Assembly (NCBI RefSeq): GCF_000758665.1
Contig: NZ_CP009285.1
Location: forward strand, 2,852,001-2,916,000
Origin: Paenibacillus borealis
Lineage (GTDB): Bacteria; Bacillota; Bacilli; Paenibacillales; Paenibacillaceae
Direction of reading: 5' to 3'
DNA: 64,000 nt
The translations under genes were made by a program, and so were the position numbers. Positions 1 through 64,000 of the stretch are shown here, piece by piece; within the stretch, counting starts at the first letter, position 1; each line of letters begins with the position of its first letter. The notes under the pieces were generated by a model. It was not told the DNA's origin. It saw only the letters and a list, made by a program, of their open reading frames with translations, and ran no database searches.

Positions 1-693
1 TGGATTCCGCAAACCTGGAGAGCATCGTTCAACTACCACTCTGTGTGGTTTGGCAAAGCGAACTTTACCCTGTATTATTGGAACTCCATCAAAGTCACAG
101 CATTAACGACACTCCTGTCCGTAGCCGTTTCCAGTATGGCCGCCTACGGCTTTACCAAGATCCGTTTCCCGGGCAGAAATGCACTGTTTGTGGTGGTGCT
201 GGCCACTTACATGATCCCTGCGGAAGCCACACTGGTGCCGCTGTTCATCATGTTCCGCTCCATCGGGCTGTACGACACGCATCTGGGCCTGATTCTGCTG
301 GGCGGGTTCAGCGTGCTGGGGACCTTCCTGCTCCGCCAGTTTTTCGCCTCACTCTCGAATGAATACATCGAATCTGCACAGATTGACGGGGCGGGGCATA
401 TCCGCATTTTCCTCTCCATTCTGTTTCCGCTGGTCCGGCCGGCGATTGCCACTTATGCCATTCTGCGGTTTATCTGGACCTGGAATGATTTTCAGACGCC
501 GCTGGTCTTCCTGAACAGCAAGACGCTCTATACCCTGCAGCTTGGCATGAATGCCTTCGCTGACCGTAACGGCGCATTCTACTCCCTCATCATGGCGGCT
601 TCCGTCTCGGCGATTGTACCGCTGCTGGTAGTGTTCATCCTCGGCCAGAAGCAGGTCATCGAAGGTATATCCTTGGGGGGGGTGAAGGGGTGA
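1..693 (+). CDS. Carbohydrate ABC transporter permease (MalG/AraQ type), 5' partial
   Basis: This is the inner-membrane permease of a binding-protein-dependent sugar importer (CUT1 type), cut by the left window edge. The frame is open from base 1 and the upstream residues read naturally into it (PQTWRASFNYHSVWFG resembles the periplasmic start of the family), so the GTG at 43 is not taken as the start. Several hydrophobic segments are visible, and the cytoplasmic EAA loop is present as the stretch containing ESAQIDGAGHIRIF, which docks on the ATPase. The gene ends in the usual family C-terminus (QKQVIEGISLGGVKG). The binding-protein gene follows 150 bp downstream and nagB/nagA lie further down, so an amino-sugar or chito-oligosaccharide substrate is inferred. 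No ATPase gene is in view; this family often shares a MsmX-like ATPase encoded elsewhere. Confidence 0.93.
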   Translation, partial: WIPQTWRASFNYHSVWFGKANFTLYYWNSIKVTALTTLLSVAVSSMAAYGFTKIRFPGRNALFVVVLATYMIPAEATLVPLFIMFRSIGLYDTHLGLILLGGFSVLGTFLLRQFFASLSNEYIESAQIDGAGHIRIFLSILFPLVRPAIATYAILRFIWTWNDFQTPLVFLNSKTLYTLQLGMNAFADRNGAFYSLIMAASVSAIVPLLVVFILGQKQVIEGISLGGVKG

Positions 694-843
694 AGGCTGG
701 CAAGTTCCCGGAAGTTGCATAACCGGAGGTTGGTGGAGCGGACGTGACTGTCAGTGTATACATCGGAAAGTATAGACGAAAAGGAACCGCTGCCGGACAA
801 GCTTCACGGGCAGGGAGAACTCACATTAGAAGGGGTGTTATTA

Positions 844-2205
844 ATGAAAAAGAATGTATTCGCGTTGGTATGGATCACCGTGCTCCTTGTAGCCCTGGCG
901 GGCTGCGGCAATTCGAACAACACTAATAATGCATCTCCCACTAATAGCGCAACTGCTGCGCCGGATGCGGCCGAGAGTGCCGCGCCTTCCGCAGAACCTG
1001 TAACCATCAAAGTGGCCAACTGGTCACCTGCGGCGGATATGGAGCCTATTCTGCAGGCTTATGAGGACGCGCATCCGGGAATCACACTGGAATACGTCGA
1101 GCTGGCTGACAACGGCGATTCCGTAGCCGGAATGAAGAAGCTGGATCTCCTCGTCGCTTCGGGCGAGAATCTGGACGTCGTGTTCATGCCGGGTGCAACT
1201 GACTATTCGCAGCGTGCGGGACTCGGACTGCTGGCTTCGCTGAATGATCTGATCAGCAAGGAAGGCATCACGCTGACGGATGAATATACCATTGATCCAT
1301 CCGTAGACGGACAAGTGTACGCACTCCCCGATACCCTGGAGAATTATTTCGTCCTGCTGAACAAGGACAAGCTGGATGCGGCAGGACTGGCTGTCCCTAC
1401 GGAATGGAGCTGGGATGACTATCTTGACTATTCTGCCAAGCTGACCAGCGGCACCGGGCCGTCCAAGACCTTCGGCACTTATTTCCATACCTGGGCCATG
1501 TACTGGGAGCTGGCCGTCATTAATCAGGAGAAGGACAACAACCTGGTCAATAACGGCATTGTAAATATCGACAGTGCGGGTATCCGCCAATCCCTGGAGC
1601 TGCGCAGCAAAGCAGAGGAATCCGGAGTGGCTGTACCGTATGCGGATACCATCTCGCAGAAGCTGGCTTACCGCTCGGAATTCTTCACCGGACATGCCGC
1701 GATGATTGTGACCGGCAACTGGATGATTGGAGAAGCGGGCGGATCGGAGGAATTCCCGGCTACGTTCACCACTGCGTTTGCACCGATGCCTTCCAACAGC
1801 GCCGGACAGCCAGCCGGAGTCAGTATTGCCAACGGCAACTATGTGGGCATTCTGGACAAATCGCAGCATCAGCAGGAAGCCTATGATTTCATCCGCTGGT
1901 ATTCCACAGAAGGTGAGCAGATGCAGAATGTATATTCCGCCTGGAAGAAGCAGGATGTCGATCAATACATCGCCGGAGTGAAGGCCTCAGCCATGAGCCC
2001 GGACAAGATTGACGAAACCTCACTGGCCTATGTGATCAAGAATGCCAAGCCTGCTCCGCTTAGTGTGCCGCCGACCTATCAGGGTGAGCTGGAAACTGCT
2101 TTTACCAAAGAAACCGAGCTGTACATCCTGAAACAGCAGGATCTGGAAACTACGGTCAGCAAAGCGCAAGCTGAACTGCAAAAGATCGTGGATGCCAATA
2201 AGTAA
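844..2205 (+). CDS. Sugar ABC transporter substrate-binding lipoprotein
   Basis: A 453-residue extracellular solute-binding protein of the family-1 (MalE/UgpB) type that captures the sugar for the permease upstream. The start at 844 is chosen over the in-frame ATG at 754 because it gives a textbook lipoprotein signal: MKK, a hydrophobic core, then a LAGC lipobox with Cys21 as the lipidated residue. An AGAAGGGG ribosome site lies just upstream. After the cysteine comes a low-complexity Asn/Thr/Ala/Ser/Pro tether, then the binding fold beginning near VTIKVANWSP. The motifs NYFVLLNKDKLDAAGL and PTEWSWDDYLDYSAKLT are typical of the family. Length is normal (420-460). Ligand specificity cannot be read from sequence; nagBA downstream suggests GlcNAc or its oligomers. 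Confidence 0.93.
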   Translation: MKKNVFALVWITVLLVALAGCGNSNNTNNASPTNSATAAPDAAESAAPSAEPVTIKVANWSPAADMEPILQAYEDAHPGITLEYVELADNGDSVAGMKKLDLLVASGENLDVVFMPGATDYSQRAGLGLLASLNDLISKEGITLTDEYTIDPSVDGQVYALPDTLENYFVLLNKDKLDAAGLAVPTEWSWDDYLDYSAKLTSGTGPSKTFGTYFHTWAMYWELAVINQEKDNNLVNNGIVNIDSAGIRQSLELRSKAEESGVAVPYADTISQKLAYRSEFFTGHAAMIVTGNWMIGEAGGSEEFPATFTTAFAPMPSNSAGQPAGVSIANGNYVGILDKSQHQQEAYDFIRWYSTEGEQMQNVYSAWKKQDVDQYIAGVKASAMSPDKIDETSLAYVIKNAKPAPLSVPPTYQGELETAFTKETELYILKQQDLETTVSKAQAELQKIVDANK

Positions 2206-2322
2206 ATAAGGCGAACCGTCACATTTTGTCGAGATATTACTGGGAAATGAATTACTGGAGGCGGAAAGCTGATATGATAGAGGCAAAGACAACGATAGTC
2301 TGATTGTGAAGGGGGATTGCCA

Positions 2323-4122
2323 TTGCTGCCAAAAGGATGGAAACTCGGTTTTCGCAACAAGCTGCTCGTCGCTTCCCTGCTCTGTCTGCTGCTTCCCGCC
2401 TCCATTACCCTGTATATTTCCAATTCCTATACCGAGCACATCCTCCGCTCCCAGGTGATCCAGAATGAACGCCGTTCGCTGGAGCAGGAGAGCATGTATA
2501 TCTCGAACCTTCTCAGCAATATGGTGCTGGTGTCGAATTACATTCAGTTCGATCCCGGGATCACGCTTATTCTCAAAGAAAATTGGCAGCGCAGTAAGCT
2601 GCACCAGCCTGATACAGCCAAAAATGTCCTGGAATTCAAAGAGGTTACCGAAAAGCTGGAAAGCGTGACCTCCATGATGGAGAAAACGTTTGTCACCGTG
2701 CTTACCTCGGACGGCCAATATTATTCAAATTATCCTTACGCCAAACTGGATGTCGGCGCCCTGCTGCTCCAGCCCTGGATGGAAAAAGCCCGCCAGCAGC
2801 CTGTCTTCGATCTCTACTGGGCGGGTGTGCTCGATAACTATATCCCTACCGTTGCGCAGACCAGCCCGCAGGTGCTGACGATTGCCCGCAATCTGAAGCT
2901 GTCCTCCAATTCCACTTATGCGACGGTCATCATCAGTATCGCCGAGAGCCGGATCAGTCAGATTTTTAATGATAACCGTAAGGGCCAGGAGACACTGCTG
3001 ATCTCACCTGACGGAACGGTACTGGCCTCCCTGGACAAGACGCGGCTTGGTCAGCCTTTTACACTTGCGGATGAACTGACGGGTACAGCGGATTCGCGTT
3101 TCATGGACTACCGTAATGAGCAATATCTGCTCAGCAGCCTGGAGATTCCCTATGGGAACTACCGGATCGTCAGCCTATCGCCTTACCGCGAGGCGGTCAG
3201 CCAGATCAGTGCAACCCACCGCTGGAGTACAGCCGTTCAGATCGTGTCGGGAGCGTTCTTCCTGCTGATTCTGGTCCTGCTGGTCCGTCAATTCACGAAG
3301 CCTGTAATCAGGCTGGACAGCGTGGCGGCCAGAGTAGAGCAGGGGGAGCTTGGCATCCGTTCCGGCGTGCGCGGGTATGATGAGATTGGACGGCTGGGCA
3401 AGTCTTTTGACCATATGCTGGACCGGGTGGAGAAGATGATCGAGCAGATTAAGGTGGAGCAGGCGCAGAAGCGCAAGGCCGAGCTGGCGATGCTGCAATC
3501 GCAGATCAATCCGCATTTCCTGTTCAATATCCTTAATTCCATCCGCCTGCGCATTATGATGCGGGGAGATGAGGAGAATGCGGAGCTGCTGTTCTCGCTG
3601 TCCCGCCTGCTGCGGATGACCATTCAACAGCGTGATGAGTACACAACACTCCATGATGAATTGCATATTGTCAGGAGTTATGTAGAGCTGCTGAATTTCC
3701 GTCAGGCTGATGAAGTTACGCTGGATACAGACTGCACCTCGGAGAGCCTTGGGCTGAAAATCCCGCGTTTCCTGCTGCAGCCGGTCATCGAGAATGCTTA
3801 TATTCATGGCCTGCGCCAGGAGAGCGGACGCATTCTGATCCGCACCTGGACTCAGGACAGCCGTCTGTTCATAGCGATTGAAGATAACGGCCGGGGGATG
3901 GATGAGATTACCCTGAACCGGCTCCGGGCTGAGGTAGGCTCTGAGCTGCCGGAGCAGGAATCTATGCCGTCCAGCAGACTGGCCCATATTGGAATGTCGA
4001 ACGTATACGAGCGCCTGTATCTGACTTACGGTTCAGCTTTCGAGGTTACCATTGACAGTATCCCCGGGCAAGGGACAACCTTCCTGTTTGTGCTTCCTGA
4101 AGAAATTCCGGATCAAGGTTAG
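2323..4122 (+). CDS. YesM-type sensor histidine kinase
   Basis: A 599-residue membrane sensor kinase. The start is taken as TTG 2323, seven bases after an AAGGGGG ribosome site; TTG 2317 is in frame but too close to that site. TM1 lies near residues 14-32, an extracellular dCache-like sensor spans about 33-300, and TM2 is near 305-325, followed by a HAMP domain. The His_kinase domain (PF06580 type) carries the phosphoacceptor in NPHFLFN (His398). The ATPase has the N-box ENAYIHG near 489 and the G1 box EDNGRGMDE near 521. The response-regulator gene starts 20 bp after the stop. Kinases of this class usually sense an extracellular sugar or its binding protein and switch on the adjacent transporter genes; that role is inferred here. 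Confidence 0.93.
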   Translation: MLPKGWKLGFRNKLLVASLLCLLLPASITLYISNSYTEHILRSQVIQNERRSLEQESMYISNLLSNMVLVSNYIQFDPGITLILKENWQRSKLHQPDTAKNVLEFKEVTEKLESVTSMMEKTFVTVLTSDGQYYSNYPYAKLDVGALLLQPWMEKARQQPVFDLYWAGVLDNYIPTVAQTSPQVLTIARNLKLSSNSTYATVIISIAESRISQIFNDNRKGQETLLISPDGTVLASLDKTRLGQPFTLADELTGTADSRFMDYRNEQYLLSSLEIPYGNYRIVSLSPYREAVSQISATHRWSTAVQIVSGAFFLLILVLLVRQFTKPVIRLDSVAARVEQGELGIRSGVRGYDEIGRLGKSFDHMLDRVEKMIEQIKVEQAQKRKAELAMLQSQINPHFLFNILNSIRLRIMMRGDEENAELLFSLSRLLRMTIQQRDEYTTLHDELHIVRSYVELLNFRQADEVTLDTDCTSESLGLKIPRFLLQPVIENAYIHGLRQESGRILIRTWTQDSRLFIAIEDNGRGMDEITLNRLRAEVGSELPEQESMPSSRLAHIGMSNVYERLYLTYGSAFEVTIDSIPGQGTTFLFVLPEEIPDQG

Positions 4123-4141
4123 GAAAGGGAGAGTGGAAACG

Positions 4142-5785
4142 ATGTATAGCGTAATGCTGGTGGATGATGATTATCCGGTACTGGACTTTCTCTCGGCAGT
4201 GATTCCCTGGAACGAGCTTGGACTGACCCTTCATTCGGCCTGCAAAAATGGTCTGGTTGCCCTGGAGAAAGCGCAGGCCGCTATGCCCGATATCGTGATT
4301 ACGGATATTGGCATGCCCTATATGGACGGCATTGAGCTGATCCGCGAGCTGAAGCTGATGAACGAGGAATTACGCGTCGTGGTACTGTCATGCATGGATG
4401 ATTTCACGTATGCGCAGCAGGCAGTAAAGCTGATGGTGAGCGATTACATTCTTAAGGAGATGATCAGCCGCGAGCTGATTACCGGGCTGCTGCAGGAGAT
4501 TGGCGATGATCTGCGCCGCAGGGATGCGGACAGAGCCCAGACATTGAAGTGGAAAAGCATGGCGGAGAATCAAAAGGTGCTGCTGAAGCAGAGTGTGCTG
4601 CGGCGGATTGCCGCCCGGGAGCTGCCGGACACCGAATGGCTTCCGGATGCCGCCGAGCTGGGGATTGTACCCGAGTTGACGGCGAATGTAGCCGTGCTCT
4701 GCCGGGTCAGCGGCAGTACCGGCGAGACGGTCCGGGATGATCTTGCGCTAATGGCCCTGGTGCAATCCGCCGCCGAAGCGGTGCTTCAGGATGGAGCGGC
4801 CGCCGTATGTCTGCCTTACAGCGGACGGGACTGCGTGCTGGTCTTCACCGGAGGTATGGGCAATGGTGCAAGTGCCGGCCATATCTCCATGCTAGGCAGG
4901 CTGCGTTCCGCGATTCAGAGTATGCCGGGGGTAGGGGCATCCTTTCAATATCTGTGTATTCCGCCTGGCAGCGGGCATTTCCAAGAAGGGATAATAGCGC
5001 TGCTTACACAAGGGCGGGAGAATGCCTTCTATCTGAAGCCGGGCGAGCTGGCCGGGCTGAAGGAGCTCCAGCCGTTCAACGGCGAGGATCTGTTTCTGCA
5101 GTACACCGAAGCATCCCGGGAGATCCGTGAAGCGTTCCTTGAGGAATCAGCCGGGCGGCTCGAGGAGCTGCTGTCCAAATGGATGGACTATATCCGGGTG
5201 AAGCGTTTTGCCCCGCGCCAGGTCAAGGAATGGATGCTCAAGCTGCTCTACGATAACCAGATGCGGCTCATGGCCCGGCAACAATTCCAGTCGACCTTCT
5301 CCCTGGAGATGCTGCATGACACTATTACTGCCATCGAGCATATCGACAGTCTGGAAGAGTGGTCACTGCAATTCTTCTATGAACGTCTGCCCGTGATCCG
5401 CGAGATGTACCAGGAGACCCGGCGGGATGAGATCAAGAAGGTGAAGCAGTATGTGGACCGGCATCTGAACCGTAAAATTACGCTGGAGGAGGTCGCCGAA
5501 TACACTCACTTGAATTCGAGCTATTTCAGCCGCCTGTTCAAGAAAGAAACCGGGATGAGCTTCATCCACTATGTTACCCACACCAAGATGGAGCATGCCA
5601 AAGAGCTGCTGGACCAGTCTCCGCAGAGTGTGGAGCAGGTCGCTGAGCAGCTGGGCTACGAGAACAAAAGCTATTTCACCAAGCTGTTCAAGCTGCATAC
5701 AGGCCTTACCCCGGGTGAATTCCGGGGCGAGGAAGGGACAAGGAACGGACAACCACAAGGGACAGGGAGGCACTACTCATGCTGA
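4142..5785 (+). CDS. YesN-type response regulator, REC plus AraC DNA-binding domain
   Basis: A 547-residue transcription regulator paired with the preceding kinase. The ATG at 4142 is preferred to 4052 because the receiver domain begins immediately (MYSVMLVDDDYPVLDF) and a GGAAAGGGAGAG ribosome site sits upstream. The receiver spans residues 1-120 with acidic pocket DDD (8-10), phosphoacceptor Asp55 in ITDIGMP, and the switch lysine in YILKE. A long middle region of about 300 residues of the YesN type follows. A C-terminal AraC domain has two helix-turn-helix units, the first around ITLEEVAEYTHLNSSYFSRLFKKE and the second around VEQVAEQLGYENKSYFTKLF. The last 7 nt overlap the nagB start, so translation of nagB is probably coupled to the regulator. 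Confidence 0.94.
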   Translation: MYSVMLVDDDYPVLDFLSAVIPWNELGLTLHSACKNGLVALEKAQAAMPDIVITDIGMPYMDGIELIRELKLMNEELRVVVLSCMDDFTYAQQAVKLMVSDYILKEMISRELITGLLQEIGDDLRRRDADRAQTLKWKSMAENQKVLLKQSVLRRIAARELPDTEWLPDAAELGIVPELTANVAVLCRVSGSTGETVRDDLALMALVQSAAEAVLQDGAAAVCLPYSGRDCVLVFTGGMGNGASAGHISMLGRLRSAIQSMPGVGASFQYLCIPPGSGHFQEGIIALLTQGRENAFYLKPGELAGLKELQPFNGEDLFLQYTEASREIREAFLEESAGRLEELLSKWMDYIRVKRFAPRQVKEWMLKLLYDNQMRLMARQQFQSTFSLEMLHDTITAIEHIDSLEEWSLQFFYERLPVIREMYQETRRDEIKKVKQYVDRHLNRKITLEEVAEYTHLNSSYFSRLFKKETGMSFIHYVTHTKMEHAKELLDQSPQSVEQVAEQLGYENKSYFTKLFKLHTGLTPGEFRGEEGTRNGQPQGTGRHYSC

Positions 5786-6558
5786 AAGTGACACCAATCC
5801 ATACCGAAATGGCAGGTTCCATGCTGGTGCGTGTATTTGAGAACCGGCGGATGCTCGGAGAGGCGGCCGGACGTGAAGCTGCGGCTGCAATCCGCGCGCT
5901 GCTGGCTTCCAAGACTACGGTCAGAATTATCTTCGCCGCCGCACCTTCCCAGAATGAATTCCTTGCCGAGCTTGCCGCAGCCAAGGATCTGGACTGGAGC
6001 CGGATTACGGCGTTCCATATGGACGAATATCTCGGCCTCCGGGAAGGCTCGCCGCAGAGCTTCGGCAGCTTCCTCCGGGAATCGCTGTTTGACAAGGTGA
6101 AGCCGGGCAGGGTTCATTATATCAACCCTGCCGCTGACCTTGAGGCTGAATGTGAGCGATATGGCAGGCTGCTGGCGGAAGCTCCTATAGATATTGTCTG
6201 CCTCGGCATTGGGGAGAACGGCCATCTGGCTTTCAATGACCCGCCGGTGGCGGATTTCCATGATCCGCTGCTGGTCAAAGCGGTCACTCTCGATGCCGCC
6301 TGCCGCAATCAGCAGGTGAATGACGGATGCTTCGCCAGTCTGGAGGAGGTTCCGCAGCAGGCGCTGACCCTGACGATCCCGGTACTGCTCTCCGCCAAGT
6401 GGCTGTTCTGTATGGTTCCGGGCCCGACGAAGCGCGGTGCAGTTACCCGCACGCTGCATGAATCCGTCTCCACGGACTGCCCGTCCACGATTCTGCGCAG
6501 CCATGGAGATTGCCGGCTGTTTGTGGACACGGACTCGTTCGGAGCAGTGGTATGGTGA
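5779..6558 (+). CDS. nagB: Glucosamine-6-phosphate deaminase
   Basis: A 259-residue NagB/SugarP-isomerase-fold enzyme that converts glucosamine-6-phosphate to fructose-6-phosphate and ammonia in the cytosol, feeding amino sugars into glycolysis. Family motifs are clear: FHMDEYLGL, the catalytic-loop motif GIGENGHLAFNDPP, and a C-terminal stretch that releases product (MVPGPTKRGAVTRTL). The ATG at 5779 lies inside the end of the response-regulator gene, giving the overlap ATGCTGA. The nagA start overlaps its stop in the same way. Length fits the 240-265 aa of the family. An uncharacterised NagB paralogue with another sugar phosphate is possible, but the nagA partner makes deaminase the likely role. 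Confidence 0.93.
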   Translation: MLKVTPIHTEMAGSMLVRVFENRRMLGEAAGREAAAAIRALLASKTTVRIIFAAAPSQNEFLAELAAAKDLDWSRITAFHMDEYLGLREGSPQSFGSFLRESLFDKVKPGRVHYINPAADLEAECERYGRLLAEAPIDIVCLGIGENGHLAFNDPPVADFHDPLLVKAVTLDAACRNQQVNDGCFASLEEVPQQALTLTIPVLLSAKWLFCMVPGPTKRGAVTRTLHESVSTDCPSTILRSHGDCRLFVDTDSFGAVVW

Positions 6559-7724
6559 ACGTGGATGCGCTGCATTACCGGACAGGTGAGCCGGTCCGGA
6601 TTCGTCTGGAGGGCAGCATCATTGCGGGAATTGAACCGCTGGACGGACCGCTGGCGCTGCCGCCGGATGAGCTGCTGGAGCTGCCGGTAGCCGCGCCCGG
6701 CCTGGTGGATCTGCAGATCAACGGCTTCGGCGGCCATGACTTCAATCATCCGGTGCTGACCGCAGAGGCTGTCAAGGCAGCGGTCCGCGCCTTGTGGGCT
6801 GAAGGAGTAACCACCTGCTATCCGACGGTGATCACCGGTGCCCCGTATACGATTCACGGCGCGATGCGGGCGATTGCCCGGGCCTGCGAAGAGGATGCTG
6901 CCGCCGCTTCGACGATTGGCGGCATCCATCTGGAAGGACCTTTTCTCTCTCCCGAAGACGGGCCGCGCGGAGCGCATAGTCTGGAGCATATCCGTCCGCC
7001 GGATGCGGCCTTGTTCGATCAATGGCAGGAAGCTTCAGGCGGACGGATCTCCATCGTAACGATGTCCCCGGAATGGGAGGGGAGTGCGAAATTTATTCGC
7101 CACTGCGTACGGCAAGGCGTTACGGTCTCCATCGGGCATACCTCGGCAAGCACGGCGCAGATCTCGGAGGCGGCCGCGGCCGGAGCGCGGCTGTCCACGC
7201 ATCTCGGCAATGGGGCGCATGCCACGCTGCCGCGTCATCCGAATTATCTGTGGGCCCAGCTCGCCGAAGAAGAGCTGTGGTGCACGCTGATCGCCGACGG
7301 CTTCCACCTCCCGGATGAGGTGCTGAAGGTGGCGATGAAGGTCAAGGGCAGCCGGGCGCTGCTGATCAGCGATGCCGTTGCCCTCGCCGGCCTGCCGCCC
7401 GGCAGCTACGACACGCCGGTCGGCGGCCGCGTCGTGCTGACCCCGGAGGGCCGGCTGCATCTCGCCGGCCAGCCCGGGCTGCTGGCCGGTTCGGCGCAGA
7501 TGCTGCTGCGCCATATCGCGCGCCTTAGCGCCGCGGGCCTGGCCGACCTGCCGGACGCCTGGGACATGGCGTCCGTGCACCCGGCAGGCTTCATGGCCCT
7601 GCCGGAGGCAGCGGGCCTGGCCGCCGGCGCGCCGGCGGATATTGCGCTGCTCCGCCGGGGCAGCGCGGGGCCGGCGCTGGCGGCGCTCTGCAAAGCCGGC
7701 GAATGGGTGTACCGCCGGGGCTGA
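6552..7724 (+). CDS. nagA: N-acetylglucosamine-6-phosphate deacetylase
   Basis: A 390-residue amidohydrolase that removes the acetyl group from GlcNAc-6-phosphate, supplying NagB's substrate. The ATG at 6552 overlaps the nagB stop (ATGGTGA); the longer reading from 6510 would begin inside the nagB frame. Motifs in order: VDLQINGFGGHDF, GGIHLEGPFLSPEDGPRGAH with the metal-binding Glu, SIGHTSAS and STHLGNGAH with metal-binding histidines, and LLISDAVALAGLPPG with the catalytic Asp. The second histidine motif reads THLGNGA rather than the commoner THLFNAM, a mild deviation. The 3' part is very GC-rich and Ala/Gly/Leu-dense, grading into the GC-rich repeats downstream. A terminator hairpin overlaps the stop codon. 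Confidence 0.92.
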   Translation: MVNVDALHYRTGEPVRIRLEGSIIAGIEPLDGPLALPPDELLELPVAAPGLVDLQINGFGGHDFNHPVLTAEAVKAAVRALWAEGVTTCYPTVITGAPYTIHGAMRAIARACEEDAAAASTIGGIHLEGPFLSPEDGPRGAHSLEHIRPPDAALFDQWQEASGGRISIVTMSPEWEGSAKFIRHCVRQGVTVSIGHTSASTAQISEAAAAGARLSTHLGNGAHATLPRHPNYLWAQLAEEELWCTLIADGFHLPDEVLKVAMKVKGSRALLISDAVALAGLPPGSYDTPVGGRVVLTPEGRLHLAGQPGLLAGSAQMLLRHIARLSAAGLADLPDAWDMASVHPAGFMALPEAAGLAAGAPADIALLRRGSAGPALAALCKAGEWVYRRG

Positions 7725-7743
7725 TGCCCGGCGGCGGTCTTTT
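7712..7743 (+). terminator. Terminator of the nag operon
   Basis: The stem CCGCCGGG (7712-7719) pairs with CCCGGCGG (7727-7734) around a 7-base loop that contains the nagA stop codon. A short T-rich tail (TCTTTT) follows. The T tract is weak, so efficiency is uncertain. Confidence 0.6.
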
Positions 7744-7790
7744 CGCCGGGAGGGGCTGCGGGGTGCTGCGCCCGCATCCGCGCCCGCCCC

Positions 7791-7945
7791 GGCACCTGTG
7801 CCGCACTCGCCCCACACCCGCCCGCCCCGGCACCTGTACTGCGCTCGCCCCGGCACCTGTACTGCGCTCGCCCCGGCACCTGTACTGCGCTCGCCTCGGC
7901 ACCTGTACCGCGCTCGCCCCACACCCGCCCGCCCCTCGCACCCGC
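7791..7945. repeat. GC-rich 23-bp/38-bp tandem repeat block
   Basis: Copies of a unit beginning GGCACCTGT start at 7791, 7829, 7852, 7875 and 7898. The steps 7829-7852-7875-7898 are exactly 23 bp. The outer copies are extended by an extra CACACCCGCCCGCCCC segment, which gives the 38-bp first step. Several frames stay open across the block because of its composition, but none has a ribosome site or recognisable protein, so it is treated as non-coding. Confidence 0.85.
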
Positions 7946-7959
7946 ACCCGCAGAGGTTT

Positions 7960-7987
7960 TTTGCCTGAGACAAGTTCATGCTATAAT
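7960..7987 (+). promoter_or_regulatory. Candidate SigA promoter for the VOC gene
   Basis: A consensus TATAAT at 7982-7987 has TTGCCT/TTTGCC 15-16 bp upstream. The -10 box is perfect and the spacer is short. It lies 40 bp before the GTG start at 8027. Confidence 0.5.
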
Positions 7988-8026
7988 GATGCGGAACACA
8001 CTCCAGGATGCAGAGGTGATTAGAAA

Positions 8027-8434
8027 GTGGGATATAAGGCAAGCCAGCTTTTTGTTAATTTGCCGGTGAGTAATCTGCAGGATTCGATCAGCTTTTTTAC
8101 CGCACTCGGATTTGAGTTCAACCCGCAATTCACGGATGAGAACGCAACATGTATGATCATTAATGACAATACGTTCGCCATGCTGCTGACCAAAGAATTC
8201 TTCAACACCTTCACTTCGAAATCGGTTGTGGATACTGCCGGACACACGGAGGTCATCCTAGCCTTCTCCGCAGCAAGCAGAGAAGAGGTGGACGAGCTGG
8301 TGCATAAGGCATTTGAGGCCGGCGGCAAACCGTTCAATGATCCGGTCGACCATGGATTTATGTACAATTGGAGCTTTCAGGATATCGACGGACATCTGTG
8401 GGAAGTCATGTATATGGATGAGAGCGCGCAATAG
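8027..8434 (+). CDS. VOC (glyoxalase/bleomycin-resistance fold) family protein
   Basis: A 135-residue single-gene unit with the vicinal-oxygen-chelate fold. It starts at GTG 8027, eight bases after an AGGTG ribosome site. Two beta-alpha-beta-beta-beta halves can be seen: the N-terminal half (LFVNLPVSNLQDSISFFTAL, then CMIINDNTFAMLL) and the C-terminal half ending FQDIDGHLWEVMYMD. The D-GHLWEV motif carries the Glu that usually ligates metal. Members of this subgroup (PhnB- or glyoxalase-like) are often annotated only as VOC proteins; substrate is unknown. It stands alone between a promoter and a terminator. Confidence 0.88.
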   Translation: MGYKASQLFVNLPVSNLQDSISFFTALGFEFNPQFTDENATCMIINDNTFAMLLTKEFFNTFTSKSVVDTAGHTEVILAFSAASREEVDELVHKAFEAGGKPFNDPVDHGFMYNWSFQDIDGHLWEVMYMDESAQ

Positions 8435-8463
8435 CATAGTGTGGATATAGGTGTGCATGAGGA

Positions 8464-8493
8464 CAGGCTTCCGGCTACGGGGGCTTGTTTTTT
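8464..8493 (+). terminator. Terminator after the VOC gene
   Basis: CAGGCTTCC (8464-8472) pairs, with G-T wobbles, with GGGGGCTTG (8479-8487), followed by a run of six T residues. Confidence 0.7.
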
Positions 8494-8574
8494 GTTTAAT
8501 TCTAGAGGAATATGGTGAGGGTTTGCAGTGACCCGATTAGGGTATGCGGAATGAGGTACGCGTTACGTGTATGC

Positions 8575-8765
8575 TTAATTGCACTTTGTACAACTAAATC
8601 ATCGGATTTCTAACCAGTTATTCGTTTAGTTGTATTTCGTACAATTAAACTTCCGATTGTTGAAGGATTTCGCCCATTCGGGCAGATATAGTTGTACAGA
8701 ATACACTTATATAAGGCAAGCCTGCCTGTTCGCTGTTTTTAATTGTACAGAATACAACTATCACA
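8575..8765. repeat. Four-copy array of TTGTA/TACAA dyads (array A)
   Basis: Four imperfect dyads sit at about 8575-8600, 8624-8655, 8687-8715 and 8735-8765. Each reads like AGTTGTA-N4/5-TACAATTA or a close variant. Centres are spaced about 49-61 bp, and the intervening DNA is less conserved. The same unit recurs near 10.1 kb, 30.7 kb and 61.5 kb. Confidence 0.8.
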
Positions 8766-8964
8766 GAGTCTCCACTTGATACGGCATACATAAATTGCTG
8801 CATGAAAGAAACTCAATTCTTTAGTCCTCATGTTGTACCAGGGCGGACATCGCAGAAAAGCTGAAGCTTGATGGCGAAGGAGGGAGGCCGGTTTTGTTAC
8901 TGGAGCGAATGGCCGTCAGCGTGGCAGGACCGATAGCGGAGCAGATGCCCGTCAGCAGGGGGAT

Positions 8965-9142
8965 GCGGACTGAGAAGACGCTATTTTGCCAAAAAACACT
9001 GCTTGGTGCGCCCAAACGGACTGAGATTCCGCTAACTTGTTCATTGAAGCCCGAAACGAGGTGTGGACGGACATATAAGCGATTCTGAGTCCGCTTGACC
9101 CGCAAAACCGCCTGTTTTGCCCAAATAGCGGATTCTCAGTCC
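8965..9142. repeat. Inverted cluster of GGACTGAGA...CGCTA elements
   Basis: Two forward elements (8965-8990 and 9016-9039; core CGGACTGAGA then CGCTA) are followed by two reverse-complement elements (9078-9096 and 9125-9142; core AGCGGATTCTCAGTCC or AGCGATTCTGAGTCCG). The result is one large imperfect inverted repeat with roughly 50-bp internal spacing. Confidence 0.75.
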
Positions 9143-9177
9143 TATTCATGAGCGGATACGATCGTGAAGCTATTCTT

Positions 9178-9262
9178 CCCCCGCCAAAGCCCCGCCAAGT
9201 CGCCGCAAGCTCCCGCCAAGCTCCCGCTATGCTCTCACCCTGTCCCCGCCAAGTCCCGCCGA
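9178..9262. repeat. CCCGCCAAG short-repeat tract
   Basis: At least five variants of CCCGCCAAG(C/T) occur in 85 bp. The same word recurs near 26820, downstream of the esterase gene. Function unknown. Confidence 0.7.
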
Positions 9263-9343
9263 ACAATGCGTATGCGCTAAGCTCCACACTATATCACCCT
9301 CCGGCCAACTTATCTTAACTCAAGCAGTACAGCAGGACTTAAC

Positions 9344-9913
9344 TTAATACTCCAGCAGGCGCCCGTTATCATGCCATTGGCCGTACATTGTATTGTCTCT
9401 GGTGTTGGCAATGAATTTCTCCAGTCTGCGCTGAAACAAATCAGGCTGATGGATGTAGCTTTGTATCGTATCGATCCGCACCCGCCGGTAGAGCGCCGGA
9501 AAGGCTATGAAGTTCTCATACACCTGCATATCTTCCTTCAGCTTCTGTTCGATAACCTCATCTATTCTAAAAGAATTAATGTCCATATCAGGAAGGACCC
9601 GCCGTCCTTCATCACGCATCAAGCCCAGCTTCTCCAGGCGGCGAACACGCTCTTTATTAAGCTCAGTCCATGAGCTCCGTCTGCTGCGGGGAGACAATCT
9701 CTGGACCAGCTTCGCTTCAGCGTTCACTTTCTTCACCCCGTCGATCCAGCCGAAGCACAAAGCCTCTTCAACGGCGTCCAGGTATAGCAGCGTGCCCGGG
9801 AGCGGCTTCATACTGACTTCCACCCGGCAAAAGAGTTCAGCCGTACTGTTCACCATCAGCCAGTTTCTCAACTCTTCCCTTGATGTTGCCGCAATGAGAT
9901 TTTCAGTGTTCAT
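9344..9913 (-). CDS. YdeI/OmdA-like family protein
   Basis: A 189-residue protein of the YdeI/OmpD-associated (bacteriocin-protection, OmdA-like) family. Supporting segments are YLDAVEEALCFGWIDGVKK, a signature of this family, followed by RLSPRSRRSSWTELNKERV and RLEKLGLM with a charged C-terminal half. No signal peptide or membrane segment is seen, so it is probably cytosolic. The biochemical role of the family is poorly known; in enteric bacteria relatives are linked to envelope-stress or antimicrobial-peptide tolerance. The gene stands alone. Confidence 0.8.
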   Translation of the reverse strand: MNTENLIAATSREELRNWLMVNSTAELFCRVEVSMKPLPGTLLYLDAVEEALCFGWIDGVKKVNAEAKLVQRLSPRSRRSSWTELNKERVRRLEKLGLMRDEGRRVLPDMDINSFRIDEVIEQKLKEDMQVYENFIAFPALYRRVRIDTIQSYIHQPDLFQRRLEKFIANTRDNTMYGQWHDNGRLLEY

Positions 9914-10223
9914 AGTTACTTTACAATCCCTTCTGTCAGCGATATAGCATGAACTTGGAACTCACACCGGACGTTTGGCTTAAATTGCAGGTTGCCCTGG
10001 TATGAGAATCCCGTTCAACAGCTGTATGGTTCTTCATTAAAATGCACTTTATGCAATAGATTCTGCGTTATCGTCTGCTAAAACCAGTTCTGATGTATTT
10101 CATGCAATTGATTTCCGGCTATCTGTCCAATTTCACCGATTCCATAGAGTTCTATTGTACAAAGTGCTGCAGATTCTATTTATCAGCGGATTATTGAACC
10201 ATCTGTTGTACGAAGTGCAATAG
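9914..10223. repeat. Intergenic region with four-copy TTGTA/TACAA-type array (array B)
   Basis: Between two minus-strand genes, four units occur at 10044-10059, 10095-10110, 10153-10170 and 10204-10223, about 51-58 bp apart. The first two read GCACTTTATGCAATAG and GTATTTCATGCAATTG. The last two are in the other orientation (TATTGTACAAAGTGC and TGTTGTACGAAGTGCAATAG). They belong to the same family as arrays A and C. No gene is seen here. Confidence 0.75.
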
Positions 10224-10225
10224 GA

Positions 10226-10264
10226 AAATAAATTCAGCCAGGCCCTCACAAGAGGACCAGGCAG
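10226..10264 (-). terminator. Terminator of the DUF1761-like gene
   Basis: On the minus strand the stem GCCTGGTCCTC pairs with GAGGGCCTGGC around the loop TTGT, with one mismatch and one wobble, followed by a T-rich tract (TGAATTTATTTT). Confidence 0.7.
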
Positions 10265-10321
10265 CTTTGTTTAGTGGTAACTATGAATTAATGTTGCAAC
10301 ACGTACAACAGCTTCAATTGT

Positions 10322-10840
10322 TCAACTCATCGCTACAAGAATTATACTGACAATCAGCCCGGACAGGAAAAAATAGCTCCCGCTAACCAGTCCGTAGAGA
10401 AGCGGCCTGGGGATGTTGGGATTGATCCCGGTATTCACGGTTGTGGATGCCAATAATCCAGCTCCGACAATCCCGCCAAAGAGAAGAGCATCCGTGAAGG
10501 ATTCGATATCGAACGCATAGAACAGTACCGCCATCGCTACTGTTGTTACCAGTCCGCATACCAGGGGACCCAAGATGAAACGGAGCGCCGGTTTTTCTTT
10601 GGAAACAGAAGGATTCATAGGTTGTTTCGTATCATTAATGTTCCTTCCATTTACCGCTGTAACGATACCGTCCTCATAAAGGACGGCCAAGCCGTTTCCA
10701 CTGGGCGCATTCTCTTTTCCCAGTGCAAAGGCATATGCCTTGCCCCAGATAACAGTGAACCAAAGGCCTCCCACCAAAGATAACGCCAGGGTTCCAAGTA
10801 CAACAGCCATCCAATTGATCTCCTGAATTACATTAAACAT
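10322..10840 (-). CDS. DUF1761-like integral membrane protein
   Basis: A 172-residue membrane protein. The N-terminus (INWMAVVLGTLALSLVGGLWFTVIWGKAYAFALG) matches the DUF1761 pattern of a first membrane helix followed by LW and GKAY. Three further hydrophobic segments lie in the C-terminal half (LGPLVCGLVTTVAMAVLFYAF, LLFGGIVGAGLLASTTVN, and the last 25 residues). A hydrophilic insert of roughly 40 residues (about 45-85) separates helix 1 from the rest and is unusual for the family. The ribosome site AGGAGG lies 5-6 bases upstream. It is downstream of the WYL regulator on the same strand but separated by a terminator. Function unknown. Confidence 0.7.
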   Translation of the reverse strand: MFNVIQEINWMAVVLGTLALSLVGGLWFTVIWGKAYAFALGKENAPSGNGLAVLYEDGIVTAVNGRNINDTKQPMNPSVSKEKPALRFILGPLVCGLVTTVAMAVLFYAFDIESFTDALLFGGIVGAGLLASTTVNTGINPNIPRPLLYGLVSGSYFFLSGLIVSIILVAMS

Positions 10841-10877
10841 AATGTCCTCCTCGTGTGTTTGAGTCTGCTTACATCAT

Positions 10878-10912
10878 AAAAAAAGAAGTTTGACAACAGC
10901 GTGTCATACTTC
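10878..10912 (-). terminator. Terminator of the WYL regulator gene, overlapping its stop codon
   Basis: On the minus strand GAAGTATGACA pairs with TGTCAAACTTC around a short loop, then a run of seven T residues. The regulator's TGA stop (10904-10906) lies in the left arm. Confidence 0.85.
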
Positions 10913-11821
10913 TTCATAAGGTTTGAGTGCGTTTTGGAGCTGCTCCCGGATGATGGCGCGCAGTGGGAGGGGTTCGAGGACCTCGGCACCGCTGCCGAAG
11001 CTGAGCAGGATGGCCCATAACCAGCGTGCTGTGAGCGGCTGATATACCGGAATGCGCATCGTCATGCTTCCATCTTCGTGGAACTGCTTGTCCATCTGCT
11101 GAAACTGATCCAGCGCTTCGGCCAACGCTTCCGGTCCCACCCGGATCACTACATCCTCCAGCTGGTCATGCCACACCTTGTCTGATGAGGTAGCCTCTTC
11201 CGGCACCTCCGGATGCGGACTGAAGGTTTCCCCGGTCAGGAGCAAATTCATCAGCCGGGACAGACGGAACTCCCGGTAAGCCTGCCGGGTGCGGCAATAA
11301 CCGTAAATGTACCAGTTGCGGTATTTGTAATGAAGCCGCAGCGGCTCGATAGCCCGGGCCGTACGTTCATTCATGGTGTCGATATAATCGAAGCGGATCA
11401 CTATGCGCCCGGTGATGGCTGTCCGTATATGACGCAGCGCATCGGGTTCCGTCCGCAGGGTGTCGAGGTCTACAGACAGGCTCTGTGTCAGATGCTCCGG
11501 TCCGATGGTCTGCAGCCGCTCAATGGTCCCTTGCGTACGCCCGTCCTCAAACACGGTAGAGAGGCTGCGGAGCACCGTAATCAGGGCATTGACATCATAA
11601 GTGCCGAGGAGGCTTTTATCCATTTTGTAGCCGTCCATCATGCCATATCCGCCTTTCATTCCCTGATACGATACGACCGGGAACCCCGCCGCACAGATTA
11701 CATCGATATCCCGGTAGATGGTCCGCTGCGATACCTGGAACTCTTCAGCCAGCATGGCCGCAGACAGCACCTCGTGATTCAAAAGCTTATAGATAATGGA
11801 GATCAGCCGCTCCAATTTCAT
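10904..11821 (-). CDS. HTH/WYL-domain transcriptional regulator (YobV-like)
   Basis: A 305-residue DeoR-like helix-turn-helix regulator with a WYL sensor domain. The start at 11821 is preferred to the in-frame 11887 because residues 1-60 then form the standard N-terminus (MKLERLISIIYKLLN, then the winged helix LAEEFQVSQRTIYRDIDVICAAGFPVVS). A GGGGGG purine tract sits 6-8 bases upstream. The WYL domain spans about 120-220; its signature is present as the variant residues around LRLHYKYRNWYIYGYCR. The C-terminal WCX-like extension is about 220-305. It probably controls neighbouring genes and senses a small ligand or nucleic acid; the target is unknown. Confidence 0.88.
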   Translation of the reverse strand: MKLERLISIIYKLLNHEVLSAAMLAEEFQVSQRTIYRDIDVICAAGFPVVSYQGMKGGYGMMDGYKMDKSLLGTYDVNALITVLRSLSTVFEDGRTQGTIERLQTIGPEHLTQSLSVDLDTLRTEPDALRHIRTAITGRIVIRFDYIDTMNERTARAIEPLRLHYKYRNWYIYGYCRTRQAYREFRLSRLMNLLLTGETFSPHPEVPEEATSSDKVWHDQLEDVVIRVGPEALAEALDQFQQMDKQFHEDGSMTMRIPVYQPLTARWLWAILLSFGSGAEVLEPLPLRAIIREQLQNALKPYEEV

Positions 11822-12003
11822 ACGTAACCCCCCCGTTGGTCCTATTTTCTTAAATTCTGCCGTTTTGTTAACATTTTCGCAACACATTCTTTACGTTCCG
11901 CATACACAAGCTTGGACAACAGTTAATATCCGGCTTCTACAATGAGGTTATTAGCAGAATATACCTATTGCGAAGACTAGCTTGATATGAAGGGATGATA
12001 CTT

Positions 12004-14022
12004 TTGAAGGGGAACCTGCTGCACTTTTCGATGAAATGGAAGCTTATCTTCAGTTTCTCGGCAATTACGCTTATTTTTCTGGGCGTGGCTCTGTACCAAG
12101 GACATAAGATTAACCAGGTAGAGCTATCTATGGAACGGCAGAAGAGCGAAATGGAGAAAAGAATTACAGTCTCAACCATCACCCAGCTGCTGCAGGAGCT
12201 GAACCGTGCAGAGACCTCCCTCGCTGAATCCAGCGATATAGAGCTGGCGGAGCCGTTGCAGGAGAAACAGCAGCAGATGTTGGCTGAACTTGCCAAGGTG
12301 GAATTTGAGCAGGACACACCAGCATTCACAATGCTTGGACTTCTGGGCTCTCAGGCCGCAGAATATGGGGAATTCATTACGGAACTGCTCGGAGCAATGT
12401 CGGATGAAACACTTGATCCGCTAACTGTATTGGAACAGATTGATGTTATACATACGAAGGCACTTGCGCTGAATCAATCCATGCTTGAGACGAACGGGAA
12501 GCTATATACGGCAGCCGCCGACAATGCAGAGCAGGCGCAGAATGTTTCATTTACGCTGCTCGACGATACGGTTTCGATTGTGGCTTATGCTGCTGGCGGA
12601 GTGTTCCTGTTCATGCTCGTACTCGCCTGGCTGCTGATCCGCTCATTCCTGTCGCCGGTCGGCAAGCTCCAGGCTGCACTCAGGCAAATCGCCGACGGTG
12701 ATCTGCGGCAGCAGATCAACTCTCCGTACAATGATGAGCTGGGACAGCTCAGTCATCATTTCGATCATATGGTGGGCAGGGTGCAGGGCATGCTGCGGCA
12801 GACGTTGTCTGCTGCGGGTTCACTTGCCGAATACTCACATTCTTTTCAGCAGTCATCGGCGATTACCGCGCATACGAACCGGGATATCGTCCGAACGATT
12901 CAGGAGATTTCGCTTGGCGCTGACCAGCAGGCCGTTCAGTCTGAGCAGAGCACGCTGCTGCTGGAGGAGCTGGCCCGCGGGGTTCAGGATATTACCGAGT
13001 ATACGGATGTGATGCTGGTGACCAGTGAAACGGCTAACCGGAATACGCAGCAGGGATCTGATACGGTTACTGCACTGCGCCAGATTTCACAGCATTCCCG
13101 GGAGTCGATCAACAAGGTTTACGTGGCGCTGGAGCAATTGGTGAACCAGTCCAAGGATATTTCACGCATCACCAATTCAATCACGGAGATCTCGAAGCAG
13201 ACGAATATTCTCTCGCTCAATGCCGCGATTGAGGCAGCACGGGCCGGAGCTTCAGGCAAAGGCTTCGCCGTTATTGCCGATGAAGTCAGACACCTGTCTG
13301 TGCAGACGAATGATTCGTCCGTGCATATCAGCCGGATTATCCAGGAGCTTCAGGCCGGCATGGCTGATTTCCAGGGATATATGATGGAGACCAAAGAAAG
13401 TCTCGAGCAGCAGGATCATCAGGTGGCGGAGACATTGGCATCCTTCGGGGCTATCGATGAATCCATTGCAGGCATCAGCACGCAGATCGGGCAGATTCAC
13501 GAGAAGGTGGAACAGACCCGTACAATCAACTCGCGGCTTGCCGAATCGGTCCATTCCGTAGCCTCCGTGGCTGAGCAGACAGCGGCGGGGGTGCAGGAAG
13601 TGAATGCCTCCAGCACACAGCAGGATCAGGCCATCAGCGACATCGCACGGCAGGCGGAGGAGATTAATGAAATCTCGCAGCGGTTATTCCGGGAGATTAA
13701 TGTGTTCAAAATTGCGGACGGGCCTGAAGTTCAAGCGGCTGACAATACAGCTGCAAAGGCTGAAGCGAAGATAGCAGAGGCGAACGTTGAGAAGGCGGAA
13801 ACCAAAGAAGTGAACAAGACGGCAGAGAAGACTTTGGAGAAGATTACGGACCAGACATCAGAGAAGCCGGCCCCAAAGTCAGAAGCCGGAACATTTGCGG
13901 AGCCTGAAAAAAAGACCGGAGCCGGAATTCACCGGCCTCAGTCTGGAGTGTTGCTGGTGATCGAGGAATCCAAGAGTCAGCAGAGCGAATCAGAGGAAGA
14001 GCTACTGGTCCTAGCTAAGTGA
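12004..14022 (+). CDS. Methyl-accepting chemotaxis protein
   Basis: A 672-residue transmembrane chemoreceptor. TTG 12004 is chosen because AAGGGA sits 8 bases upstream; the in-frame ATG at 11995 overlaps that ribosome site, so it is the less likely alternative. TM1 is near residues 12-30, followed by an extracellular four-helix-bundle sensor (about 31-185), TM2 near 190-215 ([20 protein letters not shown]), a HAMP domain to about 270, and the cytoplasmic coiled-coil signalling domain. The conserved hairpin tip is intact ([30 protein letters not shown]). An unusual C-terminal tail of about 100 residues rich in Ala, Glu and Lys follows. Its last 12 bp overlap the convergent epimerase gene. Confidence 0.93.
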
Positions 14023-14895
14023 ACGATTCAGCGAAGTGACCAGCTCCGGGAACCATTCGGATAATGACAGGAAGCTGAAGCCCGCAGAGCGGGCTTTTGC
14101 CGTATCCATGTACCATGATTCTTCGATGCCAAAGGGAGATTGGTCCTTATCGGCAGTTTCACTCCGGATTACGGCAGGTTTACCTGTTGCCGCTTCAACA
14201 ATGGAGATAACCCCGCCGATGGTTAGTGTACCGTCCGAGCAGGCGTTCACGGGACCCGTCAATGTGGATGTGCCCAGCCAGTGCAGGAAATCAGCGGCTT
14301 CATCGGAACGGATGAATGAAATCTCCGCCTGCGGATTGGGGATGCCGATCGGCTGCCCTGCCTGTACATGCTCTATATGAAAATGCAGCCTGCGCGTATA
14401 GTCATCCGTGCCCAGCACTATCGGGAACCGCACCGCTGCCACCGGGAAGTCCGCTGTCTGTAGCAGAACAGTCTCGGCCAGCCGTTTACCTTCCTGGTAA
14501 CTGAAGTCCGCCTTCCCGCCCAGCTTAAGGGGATAGTGTTCCGGATCGAAATCCGCTTCAGTCAGTATCGCAGGCTGCGGATTATAGACAGACAGGCTTG
14601 AGGTCAGAATATACCGCTTCGCCCGTCGGGAGAATATCCGCACCGCCGCCGCTGCCTCATCCGGTGAGAAACAAATATTATCGTAGACGATATCCCAGTC
14701 AATATCCCCTACAGCACGCTCCAGCGCAGCTTCATCAGTCCGGTCCACGGCCAGGCGGGCTACGCGGTCACCGAAATCATCCTCTGTTACACCGCGGGTC
14801 AGAATGGTTACCCGGCTGTCCCCGTCCTGAAGCAGCAGCTCCACCAGTCTTTTACCAAAAAACCGCGTTCCTCCGAGTACAAGCACATTCTTCAT
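14011..14895 (-). CDS. NAD-dependent epimerase/dehydratase (extended SDR)
   Basis: A 294-residue Rossmann-fold enzyme. The nucleotide-binding motif is at the N-terminus ([19 protein letters not shown] replaces the commoner GxxGxxG). The catalytic Ser/Tyr-Lys set is visible as TSSLSVYNP and YQEGKRLAE (YxxxK). Proteins of this group act on nucleotide sugars or are isoflavone-reductase-like; substrate is not predictable. The ribosome site TTTAGGAGTG is good. It is convergent with the chemoreceptor gene, and the receptor's intrinsic terminator lies inside this coding sequence. Confidence 0.85.
14078..14098 (+). terminator. Chemoreceptor terminator embedded in the convergent gene
   Basis: AAGCCCGC (14078-14085) pairs perfectly with GCGGGCTT (14089-14096) around a 3-base loop, followed by T residues to 14098. 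It is 56 bp past the chemoreceptor stop and inside the 3' end of the epimerase gene. Confidence 0.75.
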
Positions 14896-14950
14896 TTGGC
14901 TACACTCCTAAAGTTTAGTGTGGTGAGGAGCTAAGACTCACATTATAAAG

Positions 14951-15715
14951 TTAAGCTGCCATCCGCAGCCCGGCATATGTGCTGCTTCCATTCAGATAGG
15001 AGAAGCTTCCGCTTCCGGAATACTGGGCATGCACTGTGGCAGTACTTACGGCAACAGTTACTTCTGCGGCTGTCTCCTGACGGAGCAGCTCCAGCATAAC
15101 CGGGATTTGACCCTGCTCATAGGCATGAGCCAGCGCCTGGAGATAAGCCCGGTAATCAGCATTCGGCGGAAGAGCAGGCCCCTCATTCTCAGCCAGTTCT
15201 TCCCGGACTCTGGATAAGGCCAGGCGGGCCCGGTGCAGAGCCGCTTTGACTGCACCTTCGGTAGTGCTTATGTGTGCGGCTGTCTCGGAGGCTGAATATC
15301 CCATAACATCACGGAGCACGAAGGCGGCCCGCTGCAGCGGAGAGAGATGTTTAATCAAAGCCTGAAAGGCGGGTTCGATTTCGGAACGGTCTCCTTGTGG
15401 AGCCGGGACAAGGGCTGAATCTGCCAGGGTTTCTGAGCGTTCAAGTGCACGGATCAGAGAGCCTCTACGCCTCGCAGCATCAATCCACGTATTCTTAGCA
15501 ATCCGCAGCAGCAGGGCTTCGGGGTTGGGACTTACATTGAACTTACTGTATCCCAGCGCTTTGGTCCAGGTTTCCTGGGCCAGATCTTCGGCGTCGAAGC
15601 TGGAACGGGTGAGCGACAGGCAATACCGGTGCAGCGCAGTCCCCAGCGCCTGCAGATTTTTCTTATCTATATCCATCATTGTATCCGGTATACGGTGATG
15701 TTCAAGAATCCTCAT
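14951..15715 (-). CDS. ECF-type RNA polymerase sigma factor with C-terminal extension
   Basis: A 254-residue sigma-70 family protein. Region 2 is at about 28-90 (YCLSLTRSSFDAEDLAQETW). Region 4 is at about 123-165 with its helix-turn-helix (LSPLQRAAFVLRDVMGYSASETAAH, then EGAVKAALHRAR). A tail of about 70 residues (LQALAHAYEQGQIPVMLELL onward) looks like the start of an NTF2/SnoaL-type domain, as in SigJ/ECF41-like factors, but is shorter than the roughly 110 residues expected. The start at 15715 has an AAAGGAGAG ribosome site. No anti-sigma gene is adjacent, consistent with regulation by the C-terminal extension. Confidence 0.85.
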   Translation of the reverse strand: MRILEHHRIPDTMMDIDKKNLQALGTALHRYCLSLTRSSFDAEDLAQETWTKALGYSKFNVSPNPEALLLRIAKNTWIDAARRRGSLIRALERSETLADSALVPAPQGDRSEIEPAFQALIKHLSPLQRAAFVLRDVMGYSASETAAHISTTEGAVKAALHRARLALSRVREELAENEGPALPPNADYRAYLQALAHAYEQGQIPVMLELLRQETAAEVTVAVSTATVHAQYSGSGSFSYLNGSSTYAGLRMAA

Positions 15716-15922
15716 CTTGGCTCTCTCCTTTGTGCATGTTGTTATTTAATGCGATTCAGCTTATATAGATAGCTATTGCTACTATTATATAAACGAACGG
15801 CGCTTTGTAAAAGGTACGCGATTCCTCTATACCCGCCAGATTCCGCCCGCCCGTATCTTTAACCTCCCCTGGTCCGTTTACAGGATATAAACACAAAGAC
15901 AGATCAGAGGAGGCATAACCTG

Positions 15923-16504
15923 ATGAGTATTATACCTTACGTCATTGAACAGACTTCCAGAGGCGAGCGGTCCTACGATATTTATTCCCGGCTGCTGAAG
16001 GACCGGATTGTATTCGTGGGTGCGGCGATTGATGACGGGCTGGCCAACAGCATTATCGCCCAGCTGCTGTTCCTGGCGGCGGATGAGCCGGACAAGGACA
16101 TCCAGATGTTTATTAACAGCCCCGGAGGCTCGACTACCGCCGGCTTTGGCATTTATGATACGATGCAGGTAATCAAACCGCAGGTGAATACGATTTGCAC
16201 CGGTTTTGCGGCTTCCTTCGCTTCGCTGCTGCTGCTGGCAGGAGCTACCGGCAAAAGATCCGCCCTGCCGAACAGCGAGATCATGATCCATCAGCCGCAT
16301 GGCGGCGCACAGGGTCAAGCCAGTGATATCGCCATCAGCGCAAGACGTATTCTCCAGATCCGGCACAAGATTGTCCAGATTACGGCGGACCGTACCGGCC
16401 AGCCGCCGGAGAAGGTGGAGAAGGACATGGACCGGGATTATTTCATGTCGGCAGAAGAGGCACTGGAATACGGGATTATCGACACGATTATTACCAATCT
16501 GTAA
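15923..16504 (+). CDS. clpP: ATP-dependent Clp protease proteolytic subunit
   Basis: A 193-residue ClpP serine peptidase, the barrel that degrades substrates unfolded by ClpX or ClpC in the cytosol. The catalytic triad is intact: Ser98 in GFAASFAS, His123 in MIHQPHGG, Asp172 in [11 protein letters not shown]. The AGAGGAGG ribosome site is strong. The active-site context ([14 protein letters not shown] rather than GMAASMGAFLL) suggests a divergent paralogue. No CtsR-box heptamer repeat is visible upstream, so it may not be part of the classical heat-shock regulon. The LSm-like gene follows 18 bp downstream and shares the terminator. Confidence 0.93.
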
Positions 16505-16522
16505 ATGAAGGAGCGGATGAAG

Positions 16523-16729
16523 ATGTTGTCAGCATTGAAAGGGCAGGAAGTATCGATTCATTTCCTGGATGGCACAACTGTAAGAGGGGGAGTACTGGAG
16601 GAGCTGGATGAGAAGTTCGTGAAGTACAGCACGGAGTACCAGACTCTCTACATTCCAATCACTTCGATTCGCGCTGTTGAGGTGCAGACCAAAGAACGGG
16701 AACGTCCGCGTGTCGGTTTCGGGCAGTAA
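16523..16729 (+). CDS. Small LSm/SH3-like barrel protein downstream of clpP
   Basis: A 68-residue protein not assigned to a named family. It is predicted mostly beta: LKGQEVSIHFLDGTTVRGGVLEELDEKFVKYST, then TLYIPITSIRAVEV. The spacing of GxxV...G..V...VKY...IPITSI resembles Hfq/LSm-like or DUF2642-like small barrels. AAGGAG at 16508-16513 places the best start at ATG 16523 (9-base spacing); the in-frame ATGs at 16505 and 16517 precede or crowd it. It is probably co-transcribed with clpP. Either an RNA-binding or a protein-adaptor role is possible; neither is shown. Confidence 0.7.
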   Translation: MLSALKGQEVSIHFLDGTTVRGGVLEELDEKFVKYSTEYQTLYIPITSIRAVEVQTKERERPRVGFGQ

Positions 16730-16749
16730 AGTCCATCCCTTTTAAAAGC

Positions 16750-16801
16750 AACCAAAACCCCCGGATCTCCGCTCTATCAGCGGGATCCGGGGGTTTTGGT
16801 T
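16750..16801. terminator. Bidirectional terminator between clpP operon and MFS gene
   Basis: A perfect 18-bp inverted repeat (AACCAAAACCCCCGGATC and its complement at 16784-16801) encloses a smaller CCGC/GCGG stem. A and T runs flank it, so it can work for both converging units. Confidence 0.92.
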
Positions 16802-16851
16802 TTGGCACAGGCAGGTGATGCTGATGTTCCGCCTTACTATCCGCTTGAAGT

Positions 16852-18297
16852 TTATCCCCTGCCAGCCGCAGGGCTGCTGCGGTGCGATGGCAGGATGAGT
16901 GCAGGAATCAATGCGATCACGGCAAAGCCAATTGACCACCAGAAAGCCACATCGTACGCTCCGGCAATGTTCTGGAGACTGGAGGCAGACTGCCCGGACA
17001 GCTGGTGCTGGGATACAGTGGCCAGAATTGCTGCCCCGAAGGCGCCGCCGATCGTCTGGCAGATCTTCATGGAGATACTGGCATGGGGGATCTGATCCTT
17101 GCGCAGCCCAACATAGGCGGATACCATTACCGGAATCAGGAGCCCGTTCAGGGCAGCCCCCCGGACTACCAGTGCGGCCGCGAGCAGGATCAGATTCGTA
17201 TCCGAACCGGCGAAGGCAAACGGAAGTGTAGCAAATATAGTGACGAGCAGACTCAGAATGACGATGATGCGCGATCCGATGCGGTCGGACAGACTGCCGA
17301 TCCAGCTTCTGGTGAGCAGCATACCCAGTCCTTGCGGAATCATCATCATTCCGGTATACAATACACTTTCACCGCGTACCTGCTGATAGTATAATGGCAG
17401 GAGAAGTAAAGCCCCGTTCATAACCATGCCCGCCAGGAATACAGTGACATTCGAAGCGGAGAAGATGCGCGATTTGAATAACCTCAGATCAAGCAGCGGC
17501 TCTATGCGTGTCCGCAGGGCATAGATGATGAAGGCTGCCATAAGGATCAGGCCAGCCGCCAGCGGAACAATCACTCTGCTGCTGTTCAATCCGCCATAGG
17601 TGCTGACCTGGGCGATGCCGTAGATAAGGATGGCGAATGCCGGAGACAGCAGCAGCAGACCGGTAAGGTCAAGCGTCTGTTTGCGTGTGGACGGCTCATC
17701 CGCCGGAATGCCCCGCCAGGCCAGCAGCATGGCAATAAGGGTAATGGGAATATTCACATAGAAAATAAAGCGCCAGCCCAGGCTGTTGATAATGACCCCG
17801 CCCAGCACGGGACCGAGAATGGGCCCCAGCAGGGTGGGAATGCTGATGATTGACATCATACGTCCGATGTTGCGGCCCCCGGCAGTCTGGACAAGCACGG
17901 TTTGCAGCGTCGGAATTAAGATTCCTGCGCCAACACCCTGCAGGAGGCGGAATCCGATCAGGCTGCCGGGATTCCAGGCCAGCGAGCAGAGGACCGAACC
18001 GGCCAGGAATACGGCGAGCGAGAACATGTATACTTTTTTGCCGCCGAAACGGTTGACTGCCCAGCCGGACACTGGAATTGCCATACCCATGGTCAGGACG
18101 TAACCTGTAATAACCCACTGGATAACGGCTACAGAGCTTTGCAGGTCTGAGGTAAGTGTCCTGATGGCTACGTTGATCATCGTGGAATCGAATAACGGCG
18201 CGAGTGCGCCGAAGACCAGAATGAGGGCTACTTTAAGAATGGCGGGATCAAGCTTCTCTTTCTGTGCTTTCTTGGGCTTGGTTTTTTGGTCTGACAT
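16852..18297 (-). CDS. DHA2-family MFS multidrug exporter (EmrB/LmrB-like)
   Basis: A 481-residue major-facilitator proton antiporter with about 14 membrane helices, the DHA2 drug-efflux type. A basic cytoplasmic N-terminus (KTKPKKAQKEK) precedes TM1. Motif A is recognisable in SGWAVNRFGGKKVYMF and motif C in GPILGPVLGGVIINSLGWRFIFYVNIPI. The start at 18297 has GGAGAGGAG upstream; the in-frame ATG at 18315 falls inside that site. A divergent TetR-family gene and a palindromic operator 24 bp before the start indicate drug-inducible repression. Substrates are unknown. Confidence 0.93.
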   Translation of the reverse strand: MSDQKTKPKKAQKEKLDPAILKVALILVFGALAPLFDSTMINVAIRTLTSDLQSSVAVIQWVITGYVLTMGMAIPVSGWAVNRFGGKKVYMFSLAVFLAGSVLCSLAWNPGSLIGFRLLQGVGAGILIPTLQTVLVQTAGGRNIGRMMSIISIPTLLGPILGPVLGGVIINSLGWRFIFYVNIPITLIAMLLAWRGIPADEPSTRKQTLDLTGLLLLSPAFAILIYGIAQVSTYGGLNSSRVIVPLAAGLILMAAFIIYALRTRIEPLLDLRLFKSRIFSASNVTVFLAGMVMNGALLLLPLYYQQVRGESVLYTGMMMIPQGLGMLLTRSWIGSLSDRIGSRIIVILSLLVTIFATLPFAFAGSDTNLILLAAALVVRGAALNGLLIPVMVSAYVGLRKDQIPHASISMKICQTIGGAFGAAILATVSQHQLSGQSASSLQNIAGAYDVAFWWSIGFAVIALIPALILPSHRSSPAAGRG

Positions 18298-18320
18298 AAA
18301 TATGCTCCTCTCCACATAAT

Positions 18321-18344
18321 AAGGTACGGTACGTTGCGTACCTT
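18321..18344. promoter_or_regulatory. Palindromic operator for the TetR-family regulator
   Basis: A perfect inverted repeat AAGGTACG-N8-CGTACCTT lies 24 bp upstream of the exporter start in the divergent intergenic region. Its 24-bp length and position are typical of TetR operators. Confidence 0.8.
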
Positions 18345-18504
18345 ATATGAATAAGATAGAGTAAAAGCAGCCGGAATGCAACAAGAGAATTTTCTGCCGT
18401 TTTTGCGGCGTCTGGACGTTCTGAAAACTAGGCAATAAAAGCAACGTATGGTGGAAGCTCCATAGCAACATACATCCTGAAATCTCCCGAAAGTAGGAAA
18501 CGAC

Positions 18505-19119
18505 ATGAACGATATCAAGCAAGAAGATCAGCCCAGAGGCGGGCGCCGCCGCGGGGAGGTTCTCGAACAAGCCATTTTGCAGGCCGCCTGGGAAGAGCTT
18601 GGCGAAGCGGGTTATGCCCGGCTGACGATGGAGGGGATTGCGGTCCGGGCGCAAACCAATAAAACCGCACTCTACCGCCGCTGGCCGAATAAAGCCAAGA
18701 TTGTTGCGGCCGCGATTAAGAAGCACATGCCTAAGACTACTCTGGCCGCTCCCGATTCTGGCGATCTGCGCACGGATATGCTGCAGCTGTTTCAGAGCTT
18801 CGCCCGGCCTTTGCAGGGCTTAGGCGCTGAGACGATCCACGGCCTGCTGGTGGATTATCACGGCGATGATCTGATTGCGCTGCTGCCGAAGATCATGCCT
18901 CCCAAAACCGGAGGCAAGCTGAACGCGATCATGGGGACAATTCTGGAGAATGCCGAGAAACGGGGTGAGGTGCGTCTGGACCGCATTCCTGAACGGGTAA
19001 TTCTGCTTCCCCTCGATTTATTCCGCTATGAGCTGCTTACTACCCATGAACCTGTATCTGATGAGACGGTTACCGGAATCATCGATGATATTTTCCTGCC
19101 GCTTGTACGGCTCAGGTGA
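18505..19119 (+). CDS. TetR/AcrR-family transcriptional regulator
   Basis: A 204-residue repressor divergent from the MFS exporter. The N-terminal helix-turn-helix spans about 17-65: ILQAAWEELGEAGYARLTMEGIAVRAQTNKTALYRRWPNK, a near-canonical TetR signature. The remainder is the helical ligand-binding and dimerisation domain (TetR_C_11-like). A basic GGRRR segment precedes it. It most likely represses the exporter through the AAGGTACG palindrome and is released by an exported compound. A strong terminator follows. Confidence 0.92.
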   Translation: MNDIKQEDQPRGGRRRGEVLEQAILQAAWEELGEAGYARLTMEGIAVRAQTNKTALYRRWPNKAKIVAAAIKKHMPKTTLAAPDSGDLRTDMLQLFQSFARPLQGLGAETIHGLLVDYHGDDLIALLPKIMPPKTGGKLNAIMGTILENAEKRGEVRLDRIPERVILLPLDLFRYELLTTHEPVSDETVTGIIDDIFLPLVRLR

Positions 19120-19134
19120 CGGGTCTCCAAGAGT

Positions 19135-19190
19135 ACAAACAAACCGCCGCACGCCGGAATAGCATTCCGGTAAGCGGCGGTTTGTTTGTG
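19135..19190 (+). terminator. Terminator of the TetR gene
   Basis: A perfect 16-bp inverted repeat (ACAAACAAACCGCCGC and its complement) encloses a second stem CCGGAAT/ATTCCGG. Its right arm supplies a T-rich end (TTTGTTTGTGTTTG). Confidence 0.85.
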
Positions 19191-19254
19191 TTTGTGCTGA
19201 AGATCGGAGCGGGCAAGGATGTCAAGTTACTGCGGAGGTGATAACGGACTGAAG

Positions 19255-21075
19255 TTATCTCGGGGGCAGTGAGAAGGCAGGGTCCAGGCGGTGCACTCCC
19301 TTTGGAGAATATCCTAGCGATGTGCTTACGCCGCACAGGTCAGCCAGCAGATAGATGATGCTCAGCCACATTTCGGTTCCCTGCAGCCCCGTATCCTGCT
19401 GCTGGGATAACTGGAAGGCGAAGCCGCGCTGCGGAACCCAGAATTTCAGCACTTCGCTCAGCATATTCTCCGCCCAGGTACGGATTTCCGGGCGGCGGTA
19501 ATCGGTCTGCTTCAGGCAGAGCCAGAGCGGATGGACCACATCCAGCACATTGCAGGCGTTAAGCACCTCTGCGCGGAAGAACCGGCGGTCCCTGCTATGA
19601 GCCAGCACGGTATCGATGCTGCGCTCCGGATACGGCAGAGGAAGGCCGAACTGCGCATAGGTTGCGCGGGTGAGCCGGTAGAAACCGTTCACCGGCTGAA
19701 GCCAGCCTTCCTCCGCTGTTGGCAGGCCCCACAGCCCGGAGTCCTGGCGGCAATGGGTCGCCAGCCAGCCGAAAAGGTCATCCGGCCGTTTGCGGGAGCC
19801 GAACGTCTTCAGGTTGTGGTACAGGCCCGTGGCGAAGCAGTCGATCCAGTCGCCGCCGCCCCAGGCATTGTCCTCCCACGGCAGATCATTCAGCTGCTGA
19901 TACAACACCACTATATCCATATCTTCGGCAACAGCAACCGGATGGCGCAGGGCAGAACCGAGCACTTCCAGCGCGTACCCTACAGCAAGAAGATGATACC
20001 GGGAGAGATGGTCGGTCAGCAGTTCGGGCCGGTTATCCGCTCCAGGCGGAGACCAAGGGTCGGGCAGCAGTCCTGTCCCGGCATCCTGAAATCCTTGCAA
20101 TGTAGCGATAAGCTCCTCCCGCGTCCAGCCAGGGGGCAGGCTGCCGAACATCGCGGCAATCTCCACTGCATCGCAGTAAGCTCTGACTGTCCGTTTAAAT
20201 CCAGGCCGGTCGCGGAAGAAATTCTCTTCCTCCGTTACCTCTGAGTAGTACTCCAGCAGCGGAATCAGCTGCTCTCCCGCCTGATTGCCGAAATCAGCCA
20301 GCTGCTGTGCGAGCAGGCTGAATGGCTGCACACCCTGAGTAACTGGCTTCATGTTTCCGGCTGATTCCCTATCTGCCGGTACAGCTGCATCAGCCGCATC
20401 TGTACCCGTACCTGTGTTCACTGCCGCTCCTCCAGCTTGCGTATCCATCTTCATCCCTATATCCTCCTCTTGTTCATGTGCCGCTGCCATTTCTGCTGTA
20501 TCCCCGCACAGCCGGCTGCGGATAAGCCTGGCCGGATTACCGCCGACAATACTGTAAGCGGGCACATCTCTGGTAACCACGGCACCGGCAGCGACAATGC
20601 TGTGGGAACCGATCTGCACACCGTCCAGAATAACGGCATTGGCTCCAATCCATACGTCGTCACCGATGATAATCCCTTTAACGGTCAGAGGCTGGCGGAA
20701 GACCGGGATATCGGTGGACGCAAATCCGTGATTGAACCCGTACATACTTGCATGTGAAGCAACTCTTACCCCATTTCCCATGGTAATATCGCCTGACAGC
20801 ACACTATAACTGTTGAGTGAGCAGTCACTGCCCATGACGAGGCGGGCGCTGCGGACAACGGCCCCGCCTGCAATATAGCTCCGGTCGCCCATCTGAAGCT
20901 CATCCGGCAGTACAACCGCCAGCGGCGAGACATAACAGGACTCACCAAAGGTACAGGGATACACAGCGGCAAGCTGCTGCTGGTATAGGATTTGCTCCTG
21001 CCGCTCCTGCGCGGAGGGGCCGATCCAGGGCATGTAATCGAGCGCCTTCCGTGAGGCGGATAATTGTTCAGGCAT
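19255..21075 (-). CDS. Hexapeptide-repeat acyltransferase fused to an unrecognised helical domain
   Basis: A 606-residue two-part protein. Residues 1-200 form a left-handed beta-helix acyltransferase (maltose/galactoside O-acetyltransferase type) with repeated hexapeptides. The catalytic His is in YGFNHGF, and the end is canonical (IIIGDDVWIGANAVILDGVQIG, then VTRDVPAYSIVGGNPARLI). An Ala/Gly/Asp-rich linker spans about 205-245. Residues 250-606 are predicted alpha-helical and Trp-rich, with motifs such as DAGTGLLPDPW and LQGTEMWLSIIYLLADLCG that suggest an alpha/alpha-toroid; I do not recognise a family. The start at 21075 has GAAGGAGAG upstream. An AraC-type regulator is divergent. Acylation of a sugar or polymer is inferred. 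Confidence 0.8.
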   Translation of the reverse strand: MPEQLSASRKALDYMPWIGPSAQERQEQILYQQQLAAVYPCTFGESCYVSPLAVVLPDELQMGDRSYIAGGAVVRSARLVMGSDCSLNSYSVLSGDITMGNGVRVASHASMYGFNHGFASTDIPVFRQPLTVKGIIIGDDVWIGANAVILDGVQIGSHSIVAAGAVVTRDVPAYSIVGGNPARLIRSRLCGDTAEMAAAHEQEEDIGMKMDTQAGGAAVNTGTGTDAADAAVPADRESAGNMKPVTQGVQPFSLLAQQLADFGNQAGEQLIPLLEYYSEVTEEENFFRDRPGFKRTVRAYCDAVEIAAMFGSLPPGWTREELIATLQGFQDAGTGLLPDPWSPPGADNRPELLTDHLSRYHLLAVGYALEVLGSALRHPVAVAEDMDIVVLYQQLNDLPWEDNAWGGGDWIDCFATGLYHNLKTFGSRKRPDDLFGWLATHCRQDSGLWGLPTAEEGWLQPVNGFYRLTRATYAQFGLPLPYPERSIDTVLAHSRDRRFFRAEVLNACNVLDVVHPLWLCLKQTDYRRPEIRTWAENMLSEVLKFWVPQRGFAFQLSQQQDTGLQGTEMWLSIIYLLADLCGVSTSLGYSPKGVHRLDPAFSLPPR

Positions 21076-21231
21076 CTCAGTCTCTCCTTCATAACGCAAG
21101 TCGTTGATTACTTAAGTGTAGCAGTGGAGGAAGGACAGGGACATGGCATAAAGAACACGATTAGCTTGTCAAAAACGCTTCAGCATCCTATGCTGATTTC
21201 AGGAGAATCAGAGAAACGGGGGGATCAGAGA

Positions 21232-22071
21232 GTGGAGAAGGTTCTGCAGAATCTTGCCATAGATATTCACTGGATTCACGATAAGGTCACATTCCCGCAC
21301 TGGAGTGATATCCGCCAGAATATCCATGTGCATAGTTTCTATTGGATTCAGGAAGGACAAGGGATCTTCCGCACAGATGAAGACCATCCCGTATCGCCGG
21401 GAATGCTGTTCTATCTGCGGCCGGGGCTGCCTATGGAGATGAGCTGCGGAAGCGGGGAGCCGCTGCGGATAACGATGATCCTGCTCTCGCTCTATACCTT
21501 GTCGCCTTCGGCGGACAATCAGGGCAGGGTAGAGCCGGTGGATGTGCTGCCGCTGCAGTTCATGCTGAAGCCGGAGGGCGAGCCGGGCAAACAGCTTGGA
21601 CATTTGTTCCATCGAATTGCTGCGGATTGGGTCCCCGGAAGCACCGGGAGCCAGCTGATGACCCAGTCGCTGCTCTATCAGCTTATGAACGAATTGCTTC
21701 AGGCTCAGGCGAATGTCAATCTGGGCCGGGGGCAGGGCTATGAGCTGTTTTTACGGATCAAGGATGATCTTGAACACCGCTACAATGAACCCCTGCTTAT
21801 GCATGAATTAGCGGTGCGCTATGGGATTTCCTCCTCCTATTTACGCAGCCTTGTTCAGCGGTATCTGCACAAGAGCCCCAAAAGCTATTTAAGTGAGATC
21901 CGCTATGAGCATGCGAAGAAGCTGCTGCTGTACACGAGACTGACCTTGAAGGAGATTGCAGCCGCCTGCGGCTACAGCGACGAATTTCACTTCAGCAAAA
22001 GCTTCAAACAACTGAACGGGCAGCCGCCTTCTGCTATGCGGACCAAAGGCAGTATTAGGAGCGAATCATAA
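21232..22071 (+). CDS. AraC-family transcriptional regulator
   Basis: A 279-residue regulator. GTG 21232 is chosen because GGGGGGA lies seven bases upstream and the resulting length fits the family; the frame stays open upstream to 21064, inside the divergent gene's start region. The N-terminal cupin-like sensor includes WIQEGQGIFRTDEDHPVSPGMLFYLRPG. The C-terminal pair of helix-turn-helix units reads MHELAVRYGISSSYLRSLVQRY and LKEIAAACGYSDEFHFSKSFKQ. It is divergent from the acyltransferase fusion and may control it. The btr-like gene follows after a gap that carries its own Fur-box promoter. Confidence 0.88.
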   Translation: MEKVLQNLAIDIHWIHDKVTFPHWSDIRQNIHVHSFYWIQEGQGIFRTDEDHPVSPGMLFYLRPGLPMEMSCGSGEPLRITMILLSLYTLSPSADNQGRVEPVDVLPLQFMLKPEGEPGKQLGHLFHRIAADWVPGSTGSQLMTQSLLYQLMNELLQAQANVNLGRGQGYELFLRIKDDLEHRYNEPLLMHELAVRYGISSSYLRSLVQRYLHKSPKSYLSEIRYEHAKKLLLYTRLTLKEIAAACGYSDEFHFSKSFKQLNGQPPSAMRTKGSIRSES

Positions 22072-22093
22072 TTCTCTATGAAATTAGCTCCCA

Positions 22094-22128
22094 TTGACAT
22101 TGCCAATGAGAATGATTATCAATATACT
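22094..22128 (+). promoter_or_regulatory. Fur box over the promoter of the btr-like gene
   Basis: TGAGAATGATTATCA (22107-22121) matches the 7-1-7 Fur box with one mismatch in the left arm. It overlaps a candidate promoter: TTGACA at 22094-22099 and TATCAA at 22117-22122, 17 bp apart, with TATACT just after. Confidence 0.75.
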
Positions 22129-22176
22129 AAAGGTATATTTCATAACATTCGTTCAGATTTGGTGGTGTGCACTGTA

Positions 22177-23832
22177 ATGGAGCTTATACAACAGACAACT
22201 TCTATAGATAACCAAGATGATCCGGACGATTGGGACCCGTTGTCTTTCCGGCTTCTGTCTGTACAGGCGTTGAAGGGAACGGGGGAAGTCCATCTTGCAC
22301 AGCAGCTGCTTTTCTCTTATGCACTAGCCGTAGTGAAGGGCGGTTCAGTCCAGTTCATCGCGGATCACTGCCAGTATGAGCTGGCGGCGGGTTCGGCTGT
22401 GCTCTGCTTACCGGAACAGACCTGCGGAACGGTGCAGCCGGCCGGGGGGCTGGAGATGTATATCTTGTATTTCGATGTGTACGTTCATGGGAAATCAGGA
22501 GATAACGGGAGTAGTGTGCCGGTGAAGGATGTGCGCTTGTACCAGGGGGACGGCAGGCTGCCGTTTCATCCGTCCAAAGGGATGTCGGCCAAATGGAGTG
22601 AGCTGTTTCTGCTTGCCGAACAGGGTGAACAGAGCATCAGCTTCCGGAGTCAGCTTGATTTCCAGGAATTGCTGTACGACCTCCGCGTGACCAGCCTGCA
22701 ACGGCCCAGAGATACAAATTCGGCGCTGGAGCAGGCCAAGCAATACATCGAGGCCCATTATACCGAGGCGTTGACCGTAGAGCAGGTGGCTCAGTCTGCT
22801 GATTTCAGCGCTAAATATTTCGTTGACCTGTATAAGAAGAAATATGGCAAAAGCGCTCTGGAATACGCAGCCGAGCTGCGTATTCAGCAGGCTAAGCGCC
22901 TGATGGCGGAGAGCGGTGTTAAGCTGCGGGACATCGCCCATAAGGTCGGTTATGCCGATGAATTCTATTTCAGCCGAAAATTCAAGAAGATGATCGGCAT
23001 ACCGCCCGCAGTCTATATGAAAAGCCGGCGGCGTAAGCTGGCCGCCTATACGCCCGGGCTGCTCGGCCAGCTGCTGCCGCTGAATATCACTCCATATGCA
23101 GCGGCGCTGCATCCGAAATGGACCGAATATTATTACCGGAACTACCGCACCGATATTCCTGTACATATCAGCGCCTACCGCAGCAACCAGGATTGGCAGG
23201 CCAATATTGAAGTGCTTAAACAGTCTAACGCAGAGCTTATCCTAGCCCCGGCAGGGCTGGCTGACGATGAACGGACAGCGCTTGAGCAGGTTGCTCCGGT
23301 TAACTATCTCACCACAGAGAGTTCGGATTGGCGCGGACAATTTCACGAATTGGCCCGGCTGCTGGGTGAAGAGTGGCAGGGTGAGCAATGGCTGGCGGCC
23401 TTCGACCGGGAAGCGGGCGAAGCGAAAGACCGCCTGCACGAAGGGCTGGGCAAGAGAACGGTTACTGTTATCCGTATGCTGGGCAGCCAGCTGTTCCTGC
23501 ACTGCAACGAGGGGATGGCGAGCATACTGTATCGTGAGCTTGGACTGCATCCGGCTTACGAGTGCGGGACTGAGGTTTATAATGTTCCTGTCACTCCGGC
23601 TATGCTTGCGGAGCTGCCGGCAGATCATCTACTGATGCTGATCCGTCAAGAGTATGACACGCTGGGGGAGTGGAAGAAGCTGCAGACTGACCCCGTGTGG
23701 ATGAAGATCCCCGCCGTCCAGCGGCATCATGTGCATGTACTGAGTTCCGATCCGTGGCGCGAGGATTCTGCATATGCACAGCTGCGGATGCTGCGGCAGA
23801 TCCTTCAGTTACTTCCGGCCAATCGTCCATAG
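22177..23832 (+). CDS. btr: Btr-like AraC regulator with siderophore-binding domain
   Basis: A 551-residue activator resembling Bacillus subtilis Btr (YbbB). Residues 1-190 form a cupin-type N-terminal domain. About 205-305 is the AraC DNA-binding domain (LTVEQVAQSADFSAKYFVDLYKKKYG and LRDIAHKVGYADEFYFSRKFKKM). About 320-551 is a cytosolic helical-backbone metal-receptor (FecB/FeuA-like) domain that in Btr senses Fe-bacillibactin. The frame is open from 22078, but a Fur box and promoter lie inside that extension, so ATG 22177, behind a weak GGTGGTG, is taken as the start. It is followed by feuB/feuC-like genes. It should activate them when siderophore is present and Fur has released the promoter. 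Confidence 0.85.
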   Translation: MELIQQTTSIDNQDDPDDWDPLSFRLLSVQALKGTGEVHLAQQLLFSYALAVVKGGSVQFIADHCQYELAAGSAVLCLPEQTCGTVQPAGGLEMYILYFDVYVHGKSGDNGSSVPVKDVRLYQGDGRLPFHPSKGMSAKWSELFLLAEQGEQSISFRSQLDFQELLYDLRVTSLQRPRDTNSALEQAKQYIEAHYTEALTVEQVAQSADFSAKYFVDLYKKKYGKSALEYAAELRIQQAKRLMAESGVKLRDIAHKVGYADEFYFSRKFKKMIGIPPAVYMKSRRRKLAAYTPGLLGQLLPLNITPYAAALHPKWTEYYYRNYRTDIPVHISAYRSNQDWQANIEVLKQSNAELILAPAGLADDERTALEQVAPVNYLTTESSDWRGQFHELARLLGEEWQGEQWLAAFDREAGEAKDRLHEGLGKRTVTVIRMLGSQLFLHCNEGMASILYRELGLHPAYECGTEVYNVPVTPAMLAELPADHLLMLIRQEYDTLGEWKKLQTDPVWMKIPAVQRHHVHVLSSDPWREDSAYAQLRMLRQILQLLPANRP

Positions 23833-23886
23833 TTGTTCCGTAATTTGTCCATGGTGCGGGACAGCGCGCTTCGATATACTTCTAAT

Positions 23887-23901
23887 TGATAATCATTATC
23901 A
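23887..23901 (+). promoter_or_regulatory. Perfect Fur box upstream of feuB
   Basis: TGATAATCATTATCA is an exact 7-1-7 Fur palindrome, 41 bp before the permease start. A second AT-rich dyad (ATGATCAT) lies just downstream. Confidence 0.9.
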
Positions 23902-23942
23902 CTACAATGATCATTATAAAAGTACATAAAGAGTGGGATGAC

Positions 23943-24953
23943 ATGAAATGGACAAGCGGAATTAAGACAGCCTCCCTGCTGGTTCTGGGGGTTGTCCTCA
24001 TTATTATTATTAGTGTGTTATCTGTAGCGTACGGAACGAAACCGATGAGTTTCGGTACGGTGCTGAATGCCATTTTCCACGCAGACCCTGAGAATATTGA
24101 TCATGTCATTGTACGGACCTCGCGTATTCCGCGTACGGCCGGTGCGCTGCTGATTGGTGCCTTCCTGGCTGTGTCAGGCGCTTTGATGCAGGGGATGACG
24201 CGGAATTATCTCGCTTCTCCGTCTATCATGGGGATCAGCGACGGCTCTGTATTCGCCGTTACGCTGTGCATGGTATTCCTGCCGGGCGCTTCTTCCATGA
24301 CGATGATCGTATATTCGCTGGCCGGCTCCGCGCTGGGGGCATTTCTCGTCTTCGGCACGGCCAAGCTGCTGCCAGGCGGTGTATCGCCGCTGACGCTGGC
24401 TGTGCTTGGCACGATCATCGGCACCTTCCTCGGCGGAGTCTCGCAGGCGCTGGCTGTCTATTTTCAGGTATCACAGGATATCAGCTTCTGGTACAATGCC
24501 CGGCTGCATATGATGGACCCGGCTGTGATCAGGCTTGCACTCCCGTTTGCTGCCGTGGGTCTGGTGCTCGCGCTGCTGATGGCGAGACCGGTGACGATGC
24601 TCTCACTCGGCGACGAAACGGCCGCAGGCCTTGGCCTTAAGGTGGGGACAATCAAAATGCTGACGATGCTGAGTGTGGTGCTGCTGACCGGGATTTCCGT
24701 AGCGATAGCCGGCAAAATCGCCTTTATCGGCCTCATCATTCCGCATATTGTACGCTTTCTGGTCGGGCAGGATTACCGCAGGATCATTCCGTGCACTGTT
24801 TTTGCGGGAGCCATCTTCCTGGCCCTAAGCGATCTGATCAGCCGGTATATCAACTTTCCGTTCGAAACACCGGTGGGTGTCGTTACTGCATTATTCGGCG
24901 TCCCTTTCTTCCTCTATCTGATCAAAACGAGAGGGGGAGGCCATCATTCGTAA
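23943..24953 (+). CDS. feuB: Iron-siderophore ABC transporter permease (FecCD, FeuB-like)
   Basis: A 336-residue FecCD-type permease with about nine membrane segments. ATG 23943 is preferred to 23886: the longer reading would run through the Fur box and give a low-complexity Ile-rich leader. Family motifs: RIPRTAGALLIGAFLAVSGALMQGMTRNYLASPSIMGIS, GLKVGTIKMLTMLSVVLLTG, and IAFIGLIIPHIVRFLVGQDYR (the GLIIPH motif that contacts the ATPase). It pairs with the next gene as a heterodimer channel. In B. subtilis the order is feuA-feuB-feuC-ybbA; here no feuA precedes it, so the binding protein and ATPase must be encoded elsewhere. Confidence 0.85.
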   Translation: MKWTSGIKTASLLVLGVVLIIIISVLSVAYGTKPMSFGTVLNAIFHADPENIDHVIVRTSRIPRTAGALLIGAFLAVSGALMQGMTRNYLASPSIMGISDGSVFAVTLCMVFLPGASSMTMIVYSLAGSALGAFLVFGTAKLLPGGVSPLTLAVLGTIIGTFLGGVSQALAVYFQVSQDISFWYNARLHMMDPAVIRLALPFAAVGLVLALLMARPVTMLSLGDETAAGLGLKVGTIKMLTMLSVVLLTGISVAIAGKIAFIGLIIPHIVRFLVGQDYRRIIPCTVFAGAIFLALSDLISRYINFPFETPVGVVTALFGVPFFLYLIKTRGGGHHS

Positions 24954-24984
24954 TGATCCGAAGGATTCGAAGGATTCACTTTTA

Positions 24985-26013
24985 TTGAAGCCCAAATCCA
25001 AGGCACTGGCCTTCTGGGGCTTGTTCCTATTGTTTGCGGTCCTGATTGTCTGCGGGATGTATGTCAGTCTGACTAATGGCACGTTTGATATTTCGGCCAA
25101 GGATGTTGTGCGCACCTTGCTGCGGATTCATCCTGTGGCGGATCATGATCTCGTCATCTTCGAATTCCGGCTTCCACGCATCCTGCTGGGGGCACTGGTT
25201 GGCTTTGGGCTGGGAATCGCCGGGGCTGTGCTGCAGGGCATTACCCGCAACTCCCTGGCAGACCCTGGAATACTGGGTATTCATGCTGCTGCCGGAGCTT
25301 TTGTCGTGGTGTTCATGTTCTTCATGGGCGGCACGATGAAAGCACCCGGCTGGATCTCGGTTATGAGTATGCCGATGTTCGGATTCATAGGGGGTCTGTG
25401 CTCCATTGTTCTTCTATACGTATTCGCCAGAAATCAGGGGGAGTTCCACCCGCAGCAGTTAATTCTTGTCGGGATCGCATTAGCCTCAGGTTTCGGGGCG
25501 GTAACGCTGTATGTATCACTCCGGATGGACCCGGAGAATTTCGAGATGGCTACCGTCTGGCTGGCCGGAAGTGTATACAATGCGAACTGGAGACAGGTGC
25601 TCTCCACACTTCCCTGGCTGGTCCTATTAACTCCGGTGATCTGGCGCCGCGCGGCGGTGCTTGATCTGCTGCAGCTCCATGAGGTCAGTGTCAAAGGCGT
25701 AGGCGTGGCTGTGGGCAGGGAACGGCAGATTCTGCTGCTGTGCTGTGTCGGACTGGTCAGCGCTTGTGTGTCTGTGTCCGGCGCTATCAGCTTCGTCGGA
25801 CTGATTGCCCCGCATATTGCGCGGCGGCTGATCGGTAATACTTACAGGTACATCGTGCCGTTGTGCGGGCTAATTGGAATGCTGATGGTGGTCATTGGTG
25901 ATTTTATCGGCAAAACTGTATTTGCTCCCGTTCAGCTGCCGGTAGGCATTGTAATCTCCATTATCGGGGTGCCGTTTTTCATCTTCCTGCTGTTCAGAAA
26001 CCGTGCCAGATAA
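24985..26013 (+). CDS. feuC: Iron-siderophore ABC transporter permease (FecCD, FeuC-like)
   Basis: A 342-residue (from TTG 24985) second FecCD permease. Motifs: RLPRILLGALVGFGLGIAGAVLQGITRNSLADPGILGI and ISFVGLIAPHIARRLIGNTYR. The start is uncertain. The frame is open back to 24922 without ATG, GTG or TTG. TTG 24985 has only AAGGAT 11 bases away. GGGGGAGG (24933-24940) would fit an unusual ATT start at 24946, inside a position just before the feuB stop. Co-transcribed and probably translationally coupled with feuB. Homologues differ from FeuB enough that the two form a heterodimer. Confidence 0.84.
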   Translation: MKPKSKALAFWGLFLLFAVLIVCGMYVSLTNGTFDISAKDVVRTLLRIHPVADHDLVIFEFRLPRILLGALVGFGLGIAGAVLQGITRNSLADPGILGIHAAAGAFVVVFMFFMGGTMKAPGWISVMSMPMFGFIGGLCSIVLLYVFARNQGEFHPQQLILVGIALASGFGAVTLYVSLRMDPENFEMATVWLAGSVYNANWRQVLSTLPWLVLLTPVIWRRAAVLDLLQLHEVSVKGVGVAVGRERQILLLCCVGLVSACVSVSGAISFVGLIAPHIARRLIGNTYRYIVPLCGLIGMLMVVIGDFIGKTVFAPVQLPVGIVISIIGVPFFIFLLFRNRAR

Positions 26014-26055
26014 ACGCCCCGGTGATGTATGGAGGCCTAGAAGGGAAGTCACAAG

Positions 26056-26796
26056 ATGGGAATGAAGTATATTCACGCAGAGGTACACGGCTGGAAATTG
26101 ACTATACGTTTGCCATTCAGCTGCGGGACAGAGAACAAGCGGTTTCCGGTAGTCTATCTGCAGGACGAAGGCAGTGTAATGAAGCATACGGTGAATTATC
26201 TGGACCATCTGTTCAGATCGCAACAACTGAATGAGCTGATCCTTGTCGGCGTTGCATCGAAGGACCGGAATCATGATTATACGCCATGGCCTCTGCCGGA
26301 AGTGACCCCTGGAGCACCTTCATTTGGCGGGGGCGGAGACGATTACCTGCTGGCGCTGACCGGAGAGATCAAACCTTACATCGACAGCCATTATCCGACG
26401 CTGCAAGATGCTCAGCATACGGGGATTATCGGGTATTCTCTCGGCGGATTAATCTCGCTGTATGCCTCTTACCGCTATCCTGAAGTGTTTGGGCGGATAG
26501 GACTGCTGTCTGCCTCCTTCTGGTACGAAGGTATCCTCGACTATATGCGGGCTCATCCTGTGGACAGAGCAGGGCAGCGGATCTATATGTATTACGGGGA
26601 ACTGGAAGGCTGCTATAAAACCAACGTGCAGAAGGAAATGGCCGGTCGCTCCAAGGCGGCGCATCAACTGCTTCTGGAACAGGGCTTCGACAGCAATGAT
26701 CTACTGCTGGAGGGTGATCCGGAGGGAACCCATGACCTGATGTTCTTCAGCCGGCAGTTCCCGCCGGCGCTGAAGTGGCTGTTTGGCGGGGCATAG
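26056..26796 (+). CDS. ybbA: Siderophore esterase, YbbA/IroE/Fes-like alpha/beta hydrolase
   Basis: A 246-residue alpha/beta hydrolase of the esterase-D/Fes type. The nucleophile elbow GYSLGG gives Ser128, and the C-terminal GTHD gives His226 of the triad. The motifs PVVYLQDEG and LVGVASKDRNHDYTPWP are typical of trilactone-siderophore esterases. ATG 26056 has AAGGGAAG seven bases upstream, 42 bp after feuC. By analogy with the B. subtilis feu locus it should hydrolyse an imported ferric catecholate siderophore to free iron; the actual siderophore is not known. Confidence 0.85.
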   Translation: MGMKYIHAEVHGWKLTIRLPFSCGTENKRFPVVYLQDEGSVMKHTVNYLDHLFRSQQLNELILVGVASKDRNHDYTPWPLPEVTPGAPSFGGGGDDYLLALTGEIKPYIDSHYPTLQDAQHTGIIGYSLGGLISLYASYRYPEVFGRIGLLSASFWYEGILDYMRAHPVDRAGQRIYMYYGELEGCYKTNVQKEMAGRSKAAHQLLLEQGFDSNDLLLEGDPEGTHDLMFFSRQFPPALKWLFGGA

Positions 26797-26832
26797 TCAG
26801 AATTCATATGTTTTGGAGTCCCCGCCAAGTGT
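26783..26832. repeat. Inverted repeat at the end of the esterase gene
   Basis: TTGGCGGGG near the esterase stop pairs with CCCCGCCAA near 26822-26830 across a roughly 30-base loop. There is no T run, so it is at best a weak terminator. The right arm is the CCCGCCAAG word also seen near 9.2 kb. Confidence 0.45.
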
Positions 26833-26835
26833 GCC

Positions 26836-27171
26836 TTACTGTTTAAAGTTTTCCGCTCCCGGGACAATTTCAATATTAGTTATTAGATCATTGGCAACAG
26901 TAAAGAAATAATAAAACAGTTGAGGACTGCCCGGGAAGATACCACTGGTTAATGAACTTACAATTATTATCCCGTGTTTATTTTCCACGTCAATAATTTT
27001 GGATTTCAATTCAAATTCGATAGATTTTCCACGCCATTCTTTAATAGCTTTAATTCCATTGAAATGATTGTGTTCACCGCTATCGTGGATGTGTGCATCT
27101 TTTGCCATGCAGACATCTATTACCGTAGTATCAAGACTACTATATGTCACATTATCTATTCACATTGTAGT
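26836..27171 (-). pseudogene. NTF2/SnoaL-like protein, interrupted near the N-terminus
   Basis: The readable part (from GTG 27150, 104 aa) is the C-terminal three quarters of a nuclear-transport-factor-2-fold protein: HIHDSGEHNHFNGIKAIKEWRGKSIEF, then GIFPGSPQLFYYFFTVANDLITNIEI. Full-length relatives have about 30 residues before the HD-GE motif. Reading upstream in frame meets TGA at 27160-27162 (minus strand) after an ATG-led stretch of seven codons. The original start is therefore cut off by a nonsense codon, and no good ribosome site precedes the GTG. It could be a short expressed protein, but decay is the simpler reading. Confidence 0.6.
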
Positions 27172-27723
27172 TACCTTGTTCATCTTGCGGACAGTGTTTG
27201 GCCGGAACAACGATACGCGCATTTTTTGTATAAAAGCTTGACTGCACCCCTCAGAGTTCCATCTGCGGGGTTTATTTGTGCGCACGGAGTATTGGATTAT
27301 CGGCGTTACACATAATAACCATATGGTGCTGCTGCCGTACATTCTAATGTATCTTTGCCGGTTAAGCAGTTAGTGCGGCGTGAAAAACGGGTAAGTTACT
27401 ATAATGTGCTTTCTTTACAGTTACGAAGAACTGGCGGGAGGTGAACAGATTTCGCTGAAACAGATCGGCCTCTCATAGAGGCAGTCCAGCCGTTTCCACT
27501 TAATTTTAAAATAAATCGTATGAAGAATTCTTCTGCTGTGATACAATTATCCGGTTGGCCTTGTGCATGGTTAACCGTCCGGCGCTGGTGAAGAGCCCCG
27601 GATTGATTAGAGCTAATAAGCGCAGGAAAACGAAGCATTTGTGTGTATTGCGGTGAATTATAGAGTATTAATGGAGAAATCATCAGATTTTACACGGAAC
27701 ATATCAATTTTTGTCGTTTTTTA
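27172..27723. other. Gene-free intergenic stretch
   Basis: No supported gene. Visible items are a hairpin ACCCC-t-CAGA/TCTG-c-GGGGT followed by TTTATTT (about 27243-27275, possibly an orphan terminator) and a perfect 12-bp palindrome GAAGAATTCTTC near 27521. Short frames on either strand lack ribosome sites. Confidence 0.6.
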
Positions 27724-27752
27724 TTGATTTATTGAGAAGGTTTCTGTATAAT
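27724..27752 (+). promoter_or_regulatory. SigA-type promoter of the carboxy(nor)spermidine operon
   Basis: TTGATT (27724-27729) and TATAAT (27747-27752) with a 17-bp spacer. Transcription would start near 27760 and leave a roughly 120-nt leader. Confidence 0.8.
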
Positions 27753-27754
27753 CA

Positions 27755-27882
27755 GCCTTGTTGATTTTTCATAGGATGTAGCCTGCCCAAGCTTGATGAA
27801 ACGAAACGACTGACAACGAAACGGATCCAGAGCAGCAAGGCTAATAACTAATAACTTAAGCAAATTTAGGGGGTTATTAATT
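27755..27882 (+). other. Structured 5' leader of the polyamine operon
   Basis: AGCCTTG at the start of the predicted transcript (about 27755-27761) is complementary to CAAGGCT (about 27836-27842). This closes a roughly 75-nt loop just before the AGGGGG ribosome site (27868-27873). No named riboswitch class is recognised. Confidence 0.4.
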
Positions 27883-29082
27883 TTGGGAAAAGCGTTAATT
27901 ATTGGCGCTGGCGGTGTAGCGAGCGTTGTTGTTCATAAATGCTGCCAGAACCCGGATGTATTCGAAGAGATCCTTATTGCCAGCCGTACGGTCGCGAAAT
28001 GCGATGCTCTGAAGGAGAAATTGGACGGTGGCCTGACTAAGATTTCTACGGCTCAACTCGATGCGGACAACACGGAAGAAGTTATTGAACTGATCAAGAG
28101 CTTCCAGCCGGATGTCGTGATTAATGTTGCTCTCCCATACCAGGATCTGACGATCATGGATGCCTGCCTGGCTACCGGAGTGCATTATGTAGATACAGCT
28201 AACTACGAACCGCAGGATACCGCGAAATTCGAATATTCCTGGCAGTGGGCGTACAAGGAAAGATTCGAGAAGGCCGGAATTACGGCGCTGCTCGGCAGCG
28301 GCTTTGACCCGGGCGTAACCGGCGTGTTCACTGCGTATGCGCAGAAGCATTATTTTGACGAAATTCATACGATTGATATTGTGGATGCGAATGCGGGCGA
28401 CCATGGTTATCCGTTTGCAACCAACTTCAATCCTGAAATCAATATCCGCGAAATTACAGCGAACGGACGTTACTTCGAGAATGGCGAGTGGATTGAAACT
28501 GCACCGTTGTCTGAGAAAAAAGTCTACGATCTCCCGGAGATCGGTCCGAAGGATATTTATCTTTTGTACCATGAAGAGCTGGAATCCCTGGCTGTTAACA
28601 TTCCTGGCGTGAAAAAAATCCGCTTCTGGATGACCTTCTCGCAGAACTACCTGACTCACCTCAAGGTGCTTGAGAATGTCGGCATGACCTCGATCGAGCC
28701 TATCATTTATGAAGGTAAAGAGATCATTCCTTTGCAGTTCCTGAAGGCCATTCTGCCTGACCCGGCTTCCCTGGGACCAAGAACCAAAGGTAAAACCAAC
28801 ATCGGCTGTATCATTCAAGGAACTAAAGACGGCCAGCCAAAAACTTATTATGTCTACAATGTCTGCGATCACGAAGAGTGCTACAGAGAGGTTGGCTCCC
28901 AGGCCATTTCCTACACTACCGGCGTTCCTGCAATGATCGGGGCTATGATGATTATCAAAGGCATCTGGAACAAACCGGGCGTACACAACATCGAAGAATT
29001 CGATCCGGATCCGTTCATGGATGCACTTAACAAACACGGGCTGCCTTGGCAAGAAGATTTCTCGCCGACGCTGCTGGATTAG
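27883..29082 (+). CDS. Carboxynorspermidine/carboxyspermidine dehydrogenase (saccharopine dehydrogenase family)
   Basis: A 399-residue NAD(P)-dependent enzyme that reductively condenses aspartate semialdehyde with a diamine to a carboxylated polyamine. It starts at TTG 27883, nine bases after AGGGGG. The N-terminal Rossmann motif is GAGGVASVVVHKC, followed by LIASRTVAKCDAL. The middle segments NVALPYQDLTIMDACL and ALLGSGFDPGVTGVFTAYA and the C-terminal YNVCDHEECYREVGSQAISYTTG are diagnostic for carboxynorspermidine synthase rather than true saccharopine dehydrogenase. The decarboxylase gene follows 11 bp downstream. In Firmicutes this pair usually makes spermidine from putrescine, or norspermidine. 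Confidence 0.9.
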   Translation: MGKALIIGAGGVASVVVHKCCQNPDVFEEILIASRTVAKCDALKEKLDGGLTKISTAQLDADNTEEVIELIKSFQPDVVINVALPYQDLTIMDACLATGVHYVDTANYEPQDTAKFEYSWQWAYKERFEKAGITALLGSGFDPGVTGVFTAYAQKHYFDEIHTIDIVDANAGDHGYPFATNFNPEINIREITANGRYFENGEWIETAPLSEKKVYDLPEIGPKDIYLLYHEELESLAVNIPGVKKIRFWMTFSQNYLTHLKVLENVGMTSIEPIIYEGKEIIPLQFLKAILPDPASLGPRTKGKTNIGCIIQGTKDGQPKTYYVYNVCDHEECYREVGSQAISYTTGVPAMIGAMMIIKGIWNKPGVHNIEEFDPDPFMDALNKHGLPWQEDFSPTLLD

Positions 29083-29093
29083 GGCTTAGAATC

Positions 29094-30245
29094 ATGAAGA
29101 TTAAAGAAATAGATATCGATATCAGCACGCTGCCGTCACCTGCTTATCTGGTGGATGAACGCCTGCTGACGAAGAATCTGGAAACTCTGAACTACGTGCA
29201 GGAACGGAGCGGAGCGAAGATTCTTCTGGCACAAAAAGGCTTCTCCATGCATTCCATGTACCCGCTGGTAGGCAAATACCTGCATGGCGTCACCTCCAGC
29301 TCCCTGTTCGAAGCCCGTCTGGGCTTCGAGGAAATGGGCAAAGAGGTTCATGTCTATGCGCCGGCCTATGTAGACCGCGAGTTCGATGAGCTGCTCGGCT
29401 ACAGCGACCACATTGTGTTCAACTCGTTTGACCAATGGAGCCGGTTCAAGGAACGGGTGCAGAACGCACCGAAGAAGATCAGCTGCGGCATCCGCGTCAA
29501 TCCGGAGTATTCCGAGATTGAAGTGCCGCTGTATGATCCCTGCTACAACTACTCCCGCATGGGGGTAACCCTGCCGAACTTCCGGCCGGAGGAGCTGGAC
29601 GGCATCGACGGACTGCATTTCCATACGATGTGCGAACAGAACTCAGACACGCTGGAGCGTACGCTTAAGGTGGTGGAAGAGAAGTTCGGCCAGTATCTGC
29701 ACGGCATGAAATGGCTGAACTTCGGTGGCGGGCATCATATTACCCGTCCCGATTATGATCTGGATACGCTGATCAAGTGCATTCTGCATATGAAAGAAAC
29801 GTACAATGTGGAGATCTACCTGGAGCCGGGAGAGGCGATTGCCCTGGGCACCGGATATCTGGTAGCCACGGTGCTTGACACGATGCATAACGGCATGAAT
29901 ATCGCGATTCTTGATACCTCAGCCGAATGCCATATGCCGGATGTGCTGGCGATGCCTTACCGTCCGGGCATTATTGGTGCCGGTATGCCGGGCGAATTCG
30001 CCCACACCTACCGGCTCGGCGGCATGACCTGCCTGGCAGGGGATGTGATCGGGGATTATTCCTTCCCGGAGCCGCTGAAATACGGCGACAAGCTCATCTT
30101 CCTCGACATGGCGCATTATTCCATGGTGAAGAACCACATGTTCAACGGCGTGAACCTGCCGGCTATCGCTTCCTATAATGAGGAAGAAGGCATCAAGGTG
30201 ATTCGCGAGTTCGGATATAGCGATTTCAGCGGCCGTTTGTCTTAA
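29094..30245 (+). CDS. nspC: Carboxynorspermidine/carboxyspermidine decarboxylase
   Basis: A 383-residue PLP-dependent decarboxylase of the alanine-racemase fold (fold III), second step of the alternative polyamine pathway. The PLP lysine is Lys48 in LLAQKGFSMH. The phosphate-binding stretch WLNFGGGHH and the second active-site motif DTSAECHMPD (Cys at the dimer interface) are present. ATG 29094 gives the standard N-terminus (PSPAYLVDERLL); the in-frame 29046 lies inside the upstream gene. It forms an operon with the dehydrogenase and ends at a clear terminator. Confidence 0.92.
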   Translation: MKIKEIDIDISTLPSPAYLVDERLLTKNLETLNYVQERSGAKILLAQKGFSMHSMYPLVGKYLHGVTSSSLFEARLGFEEMGKEVHVYAPAYVDREFDELLGYSDHIVFNSFDQWSRFKERVQNAPKKISCGIRVNPEYSEIEVPLYDPCYNYSRMGVTLPNFRPEELDGIDGLHFHTMCEQNSDTLERTLKVVEEKFGQYLHGMKWLNFGGGHHITRPDYDLDTLIKCILHMKETYNVEIYLEPGEAIALGTGYLVATVLDTMHNGMNIAILDTSAECHMPDVLAMPYRPGIIGAGMPGEFAHTYRLGGMTCLAGDVIGDYSFPEPLKYGDKLIFLDMAHYSMVKNHMFNGVNLPAIASYNEEEGIKVIREFGYSDFSGRLS

Positions 30246-30255
30246 TTAGTATAGA

Positions 30256-30293
30256 AGCGTTCCATTCAGCTGCGGCTGATGGGGCGCTTTTTT
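30256..30293 (+). terminator. Terminator of the polyamine operon
   Basis: AGCG..CCATTCAGC (30256-30270) pairs with GCTGATGG..CGCT (30275-30288) around a 4-base loop, followed by six T residues. Confidence 0.88.
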
Positions 30294-30625
30294 GCGGTTT
30301 GAGGGGTGGGAGGTTCCGCGGAGCTGCAGTTTGCTGTTGGCTGGTGCTGTTTTCTGCTGGCTGGTGCTGTTCGCTGATTTCTCACTGCGCATTGCCCATG
30401 TCTGCTCACCACCTGCTGCCCATTGCCCATTGCTCGCTGCCTGCCCACCAACCGCTCAATATACTACTCACTACTTACAGTTCAGCGTACTACTCACCAT
30501 ACAACCCATCATCAAACTACACCATACAGCCCACCATCAAACCCACCATCAAACCCAGCATATAACCCACTACTTACAAGCTCATCCCTACCTGCTGCCC
30601 CTAATCCGCCGATCTAACGGAATGC
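30294..30625. other. Low-complexity intergenic stretch
   Basis: Short drifting repeats: GCTGGTGCTGTT words (about 30339-30372), CCCATTGC words (about 30390-30440), then many CCCACCATCAAAC/ACTACTCAC words (about 30460-30590). Several plus-strand frames are open through the tract, but they encode only Pro/His/Thr/Tyr-rich repeats without a ribosome site. No gene is supported. Confidence 0.7.
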
Positions 30626-30801
30626 TGCATAAAATACAACAATCCACGGCGCGGATCGGCTAAATAAGAGGAATCTTGTACAAAATACAACAATTTGAAG
30701 CTCAAGCCCGCCGATCTGCTGATAATATTGTAAAAAGTACAACAATTTGTGAATGTGGCCGCTAAACGGACGCAAATCTTGCAAAAGGTACAACAATTCA
30801 G
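30626..30801. repeat. Four-copy ~52-bp repeat array with TTGTA/TACAACAA dyads (array C)
   Basis: Units at 30626-30645, 30675-30697, 30726-30749 and 30778-30801 carry cores such as TTGTACAAAATACAACAATTTG and variants, at a regular 49-52-bp step. The DNA between cores is also partly shared (CCGATCT/CGGATCGGCTAA/CCGCTAAACGGA words). This is the best-preserved of the three arrays. Confidence 0.85.
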
Positions 30802-30847
30802 CTCCGTTGAGCTCAAAATGGAAGCGGAAGCGAAGGAAGCGAAGAAA

Positions 30848-30892
30848 TCCAAAGATTCCAAAGAATCCAAAGAATCCAAAGAATCCAAAGAA
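30848..30892. repeat. 9-bp tandem repeat TCCAAAGAA
   Basis: Five consecutive 9-bp units start at 30848, 30857, 30866, 30875 and 30884; the first ends in T instead of A. The length is a multiple of three, so it would encode Ser-Lys-Glu repeats if translated, but no convincing gene contains it. Confidence 0.9.
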
Positions 30893-31091
30893 TACAATAA
30901 CCTAATAACGCCTAATGTGAGAGTTTTTGCTGCGAGAGGAAGGACGTCGCTGATGTGAAGCGTTCAGGTCTTTTCTATAAGCCGATGTTTACTTGTAAAA
31001 CATACTTAAATAAGTTTGTTACATTGCCCTTAATCTGAATCTGGCGTAGCATTGAACAGAGAATGGTTTGAATGTGAAGGGAGTGAGCGGC

Positions 31092-31223
31092 ATGAGCATG
31101 ACAGGCCGGGTTATACGAACGGGCAGCTGCTGCAGCTGTGGTAGAAGAAGCGGAAGACAGCAGAAGGAACAGCGAAGAACAATGAGTAAAGATAGAGGAC
31201 AGAAGACAGAGACAGTAAGCTGA
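31092..31223 (+). CDS. Possible 43-residue Cys/Arg-rich small protein
   Basis: A short frame from ATG 31092 to TGA 31221-31223 has a good ribosome site (AAGGGAG, seven bases upstream). The product begins MSMTGRVIRTGSCCSCGRR and is otherwise Arg, Gln and Lys-rich. I know no homologue. It lies between the repeat block and the APH-fold kinase gene, in otherwise gene-free DNA. The Shine-Dalgarno match is its only support. Confidence 0.3.
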   Translation: MSMTGRVIRTGSCCSCGRRSGRQQKEQRRTMSKDRGQKTETVS

Positions 31224-31302
31224 AGACTGCGGGCCCAAGAATGGCGATTCAAGTTAATGCTGCGTCTTCCTCTGTTGACTAACATATAGGGAGCTGCTAA
31301 GC

Positions 31303-32286
31303 GTGCTGAAATTACAATATCTATATAATAATGAGGAACTCGCGGCGATGCTGCTGGGAAATTGGGAATATGATCAGGAGTCGCTGCATTTGTTCCAGTA
31401 TTACAGAATATCCTCCAATGCGGTGTATCCGTTTGAGAACACAGGGCATAGCCAATTGCTGCGGTTCGCGCCAGTAGCTGAGAAGCAGAAGAACAATATA
31501 CTGGCGGAGCTTGAGTTCATCACATACCTGCGGGAGCAAGGGTATGGTGCGCTTGAAGCAGTAGCATCGCGCACAGGACCGGAGCTTATTGAAGCAGAGA
31601 CCCCGTGGGGGCCATACTACGCTTCCGTATTTAAGAGGGTAGCTGGTGTGCAGCTGGGCAGCACTGAGCTTGGTGATCACATCGTATATAAATATGGTGA
31701 AGCGCTGGGCCGGCTTCATCAATTGTCTAATGAATACACGCCTGTACAGCCTGGCCGATGGACGCACAAGGCTGTGCTGGAATGGATTCTGTCCGTGTTG
31801 GCTGATTTTCCCGGGGAAGAAGCGGCTGTTTCCGAGACAAGGCTGCTGGAAGAATATTTTGCCGGACAACCTGTCACTCCAGAGAATTACGGGCTGATCC
31901 ATTATGACTTTGAACCCGACAATGTGTTCTACGACGAGGCCACGGATGCCATCAGCGTCATAGATTTTGATGATGCGATGTACCACTGGTATGCTATGGA
32001 TATAGAACAGGCATTGGATAGCCTGGAAGGAGAGGCAGCGCCGGAGGAATATGAGCACAAGAAGCAGATCTTCATGAGCGGTTATGTCAGCCGCCGCCCG
32101 CTTCCGCAGGACGGACCCTCTATGGCAGCGTGTAGACGGTTCGCAGATCTGTATGGCTACATCCGGATCTTGAGATCCGCAGCGGAGCAGGGGGAGAATG
32201 AGCCGGAATGGCTGACTTCGCTGCGGAGCCGGCTGGCAAATGCATGTGCGACTAGGGCTTCACGGTTTGGTGGACTTGTTGGGTAA
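31303..32286 (+). CDS. APH-fold phosphotransferase (aminoglycoside/homoserine kinase-like)
   Basis: A 327-residue kinase-like protein starting at GTG 31303 behind AGGGAG. The catalytic loop is LIHYDFEPDNVFYD (HxDxxxxN) and the metal-binding motif is VIDFDDAMYHWYAMDI (DFD), both intact. The N-terminal lobe carries VYPFENTGHSQLLRF and the ATP-site hinge region ASVFKRVAGVQLG. This is the general APH family; relatives phosphorylate small molecules such as aminoglycosides, homoserine or spore-coat-related substrates. Specific activity cannot be predicted. It is a single-gene unit. Confidence 0.87.
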   Translation: MLKLQYLYNNEELAAMLLGNWEYDQESLHLFQYYRISSNAVYPFENTGHSQLLRFAPVAEKQKNNILAELEFITYLREQGYGALEAVASRTGPELIEAETPWGPYYASVFKRVAGVQLGSTELGDHIVYKYGEALGRLHQLSNEYTPVQPGRWTHKAVLEWILSVLADFPGEEAAVSETRLLEEYFAGQPVTPENYGLIHYDFEPDNVFYDEATDAISVIDFDDAMYHWYAMDIEQALDSLEGEAAPEEYEHKKQIFMSGYVSRRPLPQDGPSMAACRRFADLYGYIRILRSAAEQGENEPEWLTSLRSRLANACATRASRFGGLVG

Positions 32287-32382
32287 GCACAAGCTGAAAT
32301 TAAGCTGAACTGTACAGCGGGCCGGCCCGGCCCGTCTGAGTGGTGTCAGCAGACAAATCAGTAGTAGGCTACCTAGTAATTG

Positions 32383-32438
32383 AAACAGCGACAGCCAGGA
32401 ATTTAATTCCCCGTCCTTTGCTGTCGCTGTTTTATTTC
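32383..32438. terminator. Terminator between the kinase and the zinc-ribbon gene
   Basis: AAACAGCGACAGC (32383-32395) is the perfect complement of GCTGTCGCTGTTT (32420-32432), with a 24-base loop and flanking T and A runs. It can serve both converging units. Confidence 0.75.
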
Positions 32439-32445
32439 ACTACCA

Positions 32446-32703
32446 TTATTCGCGTTTCTTCATTTGATCCATCATTGCTTGAATCTCTTCCCTGCTTGCA
32501 ATACCTGTTCCGTCAAAGGAACACATTAAGCACGTACGCAGCTCAATTTTTTCTCCATTATCATTAATATCATCAACAGGTTCAGTCCAGTCCACCTCTT
32601 GGCCACAGAAATCACATACTCTTGTTTCGTAATCTCCTGTCAAATAGTCCTCCTCGTCTTCCTCCTCGCCCATATCTTCAAATGCGTCTTCAACTTTCTT
32701 CAT
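32446..32703 (-). CDS. Small acidic protein with two CxxC motifs (zinc-ribbon-like)
   Basis: An 85-residue protein. The start at 32703 has AGGAGG about nine bases upstream; the in-frame 32739 overlaps the upstream gene. The N-terminal third is strongly acidic (EDAFEDMGEEEDEEDYL). Two CxxC pairs, CDFCGQEVDW and CLMCSFDG, are 25-30 residues apart and should bind one zinc ion. It lies 22 bp downstream of the DUF2441 gene, so the two are probably one transcript. Function unknown. Confidence 0.75.
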   Translation of the reverse strand: MKKVEDAFEDMGEEEDEEDYLTGDYETRVCDFCGQEVDWTEPVDDINDNGEKIELRTCLMCSFDGTGIASREEIQAMMDQMKKRE

Positions 32704-32725
32704 TACAATTTGCCTCCTAGTAACG

Positions 32726-33313
32726 TTAGAATTCATCAATGATTTCTGCGACTTCGATAGTTCCGCTAATCAGCAGCTCAGGAAGTTCGTTAAGGATATT
32801 GCCTTTCCAATATTCCCTGGCTTGTTCGATTTTGCGGGAGAAAGGGATGCCATCCTCCTTAGGCAATAAGTTACCGTCACCTTCAAAGATACTCCCCTGC
32901 ACCCGAAGTTTAACGATCTGCAGTACTTTCCGGTGGTGAGCCACGAAAAGTTCTTTCCATTTCAAAGCGTCTTCATAGCTCTTCGCAGCGTATAAGCATG
33001 ACAAGCGTGAAGGATATTCAGGATATTCCTGCAATCGGACCATTTCAACGAGTGCTTCTCTTATCGCCCGGATGGTCTGGTCCGCATATCTAATAGCTAC
33101 ATCTGCATTCTCTTTATCCATCTTTAAGCCGTCATTTGTATACTGACCGTGCAAAATTTGCATAAAGTCTTCACCCTTGGAGTTCAGCTGCTCCTTCTCA
33201 AAAAAGAAGCGATATAAGGTGTTTTTTTGGTCACTGTCAAAGCAGATGATCTGCCCAAGGTCCATTTTTTTCCTGGTTACAATGTGATAAACATACAAAT
33301 CGTTGTCTTGCAT
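32726..33313 (-). CDS. DUF2441 family protein
   Basis: A 195-residue cytosolic protein whose N-terminus ([21 protein letters not shown]) is the DUF2441 signature. The rest is helical with [21 protein letters not shown], reminiscent of domains that metabolise or sequester ADP-ribosylated targets in related DUFs, though no activity is established. The ribosome site AGGAGGGG is strong. It is followed closely by the zinc-ribbon gene. Such pairs of small genes are often accessory or defence-related, but nothing here shows it. Confidence 0.72.
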
Positions 33314-33328
33314 AGAATGTTGCCCCTC

Positions 33329-34855
33329 CTATTTCATACTTATCGCAATCCGGCTCTCCTGCGGCAGCCACTCCACAGTAGCTCCGAGCTGTTCGCTGAT
33401 GAAGCGAAGCGGCAGATAGACTGTACCATTGACTACAAAAGGCGGGGTAAGCAGCGTAATGCTTTTACCGTTAACTGTCGTGGCTCCGCTCGCAGTATTG
33501 ATCGCAATCGATAGTGGGGATTTGCCCTCCGCGGTGCCGGTGATAGTTGCTACTTTATCCATAGAATAGCCGATTGTGGCTCCCATCTTGCTGAACAGCG
33601 AGCGCAGTGGAATGAAATTCTGCCCGTTCCGGGTAATTACCCCGTTCGTGAAGGCGACGGATTCGCCGTTCAGGGTGACGGAGACCGGTTTTTGCATCGG
33701 GACGGGAGCAGGGTAATTAAATTCATAGGTGCCATATCCGAGCTGAGCATTCTTGTTCACACCCCAGCCCCAGAGCGTTCCGTCTTTCTTTTGCATAATC
33801 ATATGTCTTCCGCCGCCCTTCATGGACTGAACATCGGAAGTGAGCAGAGTGAACTTAGCATTCGGAGACATCTTGGTCGTATCAATGGTCGTCGTATACA
33901 CCTTACCGTCCGAGGTCAGCGCAACGATAGAACGTTCAACAATGTAGGCATCGGTCACCTTGCTGATTCCCGAGAGAACGATAGGAACGGGTTGATCCGT
34001 GTATGTAGTTCCATCGGAAGAACCCGTAATTGTTGCTCCCCAGAACCACAGGCGGGATTGTCCGTCGATGGCCAGTTTACTGTATCCGTTGCTGCGCATC
34101 ATGTTAATCTTCGACAATGCAGGTATGTGGGAGATGATTACCATGGAAGGATCGCCGGTAGTGTTGGGTTCAAAATCTTTGCCGGTTGGCCATGTCCAGA
34201 CGCTGCCGTCCTTTTTTAGCGCATAATCCGATTCAAGCTTCACGACATCTGTAAGATTCGGAATAGGAGCGAAGGAAGCGAATTCATCGAAGGTAGCCCA
34301 TACCGAGCCATCTGTTTTTAAGAAAAGGAAGCGCCGCAAGTCACCCTGCCATTGCCCGTCGGTGTTTACAATATTATCGAAGTATCCGGAGACAGCAGCT
34401 ACATCTTCAATGCCTGGAAGGAGTGAAAAGTCAGTCATTTCCGCTCCGTCAGACCTTGTAACGGCAGTGTATACCTTACCCTCTCCAGTGACAGCGAAAC
34501 GGCGGGAGTCCAGGCCATAGAATGCGGTCATATTCTTCATTTCCCCGACTGGAGTCACTTCGATTCCCATAGTCCGGTCGTTGGTCTCCCATTTCGCAAC
34601 GGAGCCATCTTTGGTAACTACCAGCGCGCCATTCCATAGCGGGAAAGAAGCTTGTACATCACTCAATCCCTGCACCTGCGTAGGTACGGACTTGGTATCA
34701 CCCCAGATCCATAGGGAACCGTCATCCTTAATCAGATAATTGGCTCCGTAAGAAGCAATTCCTGAGGTGCTTGCGGCTAAGCCGGTCTCTGGAGCAATGC
34801 TCAAAATCACGGTCAGACCCATGATTAAGCTCAGAAGCAGATTACTTTTTTTCAT
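33329..34855 (-). CDS. Secreted RCC1-like repeat protein with copper-amine-oxidase-N (stalk) domain
   Basis: A 508-residue exported protein. The signal peptide (MKKSNLLLSLIMGLTVILSIAPETGLAA) ends near residue 28. About 30-390 is a divergent RCC1-type beta-propeller, seen as repeated units like YLIKDDGSLWIWGDTK, ALKKDGSVWTWP, DGQSRLWFWG and MQKKDGTLWGWGVN. The C-terminal 120 residues are a copper-amine-oxidase N-like domain (SVTLNGESVAF..., FIPLRSLFSKMGATIGY..., VYLPLRFISEQLGATVEW). In Paenibacillus and relatives this domain is a wall-associated 'stalk' module. AAGGGTGATTTT precedes the ATG. Its ligand is unknown. Confidence 0.87.
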   Translation of the reverse strand: MKKSNLLLSLIMGLTVILSIAPETGLAASTSGIASYGANYLIKDDGSLWIWGDTKSVPTQVQGLSDVQASFPLWNGALVVTKDGSVAKWETNDRTMGIEVTPVGEMKNMTAFYGLDSRRFAVTGEGKVYTAVTRSDGAEMTDFSLLPGIEDVAAVSGYFDNIVNTDGQWQGDLRRFLFLKTDGSVWATFDEFASFAPIPNLTDVVKLESDYALKKDGSVWTWPTGKDFEPNTTGDPSMVIISHIPALSKINMMRSNGYSKLAIDGQSRLWFWGATITGSSDGTTYTDQPVPIVLSGISKVTDAYIVERSIVALTSDGKVYTTTIDTTKMSPNAKFTLLTSDVQSMKGGGRHMIMQKKDGTLWGWGVNKNAQLGYGTYEFNYPAPVPMQKPVSVTLNGESVAFTNGVITRNGQNFIPLRSLFSKMGATIGYSMDKVATITGTAEGKSPLSIAINTASGATTVNGKSITLLTPPFVVNGTVYLPLRFISEQLGATVEWLPQESRIAISMK

Positions 34856-35089
34856 AAAATCACCCTTTATCCCTGTTTTATTTTTACTGATATAGGTAAA
34901 TAAAAGAATATATTTCCTTCAATATAGACGCTGTACTAGGGCGGAAAGTTTCTTTGAAAATTAACCGTTCATAGCCGCTCCTCCTGTGTTACAATGATTT
35001 AGTCTGTTTTTTGTGGAAATTGATTTGTGCACCGAAATTTAATAAGCTGTACCCGGCATTGTCCGTATTTGAGGAGGAAATCAGCGTTA

Positions 35090-35713
35090 ATGAAACATGC
35101 ACCTTTTATAGCCGTGGAGGGTCCAATTGGAGCCGGTAAAACAACCCTCGCCACGATGCTTGCAAACGAAATGCAGCTTCCGGTCATTAAAGAAATCGTG
35201 GATGAAAATCCGTTTCTGGACAAGTTCTATCAGAATATGGACGACTGGAGCTTCCAGCTGGAGATGTTTTTTCTCTGCAACAGGTTTAAGCAGCTTGAAG
35301 ACACTACGACCCAGTACATAGATAAAGGTAAGTCGGTCATTTCGGATTATCATATTTATAAGAATCTGATTTTCGGGGAACGGACACTGAAGGGATCGAA
35401 ACGGGACAAATACCGGGAGATCTATCATATCCTGACCGATGATTTTCCGAAGCCGGACATTATCTTCTACATCCGAGCCGATCTCGATACGCTGCTGGCC
35501 AGAATTGCCAAACGTGCCCGTACGTTCGAAGAGATCATTGCGCCTGCGTACCTGCAGCAGCTGATCGAGGATTATGACGATGCGATGGCTTCACTGGCCC
35601 GCCGCGAACCCTCTACGGTCATTATTACCATCGATGGCAACAAGGTCGACTTTGTAGAGAACCCGGAAGACTTCGCCGCAATCGCGGAACAATTAAAGGA
35701 GCTTATGAAATGA
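35090..35713 (+). CDS. dgk: Deoxyguanosine/deoxyadenosine kinase-type deoxynucleoside kinase
   Basis: A 207-residue deoxynucleoside kinase that salvages purine deoxynucleosides in the cytosol. The P-loop is GPIGAGKTT (residues 11-19). The catalytic region VISDYHIYKN replaces the usual DRS with a dGK-like variant. The lid has RIAKRARTFEE. ATG 35090 is preceded by GAGGAGG and begins the domain at once; the in-frame 35027 would add an unrelated leader. It overlaps the next gene by 4 nt. The paired order dgk-dck is as in Bacillus. Confidence 0.88.
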   Translation: MKHAPFIAVEGPIGAGKTTLATMLANEMQLPVIKEIVDENPFLDKFYQNMDDWSFQLEMFFLCNRFKQLEDTTTQYIDKGKSVISDYHIYKNLIFGERTLKGSKRDKYREIYHILTDDFPKPDIIFYIRADLDTLLARIAKRARTFEEIIAPAYLQQLIEDYDDAMASLARREPSTVIITIDGNKVDFVENPEDFAAIAEQLKELMK

Positions 35714-36363
35714 ACTCATACAATATCCCGGACAATGCAATTATCACGGTAGCCGGTACAGTGGGCGTCGGCAAATCGACCCTGACCGCAGCACTGGCGG
35801 AACGCCTGCAGTTCCAGACGTCACTTGAGCAGGTGGATCATAATCCGTATCTGGAGAAGTTCTACCATGACTTTGAGCGGTGGAGCTTCCACCTGCAGAT
35901 CTATTTCCTCGCGGAGCGCTTCAAGGAACAGAAGAAGATGTTCGAGCTGGGCGGAGGGTTCGTGCAGGACCGTTCGATTTACGAGGACACGGGGATTTTT
36001 GCCAAAATGCATGCCGATCAAGGCACGATGTCTAAGACCGACTATGAAACTTACACCAGCCTGTACGAGGCTATGGTGATGACGCCATATTTCCCGCATC
36101 CTGACGTGCTGATCTATATTGAAGGCAGTCTGCCTTCGATTCTGACCCGGATCAATGAGCGCGGACGCGAAATGGAGATTCAGACCGATGTATCTTATTG
36201 GGAGCATATGCATGGCCGGTATTCCCAATGGATCAACGAATTCAGCGCCTGCCCGGTGCTGCGGCTGAACATTGATGAATATGATGTGAAGGATGCTGCC
36301 TCTATGGCGGATATCCTGCATAAGGTGGGGGCGGCGATTGGCCGGGCTCCGGTGGGGAAATAA
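35710..36363 (+). CDS. dck: Deoxyadenosine/deoxycytidine kinase
   Basis: A 217-residue partner of dgk. The P-loop is GTVGVGKST (16-24), the catalytic DRS motif is intact in FVQDRSIYEDTGIF, and the lid region contains RINERGREME. It shares the ATGA overlap with dgk, so the two are translationally coupled. Together they phosphorylate the deoxynucleosides dG/dA and dA/dC. A good terminator follows. Confidence 0.9.
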   Translation: MNSYNIPDNAIITVAGTVGVGKSTLTAALAERLQFQTSLEQVDHNPYLEKFYHDFERWSFHLQIYFLAERFKEQKKMFELGGGFVQDRSIYEDTGIFAKMHADQGTMSKTDYETYTSLYEAMVMTPYFPHPDVLIYIEGSLPSILTRINERGREMEIQTDVSYWEHMHGRYSQWINEFSACPVLRLNIDEYDVKDAASMADILHKVGAAIGRAPVGK

Positions 36364-36404
36364 GGACTTTATTTAAGCGGATGGTTTATAAGATATAGTA
36401 ATGT

Positions 36405-36444
36405 AAAAAAGCGGCACCAGTTCATCTGGGGCTGCTTTTTTTTT
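36405..36444 (+). terminator. Terminator of dgk-dck
   Basis: AGCGGCACCAG pairs with CTGGGGCTGCT around a 5-base loop, with an A run before and nine T residues after. Confidence 0.9.
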
Positions 36445-36842
36445 AAAAGATTTTATGTTGTGAGGATGTTTTGCGTGTAATCTAGCGTGTGTTGGTTGGA
36501 GCAAGGGCAAGGCGCATGGGAGTGAAAACTCTATGCGTTTTTTTGTTATTCAGGACAATTTTTTTAGAAAAATCGGGACATTTTTCACTTTTCGAGTGTA
36601 TTAACCCTATTTGGGGCCGTTTGAAACGGATTTTGTCGAGATTTGTTAAGAGTTTGTTTAGAGCTGCCTGATAGAATGGATCGCAGATATGATAATTGCA
36701 GTAAATAGAATTTAATTGTTTTTGGTCCGCGGGATGGCAAGCCGAAAGGAGAATGCGGGAGCTAAGGGAGCTAATAGAAACTGCAGCGAATCTTGCTACA
36801 CGCCGGACAGGAAATGATGAACGAATAAGGGGGAGCATCACA
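36445..36842 (+). other. Leader region of the giant surface-protein operon
   Basis: About 400 bases without a supported gene. A second terminator-like hairpin (listed separately) lies at 36513-36544, well after the dck terminator. Beyond it there is AT-rich DNA, a possible -10 (TAGAAT near 36672 and TATGATAAT near 36688) without a convincing -35, and a GC-richer, possibly structured stretch (36728-36815) before the AAGGGGGAG ribosome site. No known riboswitch class is recognised. Confidence 0.5.
36513..36544 (+). terminator. Orphan terminator/attenuator hairpin upstream of the giant genes
   Basis: CGCATGGGAGT (36513-36523) pairs with ACTCTATGCG (36528-36537) around a GAAA tetraloop, followed by seven T residues. 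It ends no annotated gene. Confidence 0.75.
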
Positions 36843-39800
36843 TTGTTAATGAGCAGGAGATTGAAGAAATATACCTCGCTAAGTTTGATTCTCAGCATGT
36901 TGTTGTCGTTAATACCCGGTTCCTTTAGTGGCCTGGCAGAAGCTGCGGGTGATGATTTTGAGGTCATGTTTAGAACCGGGGCACACATCGGGAATCTGTC
37001 CTACCCCGCAGAGAATACGTTTATTAACTTTTACAATAACCAGGTGGAAGGGTTCAAGCAGACTGAGACGGATGCAGACGCCAAGTATGATTGGGCCAAG
37101 GGAGATATCTTTGCCGGTGTAGATGATAATGAAGCAACAGTCACATTTGAGGTTCGTGTAGCCGACAATCCGATTCTGAAGGAAATGGCGCTGAGCGGAC
37201 ATGCCGAGATGATTACAGGGTTTGCAGTGCTGCGGCGTCACTCTGGGTTCTTATGGACGCGTCAATCGGCAATTGAAGTGAGCATCGACGGAAAAAAGAT
37301 TATTAATGAAAGAACCGGCAGCAGTCAGAGATATAACAAATCAGCTAAGGCGATAATTAAACCTGACTCTGTCATTAGAATATGGGTATATGGCGAAGGG
37401 GATGACGATGGTGAAGCAGCGGGAGTACGCGGATTCTACCTCAAGTTCCAGGATCTCAAACGTCCCGTCATTGACAGCTATACCTTCACCGGCAACGGTG
37501 CAGAACGATTGAACGAGAATATTAATCAGAAAGAGCTGTACGTCAAAAGAGATGAGAACATCACGCTCAGCTACAATTTCAGCGAGCCGGTCAGACCGAC
37601 TTCGGTAGTGGCAGCGAACTCCGATTATTTCCTGCGGCACAAGCTGTTCATTAATGATCCGGACACCGGACTTCCGGCTGCCGGACAGCAGCAGTATCTG
37701 CAGAATACATCCTTTAATAACAGCAATTTAACTTCTTATCAGAAAATAATCTCCTACAGGTATACAGGAGTTCCTTTTCATAACAGCAGCAATCTTCCCC
37801 TGAGACCGCTAATTACCGGGGGAACCACCGGCGGAGCACCGATGGATCTGTCGCTGGATAATAAATTGAAAGAAGCCGTGCTCAGTGATGCGGCAGGGAA
37901 TAAAGCAGTTGTAAATCTCAACACTGTACCGAGCAGCGGCAGCAATGCATGGCTGAACAATAAAAGCGGAAACCCGTTTGATTTCGACAGAGGCGGCTTC
38001 CGCGTCATCGTGGATGCGGTGCGTCCGAAGTATTCCAAGACTGCTAACGGCATTCAACCGGAGATTCTGACCGGCGTTACGCTGAATAAGGGAGATGTTA
38101 TTGATTTCACCCTGCAGATGACGGAAGAGGCGATTGCCAAAACCGGCTGGGATGAGAAGAAAACCTTTATTCTTTTCAATAACGGAATGAAAGCCTATTA
38201 TGTTGCAGGCAAGAATACAAGAAATTGGAGCTTCCGTATGACAGTGCCTGACGGACTAACTGTGGAAACACCGTTGCTCAAGGCCGTCGCCGTATCTAAT
38301 GATGCCAAGGGCGGCAGTTTGCCTATCAATATGGATACGGATGTTATCCAGGATTACGCAGGCAACCTGATGATTCAGCCCGCTAACTTCGATGGAATAC
38401 ATGAAGAAGAAATTGAACCTTACGGCAGTGACTTCTCGCTCGCCAACTCTAAGATTGACTGGGCGAACCTGTTCATCGACAATACGAAACCGATTATCGG
38501 TTACCGGTTCGAGGCACAGGGCGCGAGTGATGTAGCCTATTCGAAAAAAGGTAAGGTAACGATCGATGCCAATGATCCTTCGATTAAAGTACCCCATCTT
38601 GATCCGACTGAAGCAGACCGTGGTGCAGAACGGCCGAGCCGCGGAATCTACCGGCCTTCCAATATGAGTGCGGAAGCATCGCCTTCTGTTGGACTTGTCT
38701 ACTACTGGTGGAGTCAGGATAAAGCGGATCCGTTTGCTTCTGTATCCGGAGACAATAACGCGGCACTCAAGCGTTACGCGCTCTCCGCCAAACAGCCGTC
38801 GGAAGAGCTGTATCCTGGAGAATTCGAGAATGTGCAGCTGTCTGTAGTGAATAACAAGACCAACCTGCTCTCTCCTCCGCCTGAAGCGTTCGAGGCCGGA
38901 AACAGCGGGGAATGGTATCTGCACACTTGGACAGCGGATATGACCTGGGATTCTGCCAGAGAACTGATGCAGTACGAGAAGAAAAAAGCTTATGTGGCGA
39001 GCCATCAGGCGCAGTATGACGCTTGGATCGCAGAAGCACCGGGTTCGCAGGCAGATAAAGTGTTCTATGCTGACAATCAGGCACTGGCAGCTGTTGGACA
39101 ATACGGCGACCTGAGTGTCTGGAAAGTGGACGATTTCAAACAGGACGATTCCAACTGGACCCATGAAGTGGGCATCCTGAAGCTGGACAACCAGGGACCT
39201 GCCATTACAATGGCTGCCGAGGACAACACCACTGTACAAGCTCTTGTGAAGGACCCGCATAGCGGAGTCAAGAGTGTGCAGTATCAATGGGTGAAGGACG
39301 GGGATTCTCCACAGGACATCAAGTGGGCAGATACTACCTACTCCGGTAATACCGTAACCCGGTCCACCTATGAGGATATTGATGAGGATGGCTCTTACTG
39401 GCTCTATCTTAAGGCACTCGACAATGCCGGCAACGAGACGATCAAGACACCACAGGAAAGAGCTGTTGTTGTGAGCTCGGAGGCAGCGATTCCGACACAG
39501 TTCACACCGGAAGCTAATCCTAATTATGTTAAGAGTCATGATGTCATGTTCCAGATCAGCGGAGTGACACCGGATTATGTGGGCTATGCCTTCAGCAGCA
39601 GCTCCATTCATCCAAATGAGGACAGTTCATTCACCGGACTGGATGCTGCCAAGGCATCGGATATATCACCTTTGTCTGAGAAGAAAGTGATTGAAGACGG
39701 AGCGGAATCTGCTGAGCCTGAAGCTCCAATAGAGCCGAGTACTCCGGTAGAATCGGAAGTTACGGCAAACATCGGACCGGTGGCTATCCTTAAGCTCCTG

Positions 39801-42401
39801 TCCGAAGGACCGGTTCAGCCTGAACTGACATCATTACCGGCACCAGAGAGCGGTGCCGAGCCGGCAACTACACCTGCTGCTTCAGCAGGCGCCACTGAAC
39901 CGGCAGCAGAAGCCGCAGCGGAGGCAACAGAAGATAACACGGATACCAAGCTGGCAGCGATGGGACTTAATGCTTCTGTAAGTGAAGCCACCTATAGCTA
40001 TGTCATTCCGGCTAAATCTGAACTGAACGGAACGCAATACATTCATCTTATGGTGAAGCACAGCGACAGAACGTATTACTATTCGAAAGCCTATTATTTT
40101 GACAATGAAGCACCGGTGGTGTATTTCAGCCCAGATGCTATTGCTTACCCGTTGCCGCAGCAGAAGACGCGGATCAGCGTGTCGGAATTCTATAGCAAAA
40201 CAGGACTTGTCAGCAAATATAAATGGGTCAAACAAGAAACAGGTGCAGAAGTACCTACAGAGTCTTCTACAGAATGGAAGGACGTTCCGGCAGGAGGTTC
40301 GGTGTCCATAGACGACAAATCGCTGGACGCGGGACAAATTGCTGAATACCGGTTATATGTACTCGCGGTTGACGGGGCAGGCAACAGCTCTGTGACGGCA
40401 AGCGGAGGAACTTTCAAGGTATCAGCATCTTCCAAACCGGAGGCACCTGTATCCGATGCGAAGTCTTCTCTCATCTATCTGTCCGGTGATACAGAGGATG
40501 GCTACACAGCAATTGTGAAGCTGAGCCTCGAGACAGAGGACAAAACGGGGTATGAATATTCGGTATCACCTGATAACGGTGCAAGCTGGATCAACTGGAA
40601 GCCTTATACCAACTTCGTAGCCGTGAAGGTTCCGACTGGTGATCCGACGCAGCTGCAGGTGTGGGTCAAGTACAGAACACCGGGCGGGTTGATCAGTGAA
40701 GCGGCCAAGCTTGATATCGAAGGCGCTTCTACAACCGAACAGCCAGTCTATGCGCTTGCAACGCTCAGCGTGAACAGTCCGGTAAATGCGACGGTTGGGG
40801 CAGATATTGAAATCACGCTGCCGCCGGGTATCCGTGTGATGCCTTCGAAGATTAACCCTTCGGTGCCTGTGCGGACCGGAAATTCATTCAAAATCTATGA
40901 GAATGGCTACTACAGCTTTGATCTGACCGATCTCAGTGATCCGGACCGGACAGATACCCTGTATCTGGTTGTGAAGAATATTGACGGTACGCCTCCAGAG
41001 GGAACGGTTGAATACTCGAACATGGAGCGTACGAACGGTAATGTGGTTGCTTATCTTCAGAGCACCTCTGAGCCTGTAACGATTACGAACAATGGCGGCA
41101 AAAATGCCTACACCTTCAAGGAAAATGGTACCTTCGTCTTTGAGATTAAGGACGCGGCCGGGAATACAAATACCGTCGAAGCCACGGTAAAGAACATTAA
41201 CAAAGAAGCTCCGAAGGTGAAAGTGGTCCGTTCCTACCAATATGGCCTGAACGGCAGCAGCACCTTCAATACCGTGAAGGATAATGACGGCAATGTACTA
41301 TTCTCCACCGGCACTACAGTAACGGTTGAGAAGGCAGATGCCTCGGCTAAAGCTATTAACATTATCAGTCAGGCCAAGAGCATTACACTGACTGAGAATG
41401 GAACAGCCTCCTTCACAGTTGTAGATGAGTACGGCAATACGACGGTTATTAAAGAGAAGGTTACGAATATTCTCTCCGCACCGCCTGAAGCAGATAAAAT
41501 TGCCTACACCTTTGTAGATGCGGAAGGCAAAGCGGTTCCGGCCGATCAGATTGTTACGATCGGCGGACAGAAATATGCCAAGGGTAAAGTGAAGGTTACG
41601 CTTAGCGGCAGCGTAACAGCACCTAATAAAATGTTCTTCGGAGTAAGACCAATATCAGACGGAGCGGCGTATTCGAATCAGATCAGTAAAGCTGACGGAA
41701 CGTTCAGCTACTCACGTGCCTTTGAGAGCAGCGGGTCAGCGGTAGTCGCCATCTCGGATCTTCTGGGCAATGTGAACAAGGTTCCGGTTACAATAGCGGG
41801 TCTTGATAACACACCGCCTGAGCTGACACTGAATAACGAAACAGCAGGTATTGTCCAGAACAAGAAAGACTTTAACTTCCGCGCAGATCTCGGCGGCTTC
41901 ACAGTTTCCGATAATGTATCGGAAGCAGGTAACGTGAAGGTATCAATCAGCGGGCTGGATCTGAGCAAGCTTGGGCGCCAGCGCGTAGCTTATACGGCGG
42001 TTGACCAAGTAGGGAATGAGACGGTTGTTTATCAGGATGTGGTGGTCGTGAAGGATGGCGGACTGCTGATCTTCGGTAACGATACCTTAATCTCGGCATC
42101 CTCCGGAGAGTCTGCACTGTTCAATACCAATACACTTACCTTTAAGGTATCAGGCTACAACATTATGAAGGTAGCCGGAGTAGACAAGGTCAACCAGGCA
42201 GGAACGTTTGATATTCTGTATTACCCTGGTTTGTACCGTGAAGGACAGCTGAAGCTTGTGCAGCAGAAGCTAACCTATAACGAACTTGTGAGCAGTCAAT
42301 TTAAAGTCACCTTCCCGAAAACAGGCTGGTACACCATTGTTGTGAGAACCCAGGAGCGGGACCGCGAATTTGCCACCTTCTTTATTGGCAATATGAAATA
42401 A
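36843..42401 (+). CDS. Giant secreted Ig-like multidomain surface protein, no SLH anchor
   Basis: A protein of about 1852 residues. TTG 36843 is preferred (AAGGGGGAG seven bases upstream); ATG 36849 is a close alternative. A signal peptide (KKYTSLSLILSMLLSLIPGSFSG, then AEAAG) is at the N-terminus. The remainder is extracellular: beta-sandwich segments with DNAGN, DAAGN and DGAGN motifs typical of bacterial Ig-like/cadherin-like repeats, an Ala/Glu/Pro-rich linker near residues 955-1040, and at least three C-terminal Ig-like units with ENGT-F and EYGNT/DAAGNTNTVEA motifs. No SLH repeats, LPXTG motif or C-terminal membrane helix is seen. The next gene starts 25 bp downstream. Proposed role, by inference: a partner held on the surface by the SLH proteins encoded next to it. 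Confidence 0.85.
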   Translation: MLMSRRLKKYTSLSLILSMLLSLIPGSFSGLAEAAGDDFEVMFRTGAHIGNLSYPAENTFINFYNNQVEGFKQTETDADAKYDWAKGDIFAGVDDNEATVTFEVRVADNPILKEMALSGHAEMITGFAVLRRHSGFLWTRQSAIEVSIDGKKIINERTGSSQRYNKSAKAIIKPDSVIRIWVYGEGDDDGEAAGVRGFYLKFQDLKRPVIDSYTFTGNGAERLNENINQKELYVKRDENITLSYNFSEPVRPTSVVAANSDYFLRHKLFINDPDTGLPAAGQQQYLQNTSFNNSNLTSYQKIISYRYTGVPFHNSSNLPLRPLITGGTTGGAPMDLSLDNKLKEAVLSDAAGNKAVVNLNTVPSSGSNAWLNNKSGNPFDFDRGGFRVIVDAVRPKYSKTANGIQPEILTGVTLNKGDVIDFTLQMTEEAIAKTGWDEKKTFILFNNGMKAYYVAGKNTRNWSFRMTVPDGLTVETPLLKAVAVSNDAKGGSLPINMDTDVIQDYAGNLMIQPANFDGIHEEEIEPYGSDFSLANSKIDWANLFIDNTKPIIGYRFEAQGASDVAYSKKGKVTIDANDPSIKVPHLDPTEADRGAERPSRGIYRPSNMSAEASPSVGLVYYWWSQDKADPFASVSGDNNAALKRYALSAKQPSEELYPGEFENVQLSVVNNKTNLLSPPPEAFEAGNSGEWYLHTWTADMTWDSARELMQYEKKKAYVASHQAQYDAWIAEAPGSQADKVFYADNQALAAVGQYGDLSVWKVDDFKQDDSNWTHEVGILKLDNQGPAITMAAEDNTTVQALVKDPHSGVKSVQYQWVKDGDSPQDIKWADTTYSGNTVTRSTYEDIDEDGSYWLYLKALDNAGNETIKTPQERAVVVSSEAAIPTQFTPEANPNYVKSHDVMFQISGVTPDYVGYAFSSSSIHPNEDSSFTGLDAAKASDISPLSEKKVIEDGAESAEPEAPIEPSTPVESEVTANIGPVAILKLLSEGPVQPELTSLPAPESGAEPATTPAASAGATEPAAEAAAEATEDNTDTKLAAMGLNASVSEATYSYVIPAKSELNGTQYIHLMVKHSDRTYYYSKAYYFDNEAPVVYFSPDAIAYPLPQQKTRISVSEFYSKTGLVSKYKWVKQETGAEVPTESSTEWKDVPAGGSVSIDDKSLDAGQIAEYRLYVLAVDGAGNSSVTASGGTFKVSASSKPEAPVSDAKSSLIYLSGDTEDGYTAIVKLSLETEDKTGYEYSVSPDNGASWINWKPYTNFVAVKVPTGDPTQLQVWVKYRTPGGLISEAAKLDIEGASTTEQPVYALATLSVNSPVNATVGADIEITLPPGIRVMPSKINPSVPVRTGNSFKIYENGYYSFDLTDLSDPDRTDTLYLVVKNIDGTPPEGTVEYSNMERTNGNVVAYLQSTSEPVTITNNGGKNAYTFKENGTFVFEIKDAAGNTNTVEATVKNINKEAPKVKVVRSYQYGLNGSSTFNTVKDNDGNVLFSTGTTVTVEKADASAKAINIISQAKSITLTENGTASFTVVDEYGNTTVIKEKVTNILSAPPEADKIAYTFVDAEGKAVPADQIVTIGGQKYAKGKVKVTLSGSVTAPNKMFFGVRPISDGAAYSNQISKADGTFSYSRAFESSGSAVVAISDLLGNVNKVPVTIAGLDNTPPELTLNNETAGIVQNKKDFNFRADLGGFTVSDNVSEAGNVKVSISGLDLSKLGRQRVAYTAVDQVGNETVVYQDVVVVKDGGLLIFGNDTLISASSGESALFNTNTLTFKVSGYNIMKVAGVDKVNQAGTFDILYYPGLYREGQLKLVQQKLTYNELVSSQFKVTFPKTGWYTIVVRTQERDREFATFFIGNMK

Positions 42402-42425
42402 ATGAACGATAAACAGGGGGAATAC

Positions 42426-45400
42426 ATGGTGAAGCTGCTCAAACGCGCTACCGCGCTCATGCTCACAATAATCATGGTATTTCTGTCCACCTCCGAGAGC
42501 TTTCATGCGCTTGTGGAGGCGGCCAGCAGTACAAAGACAACCGTTGTACAGAATAACTTTATTAAGGTTACTGTGGATAATGAAACCGGACGCTACGGGA
42601 TCCGGACCGTGGATGGCCAGCCCATCCGCAAGAATGACAACAACGTAAACTTGCTGTTCCAGGGTGATGATCCGGAAACGTCGTTCACGACGTTCCGGAT
42701 TGACGGAACCGATTATATTTACGGGAATAAGTACAAGTTTGACAACAGTCATTATTCAGAGACTACTACACCCAAGGTGGTAGAGAATTCGAATGGCACG
42801 AAGCAGCTGGAGATGATCTGGAAGATTAAAGGCGTAGAGATTAAGCAGATTCTGATGCTCTACACCGACAGCAAGGATGCTGTCAATTCCGGAAATGTCA
42901 ACATCCGCTATGAAGTGAACAACCGGAGCAATGCGCAGGTTGAGATCGGAAGCCGGATCCTGCTGGATACGATGGTCGGCGGAAACGACGGGCCGCAGTT
43001 CCAGATTGGCACAGCTTACAAGTCACCGCTGCAGGTAGAGCGGAAGCTGGTGCATAATCCGGAGGATGATGCCGGAATCCCGGAAGAGGACAGAGCTTAC
43101 TTCAAGATTCCTTCTTACTGGGTAATGCGCGACAAGCTGGATTTGACGAATCCTCAGGCAACCAATGTCGTCGCCTACGGCTTCAATAACTTTGCCGAAC
43201 AGAACATTAATATTGTGGATGAAATGATTGTCGGGCATTGGAACGGCCTGGCGAATACGAAATGGGATTATCAAGTACATCCCAACCTGGACTTCACTAG
43301 AGATACCAATGATTACGGCACGGCGGACTCCGCCGTCGCCTTCTATTGGAACCCGGAGAAGCTGGCAGCCGGAGGCTTCCAGAGCTTCGAGACTGTCTAT
43401 GGGCTTGGAGAAATTACCGCTCCGGATAAAGTATTCTCGATCCGTTATGTAGATCAGGTTCAGCAGCTGGCTACGGCGGATCTGGAAGAAGGAGAGACGG
43501 TTCCGTCGAAGTACGAGGACAACGGAGTTTTCACAATCACTGCAGAGGTTGAGAATCTGCAGGCCTACAATATGGAGCACTCCAAGATCGAAGTGGAGAT
43601 GACGCTGGAGAGCGACCTCAGCTTCGTCAGGCAGGATGAGAGCGGCAAAGACGTCATGGACGCAAGTGGCAATCCTGTCCTGGAGAATGACCGCAGCAAA
43701 ATGCTTGAATTCAAAAAGTCAGCCTCTCCTGAGGAAGCTGCATTGGGAATTGAGCCGAAGTACAAGCCGGGTGATGCCATCACTGCGACTTTCCGTGTTC
43801 AGGCTAAAGGCAGACCTTGGCCGGTAACGCGGGATTACATGATTTCCGCGAGAAGCCCGGAAACACAGGGCAAGATTGAGGGCATTGAGGATGAAGGCAT
43901 CAAAGCCCAATATGAGTCGAACCGTACAAACTTCATTCTGCTGCCGCCGGTAGGCGAAGCAACGGCTACGTATTCATACGCTCTGTCACCGGCAGAGCTG
44001 TATAGCTCAGATGTGAAATATCTGACTGTGAATCTGTCGAACATTGAAGCCTATAATACGGGCAATGCAACCACAGCACCGAACTTTGACCTGTACCTCA
44101 AGGATCTGGTATCCGGAAGCCGGTACAAGGTGAATGTGCAGGATGCAGTGGTTATGCAGCCTACAGACGATGGTTTCTCAGGTGCCATGCGGATTACTTA
44201 CCGCGGCGGGGAACGGGTTGATGAAGGCGGCAATGTGCTGGAATCCGGACTGGGACCTGAGCTGCCGCTGGGTGAATACGCAGTTGAGATCGACTATAAA
44301 GGCGATGCCGGAGGCGACGAGGAAGTAGCAGCACTTTACGATATTACTACCCCGCAATCCTTCCTGGTTACAGATAATGATGAGACGCGGATCCGTGAAG
44401 CCGGAGTTATGGCTGTGTACAGGGAAGCTGTGGATATCAGCGGCCTCGCGAACGGCGCCTCTGTAAAGGATGAATTGCTGGATCAGCTGAACTCGCTGTT
44501 CCCGGGTGAGCCATTCAAGAACGGCTCGTTCCTGTACTCTGCTGTCACCGAGTATAAGAAGACCAAGGCCTTGTTCGGAGCAGCCAGCAAGGCGGTTGAT
44601 CCTGAATTTGATATCAGTGAATTCATGGATGATGAAGCGCTCAAAGAGACTCCACTGTATGCCTACAAATTGTTTGCAACAGAAGAGGACTTTGAAGCCT
44701 TCCAGGAAGAAGCAGAATCCGAGGACCCGGAATTCGACCGTGAGGTTCTGGTTACGGTCCGCGGAATGATCAAGCAGGTCGGCACGGGTGAAGAAGAGCA
44801 GGTCATCGTGGATACCAAGACAGAACCGGCAATTATTAATGATGCTGTTGCATATACAGGCAAGGATCTGGCTTTTGTACGCGGCAAGCTGGACATCTTC
44901 GGAAATAGCCTTCCGGGCGATCTTCCCTTCCTGGATACCTTGTTCATCAAGGGTGACGGAACGCTCAGTGTAGCGAGCAGCGGGTTCGTCTTCCATAAGG
45001 GCGAATGGACGCTGGATTTCTTCAACGGCTTCTCCAAATCCCTTGGAGATGAGAACTACAATCCGTCCAAGGTGGAGACGCCAGAGGATGACGATGAAGA
45101 GGAAGAAGGCAGTAAGGAAGATAAAGGCAATGACGGTAATCCGGAAGACGACAGCCAGAACGGCAGTCTGAAATGGGCCATCGGCGGTGTGGGCGACAGA
45201 CTGAATCCGCTGCGCCAGGTCATGATCGGGGATGTGTACTTCAACAAGCAGTCTTTGTTTGGGGCTCCAAGCTTCGCGATTGACGGCTTCGGCTTCTCCT
45301 TCAATGATTTCATTCTGAGAGAGAATGGTATATCCTTCGGCGGTTCGCTGTCCCTGAAGATCATTAATTCAGAAATTAAGAATGTAATATTCAACAGCGC

Positions 45401-48400
45401 AGGCTTCTATGGCGTAGATGCCTCACTTGGCTTCGATCTGAATCAGGAGATGGGCTTGTTCGGACCGGATAAGAAGAAAGACGCGGATAAGAAGAAAGGT
45501 CCGGACGCTCCCAGCGGCAAGGTTACCATCAAGCATGCTGTGCAGGGCGGTGGAGTTGGTAATGAATACGGCCTGGAGTTCGCGGCACAGCTGAAGAACA
45601 TGCTGGGTGTGGAGATTGAATTCTCGCTCAAAAAGGTAAAAGACGGCCGGATTCTTCCAGATGTAATCGCCTTTGGGGCTGAATTGCCGGCTCCGGGTAT
45701 TATTGTCACCGGTGCAACCTATCTGACCGCTGTACGCGGTGCGGTGCGCGAGCTGGCGGATACCATTGCCGGCGGCACGGCGCAGGACCCGTTCCCGCTG
45801 ACGATTGAAGCTGGCGTAGGGATGCGGTTCGGGATTGCCCCGGCGTACTTCTTCGGGGATGTTGACCTGACGGTGAAGCGTACCGGCCTCAAGATCGAAG
45901 GAAGGCTTGACTTCTCCGCGGATGCAGAAGCTGAGAAGGATGACCGTCTTCCGATGCTGACCAAAGCACTGCTCGAGGCGCAATGGGTAACTCCATGGTT
46001 CGTGCGTGTAGAAGCGGCAATGGATATCGGCGGCTGGGATATCATCATCGGCAAGGCCGGTATCTTCGTCGGACAGAATCTGGAGAAGAACCGCACTGAC
46101 TTTGAAGGCTATATCGGCTCCAAAGTACAGATCCCGAATAGTGTACCGGTTGTCGGTGGAATGCCGCTGTCCAGTATGTTCCTCGGGGTCAACAATGATA
46201 AGGTATGGGGCAGTATCGGCATTCTCTTCATCTCGCTGGGTATTACCTACTACTGGAGTGGGGGCATAGAGTTCGGCACTTCAACAGATCAGCTGCCGGA
46301 AGGTATGATCCAACTCGTAGTGGATGATCCCGATAATGGACCGCGCCTGATGGTTATTGGTGAAGGGGTAGAGACTCTTGCCACTTCGGCCGCCCCTGCT
46401 GCTGAGGAAGAGAATCAGGAAATTATCTACCGTGAAGTAGCAGAGGGTGTGAAAATTGTTGAGAACGGATCGGTGAATGTCGGCGTAGGCGGCATTACGG
46501 TCAAGAACGGCGGCAGAATCCATGAGATTCCTATGGGGGCTGCAACCGGTAATGCCATTATCGAAATGGAATACAGCAGTAAGGATATGCCGGAATTTAA
46601 GCTGCAGGATGCAGCGGGCAAGGATTATCCGGTGGTATTCGAAACCTTTGCGAATCCGGACAAGCCTAATCCTAAAGCTAATGCTTTTACACAATATATT
46701 CCTGCAAGTGATGTATCACCGGATCCATCCAAGCTTAATGCTGAAGTGGATATCCGCAGAGCCTACATCATTATTCCTGAGAATGAGGCCAAAAAAGGCG
46801 GAACCTGGAAGCTTACTGCAGTCTCGGCTGTAGAAACCAAGCTGATGAATGTTCCAACCCTGCCTCAGCTCAGCGAAGTAAATCTCGCGAAGGATAGCTC
46901 GAATGTCAATAAATTCACAGCATCCTGGAAAGTTGCGAATGCAGCAGAAGGAGATACAGTGAATCTGTATCTGGCGGAAGATGCGGTAACAACAGAAAAG
47001 ACTATCGTGGATGGGCAAGAGGTGCTCTCACCGGGAGATCCGGGGATGCTGATTGCCAAAGATGTGCCGGTTGGTGCCGGGGGTTCTGTCAGTGGTGGCA
47101 TAACCAGCGGCAGTACGGTAATTGATGTAACGAATGTAACGCTTATGGGCAATCCCGAGGATATCCGCGGGCTGCTCAGACAAGGCAACTACTATCTGCG
47201 GGCCGAGCTGAAATCCAGCGCTACCTTCGGCACGAAGACTTCACCGCAGCGATTCGAGCTCATTGATCCGCTTGCACCGCAGGTTGTTAGTGACGTCTCG
47301 GTTGTACCTGCCGGTAACGGACTGTTCTCGCTCTCCTTCAAGCCGGGAGCCAAAAAAGCGGGACATAACGCTTACGAGCATAGCTTCGTCATTGATGCTC
47401 AGGCCCAAGTGAACGGCAAGCTGGAGTCTTATGCTCCATTTGGCGAAATTTTGTACACCGAAGATGAACTTCAGCCTTACTGGAATGCAGCAACCGGTAA
47501 ATATGAAGGTATTCTGATCGGAGGCTGGAAGGCCCTATCCACTTCAGATGAAGTGAATACGACCAGCCTGGAAGGAACGGTTACGGATGTGACCAAGGTG
47601 AAGTATACCGGTCTGGAAGTTGGAACGGAGTATGTTGTCGGTGTCACTGCCGCAACAGTTCCAACTGAAGATGCGGACAAGAATCAGAACTATCACTATG
47701 CTGAGCACCAGAACAGCAGCAAGAAGCTGCTGCCGGTTCCAAGCTTGCCGAAGCTTACTGTGGCAAGCGGATCAGGTACGGTGCAGGATACCGGAAACTA
47801 CATTAACTTGCTGACAAGTGAAACGAAGCAGAAGCTGACGCTCACTTCAAACCAGTCCAATGTAACGGTGGAAGTTTTCAATGCTGATAAATCCATTGGA
47901 ACGGTAGCTTTGACGAACAAGGCTGGCGGCGGAAGTGAAGGCGTCCTGAATCTCGACCAGTTCCAGACAGACGGGCCGTTTGCGCTCGAACTGAGAGCCA
48001 GAAACATGACGACCAAGGATATCTCAGTCACGATGCTGTATATGACTGTGGACACGATCGCACCGGTCCTCTATCTTGATCAGCCGGTAACGGGTGAACG
48101 GGCAGAGAACGGAGAGGTCAACATAGCCGGGACTACAACAACCGGAACCTTGCTTGCAGTGAAGTATAAAGGAAAGATACTGCAGCCGGACGGAACCTAT
48201 GATGTCACTACGCCAATCACGGTGAATCCGTTGACTGGTGACTTCAAGGGTACAGTGAAGATTGACTCTGATGAGCCTTCTGTAGCGCTCAACATTGTGG
48301 CTGCAGATGAAGCGAAAAATCAGAACACAGCGGTTGTAGATATTACAAACGCAGGCTACAAGGTTCCGGTTGCCCTGGTTCTTAAGGGAGTGGAGAAAAA

Positions 48401-50216
48401 CCTGGAGCCAGGACAAATAGGCAATATTCAGGCTTATCTCAAGGTTTCGGATGGCAAGGACGAGATTACCGGCAAGCCGAAATTCAAGGACCAGCCGATT
48501 ACCGGTAAGGATCTGCAGAATCTGACTTATACAGTTACTGTAGGCGATGCGGTGTCCTTGTCGGCAGACGGCAGTGTTACGGCTCTTGCCACAGGCTCCA
48601 GCTTAATTGAAGCAGAGTATAAGGTGTCCGAGGATGTAACGCTCAAAGGCATGGTTGCGGCAACAGTAGCCGTACCGAAACCAGAGAAGCTTGGTACCAC
48701 TGCAGCCAGCACATCTTATGTTTATGCAGACAGTAGCCGTACCAAGATCACAATGACTTCCTCCGGGGATATGACCGGACAGCAGATTGCTTATAAGGTT
48801 TATCGTTCCGGCGCTGTGCTGCCGGCCTTCGATGATAATGTCAGCTCGTGGCCGCTCCTTCCGCTGGATGGCATAATCAGCGCTTCTTACGGTGATGTAA
48901 TCGTGCTCGCTAAGCGGACATCTACCGATAAGCTGGTTAAAGCAGCGGGTCAGGTTGCAGCAACAGTATGGTCCAGCAGCGGTGCTGGAGCAGGCGGTGG
49001 CGGTGGCGGCGGTGGCGGCGGAGCTGCCACACCGGGCGCAGTGGAAGAGCAAGCACCAGATACAGCCGCACAAGTAACTGTTAACGGACAGCCGGTTGTC
49101 ACTGAATGGAATGGGCTTACGGCGGTAATCCGGATTACGGATAAAGAAGCCGCAGCGGGCAGCGATCTCACGGTTAGTTCCGCAGATCCGGCTGCTCGTG
49201 CATTCAGCATCCATGTGGATCAGAATGTTGTGAAGCAGGCCGTAGCAGCGAAGAAGAAAGTGATTATCGAGGTTCCTATGGGCCGTTTGGTTCTTGAACC
49301 TGAGAATCTTACCGCATTGAATGGTGAGCTTGTGGTGGGCATTGGCCAGAACAGCACTGCAGATCAGCAGGCCATGAAGACCATAGCCGATCAGCAAGGA
49401 TTCACACTTTTGGCAGCAGGACAAGGTGTTACGGTTACGGCTAACCTGCCTGCAGGCAGCTGGACTCCCGCACTTGCCGCCAAGATCGCTATTCCTTCGC
49501 CGGTTGCAGCAACCGAAATTACAGCAATCGTGCTGAAGGATGCCGCCGGTAACTGGACTACCGTACCATGGAAGCTGGACAGCAGCGGTACGGCAGTGAA
49601 TGTGCAACTGACCGGAGAAGGCAGCCTCTACTTCATCCGCAATCAGAAGAACTTCAAGGATATGCCTGCAGGCTGGGGCAAGGACGGTATTGCAGCAGCA
49701 TCTGCTAAGCTGTTCGTCTTAGGCAAATCTGCAGATACCTTTGATCCGACCGGCAAAGTTACCAGAGCAGAATATCCGACGATTCTGCTGCGCGTTGCAG
49801 GTCTGATGAACAAACAGGCACCTTCTGCAGGCTTCAGTGATGTCGGCAGCAGCAGCTGGTATAACCGCAGCGTCTCCATTGCTGCACAGCTGGCTATTGT
49901 CACCGGACTTGAAGGCGGCAAGTATGCGCCTCAGGATACGCTGACACGGATTGAAGCCATGACGATGCTGGGCAGACTGCTCAACCTTGTCAGAACGGGC
50001 AGTGAGCTCAGTGATGCAGAAGTAACAGCAATTCTGGCTGGTTTTACCGATAAAGATAAAGTTCCGGCATGGGCAAGACAAGCAGTGGCATTGAGCATCA
50101 AGAACGGCATTATCCTTGGGGAAGGCAACAAGGTGAATCCGTCCAGTCCGCTTACGCGTGAACAGGCGGCAGCCATTGCTATCAGACTTGATCAATGGAT
50201 TACAGCTAAGCAATAA
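42426..50216 (+). CDS. Giant SLH-anchored surface protein with beta-rich core
   Basis: A protein of about 2596 residues. AGGGGG at 42415-42420 supports ATG 42426 (GTG 42429 possible). After a signal peptide (LLKRATALMLTIIMVFLSTSES), residues about 45-340 form a beta-sandwich starter domain. A highly acidic patch is near 885-915 (DDDEEEEGSKEDK). About 820-1285 is an unusual run of amphipathic beta-strands with many Gly and aromatic residues (FGFSFNDFILRENGISFGGSL, GVGMRFGIAPAYFFGDVDLTV) interrupted by KKKDADKKKGPD. Bacterial Ig/FN3-like domains follow. A poly-Gly linker (about 2186-2200) precedes a short domain and three SLH repeats (about 2409-2596; TRAEY, TRIEA, TREQA) that bind secondary cell-wall polymer. 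Function unknown. Confidence 0.88.
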   Translation: MVKLLKRATALMLTIIMVFLSTSESFHALVEAASSTKTTVVQNNFIKVTVDNETGRYGIRTVDGQPIRKNDNNVNLLFQGDDPETSFTTFRIDGTDYIYGNKYKFDNSHYSETTTPKVVENSNGTKQLEMIWKIKGVEIKQILMLYTDSKDAVNSGNVNIRYEVNNRSNAQVEIGSRILLDTMVGGNDGPQFQIGTAYKSPLQVERKLVHNPEDDAGIPEEDRAYFKIPSYWVMRDKLDLTNPQATNVVAYGFNNFAEQNINIVDEMIVGHWNGLANTKWDYQVHPNLDFTRDTNDYGTADSAVAFYWNPEKLAAGGFQSFETVYGLGEITAPDKVFSIRYVDQVQQLATADLEEGETVPSKYEDNGVFTITAEVENLQAYNMEHSKIEVEMTLESDLSFVRQDESGKDVMDASGNPVLENDRSKMLEFKKSASPEEAALGIEPKYKPGDAITATFRVQAKGRPWPVTRDYMISARSPETQGKIEGIEDEGIKAQYESNRTNFILLPPVGEATATYSYALSPAELYSSDVKYLTVNLSNIEAYNTGNATTAPNFDLYLKDLVSGSRYKVNVQDAVVMQPTDDGFSGAMRITYRGGERVDEGGNVLESGLGPELPLGEYAVEIDYKGDAGGDEEVAALYDITTPQSFLVTDNDETRIREAGVMAVYREAVDISGLANGASVKDELLDQLNSLFPGEPFKNGSFLYSAVTEYKKTKALFGAASKAVDPEFDISEFMDDEALKETPLYAYKLFATEEDFEAFQEEAESEDPEFDREVLVTVRGMIKQVGTGEEEQVIVDTKTEPAIINDAVAYTGKDLAFVRGKLDIFGNSLPGDLPFLDTLFIKGDGTLSVASSGFVFHKGEWTLDFFNGFSKSLGDENYNPSKVETPEDDDEEEEGSKEDKGNDGNPEDDSQNGSLKWAIGGVGDRLNPLRQVMIGDVYFNKQSLFGAPSFAIDGFGFSFNDFILRENGISFGGSLSLKIINSEIKNVIFNSAGFYGVDASLGFDLNQEMGLFGPDKKKDADKKKGPDAPSGKVTIKHAVQGGGVGNEYGLEFAAQLKNMLGVEIEFSLKKVKDGRILPDVIAFGAELPAPGIIVTGATYLTAVRGAVRELADTIAGGTAQDPFPLTIEAGVGMRFGIAPAYFFGDVDLTVKRTGLKIEGRLDFSADAEAEKDDRLPMLTKALLEAQWVTPWFVRVEAAMDIGGWDIIIGKAGIFVGQNLEKNRTDFEGYIGSKVQIPNSVPVVGGMPLSSMFLGVNNDKVWGSIGILFISLGITYYWSGGIEFGTSTDQLPEGMIQLVVDDPDNGPRLMVIGEGVETLATSAAPAAEEENQEIIYREVAEGVKIVENGSVNVGVGGITVKNGGRIHEIPMGAATGNAIIEMEYSSKDMPEFKLQDAAGKDYPVVFETFANPDKPNPKANAFTQYIPASDVSPDPSKLNAEVDIRRAYIIIPENEAKKGGTWKLTAVSAVETKLMNVPTLPQLSEVNLAKDSSNVNKFTASWKVANAAEGDTVNLYLAEDAVTTEKTIVDGQEVLSPGDPGMLIAKDVPVGAGGSVSGGITSGSTVIDVTNVTLMGNPEDIRGLLRQGNYYLRAELKSSATFGTKTSPQRFELIDPLAPQVVSDVSVVPAGNGLFSLSFKPGAKKAGHNAYEHSFVIDAQAQVNGKLESYAPFGEILYTEDELQPYWNAATGKYEGILIGGWKALSTSDEVNTTSLEGTVTDVTKVKYTGLEVGTEYVVGVTAATVPTEDADKNQNYHYAEHQNSSKKLLPVPSLPKLTVASGSGTVQDTGNYINLLTSETKQKLTLTSNQSNVTVEVFNADKSIGTVALTNKAGGGSEGVLNLDQFQTDGPFALELRARNMTTKDISVTMLYMTVDTIAPVLYLDQPVTGERAENGEVNIAGTTTTGTLLAVKYKGKILQPDGTYDVTTPITVNPLTGDFKGTVKIDSDEPSVALNIVAADEAKNQNTAVVDITNAGYKVPVALVLKGVEKNLEPGQIGNIQAYLKVSDGKDEITGKPKFKDQPITGKDLQNLTYTVTVGDAVSLSADGSVTALATGSSLIEAEYKVSEDVTLKGMVAATVAVPKPEKLGTTAASTSYVYADSSRTKITMTSSGDMTGQQIAYKVYRSGAVLPAFDDNVSSWPLLPLDGIISASYGDVIVLAKRTSTDKLVKAAGQVAATVWSSSGAGAGGGGGGGGGGAATPGAVEEQAPDTAAQVTVNGQPVVTEWNGLTAVIRITDKEAAAGSDLTVSSADPAARAFSIHVDQNVVKQAVAAKKKVIIEVPMGRLVLEPENLTALNGELVVGIGQNSTADQQAMKTIADQQGFTLLAAGQGVTVTANLPAGSWTPALAAKIAIPSPVAATEITAIVLKDAAGNWTTVPWKLDSSGTAVNVQLTGEGSLYFIRNQKNFKDMPAGWGKDGIAAASAKLFVLGKSADTFDPTGKVTRAEYPTILLRVAGLMNKQAPSAGFSDVGSSSWYNRSVSIAAQLAIVTGLEGGKYAPQDTLTRIEAMTMLGRLLNLVRTGSELSDAEVTAILAGFTDKDKVPAWARQAVALSIKNGIILGEGNKVNPSSPLTREQAAAIAIRLDQWITAKQ

Positions 50217-50297
50217 CAGGAATGTGCCCGTACCGCCTATTGTGGAGTGCGGGCACACTCTGCTGGAAATTCACAATACTATTTGGGTGGTGTCAAA

Positions 50298-53200
50298 ATG
50301 GCTTTGAAGCGGAAATCAATTATAGGGTATCTAATCGCGCTGGCAGTGGTTGTCGTTGCGGCAGTTGCCGGCGGAATCATGGCCAAGGCTGATCCGCAGA
50401 CCTGGGACAGCCAAGCTGATACCAACTGGTATGTAGCGACCAATGATACCTTCAAAATTAATAGTGAAGAAAAGCTTGCGGGTGTTGCCAAGCTGGTTAA
50501 TGAAGGCACTGGGAATGGTCTGCAAGGCAAAATTCTTGAAATTACGCGAGACATGGATCTCAAAGACTATCAATGGATTCCCATTGGTACAGCCGAGCAT
50601 CCATTCAAGGGTACTCTGATCACTGAAGGTGGTCTAATCAAGAAAATCTCCAATATGAATGTCGTTACAAATTTGTCCTATCAGGGTCTGGTAGGAAATA
50701 TGGAGGGCGGGACAGTCGGCGGTCTGACTTTTGAAGGGGCTGGCTCCATCACTGTCACCGCTGTAACCTATGATGTATATGCAGGCTCCGCAGTAGGTAA
50801 AATGAGCGGCAGCAGCATTGTTTTTGATATTACCAACAATATTAATATCAGCACTCATGCATCCCCGTACCACTCCTACACGGGCGGAATTGTCGGAATG
50901 GGCGCAGGCATGATCTCTAACTCTATCAACAACGGAACCATTACGGCGCAAGGTTCAGCTGATATCGGCGGAATTTTGGGCTACGGAGATTCCAGAGGCA
51001 TCATCATCAAAAAAGTTGTAAATAACGGAGCAATTCTCGCACAAGGTACTGGCAGTGCGGCAGTGACTGCCGGCGGGATTGCAGGTCATACTACAGGACC
51101 GCTTAGCCTTAGTGATGAAGATACTCCAATCACCAATACTGCTTCTGTTACGATTACTGGCGGAAACCAGGTTACGGCAGGCGGGATTGTCGGTAAAGTA
51201 GACAACACCGTAGTATTCTCTAACATGACTACCAATAATGGTGCGATTTCGGTTAATGCACCTGCGGCAGAAGGCTCAGCAGCCGGAGCGCTTGTAGGGG
51301 CAACCGGTACGGTTGCCAGTCCACCGGTAAATATTACGTTTGTAAATACCGCTCCGGTAGTGAATAACGGCGGCAAGAATGTATACACCGCAGGAATTGC
51401 CGGATACACCGGCAGTAAATTCACCTGGACACATGCGTATGTTAACACGCAGCCGATTACAGCTACAGGTACACAAAATATATCTACAGGCGGATTTGTC
51501 GGACATGCTGCAGGCGGACTGGTAACCAGCAACGCCACAGCGGCAGCGTTTGAGAATACAGCGCTTATCTCTGTTAACGGGGGAACAGCGGTATACACCG
51601 GTGGTATTACGGGTTATGATGCCGGCGGGAATATGAGTCAGGCCTCCTCCACAGGTGCACTGAATGTAAAAGGTACAGCGGATGTATACACCGGCGGTAT
51701 CGTAGGGTATGAAGTCGGCGGAACGATTACATCATCAGTAACCGGCAAAACCGCAAACGATCTTCTGGCGATAACTTCAGATGGTACAATCGGCGGAATC
51801 GCCGGTTATCTGGAAGGTACCCTGAATGATTCTTCTGTTAAATATGCAACACTGCAGGTAACTTCTGCAGGCGGGGTTATCGGCGGAATTGCCGGCAATG
51901 CACAAGGAACCATGAACAACATCACTGCTGGTGATGCTTCCTCGGCAAGCTACAGCACGTTAATTCTGAAAGCTGTGGTGGCTGCTCCGGCAGACGGCCA
52001 GGACAATATCACGTTCGGCGGCCTTGTAGGCGTGAACACTATGCCACTGGTTCTGGACGGCGGCAAGGCTGCCCGGATCAGCTTCCTGAATGAAGCCGGC
52101 AAAAGCGGATATACCATTGGCGGCGCAGCAGGTAAGCTTACTGCAGATGCAGAAATCGGTACTGTGGCCGTACCTGTGGAAGTGCAGGATATACAAGTTG
52201 AGCTGAAGGCAGATAAGGTAAGCTTCGGCGGCGGCGCAGGGAATAACTCGGCTGCCAAGTTCAATGGACACACGAGCCGTACTGAAATCAAGGCTACAGG
52301 CGCTTCGGTAAAAGCAGGCGGAATGTTTGGTGAGAACCATTCAGCAGCGCTTTCTCCAACTCATGCGGAGAATGTAGTCATCACCGCAACAGGGGCGGAC
52401 TACCAGCTTGGCGGTAATACCGGTCTCAATACCGGACAGCTGGTCAATGCTAAAGTTACTCAACTGTCTATTGAGGCAAAAGGTGTGCGCGCTGAAGCCG
52501 GCGGGATTGCCGGGCATTCGGAAGGAACGGCTGATCCGGCTGGCCGGGCAGGAATTACGTCAGCTGTGCTGAATGTTCCCGGGGATGCCCCGATGATTAC
52601 GCTGGCTGCTGCGGAATCCAAAGCAGGAGCGATCGTAGGGGCTGCGAAAACTACGGATATCAAAGATCCGGAAGTGAACGCAGAGGACGGAGCCCAGCTG
52701 ATCATCCAGGCGCAAGCAGCTAAACCGTCAGTCGGCGGCTTGGCAGGTGCACTTGAGAACAGCGCTATCTACAGTGACAGCAAAATAGTGAATCTGGAAA
52801 ATACGCTGATTCTGGTAGCGCCAGCCGCTACGGATGCCTATATTGGCGGTATTGTGGGTTATAACGAAGCCTCCAGACTGGAACGGCTGGTAGGAACGGC
52901 AGTTAGTCTGACGCTTAATGCACCGCGCGCTACTGCAGGCGGGGTTGCCGGATATAACCACGGCAGTTCTTCGGGAATTATTGCGAACAGTTATATTAGT
53001 TCCCTGAATCTGAAAGCTAACGCCGGAGCGGTATCGTCAATGATCGGGGGGATTGTGGGCTTGAATGCTGCCCAGACCATTGATCCCGTATTGAATCCCG
53101 CTACAGCGGTTAGTACGATCCAGAATACCCGTACACTGGGGACTGTATCCGCTGTTTCACCTACTTCAATCGTGGGCGGAATGGTTGGGGAGAACCGCAG

Positions 53201-56200
53201 TCTGATTGCCAACAACAGTATTACTGATAAGATCACGGTAATCTCAAGAGGCGATTCTTCCATCATCGGCGGTTTGGCCGGTGTAAATACTGCATCAGGA
53301 ACGCTTTATTACACCTATTCCAATGCTAACCTGACCATTGAGGGTACAGGTACTCATGCTGGCGGATTAGCCGGGGAGAATGCAGGGGCAGTTATTGGTT
53401 CTTATGTAGATATCGACGTTACCGGCAACGCGAAAGGAACAGCAAGCGGTTCGGTCTATCTGGGTGGACTGATCGGCAGAAATACGGCCGGTACGGTGGA
53501 GCAATCCTACTCCTCCTCCAAGGTTACGGCGAACGGCGTATATACAAATGTTGGCGGTCTGGTCGGGGAACACTCCGGCGGGAACATCAAGAACTCTTAC
53601 GTTGCAAAAAGTGTAGCGGCTACCAAAGCTAATTCATACGTCGGCGGTTTCATCGGCAGAATTACGAACGGTAAAGTAAGCAATGTATACTCGGCGGCAG
53701 AAGTTACTGCCGGTCCGGGCGCTTATGCCGGCGGTTTCGCCGGACGTTATGACAATGCAAGCAAAGAACTTCTCTACAAGTCTTATTACATTAAAGATGA
53801 AGCACTGAACATCAACAGTGATCTGCCTGATTTCGCTGAAGGCAATCACCGCTGGCTGAACGTGCATGTCCGTCTGACCACGATCCTGTCCGAAACGCTG
53901 AAGGACAGAAGCGTCTTCCCGGGATTGTCAGGCTGGGATTTTGAAGGCGCCTGGAAATACGGCTCGCTTAACGCGGTATACCAATATCCTGAGGTGAACC
54001 GTGCAGCTAATACCGGCGGTGAAACCGGCAATGAGGTCAATGCCAATATCAACTGGTATATGAAGGATAAGAATGCCATTGGATTCCAGATTACTACTGA
54101 AGCGGAGCTTGCGGGTCTTGCGGGCATCGTCAACGGATCTATTGCCGGAGTAGACAAATTCGACTTTGCGGACAGAACGGTGACGATTATGAATCCGATC
54201 CATATCCAGTCCAAACAGTGGGTGCCTATCGGCGATAAGGAAGCGAATCCTTTTGAAGGAACCCTTGAAGGAAACAATCACCTGATTGACGGTTTGACTC
54301 TGCAGCCTGTGTACAAGTATTCCGGATTGTTCGGAGTCATCGGTACGAAGGCAATAGTGCAGAATATCAATCTGGAGCCGCTCTCTGTTTCCGGCAACCA
54401 GTACACGGGAGTCCTTGCCGGGACAAACCTGGGTACTGTGAACAACGTGGATCTTAAGCTGCTTGGCGGCGTGAAGGTCAGCGGCGGGATTGTCGGAGGC
54501 ATTATCGGCCAGAACTCAGGCAGTATTGCAGGCCTGCAGCTTACACTGGACGGCGGAAGCCGGATTGAAACAGTCGCTGACCACGGTATTGCCGGTGGGC
54601 TAATCGGTGAGAATACAGCAGATTTCACAAAAGAGACTTATACAATTACGGATAAAGACGGAAGCATCGGCAGCGCTGCTGACCATGCTATTGTCGGCGG
54701 GCTTATCGGAGTCCAGACGGGTGATGTAACGGGTCTTAAGCTTGAAGTGAATTCGCGTTACCGGGTTTCGGCTACGGGAATGGAATCCACTGTCGGCGGA
54801 ATGATTGGACAGTTCACTTCAGGCCAGGCTAAGGATCTTACGCTGACCTTCGCAGACGGAACGCTTGAAGCACGCGGACTCGGCTCGATTCTCGGCGGAA
54901 TCATCGGCCAATCGGATGCCGGAAACAGCATCAGCAATGTCACAGTGACAGGCTTCGGAAGCGGTGTGCAGTTGACCGCCAACGGTACTGCCGGTGGTGT
55001 TGTAGGCGTTAAAGAAGGCAAGCTGGGCGGAATGTTAGCCCGGTCCATTGATCCAGGGAACAGCTTTGATATCGATCATGCAGTAGTTGCAGGCGTGAAG
55101 CTGGTTACGACTGGCGACAGCCTGAAGGCAGTACTCGGCGGGATTGCCGGATCGGCAGCCCATACGGCGGTCAATGATGTCCGGTTCAATGCTTCTTTGC
55201 AGGCCGCAGGGGAAGCCATTACTGCCGGAGGTATCCTGGGAGAGAGTGTGAATTCTATCCTGTACAATGCGGATGCGTCACCTGATCTTCAGGTTGCAGC
55301 GAAGAACGGCGATGCAGCAGTCGGCGGGATCGCCGGAACGGTCTCTGCGGATGATATCCACCGGGGCTATGATTTCGGCAAAGCCTATCCGCTGTACAGC
55401 GGCATTTACATTGCCAAAGTTCATAACGGCAAAATAACGGTCACTGGGGCAGATAATACTGCTGACCTCTATGTGGGCGGTGTGGCAGGCAAGAACGACA
55501 ATGCCTCAATCTATAGTTCTGAGGTTGCTTCCGAGCTGAATGTAACCGGCGGAAACACAGTGAATGCAGGCGGAGTTGCCGGATACAGCAGCGGTATCAT
55601 TGTAGATACCATCGTGAAGACCGGTCTGCATGCGGATACCAGCAGAGTGTATAATGCCGGCGGACTTGTCGGCTGGGGATCAGGCGGCGAGATTCATTAC
55701 AGCAAGGTGATCGCCGGATCTGGACAAGCTCTGACGGTTGGCACAGCGTTAACGCTGGGTCAATCTGTACCGGCGACACATGCCGGCGGGGTAACCGGTA
55801 TGGGGGATACAATCAGAATTACGCATACCCATGCGGATATTCCGGTACTGATTACAGATACCAACCAGGACAATACTATCTATGCGGGCGGCTTTGCCGG
55901 ACTTCTGGGTGATAACGGTACGCTTGCCGGACAAATCCAGAAATCCTATGCAACAGGCAAGCTGAACGTCAGCGGCAAATTAGGCTCTTATGCCGGCGGC
56001 TTCGCCGGTTCAGCAGATCATTATTCGATTACGGATTCTTATGCGTCCGGTGACATCAGCAATACCGGCTTCGATACACGCAGCGGCGGTTTCGCAGCAG
56101 CGGTGGAGAGAAGCGGCAGCATCAGCAATTCTTACGCGTTGCAGAACAAGATTTCTACAGTCGGAGTGAAGTCTTCGACCCGCTCTTACAACGGTGGCTT

Positions 56201-59006
56201 TGCCGGTTATAATGACGGGACTCTGACAGGCGTCTATGCCAATGTTCCGGAGATTTCAGTTAATGTAGCAGGCAATAACGTCTCTACAGGCGCGCTGGTC
56301 GGCTATAACTTCCGGGATGGCAAAATTTCCGGTTCGTCGTATACGACAGGTACGCTGACGGCAGGACTGAATGCTGTAGGCCATAACGCAGGTGCGGCAG
56401 CGGGCGCTGTGAGTTCAGCGGCGGTTAATCCGCTTAGCTCGGGCACATGGGTTATCGATTATGACACCACATTCCTGAACGATCTGACTGACGGAACAAT
56501 TACGGTTCAGACCCCGCTGCAACTCTCGGGTGCAGTCATGTTCTATAACGAGACAGGGCTGAATTATTACAAGCTGTTCAACAGAACAGCTGAAGACAAA
56601 CCGGAGCTGGCAACCATCCTGGTTGGAGCGGATATTAATCTTGCCGGAAGCACTTGGACCGCTTTCGACAGCTTCAAGGGAGTGTTTGACGGTCAAGGTC
56701 ATACGATTAGCGGACTTTCACTGAAATCCCCAGAGCAGCAGACAGCCGGATTCATTAAAGAAAACCACGGTCAGATTCTGAATGTGAACTTTACCGGAGC
56801 GGATATTTCCGGCGCAGTAAATTCCGGTGTTGCTGCAGGGATCAATCATGCAGGCGCAGTAATCCAGAATGTTAACGTCAGTGGTTCCGTAGCTGGCAGT
56901 GCCACAGCAGGCGGAGCAGCAGGTGTGAATCAAGGCAGCATTGAGAAGGCTGCTAATGACGGAGTTTCTCTTTCGGGACAAGGCCGTAAAGGCGGAATTG
57001 CCGGACGCAACGCCGGAGTCATTCACCAGGCAGTGTCCAAAGGCAATATTGATGTTACTGCCACACTGGCAACCGGCGGAATAGCTGGTGAGAACAGTGC
57101 GGAAGGTACAATTTCAGAGTCGATTGTCTATGGCGATATCCATGTGGCTTCGGCCCAGGCTATAGCCGGAGGGATCAGCGGTCTGAACGCGGGAGAGATC
57201 AAGAACAGCTATTCTGCCGGTGCCATTTACGCAGAAGGAATGTCTACAGCATGGGCTGGCGGTATCGCCGGTCTGGCGGAGAGCGGATCTATTACTTCTT
57301 CCCTGAATACCGGAGAAGTGAAAGCTGGTGTGAAAGGTAAAATTCTGCCGCTGCAGGCCTTCTTCGGAGGGATAGCCGGACAGAAGTCAGACCATGCAAC
57401 CATCAGCCAGTCCTTATTCAACAGACAGATGCTGAAGAATAATATTGCCTTCTACAATCTGGATGGCCAAGCAGTAGCCGGCAACAGCAGCAGTGCAATG
57501 GGGCTGCTTGGCACAGAGCTTACCAGCCCGAATCTTCCGGCAGGTCTGGATGCCGGAATCTGGAAAGCACAGAACACATTCTATCCGGCGCTTCTGGCCT
57601 TTGACGGAACAGAAGAAGGAACTCTTGCTTCAGCGGCTGTTATACTGAACCCGCAGGATCTGATTAACCGTGTGGGTTCGGCATTCAACTTGAGCGGCAG
57701 CGGAGCACTGGGTTGGAGCGCAGATCCGTCCAAGGCTGAAGTGAACGGTGCTGCAGGAAGCTTGAAACAGGGCGGCAGCGCAGTACTGAAGGCAACAGCA
57801 GGAGGACAGAGCAGAAGCATTACAGTTAATGCAGCTGCACTGCAATACCCGGATCCGGCCGCTATCGCACCAGCTGCAACACCTGAGGAGCTGAGCTTCT
57901 CGGCGGAAGTGAAGGTAGAGCTGACAACAGCGGAGCCGGGCGGCCAAATTTATTACACGCTCGACGGCACAGATCCTACCGAAGCTTCTCAGCTATACAG
58001 TGAAGCGATTGTACTGAAGGACAAGACAACTGTTAAAGCAATCACCATTGTTCCGGGCAAAGAGTATAGCAAGGTATCGGCCTGGACCTGGACGCTGTTA
58101 GTTTCCAGCGGCGGAGGCGGCGGCGGTGGTGGTGGTGGTGGCGCTGTACCGGCCCCAACTCCGACTCCGACCCCTGTTCCGGTGATTACCGCTATTGCCG
58201 GCACTACGACGGTGAACGGAGACAGTGAAGCTCCAGTGAAGATTGCCAAGAACAGCAAGCTGAAGCTGACAGCTCCAGAAGGGCAAACGATCTACTATAC
58301 AACGGACGGAAGTACACCGACATTAAACAGCATGAAATACACCGGTGAGCTGTTGATTACCAAGACCATGACGATCAAAATGATCACAGATAAAGATGAT
58401 ACTGTGACCACCATTGATTATGTAGTGGAGAATGCCAAGTACAGCCTGAAGAGCAACGCAGGAGAAATTAAGTATATCGCTGCTTATCCGAATGGTTTGT
58501 TTATGCCTAATGCAGCCATTACCAGATATGAGCTGATCCAATCTCTTGCTCCGCTGCTGGATATGGAAGAAGTGAATGTAGGAAACCTGTTCAATGATGT
58601 AAGTGCAGGCAACGAGGCTTTGACCGGATTCTTCGCTTCGGCAGGCATAATTGAAGGCTATCCGGACGGCGGCTTCGGAGGAACGAAGAGCTTGACGAGA
58701 GCCGAGTTCTCCAAGATCATGACTACAGTGCTGAAGCTGGATGTTACAGCGGCCGGAGTTACGAAGCAATCGGATCTGAAGGGCCACTGGTCAGAGAATT
58801 ATGTCAACGCGCTGTCCAAAGCGGGTTATGTGCAAGGCTTCCCTGACGGTACCTTTAAGCCGGGATCACCGATTACCCGTGCTCAGGCTGTAGTGCTGAT
58901 CAACCGGATCGCCGGTACGAAGAAGCTGACTGTAACAGCTGTACGGTTCAAGGATCTACCGGCAACACACTGGGCATACAAAGATATCATGTCGGTTGTG
59001 CAATAA
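50298..59006 (+). CDS. Giant SLH-anchored GLUG-repeat beta-helix protein
   Basis: A protein of about 2902 residues. ATG 50298 with GGGTGGTG upstream gives a signal/anchor (KRKSIIGYLIALAVVVVAAVAGGIMAKA). About 55-60 GLUG-type motifs (GGIVG, GGLAG, GGFAG) run to about residue 2430 and should form right-handed beta-helix. They fall in three blocks starting near residues 35, 1250 and 2064; the first two start with TNWYV/INWYM, a W(I/V)PIG motif and a PF-GTL cap. Two chitobiase-C-like domains (about 2528-2600 and 2653-2711; YYTLDGTDPT and YYTTDGSTPT) flank a poly-Gly and TPTPTP linker. SLH repeats end the protein, the last ending abruptly at KDIMSVVQ. Probably an adhesin or large surface scaffold; ligand unknown. 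Confidence 0.9.
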   Translation: MALKRKSIIGYLIALAVVVVAAVAGGIMAKADPQTWDSQADTNWYVATNDTFKINSEEKLAGVAKLVNEGTGNGLQGKILEITRDMDLKDYQWIPIGTAEHPFKGTLITEGGLIKKISNMNVVTNLSYQGLVGNMEGGTVGGLTFEGAGSITVTAVTYDVYAGSAVGKMSGSSIVFDITNNINISTHASPYHSYTGGIVGMGAGMISNSINNGTITAQGSADIGGILGYGDSRGIIIKKVVNNGAILAQGTGSAAVTAGGIAGHTTGPLSLSDEDTPITNTASVTITGGNQVTAGGIVGKVDNTVVFSNMTTNNGAISVNAPAAEGSAAGALVGATGTVASPPVNITFVNTAPVVNNGGKNVYTAGIAGYTGSKFTWTHAYVNTQPITATGTQNISTGGFVGHAAGGLVTSNATAAAFENTALISVNGGTAVYTGGITGYDAGGNMSQASSTGALNVKGTADVYTGGIVGYEVGGTITSSVTGKTANDLLAITSDGTIGGIAGYLEGTLNDSSVKYATLQVTSAGGVIGGIAGNAQGTMNNITAGDASSASYSTLILKAVVAAPADGQDNITFGGLVGVNTMPLVLDGGKAARISFLNEAGKSGYTIGGAAGKLTADAEIGTVAVPVEVQDIQVELKADKVSFGGGAGNNSAAKFNGHTSRTEIKATGASVKAGGMFGENHSAALSPTHAENVVITATGADYQLGGNTGLNTGQLVNAKVTQLSIEAKGVRAEAGGIAGHSEGTADPAGRAGITSAVLNVPGDAPMITLAAAESKAGAIVGAAKTTDIKDPEVNAEDGAQLIIQAQAAKPSVGGLAGALENSAIYSDSKIVNLENTLILVAPAATDAYIGGIVGYNEASRLERLVGTAVSLTLNAPRATAGGVAGYNHGSSSGIIANSYISSLNLKANAGAVSSMIGGIVGLNAAQTIDPVLNPATAVSTIQNTRTLGTVSAVSPTSIVGGMVGENRSLIANNSITDKITVISRGDSSIIGGLAGVNTASGTLYYTYSNANLTIEGTGTHAGGLAGENAGAVIGSYVDIDVTGNAKGTASGSVYLGGLIGRNTAGTVEQSYSSSKVTANGVYTNVGGLVGEHSGGNIKNSYVAKSVAATKANSYVGGFIGRITNGKVSNVYSAAEVTAGPGAYAGGFAGRYDNASKELLYKSYYIKDEALNINSDLPDFAEGNHRWLNVHVRLTTILSETLKDRSVFPGLSGWDFEGAWKYGSLNAVYQYPEVNRAANTGGETGNEVNANINWYMKDKNAIGFQITTEAELAGLAGIVNGSIAGVDKFDFADRTVTIMNPIHIQSKQWVPIGDKEANPFEGTLEGNNHLIDGLTLQPVYKYSGLFGVIGTKAIVQNINLEPLSVSGNQYTGVLAGTNLGTVNNVDLKLLGGVKVSGGIVGGIIGQNSGSIAGLQLTLDGGSRIETVADHGIAGGLIGENTADFTKETYTITDKDGSIGSAADHAIVGGLIGVQTGDVTGLKLEVNSRYRVSATGMESTVGGMIGQFTSGQAKDLTLTFADGTLEARGLGSILGGIIGQSDAGNSISNVTVTGFGSGVQLTANGTAGGVVGVKEGKLGGMLARSIDPGNSFDIDHAVVAGVKLVTTGDSLKAVLGGIAGSAAHTAVNDVRFNASLQAAGEAITAGGILGESVNSILYNADASPDLQVAAKNGDAAVGGIAGTVSADDIHRGYDFGKAYPLYSGIYIAKVHNGKITVTGADNTADLYVGGVAGKNDNASIYSSEVASELNVTGGNTVNAGGVAGYSSGIIVDTIVKTGLHADTSRVYNAGGLVGWGSGGEIHYSKVIAGSGQALTVGTALTLGQSVPATHAGGVTGMGDTIRITHTHADIPVLITDTNQDNTIYAGGFAGLLGDNGTLAGQIQKSYATGKLNVSGKLGSYAGGFAGSADHYSITDSYASGDISNTGFDTRSGGFAAAVERSGSISNSYALQNKISTVGVKSSTRSYNGGFAGYNDGTLTGVYANVPEISVNVAGNNVSTGALVGYNFRDGKISGSSYTTGTLTAGLNAVGHNAGAAAGAVSSAAVNPLSSGTWVIDYDTTFLNDLTDGTITVQTPLQLSGAVMFYNETGLNYYKLFNRTAEDKPELATILVGADINLAGSTWTAFDSFKGVFDGQGHTISGLSLKSPEQQTAGFIKENHGQILNVNFTGADISGAVNSGVAAGINHAGAVIQNVNVSGSVAGSATAGGAAGVNQGSIEKAANDGVSLSGQGRKGGIAGRNAGVIHQAVSKGNIDVTATLATGGIAGENSAEGTISESIVYGDIHVASAQAIAGGISGLNAGEIKNSYSAGAIYAEGMSTAWAGGIAGLAESGSITSSLNTGEVKAGVKGKILPLQAFFGGIAGQKSDHATISQSLFNRQMLKNNIAFYNLDGQAVAGNSSSAMGLLGTELTSPNLPAGLDAGIWKAQNTFYPALLAFDGTEEGTLASAAVILNPQDLINRVGSAFNLSGSGALGWSADPSKAEVNGAAGSLKQGGSAVLKATAGGQSRSITVNAAALQYPDPAAIAPAATPEELSFSAEVKVELTTAEPGGQIYYTLDGTDPTEASQLYSEAIVLKDKTTVKAITIVPGKEYSKVSAWTWTLLVSSGGGGGGGGGGGAVPAPTPTPTPVPVITAIAGTTTVNGDSEAPVKIAKNSKLKLTAPEGQTIYYTTDGSTPTLNSMKYTGELLITKTMTIKMITDKDDTVTTIDYVVENAKYSLKSNAGEIKYIAAYPNGLFMPNAAITRYELIQSLAPLLDMEEVNVGNLFNDVSAGNEALTGFFASAGIIEGYPDGGFGGTKSLTRAEFSKIMTTVLKLDVTAAGVTKQSDLKGHWSENYVNALSKAGYVQGFPDGTFKPGSPITRAQAVVLINRIAGTKKLTVTAVRFKDLPATHWAYKDIMSVVQ

Positions 59007-59037
59007 TTTGTAGTTCTTTTATGAAGGAGATTGGCGG

Positions 59038-59727
59038 ATGAAAACAAAACTGCTTGCCGTAAGCCTGATCTTCTCTTTGATCTCGGCGGTGCTCTTCTAT
59101 TCAGGCACTACCAGCGCCGATACACCAAGCGTGTATAACGCTGAACAGAGCTACGGAATTGCGAATGAAGCCATGTTCTATCTGCGGGTACTCAAAAGTG
59201 ACGGTACCGCAAGTTCCACGGGGACAGGAATTATCCTGTCACCGGCCGGAACAGCGGCAACGGCGTATCACGTGGTCAAAGGTGCAGAGCGGATGGAAGG
59301 GGTGATGGCAGATGGAAGTATTATCAGTCCGATTAAGGTCACGAAATTCGATGAGCTTAAGGATGTGGCAGTCCTTGAACTGCCAAGTCCTGCTGCTATG
59401 AAGCAGAAGGGCAATGCATATGCATATCTTCCTCTGCGCAAAGACGTGCTGAAGCATGGAGAAGCTGTATTCGCACTGGGCTATCCGCTTAAGAATACAG
59501 CGATTATCACCGAAGGGATTGTCAACACGCCTGCTGCGGAGATCAACGGAAGAAGCCGGATTCTGACTTCGGCCCAGGTGGCAAGCGGGATGTCCGGAGG
59601 TCCGCTGTTGGATACGCATGGCCAGCTTGCGGGAATTATCTCCGGTTCTCTGCGGACGATGAATAACATTCATCTGGTTGTAAATATGGAGGATCTGCGC
59701 AGCCTGCTGCCGGCATCCTTCAAGTAG
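59038..59727 (+). CDS. Secreted trypsin-fold serine protease
   Basis: A 229-residue chymotrypsin-fold (S1C-like) protease without a PDZ domain. The signal peptide ends near residue 27 (TTSA-DTP). The triad is intact: His78 (TAYHVV), Asp109 (KDVAVLEL) and Ser186 (SGMSGGPL). It has an AAGGAG ribosome site and starts 31 bp after the giant GLUG protein, so it belongs to the same operon. A role in processing or quality control of the giant surface proteins is inferred from this position only; no cleavage site was identified. Confidence 0.9.
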   Translation: MKTKLLAVSLIFSLISAVLFYSGTTSADTPSVYNAEQSYGIANEAMFYLRVLKSDGTASSTGTGIILSPAGTAATAYHVVKGAERMEGVMADGSIISPIKVTKFDELKDVAVLELPSPAAMKQKGNAYAYLPLRKDVLKHGEAVFALGYPLKNTAIITEGIVNTPAAEINGRSRILTSAQVASGMSGGPLLDTHGQLAGIISGSLRTMNNIHLVVNMEDLRSLLPASFK

Positions 59728-59782
59728 TGTTCATTCCAGAAGCGGCTTAGCCAAGGGTGGCCGCTGCATAATAATAACAATG

Positions 59783-59828
59783 GCTGTCCTCTGACGTTTG
59801 GAGCAAACGCGGGGACAGCACTTTTTTT
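59783..59828 (+). terminator. Terminator of the giant surface-protein operon
   Basis: GCTGTCCTC (59783-59791) pairs with GGGGACAGC (59811-59819), enclosing an inner stem GTTTG/CAAAC, followed by seven T residues. A shorter AGCGGC/GCCGCT hairpin precedes it near 59740-59766. Confidence 0.92.
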
Positions 59829-59885
59829 AGAAACCTGTATCAATAGACTGCGTAATTCACCCGTCCGGAAGGAGGAGGAACCCCG

Positions 59886-60248
59886 ATGATCAAGGCATTT
59901 CTGCTGGATATGAACCAGAAGGATCTCTATAAGCTGTCTTCCATGCTGCAGCATACAGGCAAGGTGAATGTGATTGGAATGTCGGCCTATCCCGAGAATG
60001 TTGTGGACAAAATTGTTCTGCTGCAGCCGGATGTACTGTTTCTGGATCTTCAGCTGCCCGGCCAGCAAGGAATGGTTGTAGCCGAACGGGTAAAAAAGAA
60101 GCTGCCGGATATTCAGATTGTGATTGTTACAGAGAGCAAACAGCATGCCCTGTGGGCCTTCGACCAAGACATTGTGGATTATGTGCTGAAGCCGCTGGAG
60201 GAGGTCCGCCTGGGCCAGTCACTCGAACGGCTGCATAAGGGTAGCTGA
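59886..60248 (+). CDS. Stand-alone response-regulator receiver protein
   Basis: A 120-residue single receiver domain with no output domain. The phosphoacceptor is Asp54 in LFLDLQLPG, the conserved Thr is in VTES and the Lys in YVLKPLE. The acidic pocket has one Asp (LLDMNQ) where most receivers have two acids, so Mg binding may be altered. The fold and the LKPLE end resemble receivers of LytTR-type regulators. GGAAGGAGGAGG precedes the ATG. It lies after the giant operon's terminator and before patB, with no kinase nearby. Confidence 0.87.
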   Translation: MIKAFLLDMNQKDLYKLSSMLQHTGKVNVIGMSAYPENVVDKIVLLQPDVLFLDLQLPGQQGMVVAERVKKKLPDIQIVIVTESKQHALWAFDQDIVDYVLKPLEEVRLGQSLERLHKGS

Positions 60249-60328
60249 AGCATCAGACTGAATCAGGATGCCGGAAGTCTCTCTCCATGTTACAATAAAC
60301 GGACAAGCAGAAAGGATGGGTGATTTAG

Positions 60329-61510
60329 TTGAAGTACGATTTTAACCGTATCATTGACCGCCGCAATACCCGCTCATACAAATGGGACCAGTCCGAGAAG
60401 CTGTTCGGAGACAAGGAGATTCTTCCGCTTTGGGTCGCGGATATGGACTTTGAGAGCCCTCCTGCCGTGAAGGAAGCGATTCTGCGCCGTGTGCAGGAAG
60501 GGGTATACGGCTATAGTGTGACGAGTGACTCCTACAAAGAGGCAATTGCCGGGTGGTACCGCAGACGTCATGACTGGGAGATTCAGAAGGAATGGATCAC
60601 CGATTCCCCGGGAATTGTGACCTCGCTGAGCCTGTCCGTAGAGCTCTTCAGCAAGCCGGGAGACCAGGTAATCTTGCAGTCGCCGGTATACTATCCTTTC
60701 TATGATGTGATCCGGATGAATGACCGTAAGGTGGCGGTCAATCCGCTTAAGCTCGAAGAAGGCCATTACGTTATGGACTATATCCAGCTTGAAGAGCTGA
60801 TGGCCGGCGGCGCCAAGCTGCTGCTGCTGTGCAGTCCGCATAATCCTGGCGGCAGAGTGTGGGAGCGGGAAGAGCTGCTGCGTCTTGGAGAGCTGTGCCT
60901 GCGGTATGGTGTAACGGTAATCTCGGATGAAATCCATTGCGATATGGCAATGCCGGGCTACAAGCATATCCCGTTTGCGTCCCTGTCGCCGGAGCTGTCG
61001 GATATTACTCTGACCACGCTGGCAGCGACCAAAACCTTCAATCTGCCGGGCCTGCAAACCTCGTATATCGTAACCTCTAGTCCCGAGCTGAAGCGGAAAT
61101 TCGAGTACAAGCTGAAGGCACTCAGTCTGCACATGTCGCCATTCTTCACGCCGGAGGCGGTTGAGGCGGCTTATAATGAAGGCGGAGAATGGCTCGATGA
61201 GCTGGTGCAGCATGTCAGCGGTAATGCCGAGTATGCCATCAGCTACCTCGCCGAGCATCTGCCGCAGGTGAAGCCAATGAAACCCGAAGCCACCTATCTG
61301 CTGTGGATCGATTGCCGTGCACTGGGGCTGGATGCGGACGGGCTCAAGAAGCTGATGTACCGTGAGGCCAAGGTGGCTTTTAACGAAGGTTCTGTCTTCG
61401 GTACGGAAGGCCAAGGCCATCTGCGTATCAATCTGGCCTGTCCGCGTTCCATTCTTGCCGAAGCGCTGGAGCGGTTCACTCAGGCTGCTGCCCCTTATGT
61501 TCAGCAATAA
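60329..61510 (+). CDS. patB: PatB/MalY-type aminotransferase (cystathionine beta-lyase)
   Basis: A 393-residue PLP fold-I enzyme that cleaves C-S bonds of cystathionine or cysteine conjugates in the cytosol. The Schiff-base lysine is Lys235 in LAATKTFNLPG. The N-terminal motif PLWVADMDFESPPAV, the SPVYYPFYDVI segment, HNPGGRVW, and SDEIHCDM are diagnostic for the MalY/PatB group. It starts at TTG 60329 behind AAAGGATGGG. TACAAT about 40 bp upstream is a possible -10. It is a single-gene unit with a terminator about 110 bp downstream. Confidence 0.9.
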   Translation: MKYDFNRIIDRRNTRSYKWDQSEKLFGDKEILPLWVADMDFESPPAVKEAILRRVQEGVYGYSVTSDSYKEAIAGWYRRRHDWEIQKEWITDSPGIVTSLSLSVELFSKPGDQVILQSPVYYPFYDVIRMNDRKVAVNPLKLEEGHYVMDYIQLEELMAGGAKLLLLCSPHNPGGRVWEREELLRLGELCLRYGVTVISDEIHCDMAMPGYKHIPFASLSPELSDITLTTLAATKTFNLPGLQTSYIVTSSPELKRKFEYKLKALSLHMSPFFTPEAVEAAYNEGGEWLDELVQHVSGNAEYAISYLAEHLPQVKPMKPEATYLLWIDCRALGLDADGLKKLMYREAKVAFNEGSVFGTEGQGHLRINLACPRSILAEALERFTQAAAPYVQQ

Positions 61511-61915
61511 AGCTTATACGTATGCTTCTAGCTGCGGCATATAGTTGTATAGTGTGCAATTGCAAGCAGCGAAAAGTAGCATACCATAAATCAGACGCTT
61601 TATTAAAACATTTACTGCGATCAAGAAATCCGCGCCCTTAGGGGTAGCGGATTTCTTGTTATACCGCTGCCTGCGAAGGTTGAAGGTGTCCCGCCAACCT
61701 CGCGGTCAACACCCCTTGCTGCCTCACAGGAAATTAAGTGCATACCTCCTCTATCAACAAGCAAGCTCCATTCTCAACGCAACTCAAGTCGGTCTTCCCC
61801 TCGTTCCCGGCATGCGCATCAACCACAACCGCTTATTGAGCAGACCGCAGACCCGTGTTAAGATGGGCAGTACGGCTGGCAGAGTAAGTATATATAGAGA
61901 GTGGGAGAGATAGAG
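61511..61915. other. Intergenic region between patB and the nucleoside hydrolase
   Basis: No gene is supported. It contains one solo TTGTA-type dyad (TAGTTGTATAGTGTGCAATT, about 61541-61561), related to arrays A-C, and the terminator at 61622-61660. The rest shows nothing recognisable. Confidence 0.65.
61622..61660 (+). terminator. Terminator downstream of patB
   Basis: CAAGAAATCCGC (61622-61633) is the perfect 12-bp complement of GCGGATTTCTTG (61647-61658). The T tail is short. Confidence 0.65.
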
Positions 61916-62875
61916 ATGAGCAATAGCAATATAACCCGGATGATTATTGACTGTGATACAGGAATAGACGATGCTTTGGCTATTCTGTATGCCCTCCGCA
62001 CACCGGATGTGGTGGTTGAGGGGATTACGACGGTGTTTGGCAATATTGATGTGCAGCAGGCGGCGGACAATACGCTGCGGCTGCTCGAACTCGCCGCTCC
62101 GGGGTATGAAATCCCGGTAGCGCTTGGAGCGTCCAAGGCACTGGTCCGTGAGCTCACGGGCTTCTCGACCCATGTGCATGGGGAGAACGGGATTGGCGGT
62201 GTTCAGCTGCCCCCTTCCCGGCAGGTGCCGGTGCAGGAGACGGCGGCAGAGTTCATTGCGCGGATGGCGGATGAGAACCCGGGTGAGATTGTGCTGGTAA
62301 CGCTCGGGCGGCTGACCAATCTGTCGCTTGCGCTGGATTTGGACCCGCAGTTGACCTCCAAGCTGAAGAAGGTAGTGGTCATGGGCGGCACGGTCTTTAA
62401 GCCGGGCAATGTGACTCCGGTGGCCGAAGCTAATCTGTGGGGCGACCCGGAAGCAGCTGACCGTGTATTTACCTCTGGCCTGCCTGTGCTGATGATCGGG
62501 CTGGACGTTACACTGCAGACACGGATTACCTCAGAGCATCTTGAGCTGCTGAAGCGCCATGGACGCGAAGAGAACAAATCCATCATAGACTTCATGGAGG
62601 AGTCGCTGGAGTACTATTTCAAATTTTACCGGGAAGCCAATTATCTGATCAACAGTGCGCCGCTGCATGATCCGCTTGCCCTCATGGCTGCGCTGCAGCC
62701 GGATCTTGTGACTACGCGCAGGATGAAGGTCCGCGTGGAGCATCAGGGAGAGTTCACCTCAGGTATGGTCGTGGCAGATTTGCGGCCGCAGCCGAAGGTT
62801 GGACATTTCATTGAGGTGGCGGTGGATGTGGAGGCTGAACGGGCGGTTGGCGTCTTTTTGAATGCGTTTATGTGA
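61916..62875 (+). CDS. Nucleoside hydrolase (IUNH family)
   Basis: A 319-residue ribonucleoside hydrolase that cleaves the N-glycosidic bond to ribose and base in salvage. The calcium-binding N-terminal motif DCDTGIDDA (Asp12, 14, 18, 19) is intact, followed by TVFGNIDVQQAADNTLRLLEL. Further motifs are VVVMGGTVFKPGNVTPVAEAN-WGDPEAA and the C-terminal His-Asp of APLHDPLAL. ATG 61916 follows GGGAGAG; the in-frame GTG 61901 is too far upstream of the conserved start. Purine or pyrimidine preference is not predictable. Possibly connected with dgk-dck in nucleoside salvage, though they are not linked here. Confidence 0.92.
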   Translation: MSNSNITRMIIDCDTGIDDALAILYALRTPDVVVEGITTVFGNIDVQQAADNTLRLLELAAPGYEIPVALGASKALVRELTGFSTHVHGENGIGGVQLPPSRQVPVQETAAEFIARMADENPGEIVLVTLGRLTNLSLALDLDPQLTSKLKKVVVMGGTVFKPGNVTPVAEANLWGDPEAADRVFTSGLPVLMIGLDVTLQTRITSEHLELLKRHGREENKSIIDFMEESLEYYFKFYREANYLINSAPLHDPLALMAALQPDLVTTRRMKVRVEHQGEFTSGMVVADLRPQPKVGHFIEVAVDVEAERAVGVFLNAFM

Positions 62876-62963
62876 GTGTGGTATAAGTGAAATGATTATG
62901 CTTCAGCAGCCCTACTTCCATAGCAGACATTTGAATCTCCCAATAGTTACAATCTATTAATTT

Positions 62964-62971
62964 GCTATAAT
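62964..62971 (+). promoter_or_regulatory. Extended -10 promoter of the stalk/GH18-like gene
   Basis: TGCTATAAT near 62964-62971 is a perfect -10 with the extended TG element, 80 bp before the start at 63051. The -35 is weak, as is common with extended -10 promoters. Confidence 0.55.
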
Positions 62972-63050
62972 TACCTGGTTTGGTAAAATGGTAGGGGATG
63001 TAAGGTTGAGAGATTCATAATCTATCTAATAGAGAATGGGGAACTAATTA

Positions 63051-64000
63051 ATGAAGCATCTGGCTAAAATAGTATTATGCGCAGCGATTTCACTGGGGAG
63101 CTACTCGGCACTTCCTGCAAGTGCTGCACAGGCGGCACCAGGCGGTGTAAGTATTCTGCTGGACGGATATCCGCTGCCGTTTCCGGTAGAACCCGCCATG
63201 ATGAGCGGAACGACAATGGTACCCTTCCGTGCGATCTCTGAGGCACTGGGCATTGGGGTGGAATGGAATCAGGCGGCCCGCCAGATTACTGCTACGCAGA
63301 AGTCCGCTGGTGAAGCAGCTCCGGTAAAAGTTATCCTGACCCTGGGCAGCAAAAATGCATCCGTGAACGGGGCGGTAGTGAAGCTTGATGTAGCGCCGCA
63401 GAATATCCGCGGGACGACGATGATTCCGCTCAAGTTCTTCAGCCAGCAGTTTGGGGCGGTTGCTTCCTGGAATCAGGCTTCCAAGACCGTATCGATTACA
63501 TCGCCCAAGCGGGATTTGTACACCTTAGGATTCTATGCACAGAAGGCCTATAGCGAAGTTTCACTCATTCCAAGCTTTGATGCGGTAGCCTTCGGCTGGA
63601 GCCGGATTGACCCGGCCGGTCAATTCACTACAACCGGTAAGGATTTCTGGTGGCCGGAGGCTGCAGGAGAGGTAACGCCGGAATCCATTGTCCAGAATGC
63701 CGCAGCGGGAGGTACAGCCCCGTATCTGATGGTTTACTCCAGTGACTCAGCTCTGGAACTGAGCAAGAATCTGGAGGACCCGCAGCTGCAGCAGCAGACG
63801 ATTGCAAGTATTGTGGATCTGGCTTCACAGAAGGGATTCCAGGGCATCGGACTGGATCTGGAAGGACTCGGCTTGACCGGAGATAAGGCACTTGTGCAGA
63901 GCCAGTATAATGCTTTTGTCAAAAATCTCTCCGTGGCCGCACGCGCTGCCAGTCTGAAGCTGACGGTGATTCTGCATCCGCTCAACAGCTCCTATAAAGG
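63051..64000 (+). CDS. Secreted stalk-domain protein with GH18-like domain, 3' partial
   Basis: The first 316 residues of an exported protein; the frame is open to the window end. A signal peptide (MKHLAKIVLCAAISLGSYSALPASAAQA) is followed by a copper-amine-oxidase-N 'stalk' domain at about 33-155 (VSILLDGYPL..., TTMVPFRAISEALGIGVEWN, TMIPLKFFSQQFGAVASWN). From about 160 the sequence resembles glycoside hydrolase family 18 of the spore/wall-lytic YaaH/YdhD type (LYTLGFYAQKAYSEVSLIPSFDAVAFGWSRI). The GLDLEGLG segment matches the end of the catalytic DxxDxDxE motif, with Glu as acid/base. Probable cell-wall or chitin-like glycan hydrolase. GGGGAA precedes the ATG. Confidence 0.85.
   Translation, partial: MKHLAKIVLCAAISLGSYSALPASAAQAAPGGVSILLDGYPLPFPVEPAMMSGTTMVPFRAISEALGIGVEWNQAARQITATQKSAGEAAPVKVILTLGSKNASVNGAVVKLDVAPQNIRGTTMIPLKFFSQQFGAVASWNQASKTVSITSPKRDLYTLGFYAQKAYSEVSLIPSFDAVAFGWSRIDPAGQFTTTGKDFWWPEAAGEVTPESIVQNAAAGGTAPYLMVYSSDSALELSKNLEDPQLQQQTIASIVDLASQKGFQGIGLDLEGLGLTGDKALVQSQYNAFVKNLSVAARAASLKLTVILHPLNSSYK

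Follow-up and report, generated by a model that had tools for sequence, protein, structure and literature searches.

A row of neighbouring genes whose products are very large extracellular proteins has been described in Apilactobacillus kunkeei, whose Giant1-5 are 3,000-8,000 aa long, with N-terminal beta-solenoids in four of them and a reported co-evolution of two (PMC12863079, from its abstract). A single SLH-anchored surface protein of Paenibacillus alvei, SlhA (1335 aa), alters swarming and biofilm when knocked out (PMC3776848, excerpt). As for gene expression, SRPS in the cip-cel operon are the nearest known use of intercistronic stem-loops that we found (PMC4423207, excerpt), and the excerpts at hand on SARP-regulated promoters give a simple rule, in which direct repeats recur every 11 bp and 8 bp lie between the 3′ repeat and the -10 (PMC10936776), the repeats being heptamers separated by 4-nt spacers (PMC5930380). 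The open-licence full-text literature in PMC provided such analogues only and no description of the cassette analysed here; the available part of the paper on Paenibacillus sp. LS1, the strain of locus L148, mentions SLH once, in a figure legend (PMC10269863).

The cassette, a block of 23 kb, lies in the 8,156,808-bp single-contig genome of Paenibacillus borealis, in a window of 64,000 nucleotides (the whole stretch of DNA analysed). The initial annotation had noticed three giant tandem genes followed by a small protease and a terminator, an arrangement borne out by the ORF coordinates, the gaps between the genes and a hairpin with seven T (Table 1).

The gene block and its products

Table 1. 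Features of the cassette and its immediate surroundings, in window positions
Feature	Position	Strand	Description
Predicted operator/promoter	36646-36677	+	TTAAGAG-TTTG-TTTAGAG, 8 bp, TAGAAT (-10)
G1	36843-42401	+	1852-aa secreted protein; SLH absent
G2	42426-50216	+	2596-aa secreted protein; 3 C-terminal SLH stretches
G2-G3 intercistronic hairpin	50217-50265 (core stem 50224-50256)	+	U-tract absent
G3	50298-59006	+	2902-aa secreted protein; GLUG repeats, Fn3_assoc/CHB_HEX_C, SLH
PR	59038-59727	+	229-aa secreted HtrA-type serine protease, PDZ absent
Intrinsic terminator 3′ of PR	59783-59828	+	
Stand-alone response-regulator receiver domain	59886-60248	+	adjoins cassette

All four genes lie in tandem on the same strand, separated by 24, 81 and 31 bp (G1-G2, G2-G3 and G3-PR, respectively). 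The open frame of G1 extends up to an ATG at 36753, and the RBS-like AAGGGGGAG, picked out by eye, suits a start at TTG 36843 or ATG 36849. Downstream of PR the unit is closed by a hairpin (59783-59819) followed by 7 T, a hairpin missing from the output of a simple scanner. The block is not a chance arrangement, because in dozens of species orthologues with about 33-100% identity have similar lengths and stand in the same tandem arrangement; among named relatives, P. phytohabitans is the closest found (G2 96%). Rfam returned no match for the window at the gathering cut-off, and none up to E 1 for the surroundings of the G2-G3 hairpin.

The initial placement of SLH in the last two giants and not in the first agrees with Pfam, which finds three stretches in G2, two in G3 and none in G1. 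In its model, G1 forms a string of Ig/Fn3-like domains over residues 190-930; its top Foldseek match is the S-layer protein 7ptp (E 2e-8, TM 0.14), alongside which the adhesin SiiE ranks. G2 combines a conserved N-terminal part with a beta-meander core at about residues 650-1330. No catalytic carbohydrate domain passed the Pfam cut-off in G1, G2 or G3, and Pfam found no cohesin or dockerin modules in any of the four window proteins. Against the PDB, profiles of the giants recovered SLH, CHB_HEX_C and a weak match of GLUG to an IgA1 protease; the remaining rows were weak and chance-like and were discarded. The structure alignments A4 and A5 comprise 41 and 32 of 44 chosen rows, respectively, the latter excluding distant G1 rows. 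The genome itself is rich in SLH, with 150 SLH-domain matches among those scored, of 202 candidates.

PR matches Trypsin_2 (1.2e-22), a Do-family model covers its residues 54-200, and HtrA structures match too. The catalytic His/Asp/Ser are invariant across 10 aligned orthologues. Neither Pfam nor NCBIfam scans found a PDZ domain, and in the listed NCBIfam models of HtrA type PR stays under the cut-off. The receiver domain beyond the terminator (120 aa, output domain absent) follows PR in relatives as well and is retained beside the deletion of genome G028 described below (L189 2450-2812); it is possibly a partner or a remnant.

Inheritance, gene order and loss

According to four scans of 100 genus genomes, the own genome counted, one and the same set of 30 genomes carries full-length relatives of each of the four proteins, and 69 have a full-length orthologue of none of the four, with general HtrA matches (6 genomes), partial G1 matches (4) and SLH-only matches of G2 and G3 set aside and G063 counted as a carrier though its G2 is split. 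The remaining genome, G028, bears a scar: in a single ORF, roughly the first 95 codons of the G1 frame are joined to the part of PR that starts near residue 106, and both flanks share 90-95% identity with the flanks in G006. A fused G1-PR remnant between matching flanks argues that the whole set was lost in one piece. The possibility that the four genes occur independently in relatives, raised in the initial annotation, is thus at odds with the synteny, since all 30 carriers hold all four.

A GTDB-wide scan yielded 67 loci, nearly all from Paenibacillaceae by title, together with MAGs labelled Eubacterium and Oscillospiraceae. The order G1-G2-G3-PR is found in 34 loci (including four with extra or split ORFs), and another 11 show G1-G2-G3 with PR cut off or slightly beyond, PR being downstream in 6/6 of these with sufficient DNA. 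PR-G1-G2-G3 accounts for 14 loci, including L130 with a split G1 and the doubtful L159, whose 'G3', an SLH piece of 391 aa, probably represents the terminal part of a split G2; L159 may therefore lack G3 and is nonetheless counted as PR-first with G3 in the hairpin, HK/RR and operator tallies. PR-G1-G2 without G3, followed by unrelated sequence, makes up six loci, and two are fragments (L116, L163). Named relatives display G1-G2-G3-PR, PR-G1-G2-G3 or PR-G1-G2, and G080 and G083 hold both layouts together. Genes are split in the drafts of L112, L130, L132/G063 and L134. The linkage of the four genes thus survives reordering and ends in joint loss in G028; G3 is missing in 6/67 loci.

Several local peculiarities accompany these loci. 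The PR-G1 gap of L127 (1344 bp, the largest seen) contains a transposase-like ORF on the opposite strand (3264-4376; TnpB/OrfB-like by eye), and short tandem-repeat, minisatellite-like ORFs occur at L130 2730-3677 (WLGYWSGER...) and L202 1384-2286 (HFCPSFL...).

In wider scans, the G2 core was found in 71/394 genomes of a family scan (G212, G331 and G349 via a distant relative only) and in 7/398 genomes of a phylum scan. In the six distant loci read (G008, G212, G343, G404, G460, G463) a G1-like giant directly precedes the G2-like one in 6/6; the G1-like matches there are weak, with a best E per locus of 7e-6 to 1e-27, and lie within Ig-like regions or repeats. In G008, G212 and G343 the G2-like protein ends in a Dockerin_1 over the cut-off, and the next protein encoded is a smaller one with SLH. 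Reading covered 3/3 of the distant loci from the phylum scan and three of the paralogous G2-like loci from the family scan (16 genomes). Each of these three (L179 3819-17944, L185 248-14472, L187 309-14485) holds a trio of G1-like protein, dockerin-ended G2-like protein and SLH protein, the last being 532-552 aa long with a cohesin-like N-terminus. A cohesin assignment was rejected in favour of 'cohesin-like', the Pfam values of 0.0037 (L179) and 0.011 (L187) being under the cut-off; Pfam gave no cohesin match in L185, and the PDB none for L179. A dockerin with a separate SLH protein suggests that the anchor may be retained in another way, and this supports a role of G2 as the partner that is anchored. 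Overall, G1-G2 appears to be the widest core of the cassette.

Operator, candidate regulators and intercistronic hairpin

The predicted operator upstream of G1 lies in a block nearly invariant across five aligned relatives. A heptamer repeated with an 11-bp period (6 or 7 of 7 equal) and placed 7-10 bp before TANNNT occurs in 59 of 66 first-gene regions, hits that represent 33 distinct strings with relatives counted repeatedly; two of the seven regions missed (L135, L164) have the repeat slightly outside the scanned stretch. Control periods of 8-10 and 12-16 bp were found in 1-10 of the 66. Single repeat-to-TANNNT gaps of 8, 9, 10, 11 and 12 bp gave 35, 52, 58, 50 and 32 of 66; the period is sharp across loci and the distance from repeat to -10 is broad, partly because the repeats extend beyond seven bases. 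The window-type motif (at least 10 of 12 positions) is present in 28/66 regions vs 0.18% of shuffles. It was first spotted in the window clade, and the controls for period, gap, position and internal genes were applied afterwards to all loci. A sigma-70 scanner returned near-chance counts (18 vs 16.4 and 11 vs 7.2) and left the conserved promoter unlisted.

Where G1 comes first, the operator stands upstream of G1 in 41/45 loci, G2 in 2/45, G3 in 0/46 and PR in 1/34; where PR comes first, it precedes PR in 17/20, G1 in 0/20, G2 in 1/20 and G3 in 0/14, the background tiles containing 10/576 and 43/3956. The repeat is thus found before G1 or PR, whichever is first, and the promoter therefore holds the head position of the unit. 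An element conserved before the first gene and rarely internal speaks against separate conserved promoters, a possibility left standing by the initial annotation, and the co-transcription proposed there is, as far as sequence can tell, well supported by this promoter-like head element together with co-inheritance.

HK and RR homologues flank the cassette in 26/67 loci: 10 G1-first, 10 PR-first with G3 and six G3-less, the pairs of the last group being divergent. All three scanned kinases have a hybrid architecture (HisKA, HATPase, receiver, His_kinase), and 7TMR-DISM_7TM exceeds the cut-off in two of them. All nine response regulators scanned contain a receiver; BTAD exceeds the cut-off in six (L127, L139, L130, L129, L147, L110), falls under it in L117 and has no match in L159 or the truncated L148, and Trans_reg_C exceeds it in L110 alone. 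A quick tree of 27 RRs (the 26 loci and L193) sorts them into groups that share a heptamer (TGAGAGA-like, TAAGGTT or GTTTATT/TTTATTG), L117 standing on its own, and comes with a warning of long branches (L159, L117, L193) and a doubtful deep join. The repeat was not found for L130 and L193. L129 and L147 have the G1-first order, yet their RRs group with the regulators of PR-G1-G2 (type III) loci, sharing 49-50% identity with a type III regulator vs 28% with a type II one, and their heptamer is also the type III one; the operator therefore tracks regulator clade, not gene order. No dedicated HK/RR adjoins the window cassette, whose clade has the downstream stand-alone receiver only; elsewhere in the window genome there are eight BTAD matches, and the three best HK homologues each lie beside one.

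With one mismatch allowed, the operator pattern occurs at two sites only in the window genome (8.16 Mb). The second (L202 4929-9750) is located 57 bp upstream of the gene for a Big_5/SLH protein of 1577 aa, which has a BNR-like N-terminus and Ig-like repeats. Across the genus the exact pattern has 62 sites in 35/100 genomes, compared with one match for a reversed control. It precedes 27/28 G1-first cassettes (G024 being the exception) and the G028 scar, which leaves 34 sites, 19 of them examined. Large ORFs start 29-164 bp downstream of 17 of these 19, 17/17 with SLH over the cut-off, two also with BslA (biofilm surface layer) and two with CBM_X2; the other two sites stand ahead of shorter ORFs (332 and 98 aa), the SLH scan having covered the 17 large ORFs. 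In L216 (G047) and L217 (G025) the protein that follows the same operator class combines SLH with a BslA domain at its C-terminus. A further operator-like site, some 0.6-1 kb ahead of the cassette (L221 672-703, also G059 and G095), precedes, in L221, a 98-aa membrane-like ORF. Together these sites reveal a small regulon in Paenibacillus whose members are surface proteins with SLH.

The second conserved element follows G2. In 41/47 G1-first loci (median -4.4) the 70 nt past its stop are more stably folded than shuffled sequence (z < -2), compared with 3/14 PR-first loci with G3 and 3/6 G3-less loci, and a T-rich tail (at least 5 T in 8) is found in 5/47 G1-first loci. Median energies over the 60 nt past the stop are -28.6 for G2, -11.0 for G1, -9.5 for G3 and -13.4 for PR, the gap lengths being different. 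In the 39-row alignment A6, 12/14 pairs changed on both sides, with 102 double-changed cells vs 34.8 in shuffles and far lower values in slid controls; A6 represents 39/47 G1-first loci and excludes L113, L125, L132, L138, L141, L154, L162 and L163, several of which (L163 apart) had a weak, displaced or missing hairpin, so that the exclusion flatters the covariation.

A proposed surface assembly and its nearest relatives

The reading that we favour, at a probability of roughly 70%, is a co-regulated multi-protein surface assembly with a G1-G2 core, encoded by a single SARP-type-controlled unit with an optional G3 and a dedicated PR. Inheritance as a unit, the head promoter class, the match of operator and regulator, the covariation of the hairpin, the intact catalytic triad and the SLH anchors support it. 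The whole block would form one transcript unit, turned on by a SARP-type (BTAD) response regulator presumed to bind the operator. G2 would be the wall-anchored core, its SLH holding the assembly outside the cell wall, and G1, an anchorless Ig/Fn3 chain, may be kept at the surface through binding to G2. G3, the second SLH-anchored protein, is probably an optional binding arm with GLUG repeats, PR a secreted protease that may mature or quality-control the giants, and the hairpin after G2 probably tunes the ratio of G1-G2 to G3-PR via protection of the upstream mRNA. The role in adhesion or as a scaffold and the action of PR on the giants are suggested by anatomy and linkage.

It is important to point out that the giants might instead be independent surface proteins, co-regulated neighbours that need not join in one complex, with PR as a general surface protease. 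The presence of the operator class ahead of other SLH proteins (17/19 examined sites) would then mark a surface programme rather than one complex, in a genome with 150 SLH matches among those scored; we consider this unlikely, given that tandem linkage is kept through reordering, that the genes are jointly present or absent genus-wide and that G1 has no anchor of its own. A substrate-handling assembly, binding polysaccharide or the like in the manner of a cellulosome scaffold rather than serving adhesion, seems similarly doubtful: the paralogous version points that way, its G2-like protein carrying Dockerin_1 and the SLH protein next to it giving a sub-threshold cohesin match, as do CHB_HEX_C/Fn3_assoc in G3, whereas Pfam finds neither a catalytic carbohydrate domain over the cut-off in the giants nor dockerin or cohesin in the four window proteins. 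That the giants build an S-layer, a paracrystalline outer coat, is very improbable in spite of their SLH anchors and the top Foldseek match of G1 to 7ptp, since the spread is patchy (30/100 genus genomes), three different proteins of 1852-2902 aa are involved, TM-scores are low and the adhesin SiiE ranks beside 7ptp.

The co-regulated assembly on a G1-G2 core remains our preferred reading, and a bolder version of it can be put forward only tentatively. G1-G2 might be the core of an unrecognised Bacillota surface machine older than Paenibacillaceae, in which a barrel-like or hydrophobe-shielding body, formed by the beta-meander of G2 outside a single-membrane cell, receives a docking G1, arms such as G3 or the dockerin-SLH anchor are swapped, and the protease and a 7TM-kinase/SARP-type system make the whole inducible.

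Three anonymous giant ORFs become a defined unit with named parts, and experimental handles are at hand in the 18-bp operator, the candidate regulator pair, the hairpin, the catalytic residue of the protease and a natural deletion. Conservation here allows the partners of giant proteins, and the elements that control them, to be read off. The results also suggest that SARP-type control, familiar from Streptomyces antibiotic genes, governs surface architecture in Bacillota.

Compared with described systems, the cassette shares with Giant1-5 the succession of very large genes for extracellular proteins and is set apart from them by description, not by sequence; the abstract on Giant1-5 mentions no SLH anchor, protease or regulator (PMC12863079). 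SlhA is likewise an SLH-anchored surface protein of Paenibacillus, compared by description, and is a single protein (PMC3776848, excerpt). PR resembles the HtrA/DegP trypsin-like proteases in its trypsin-like domain with His/Asp/Ser and differs in being small, PDZ-less and encoded alongside giants. Like SRPS, the G2-G3 hairpin is a stable stem-loop that sits where an upstream gene ends, inside an operon for a surface complex (a proposed one here), and it is mostly devoid of a U-tract; for SRPS the excerpt deals with processing site and transcript ratio, whereas the hairpin here is known from its sequence (PMC4423207). The window copy of the operator closely resembles SARP-regulated promoters, with heptamer direct repeats of 11 bp and 8 bp to the -10; the cases cited in the excerpts concern Streptomyces antibiotic genes, whereas here the element precedes surface giants of Paenibacillaceae and is paired with a candidate receiver-BTAD response regulator (PMC10936776, PMC5930380).
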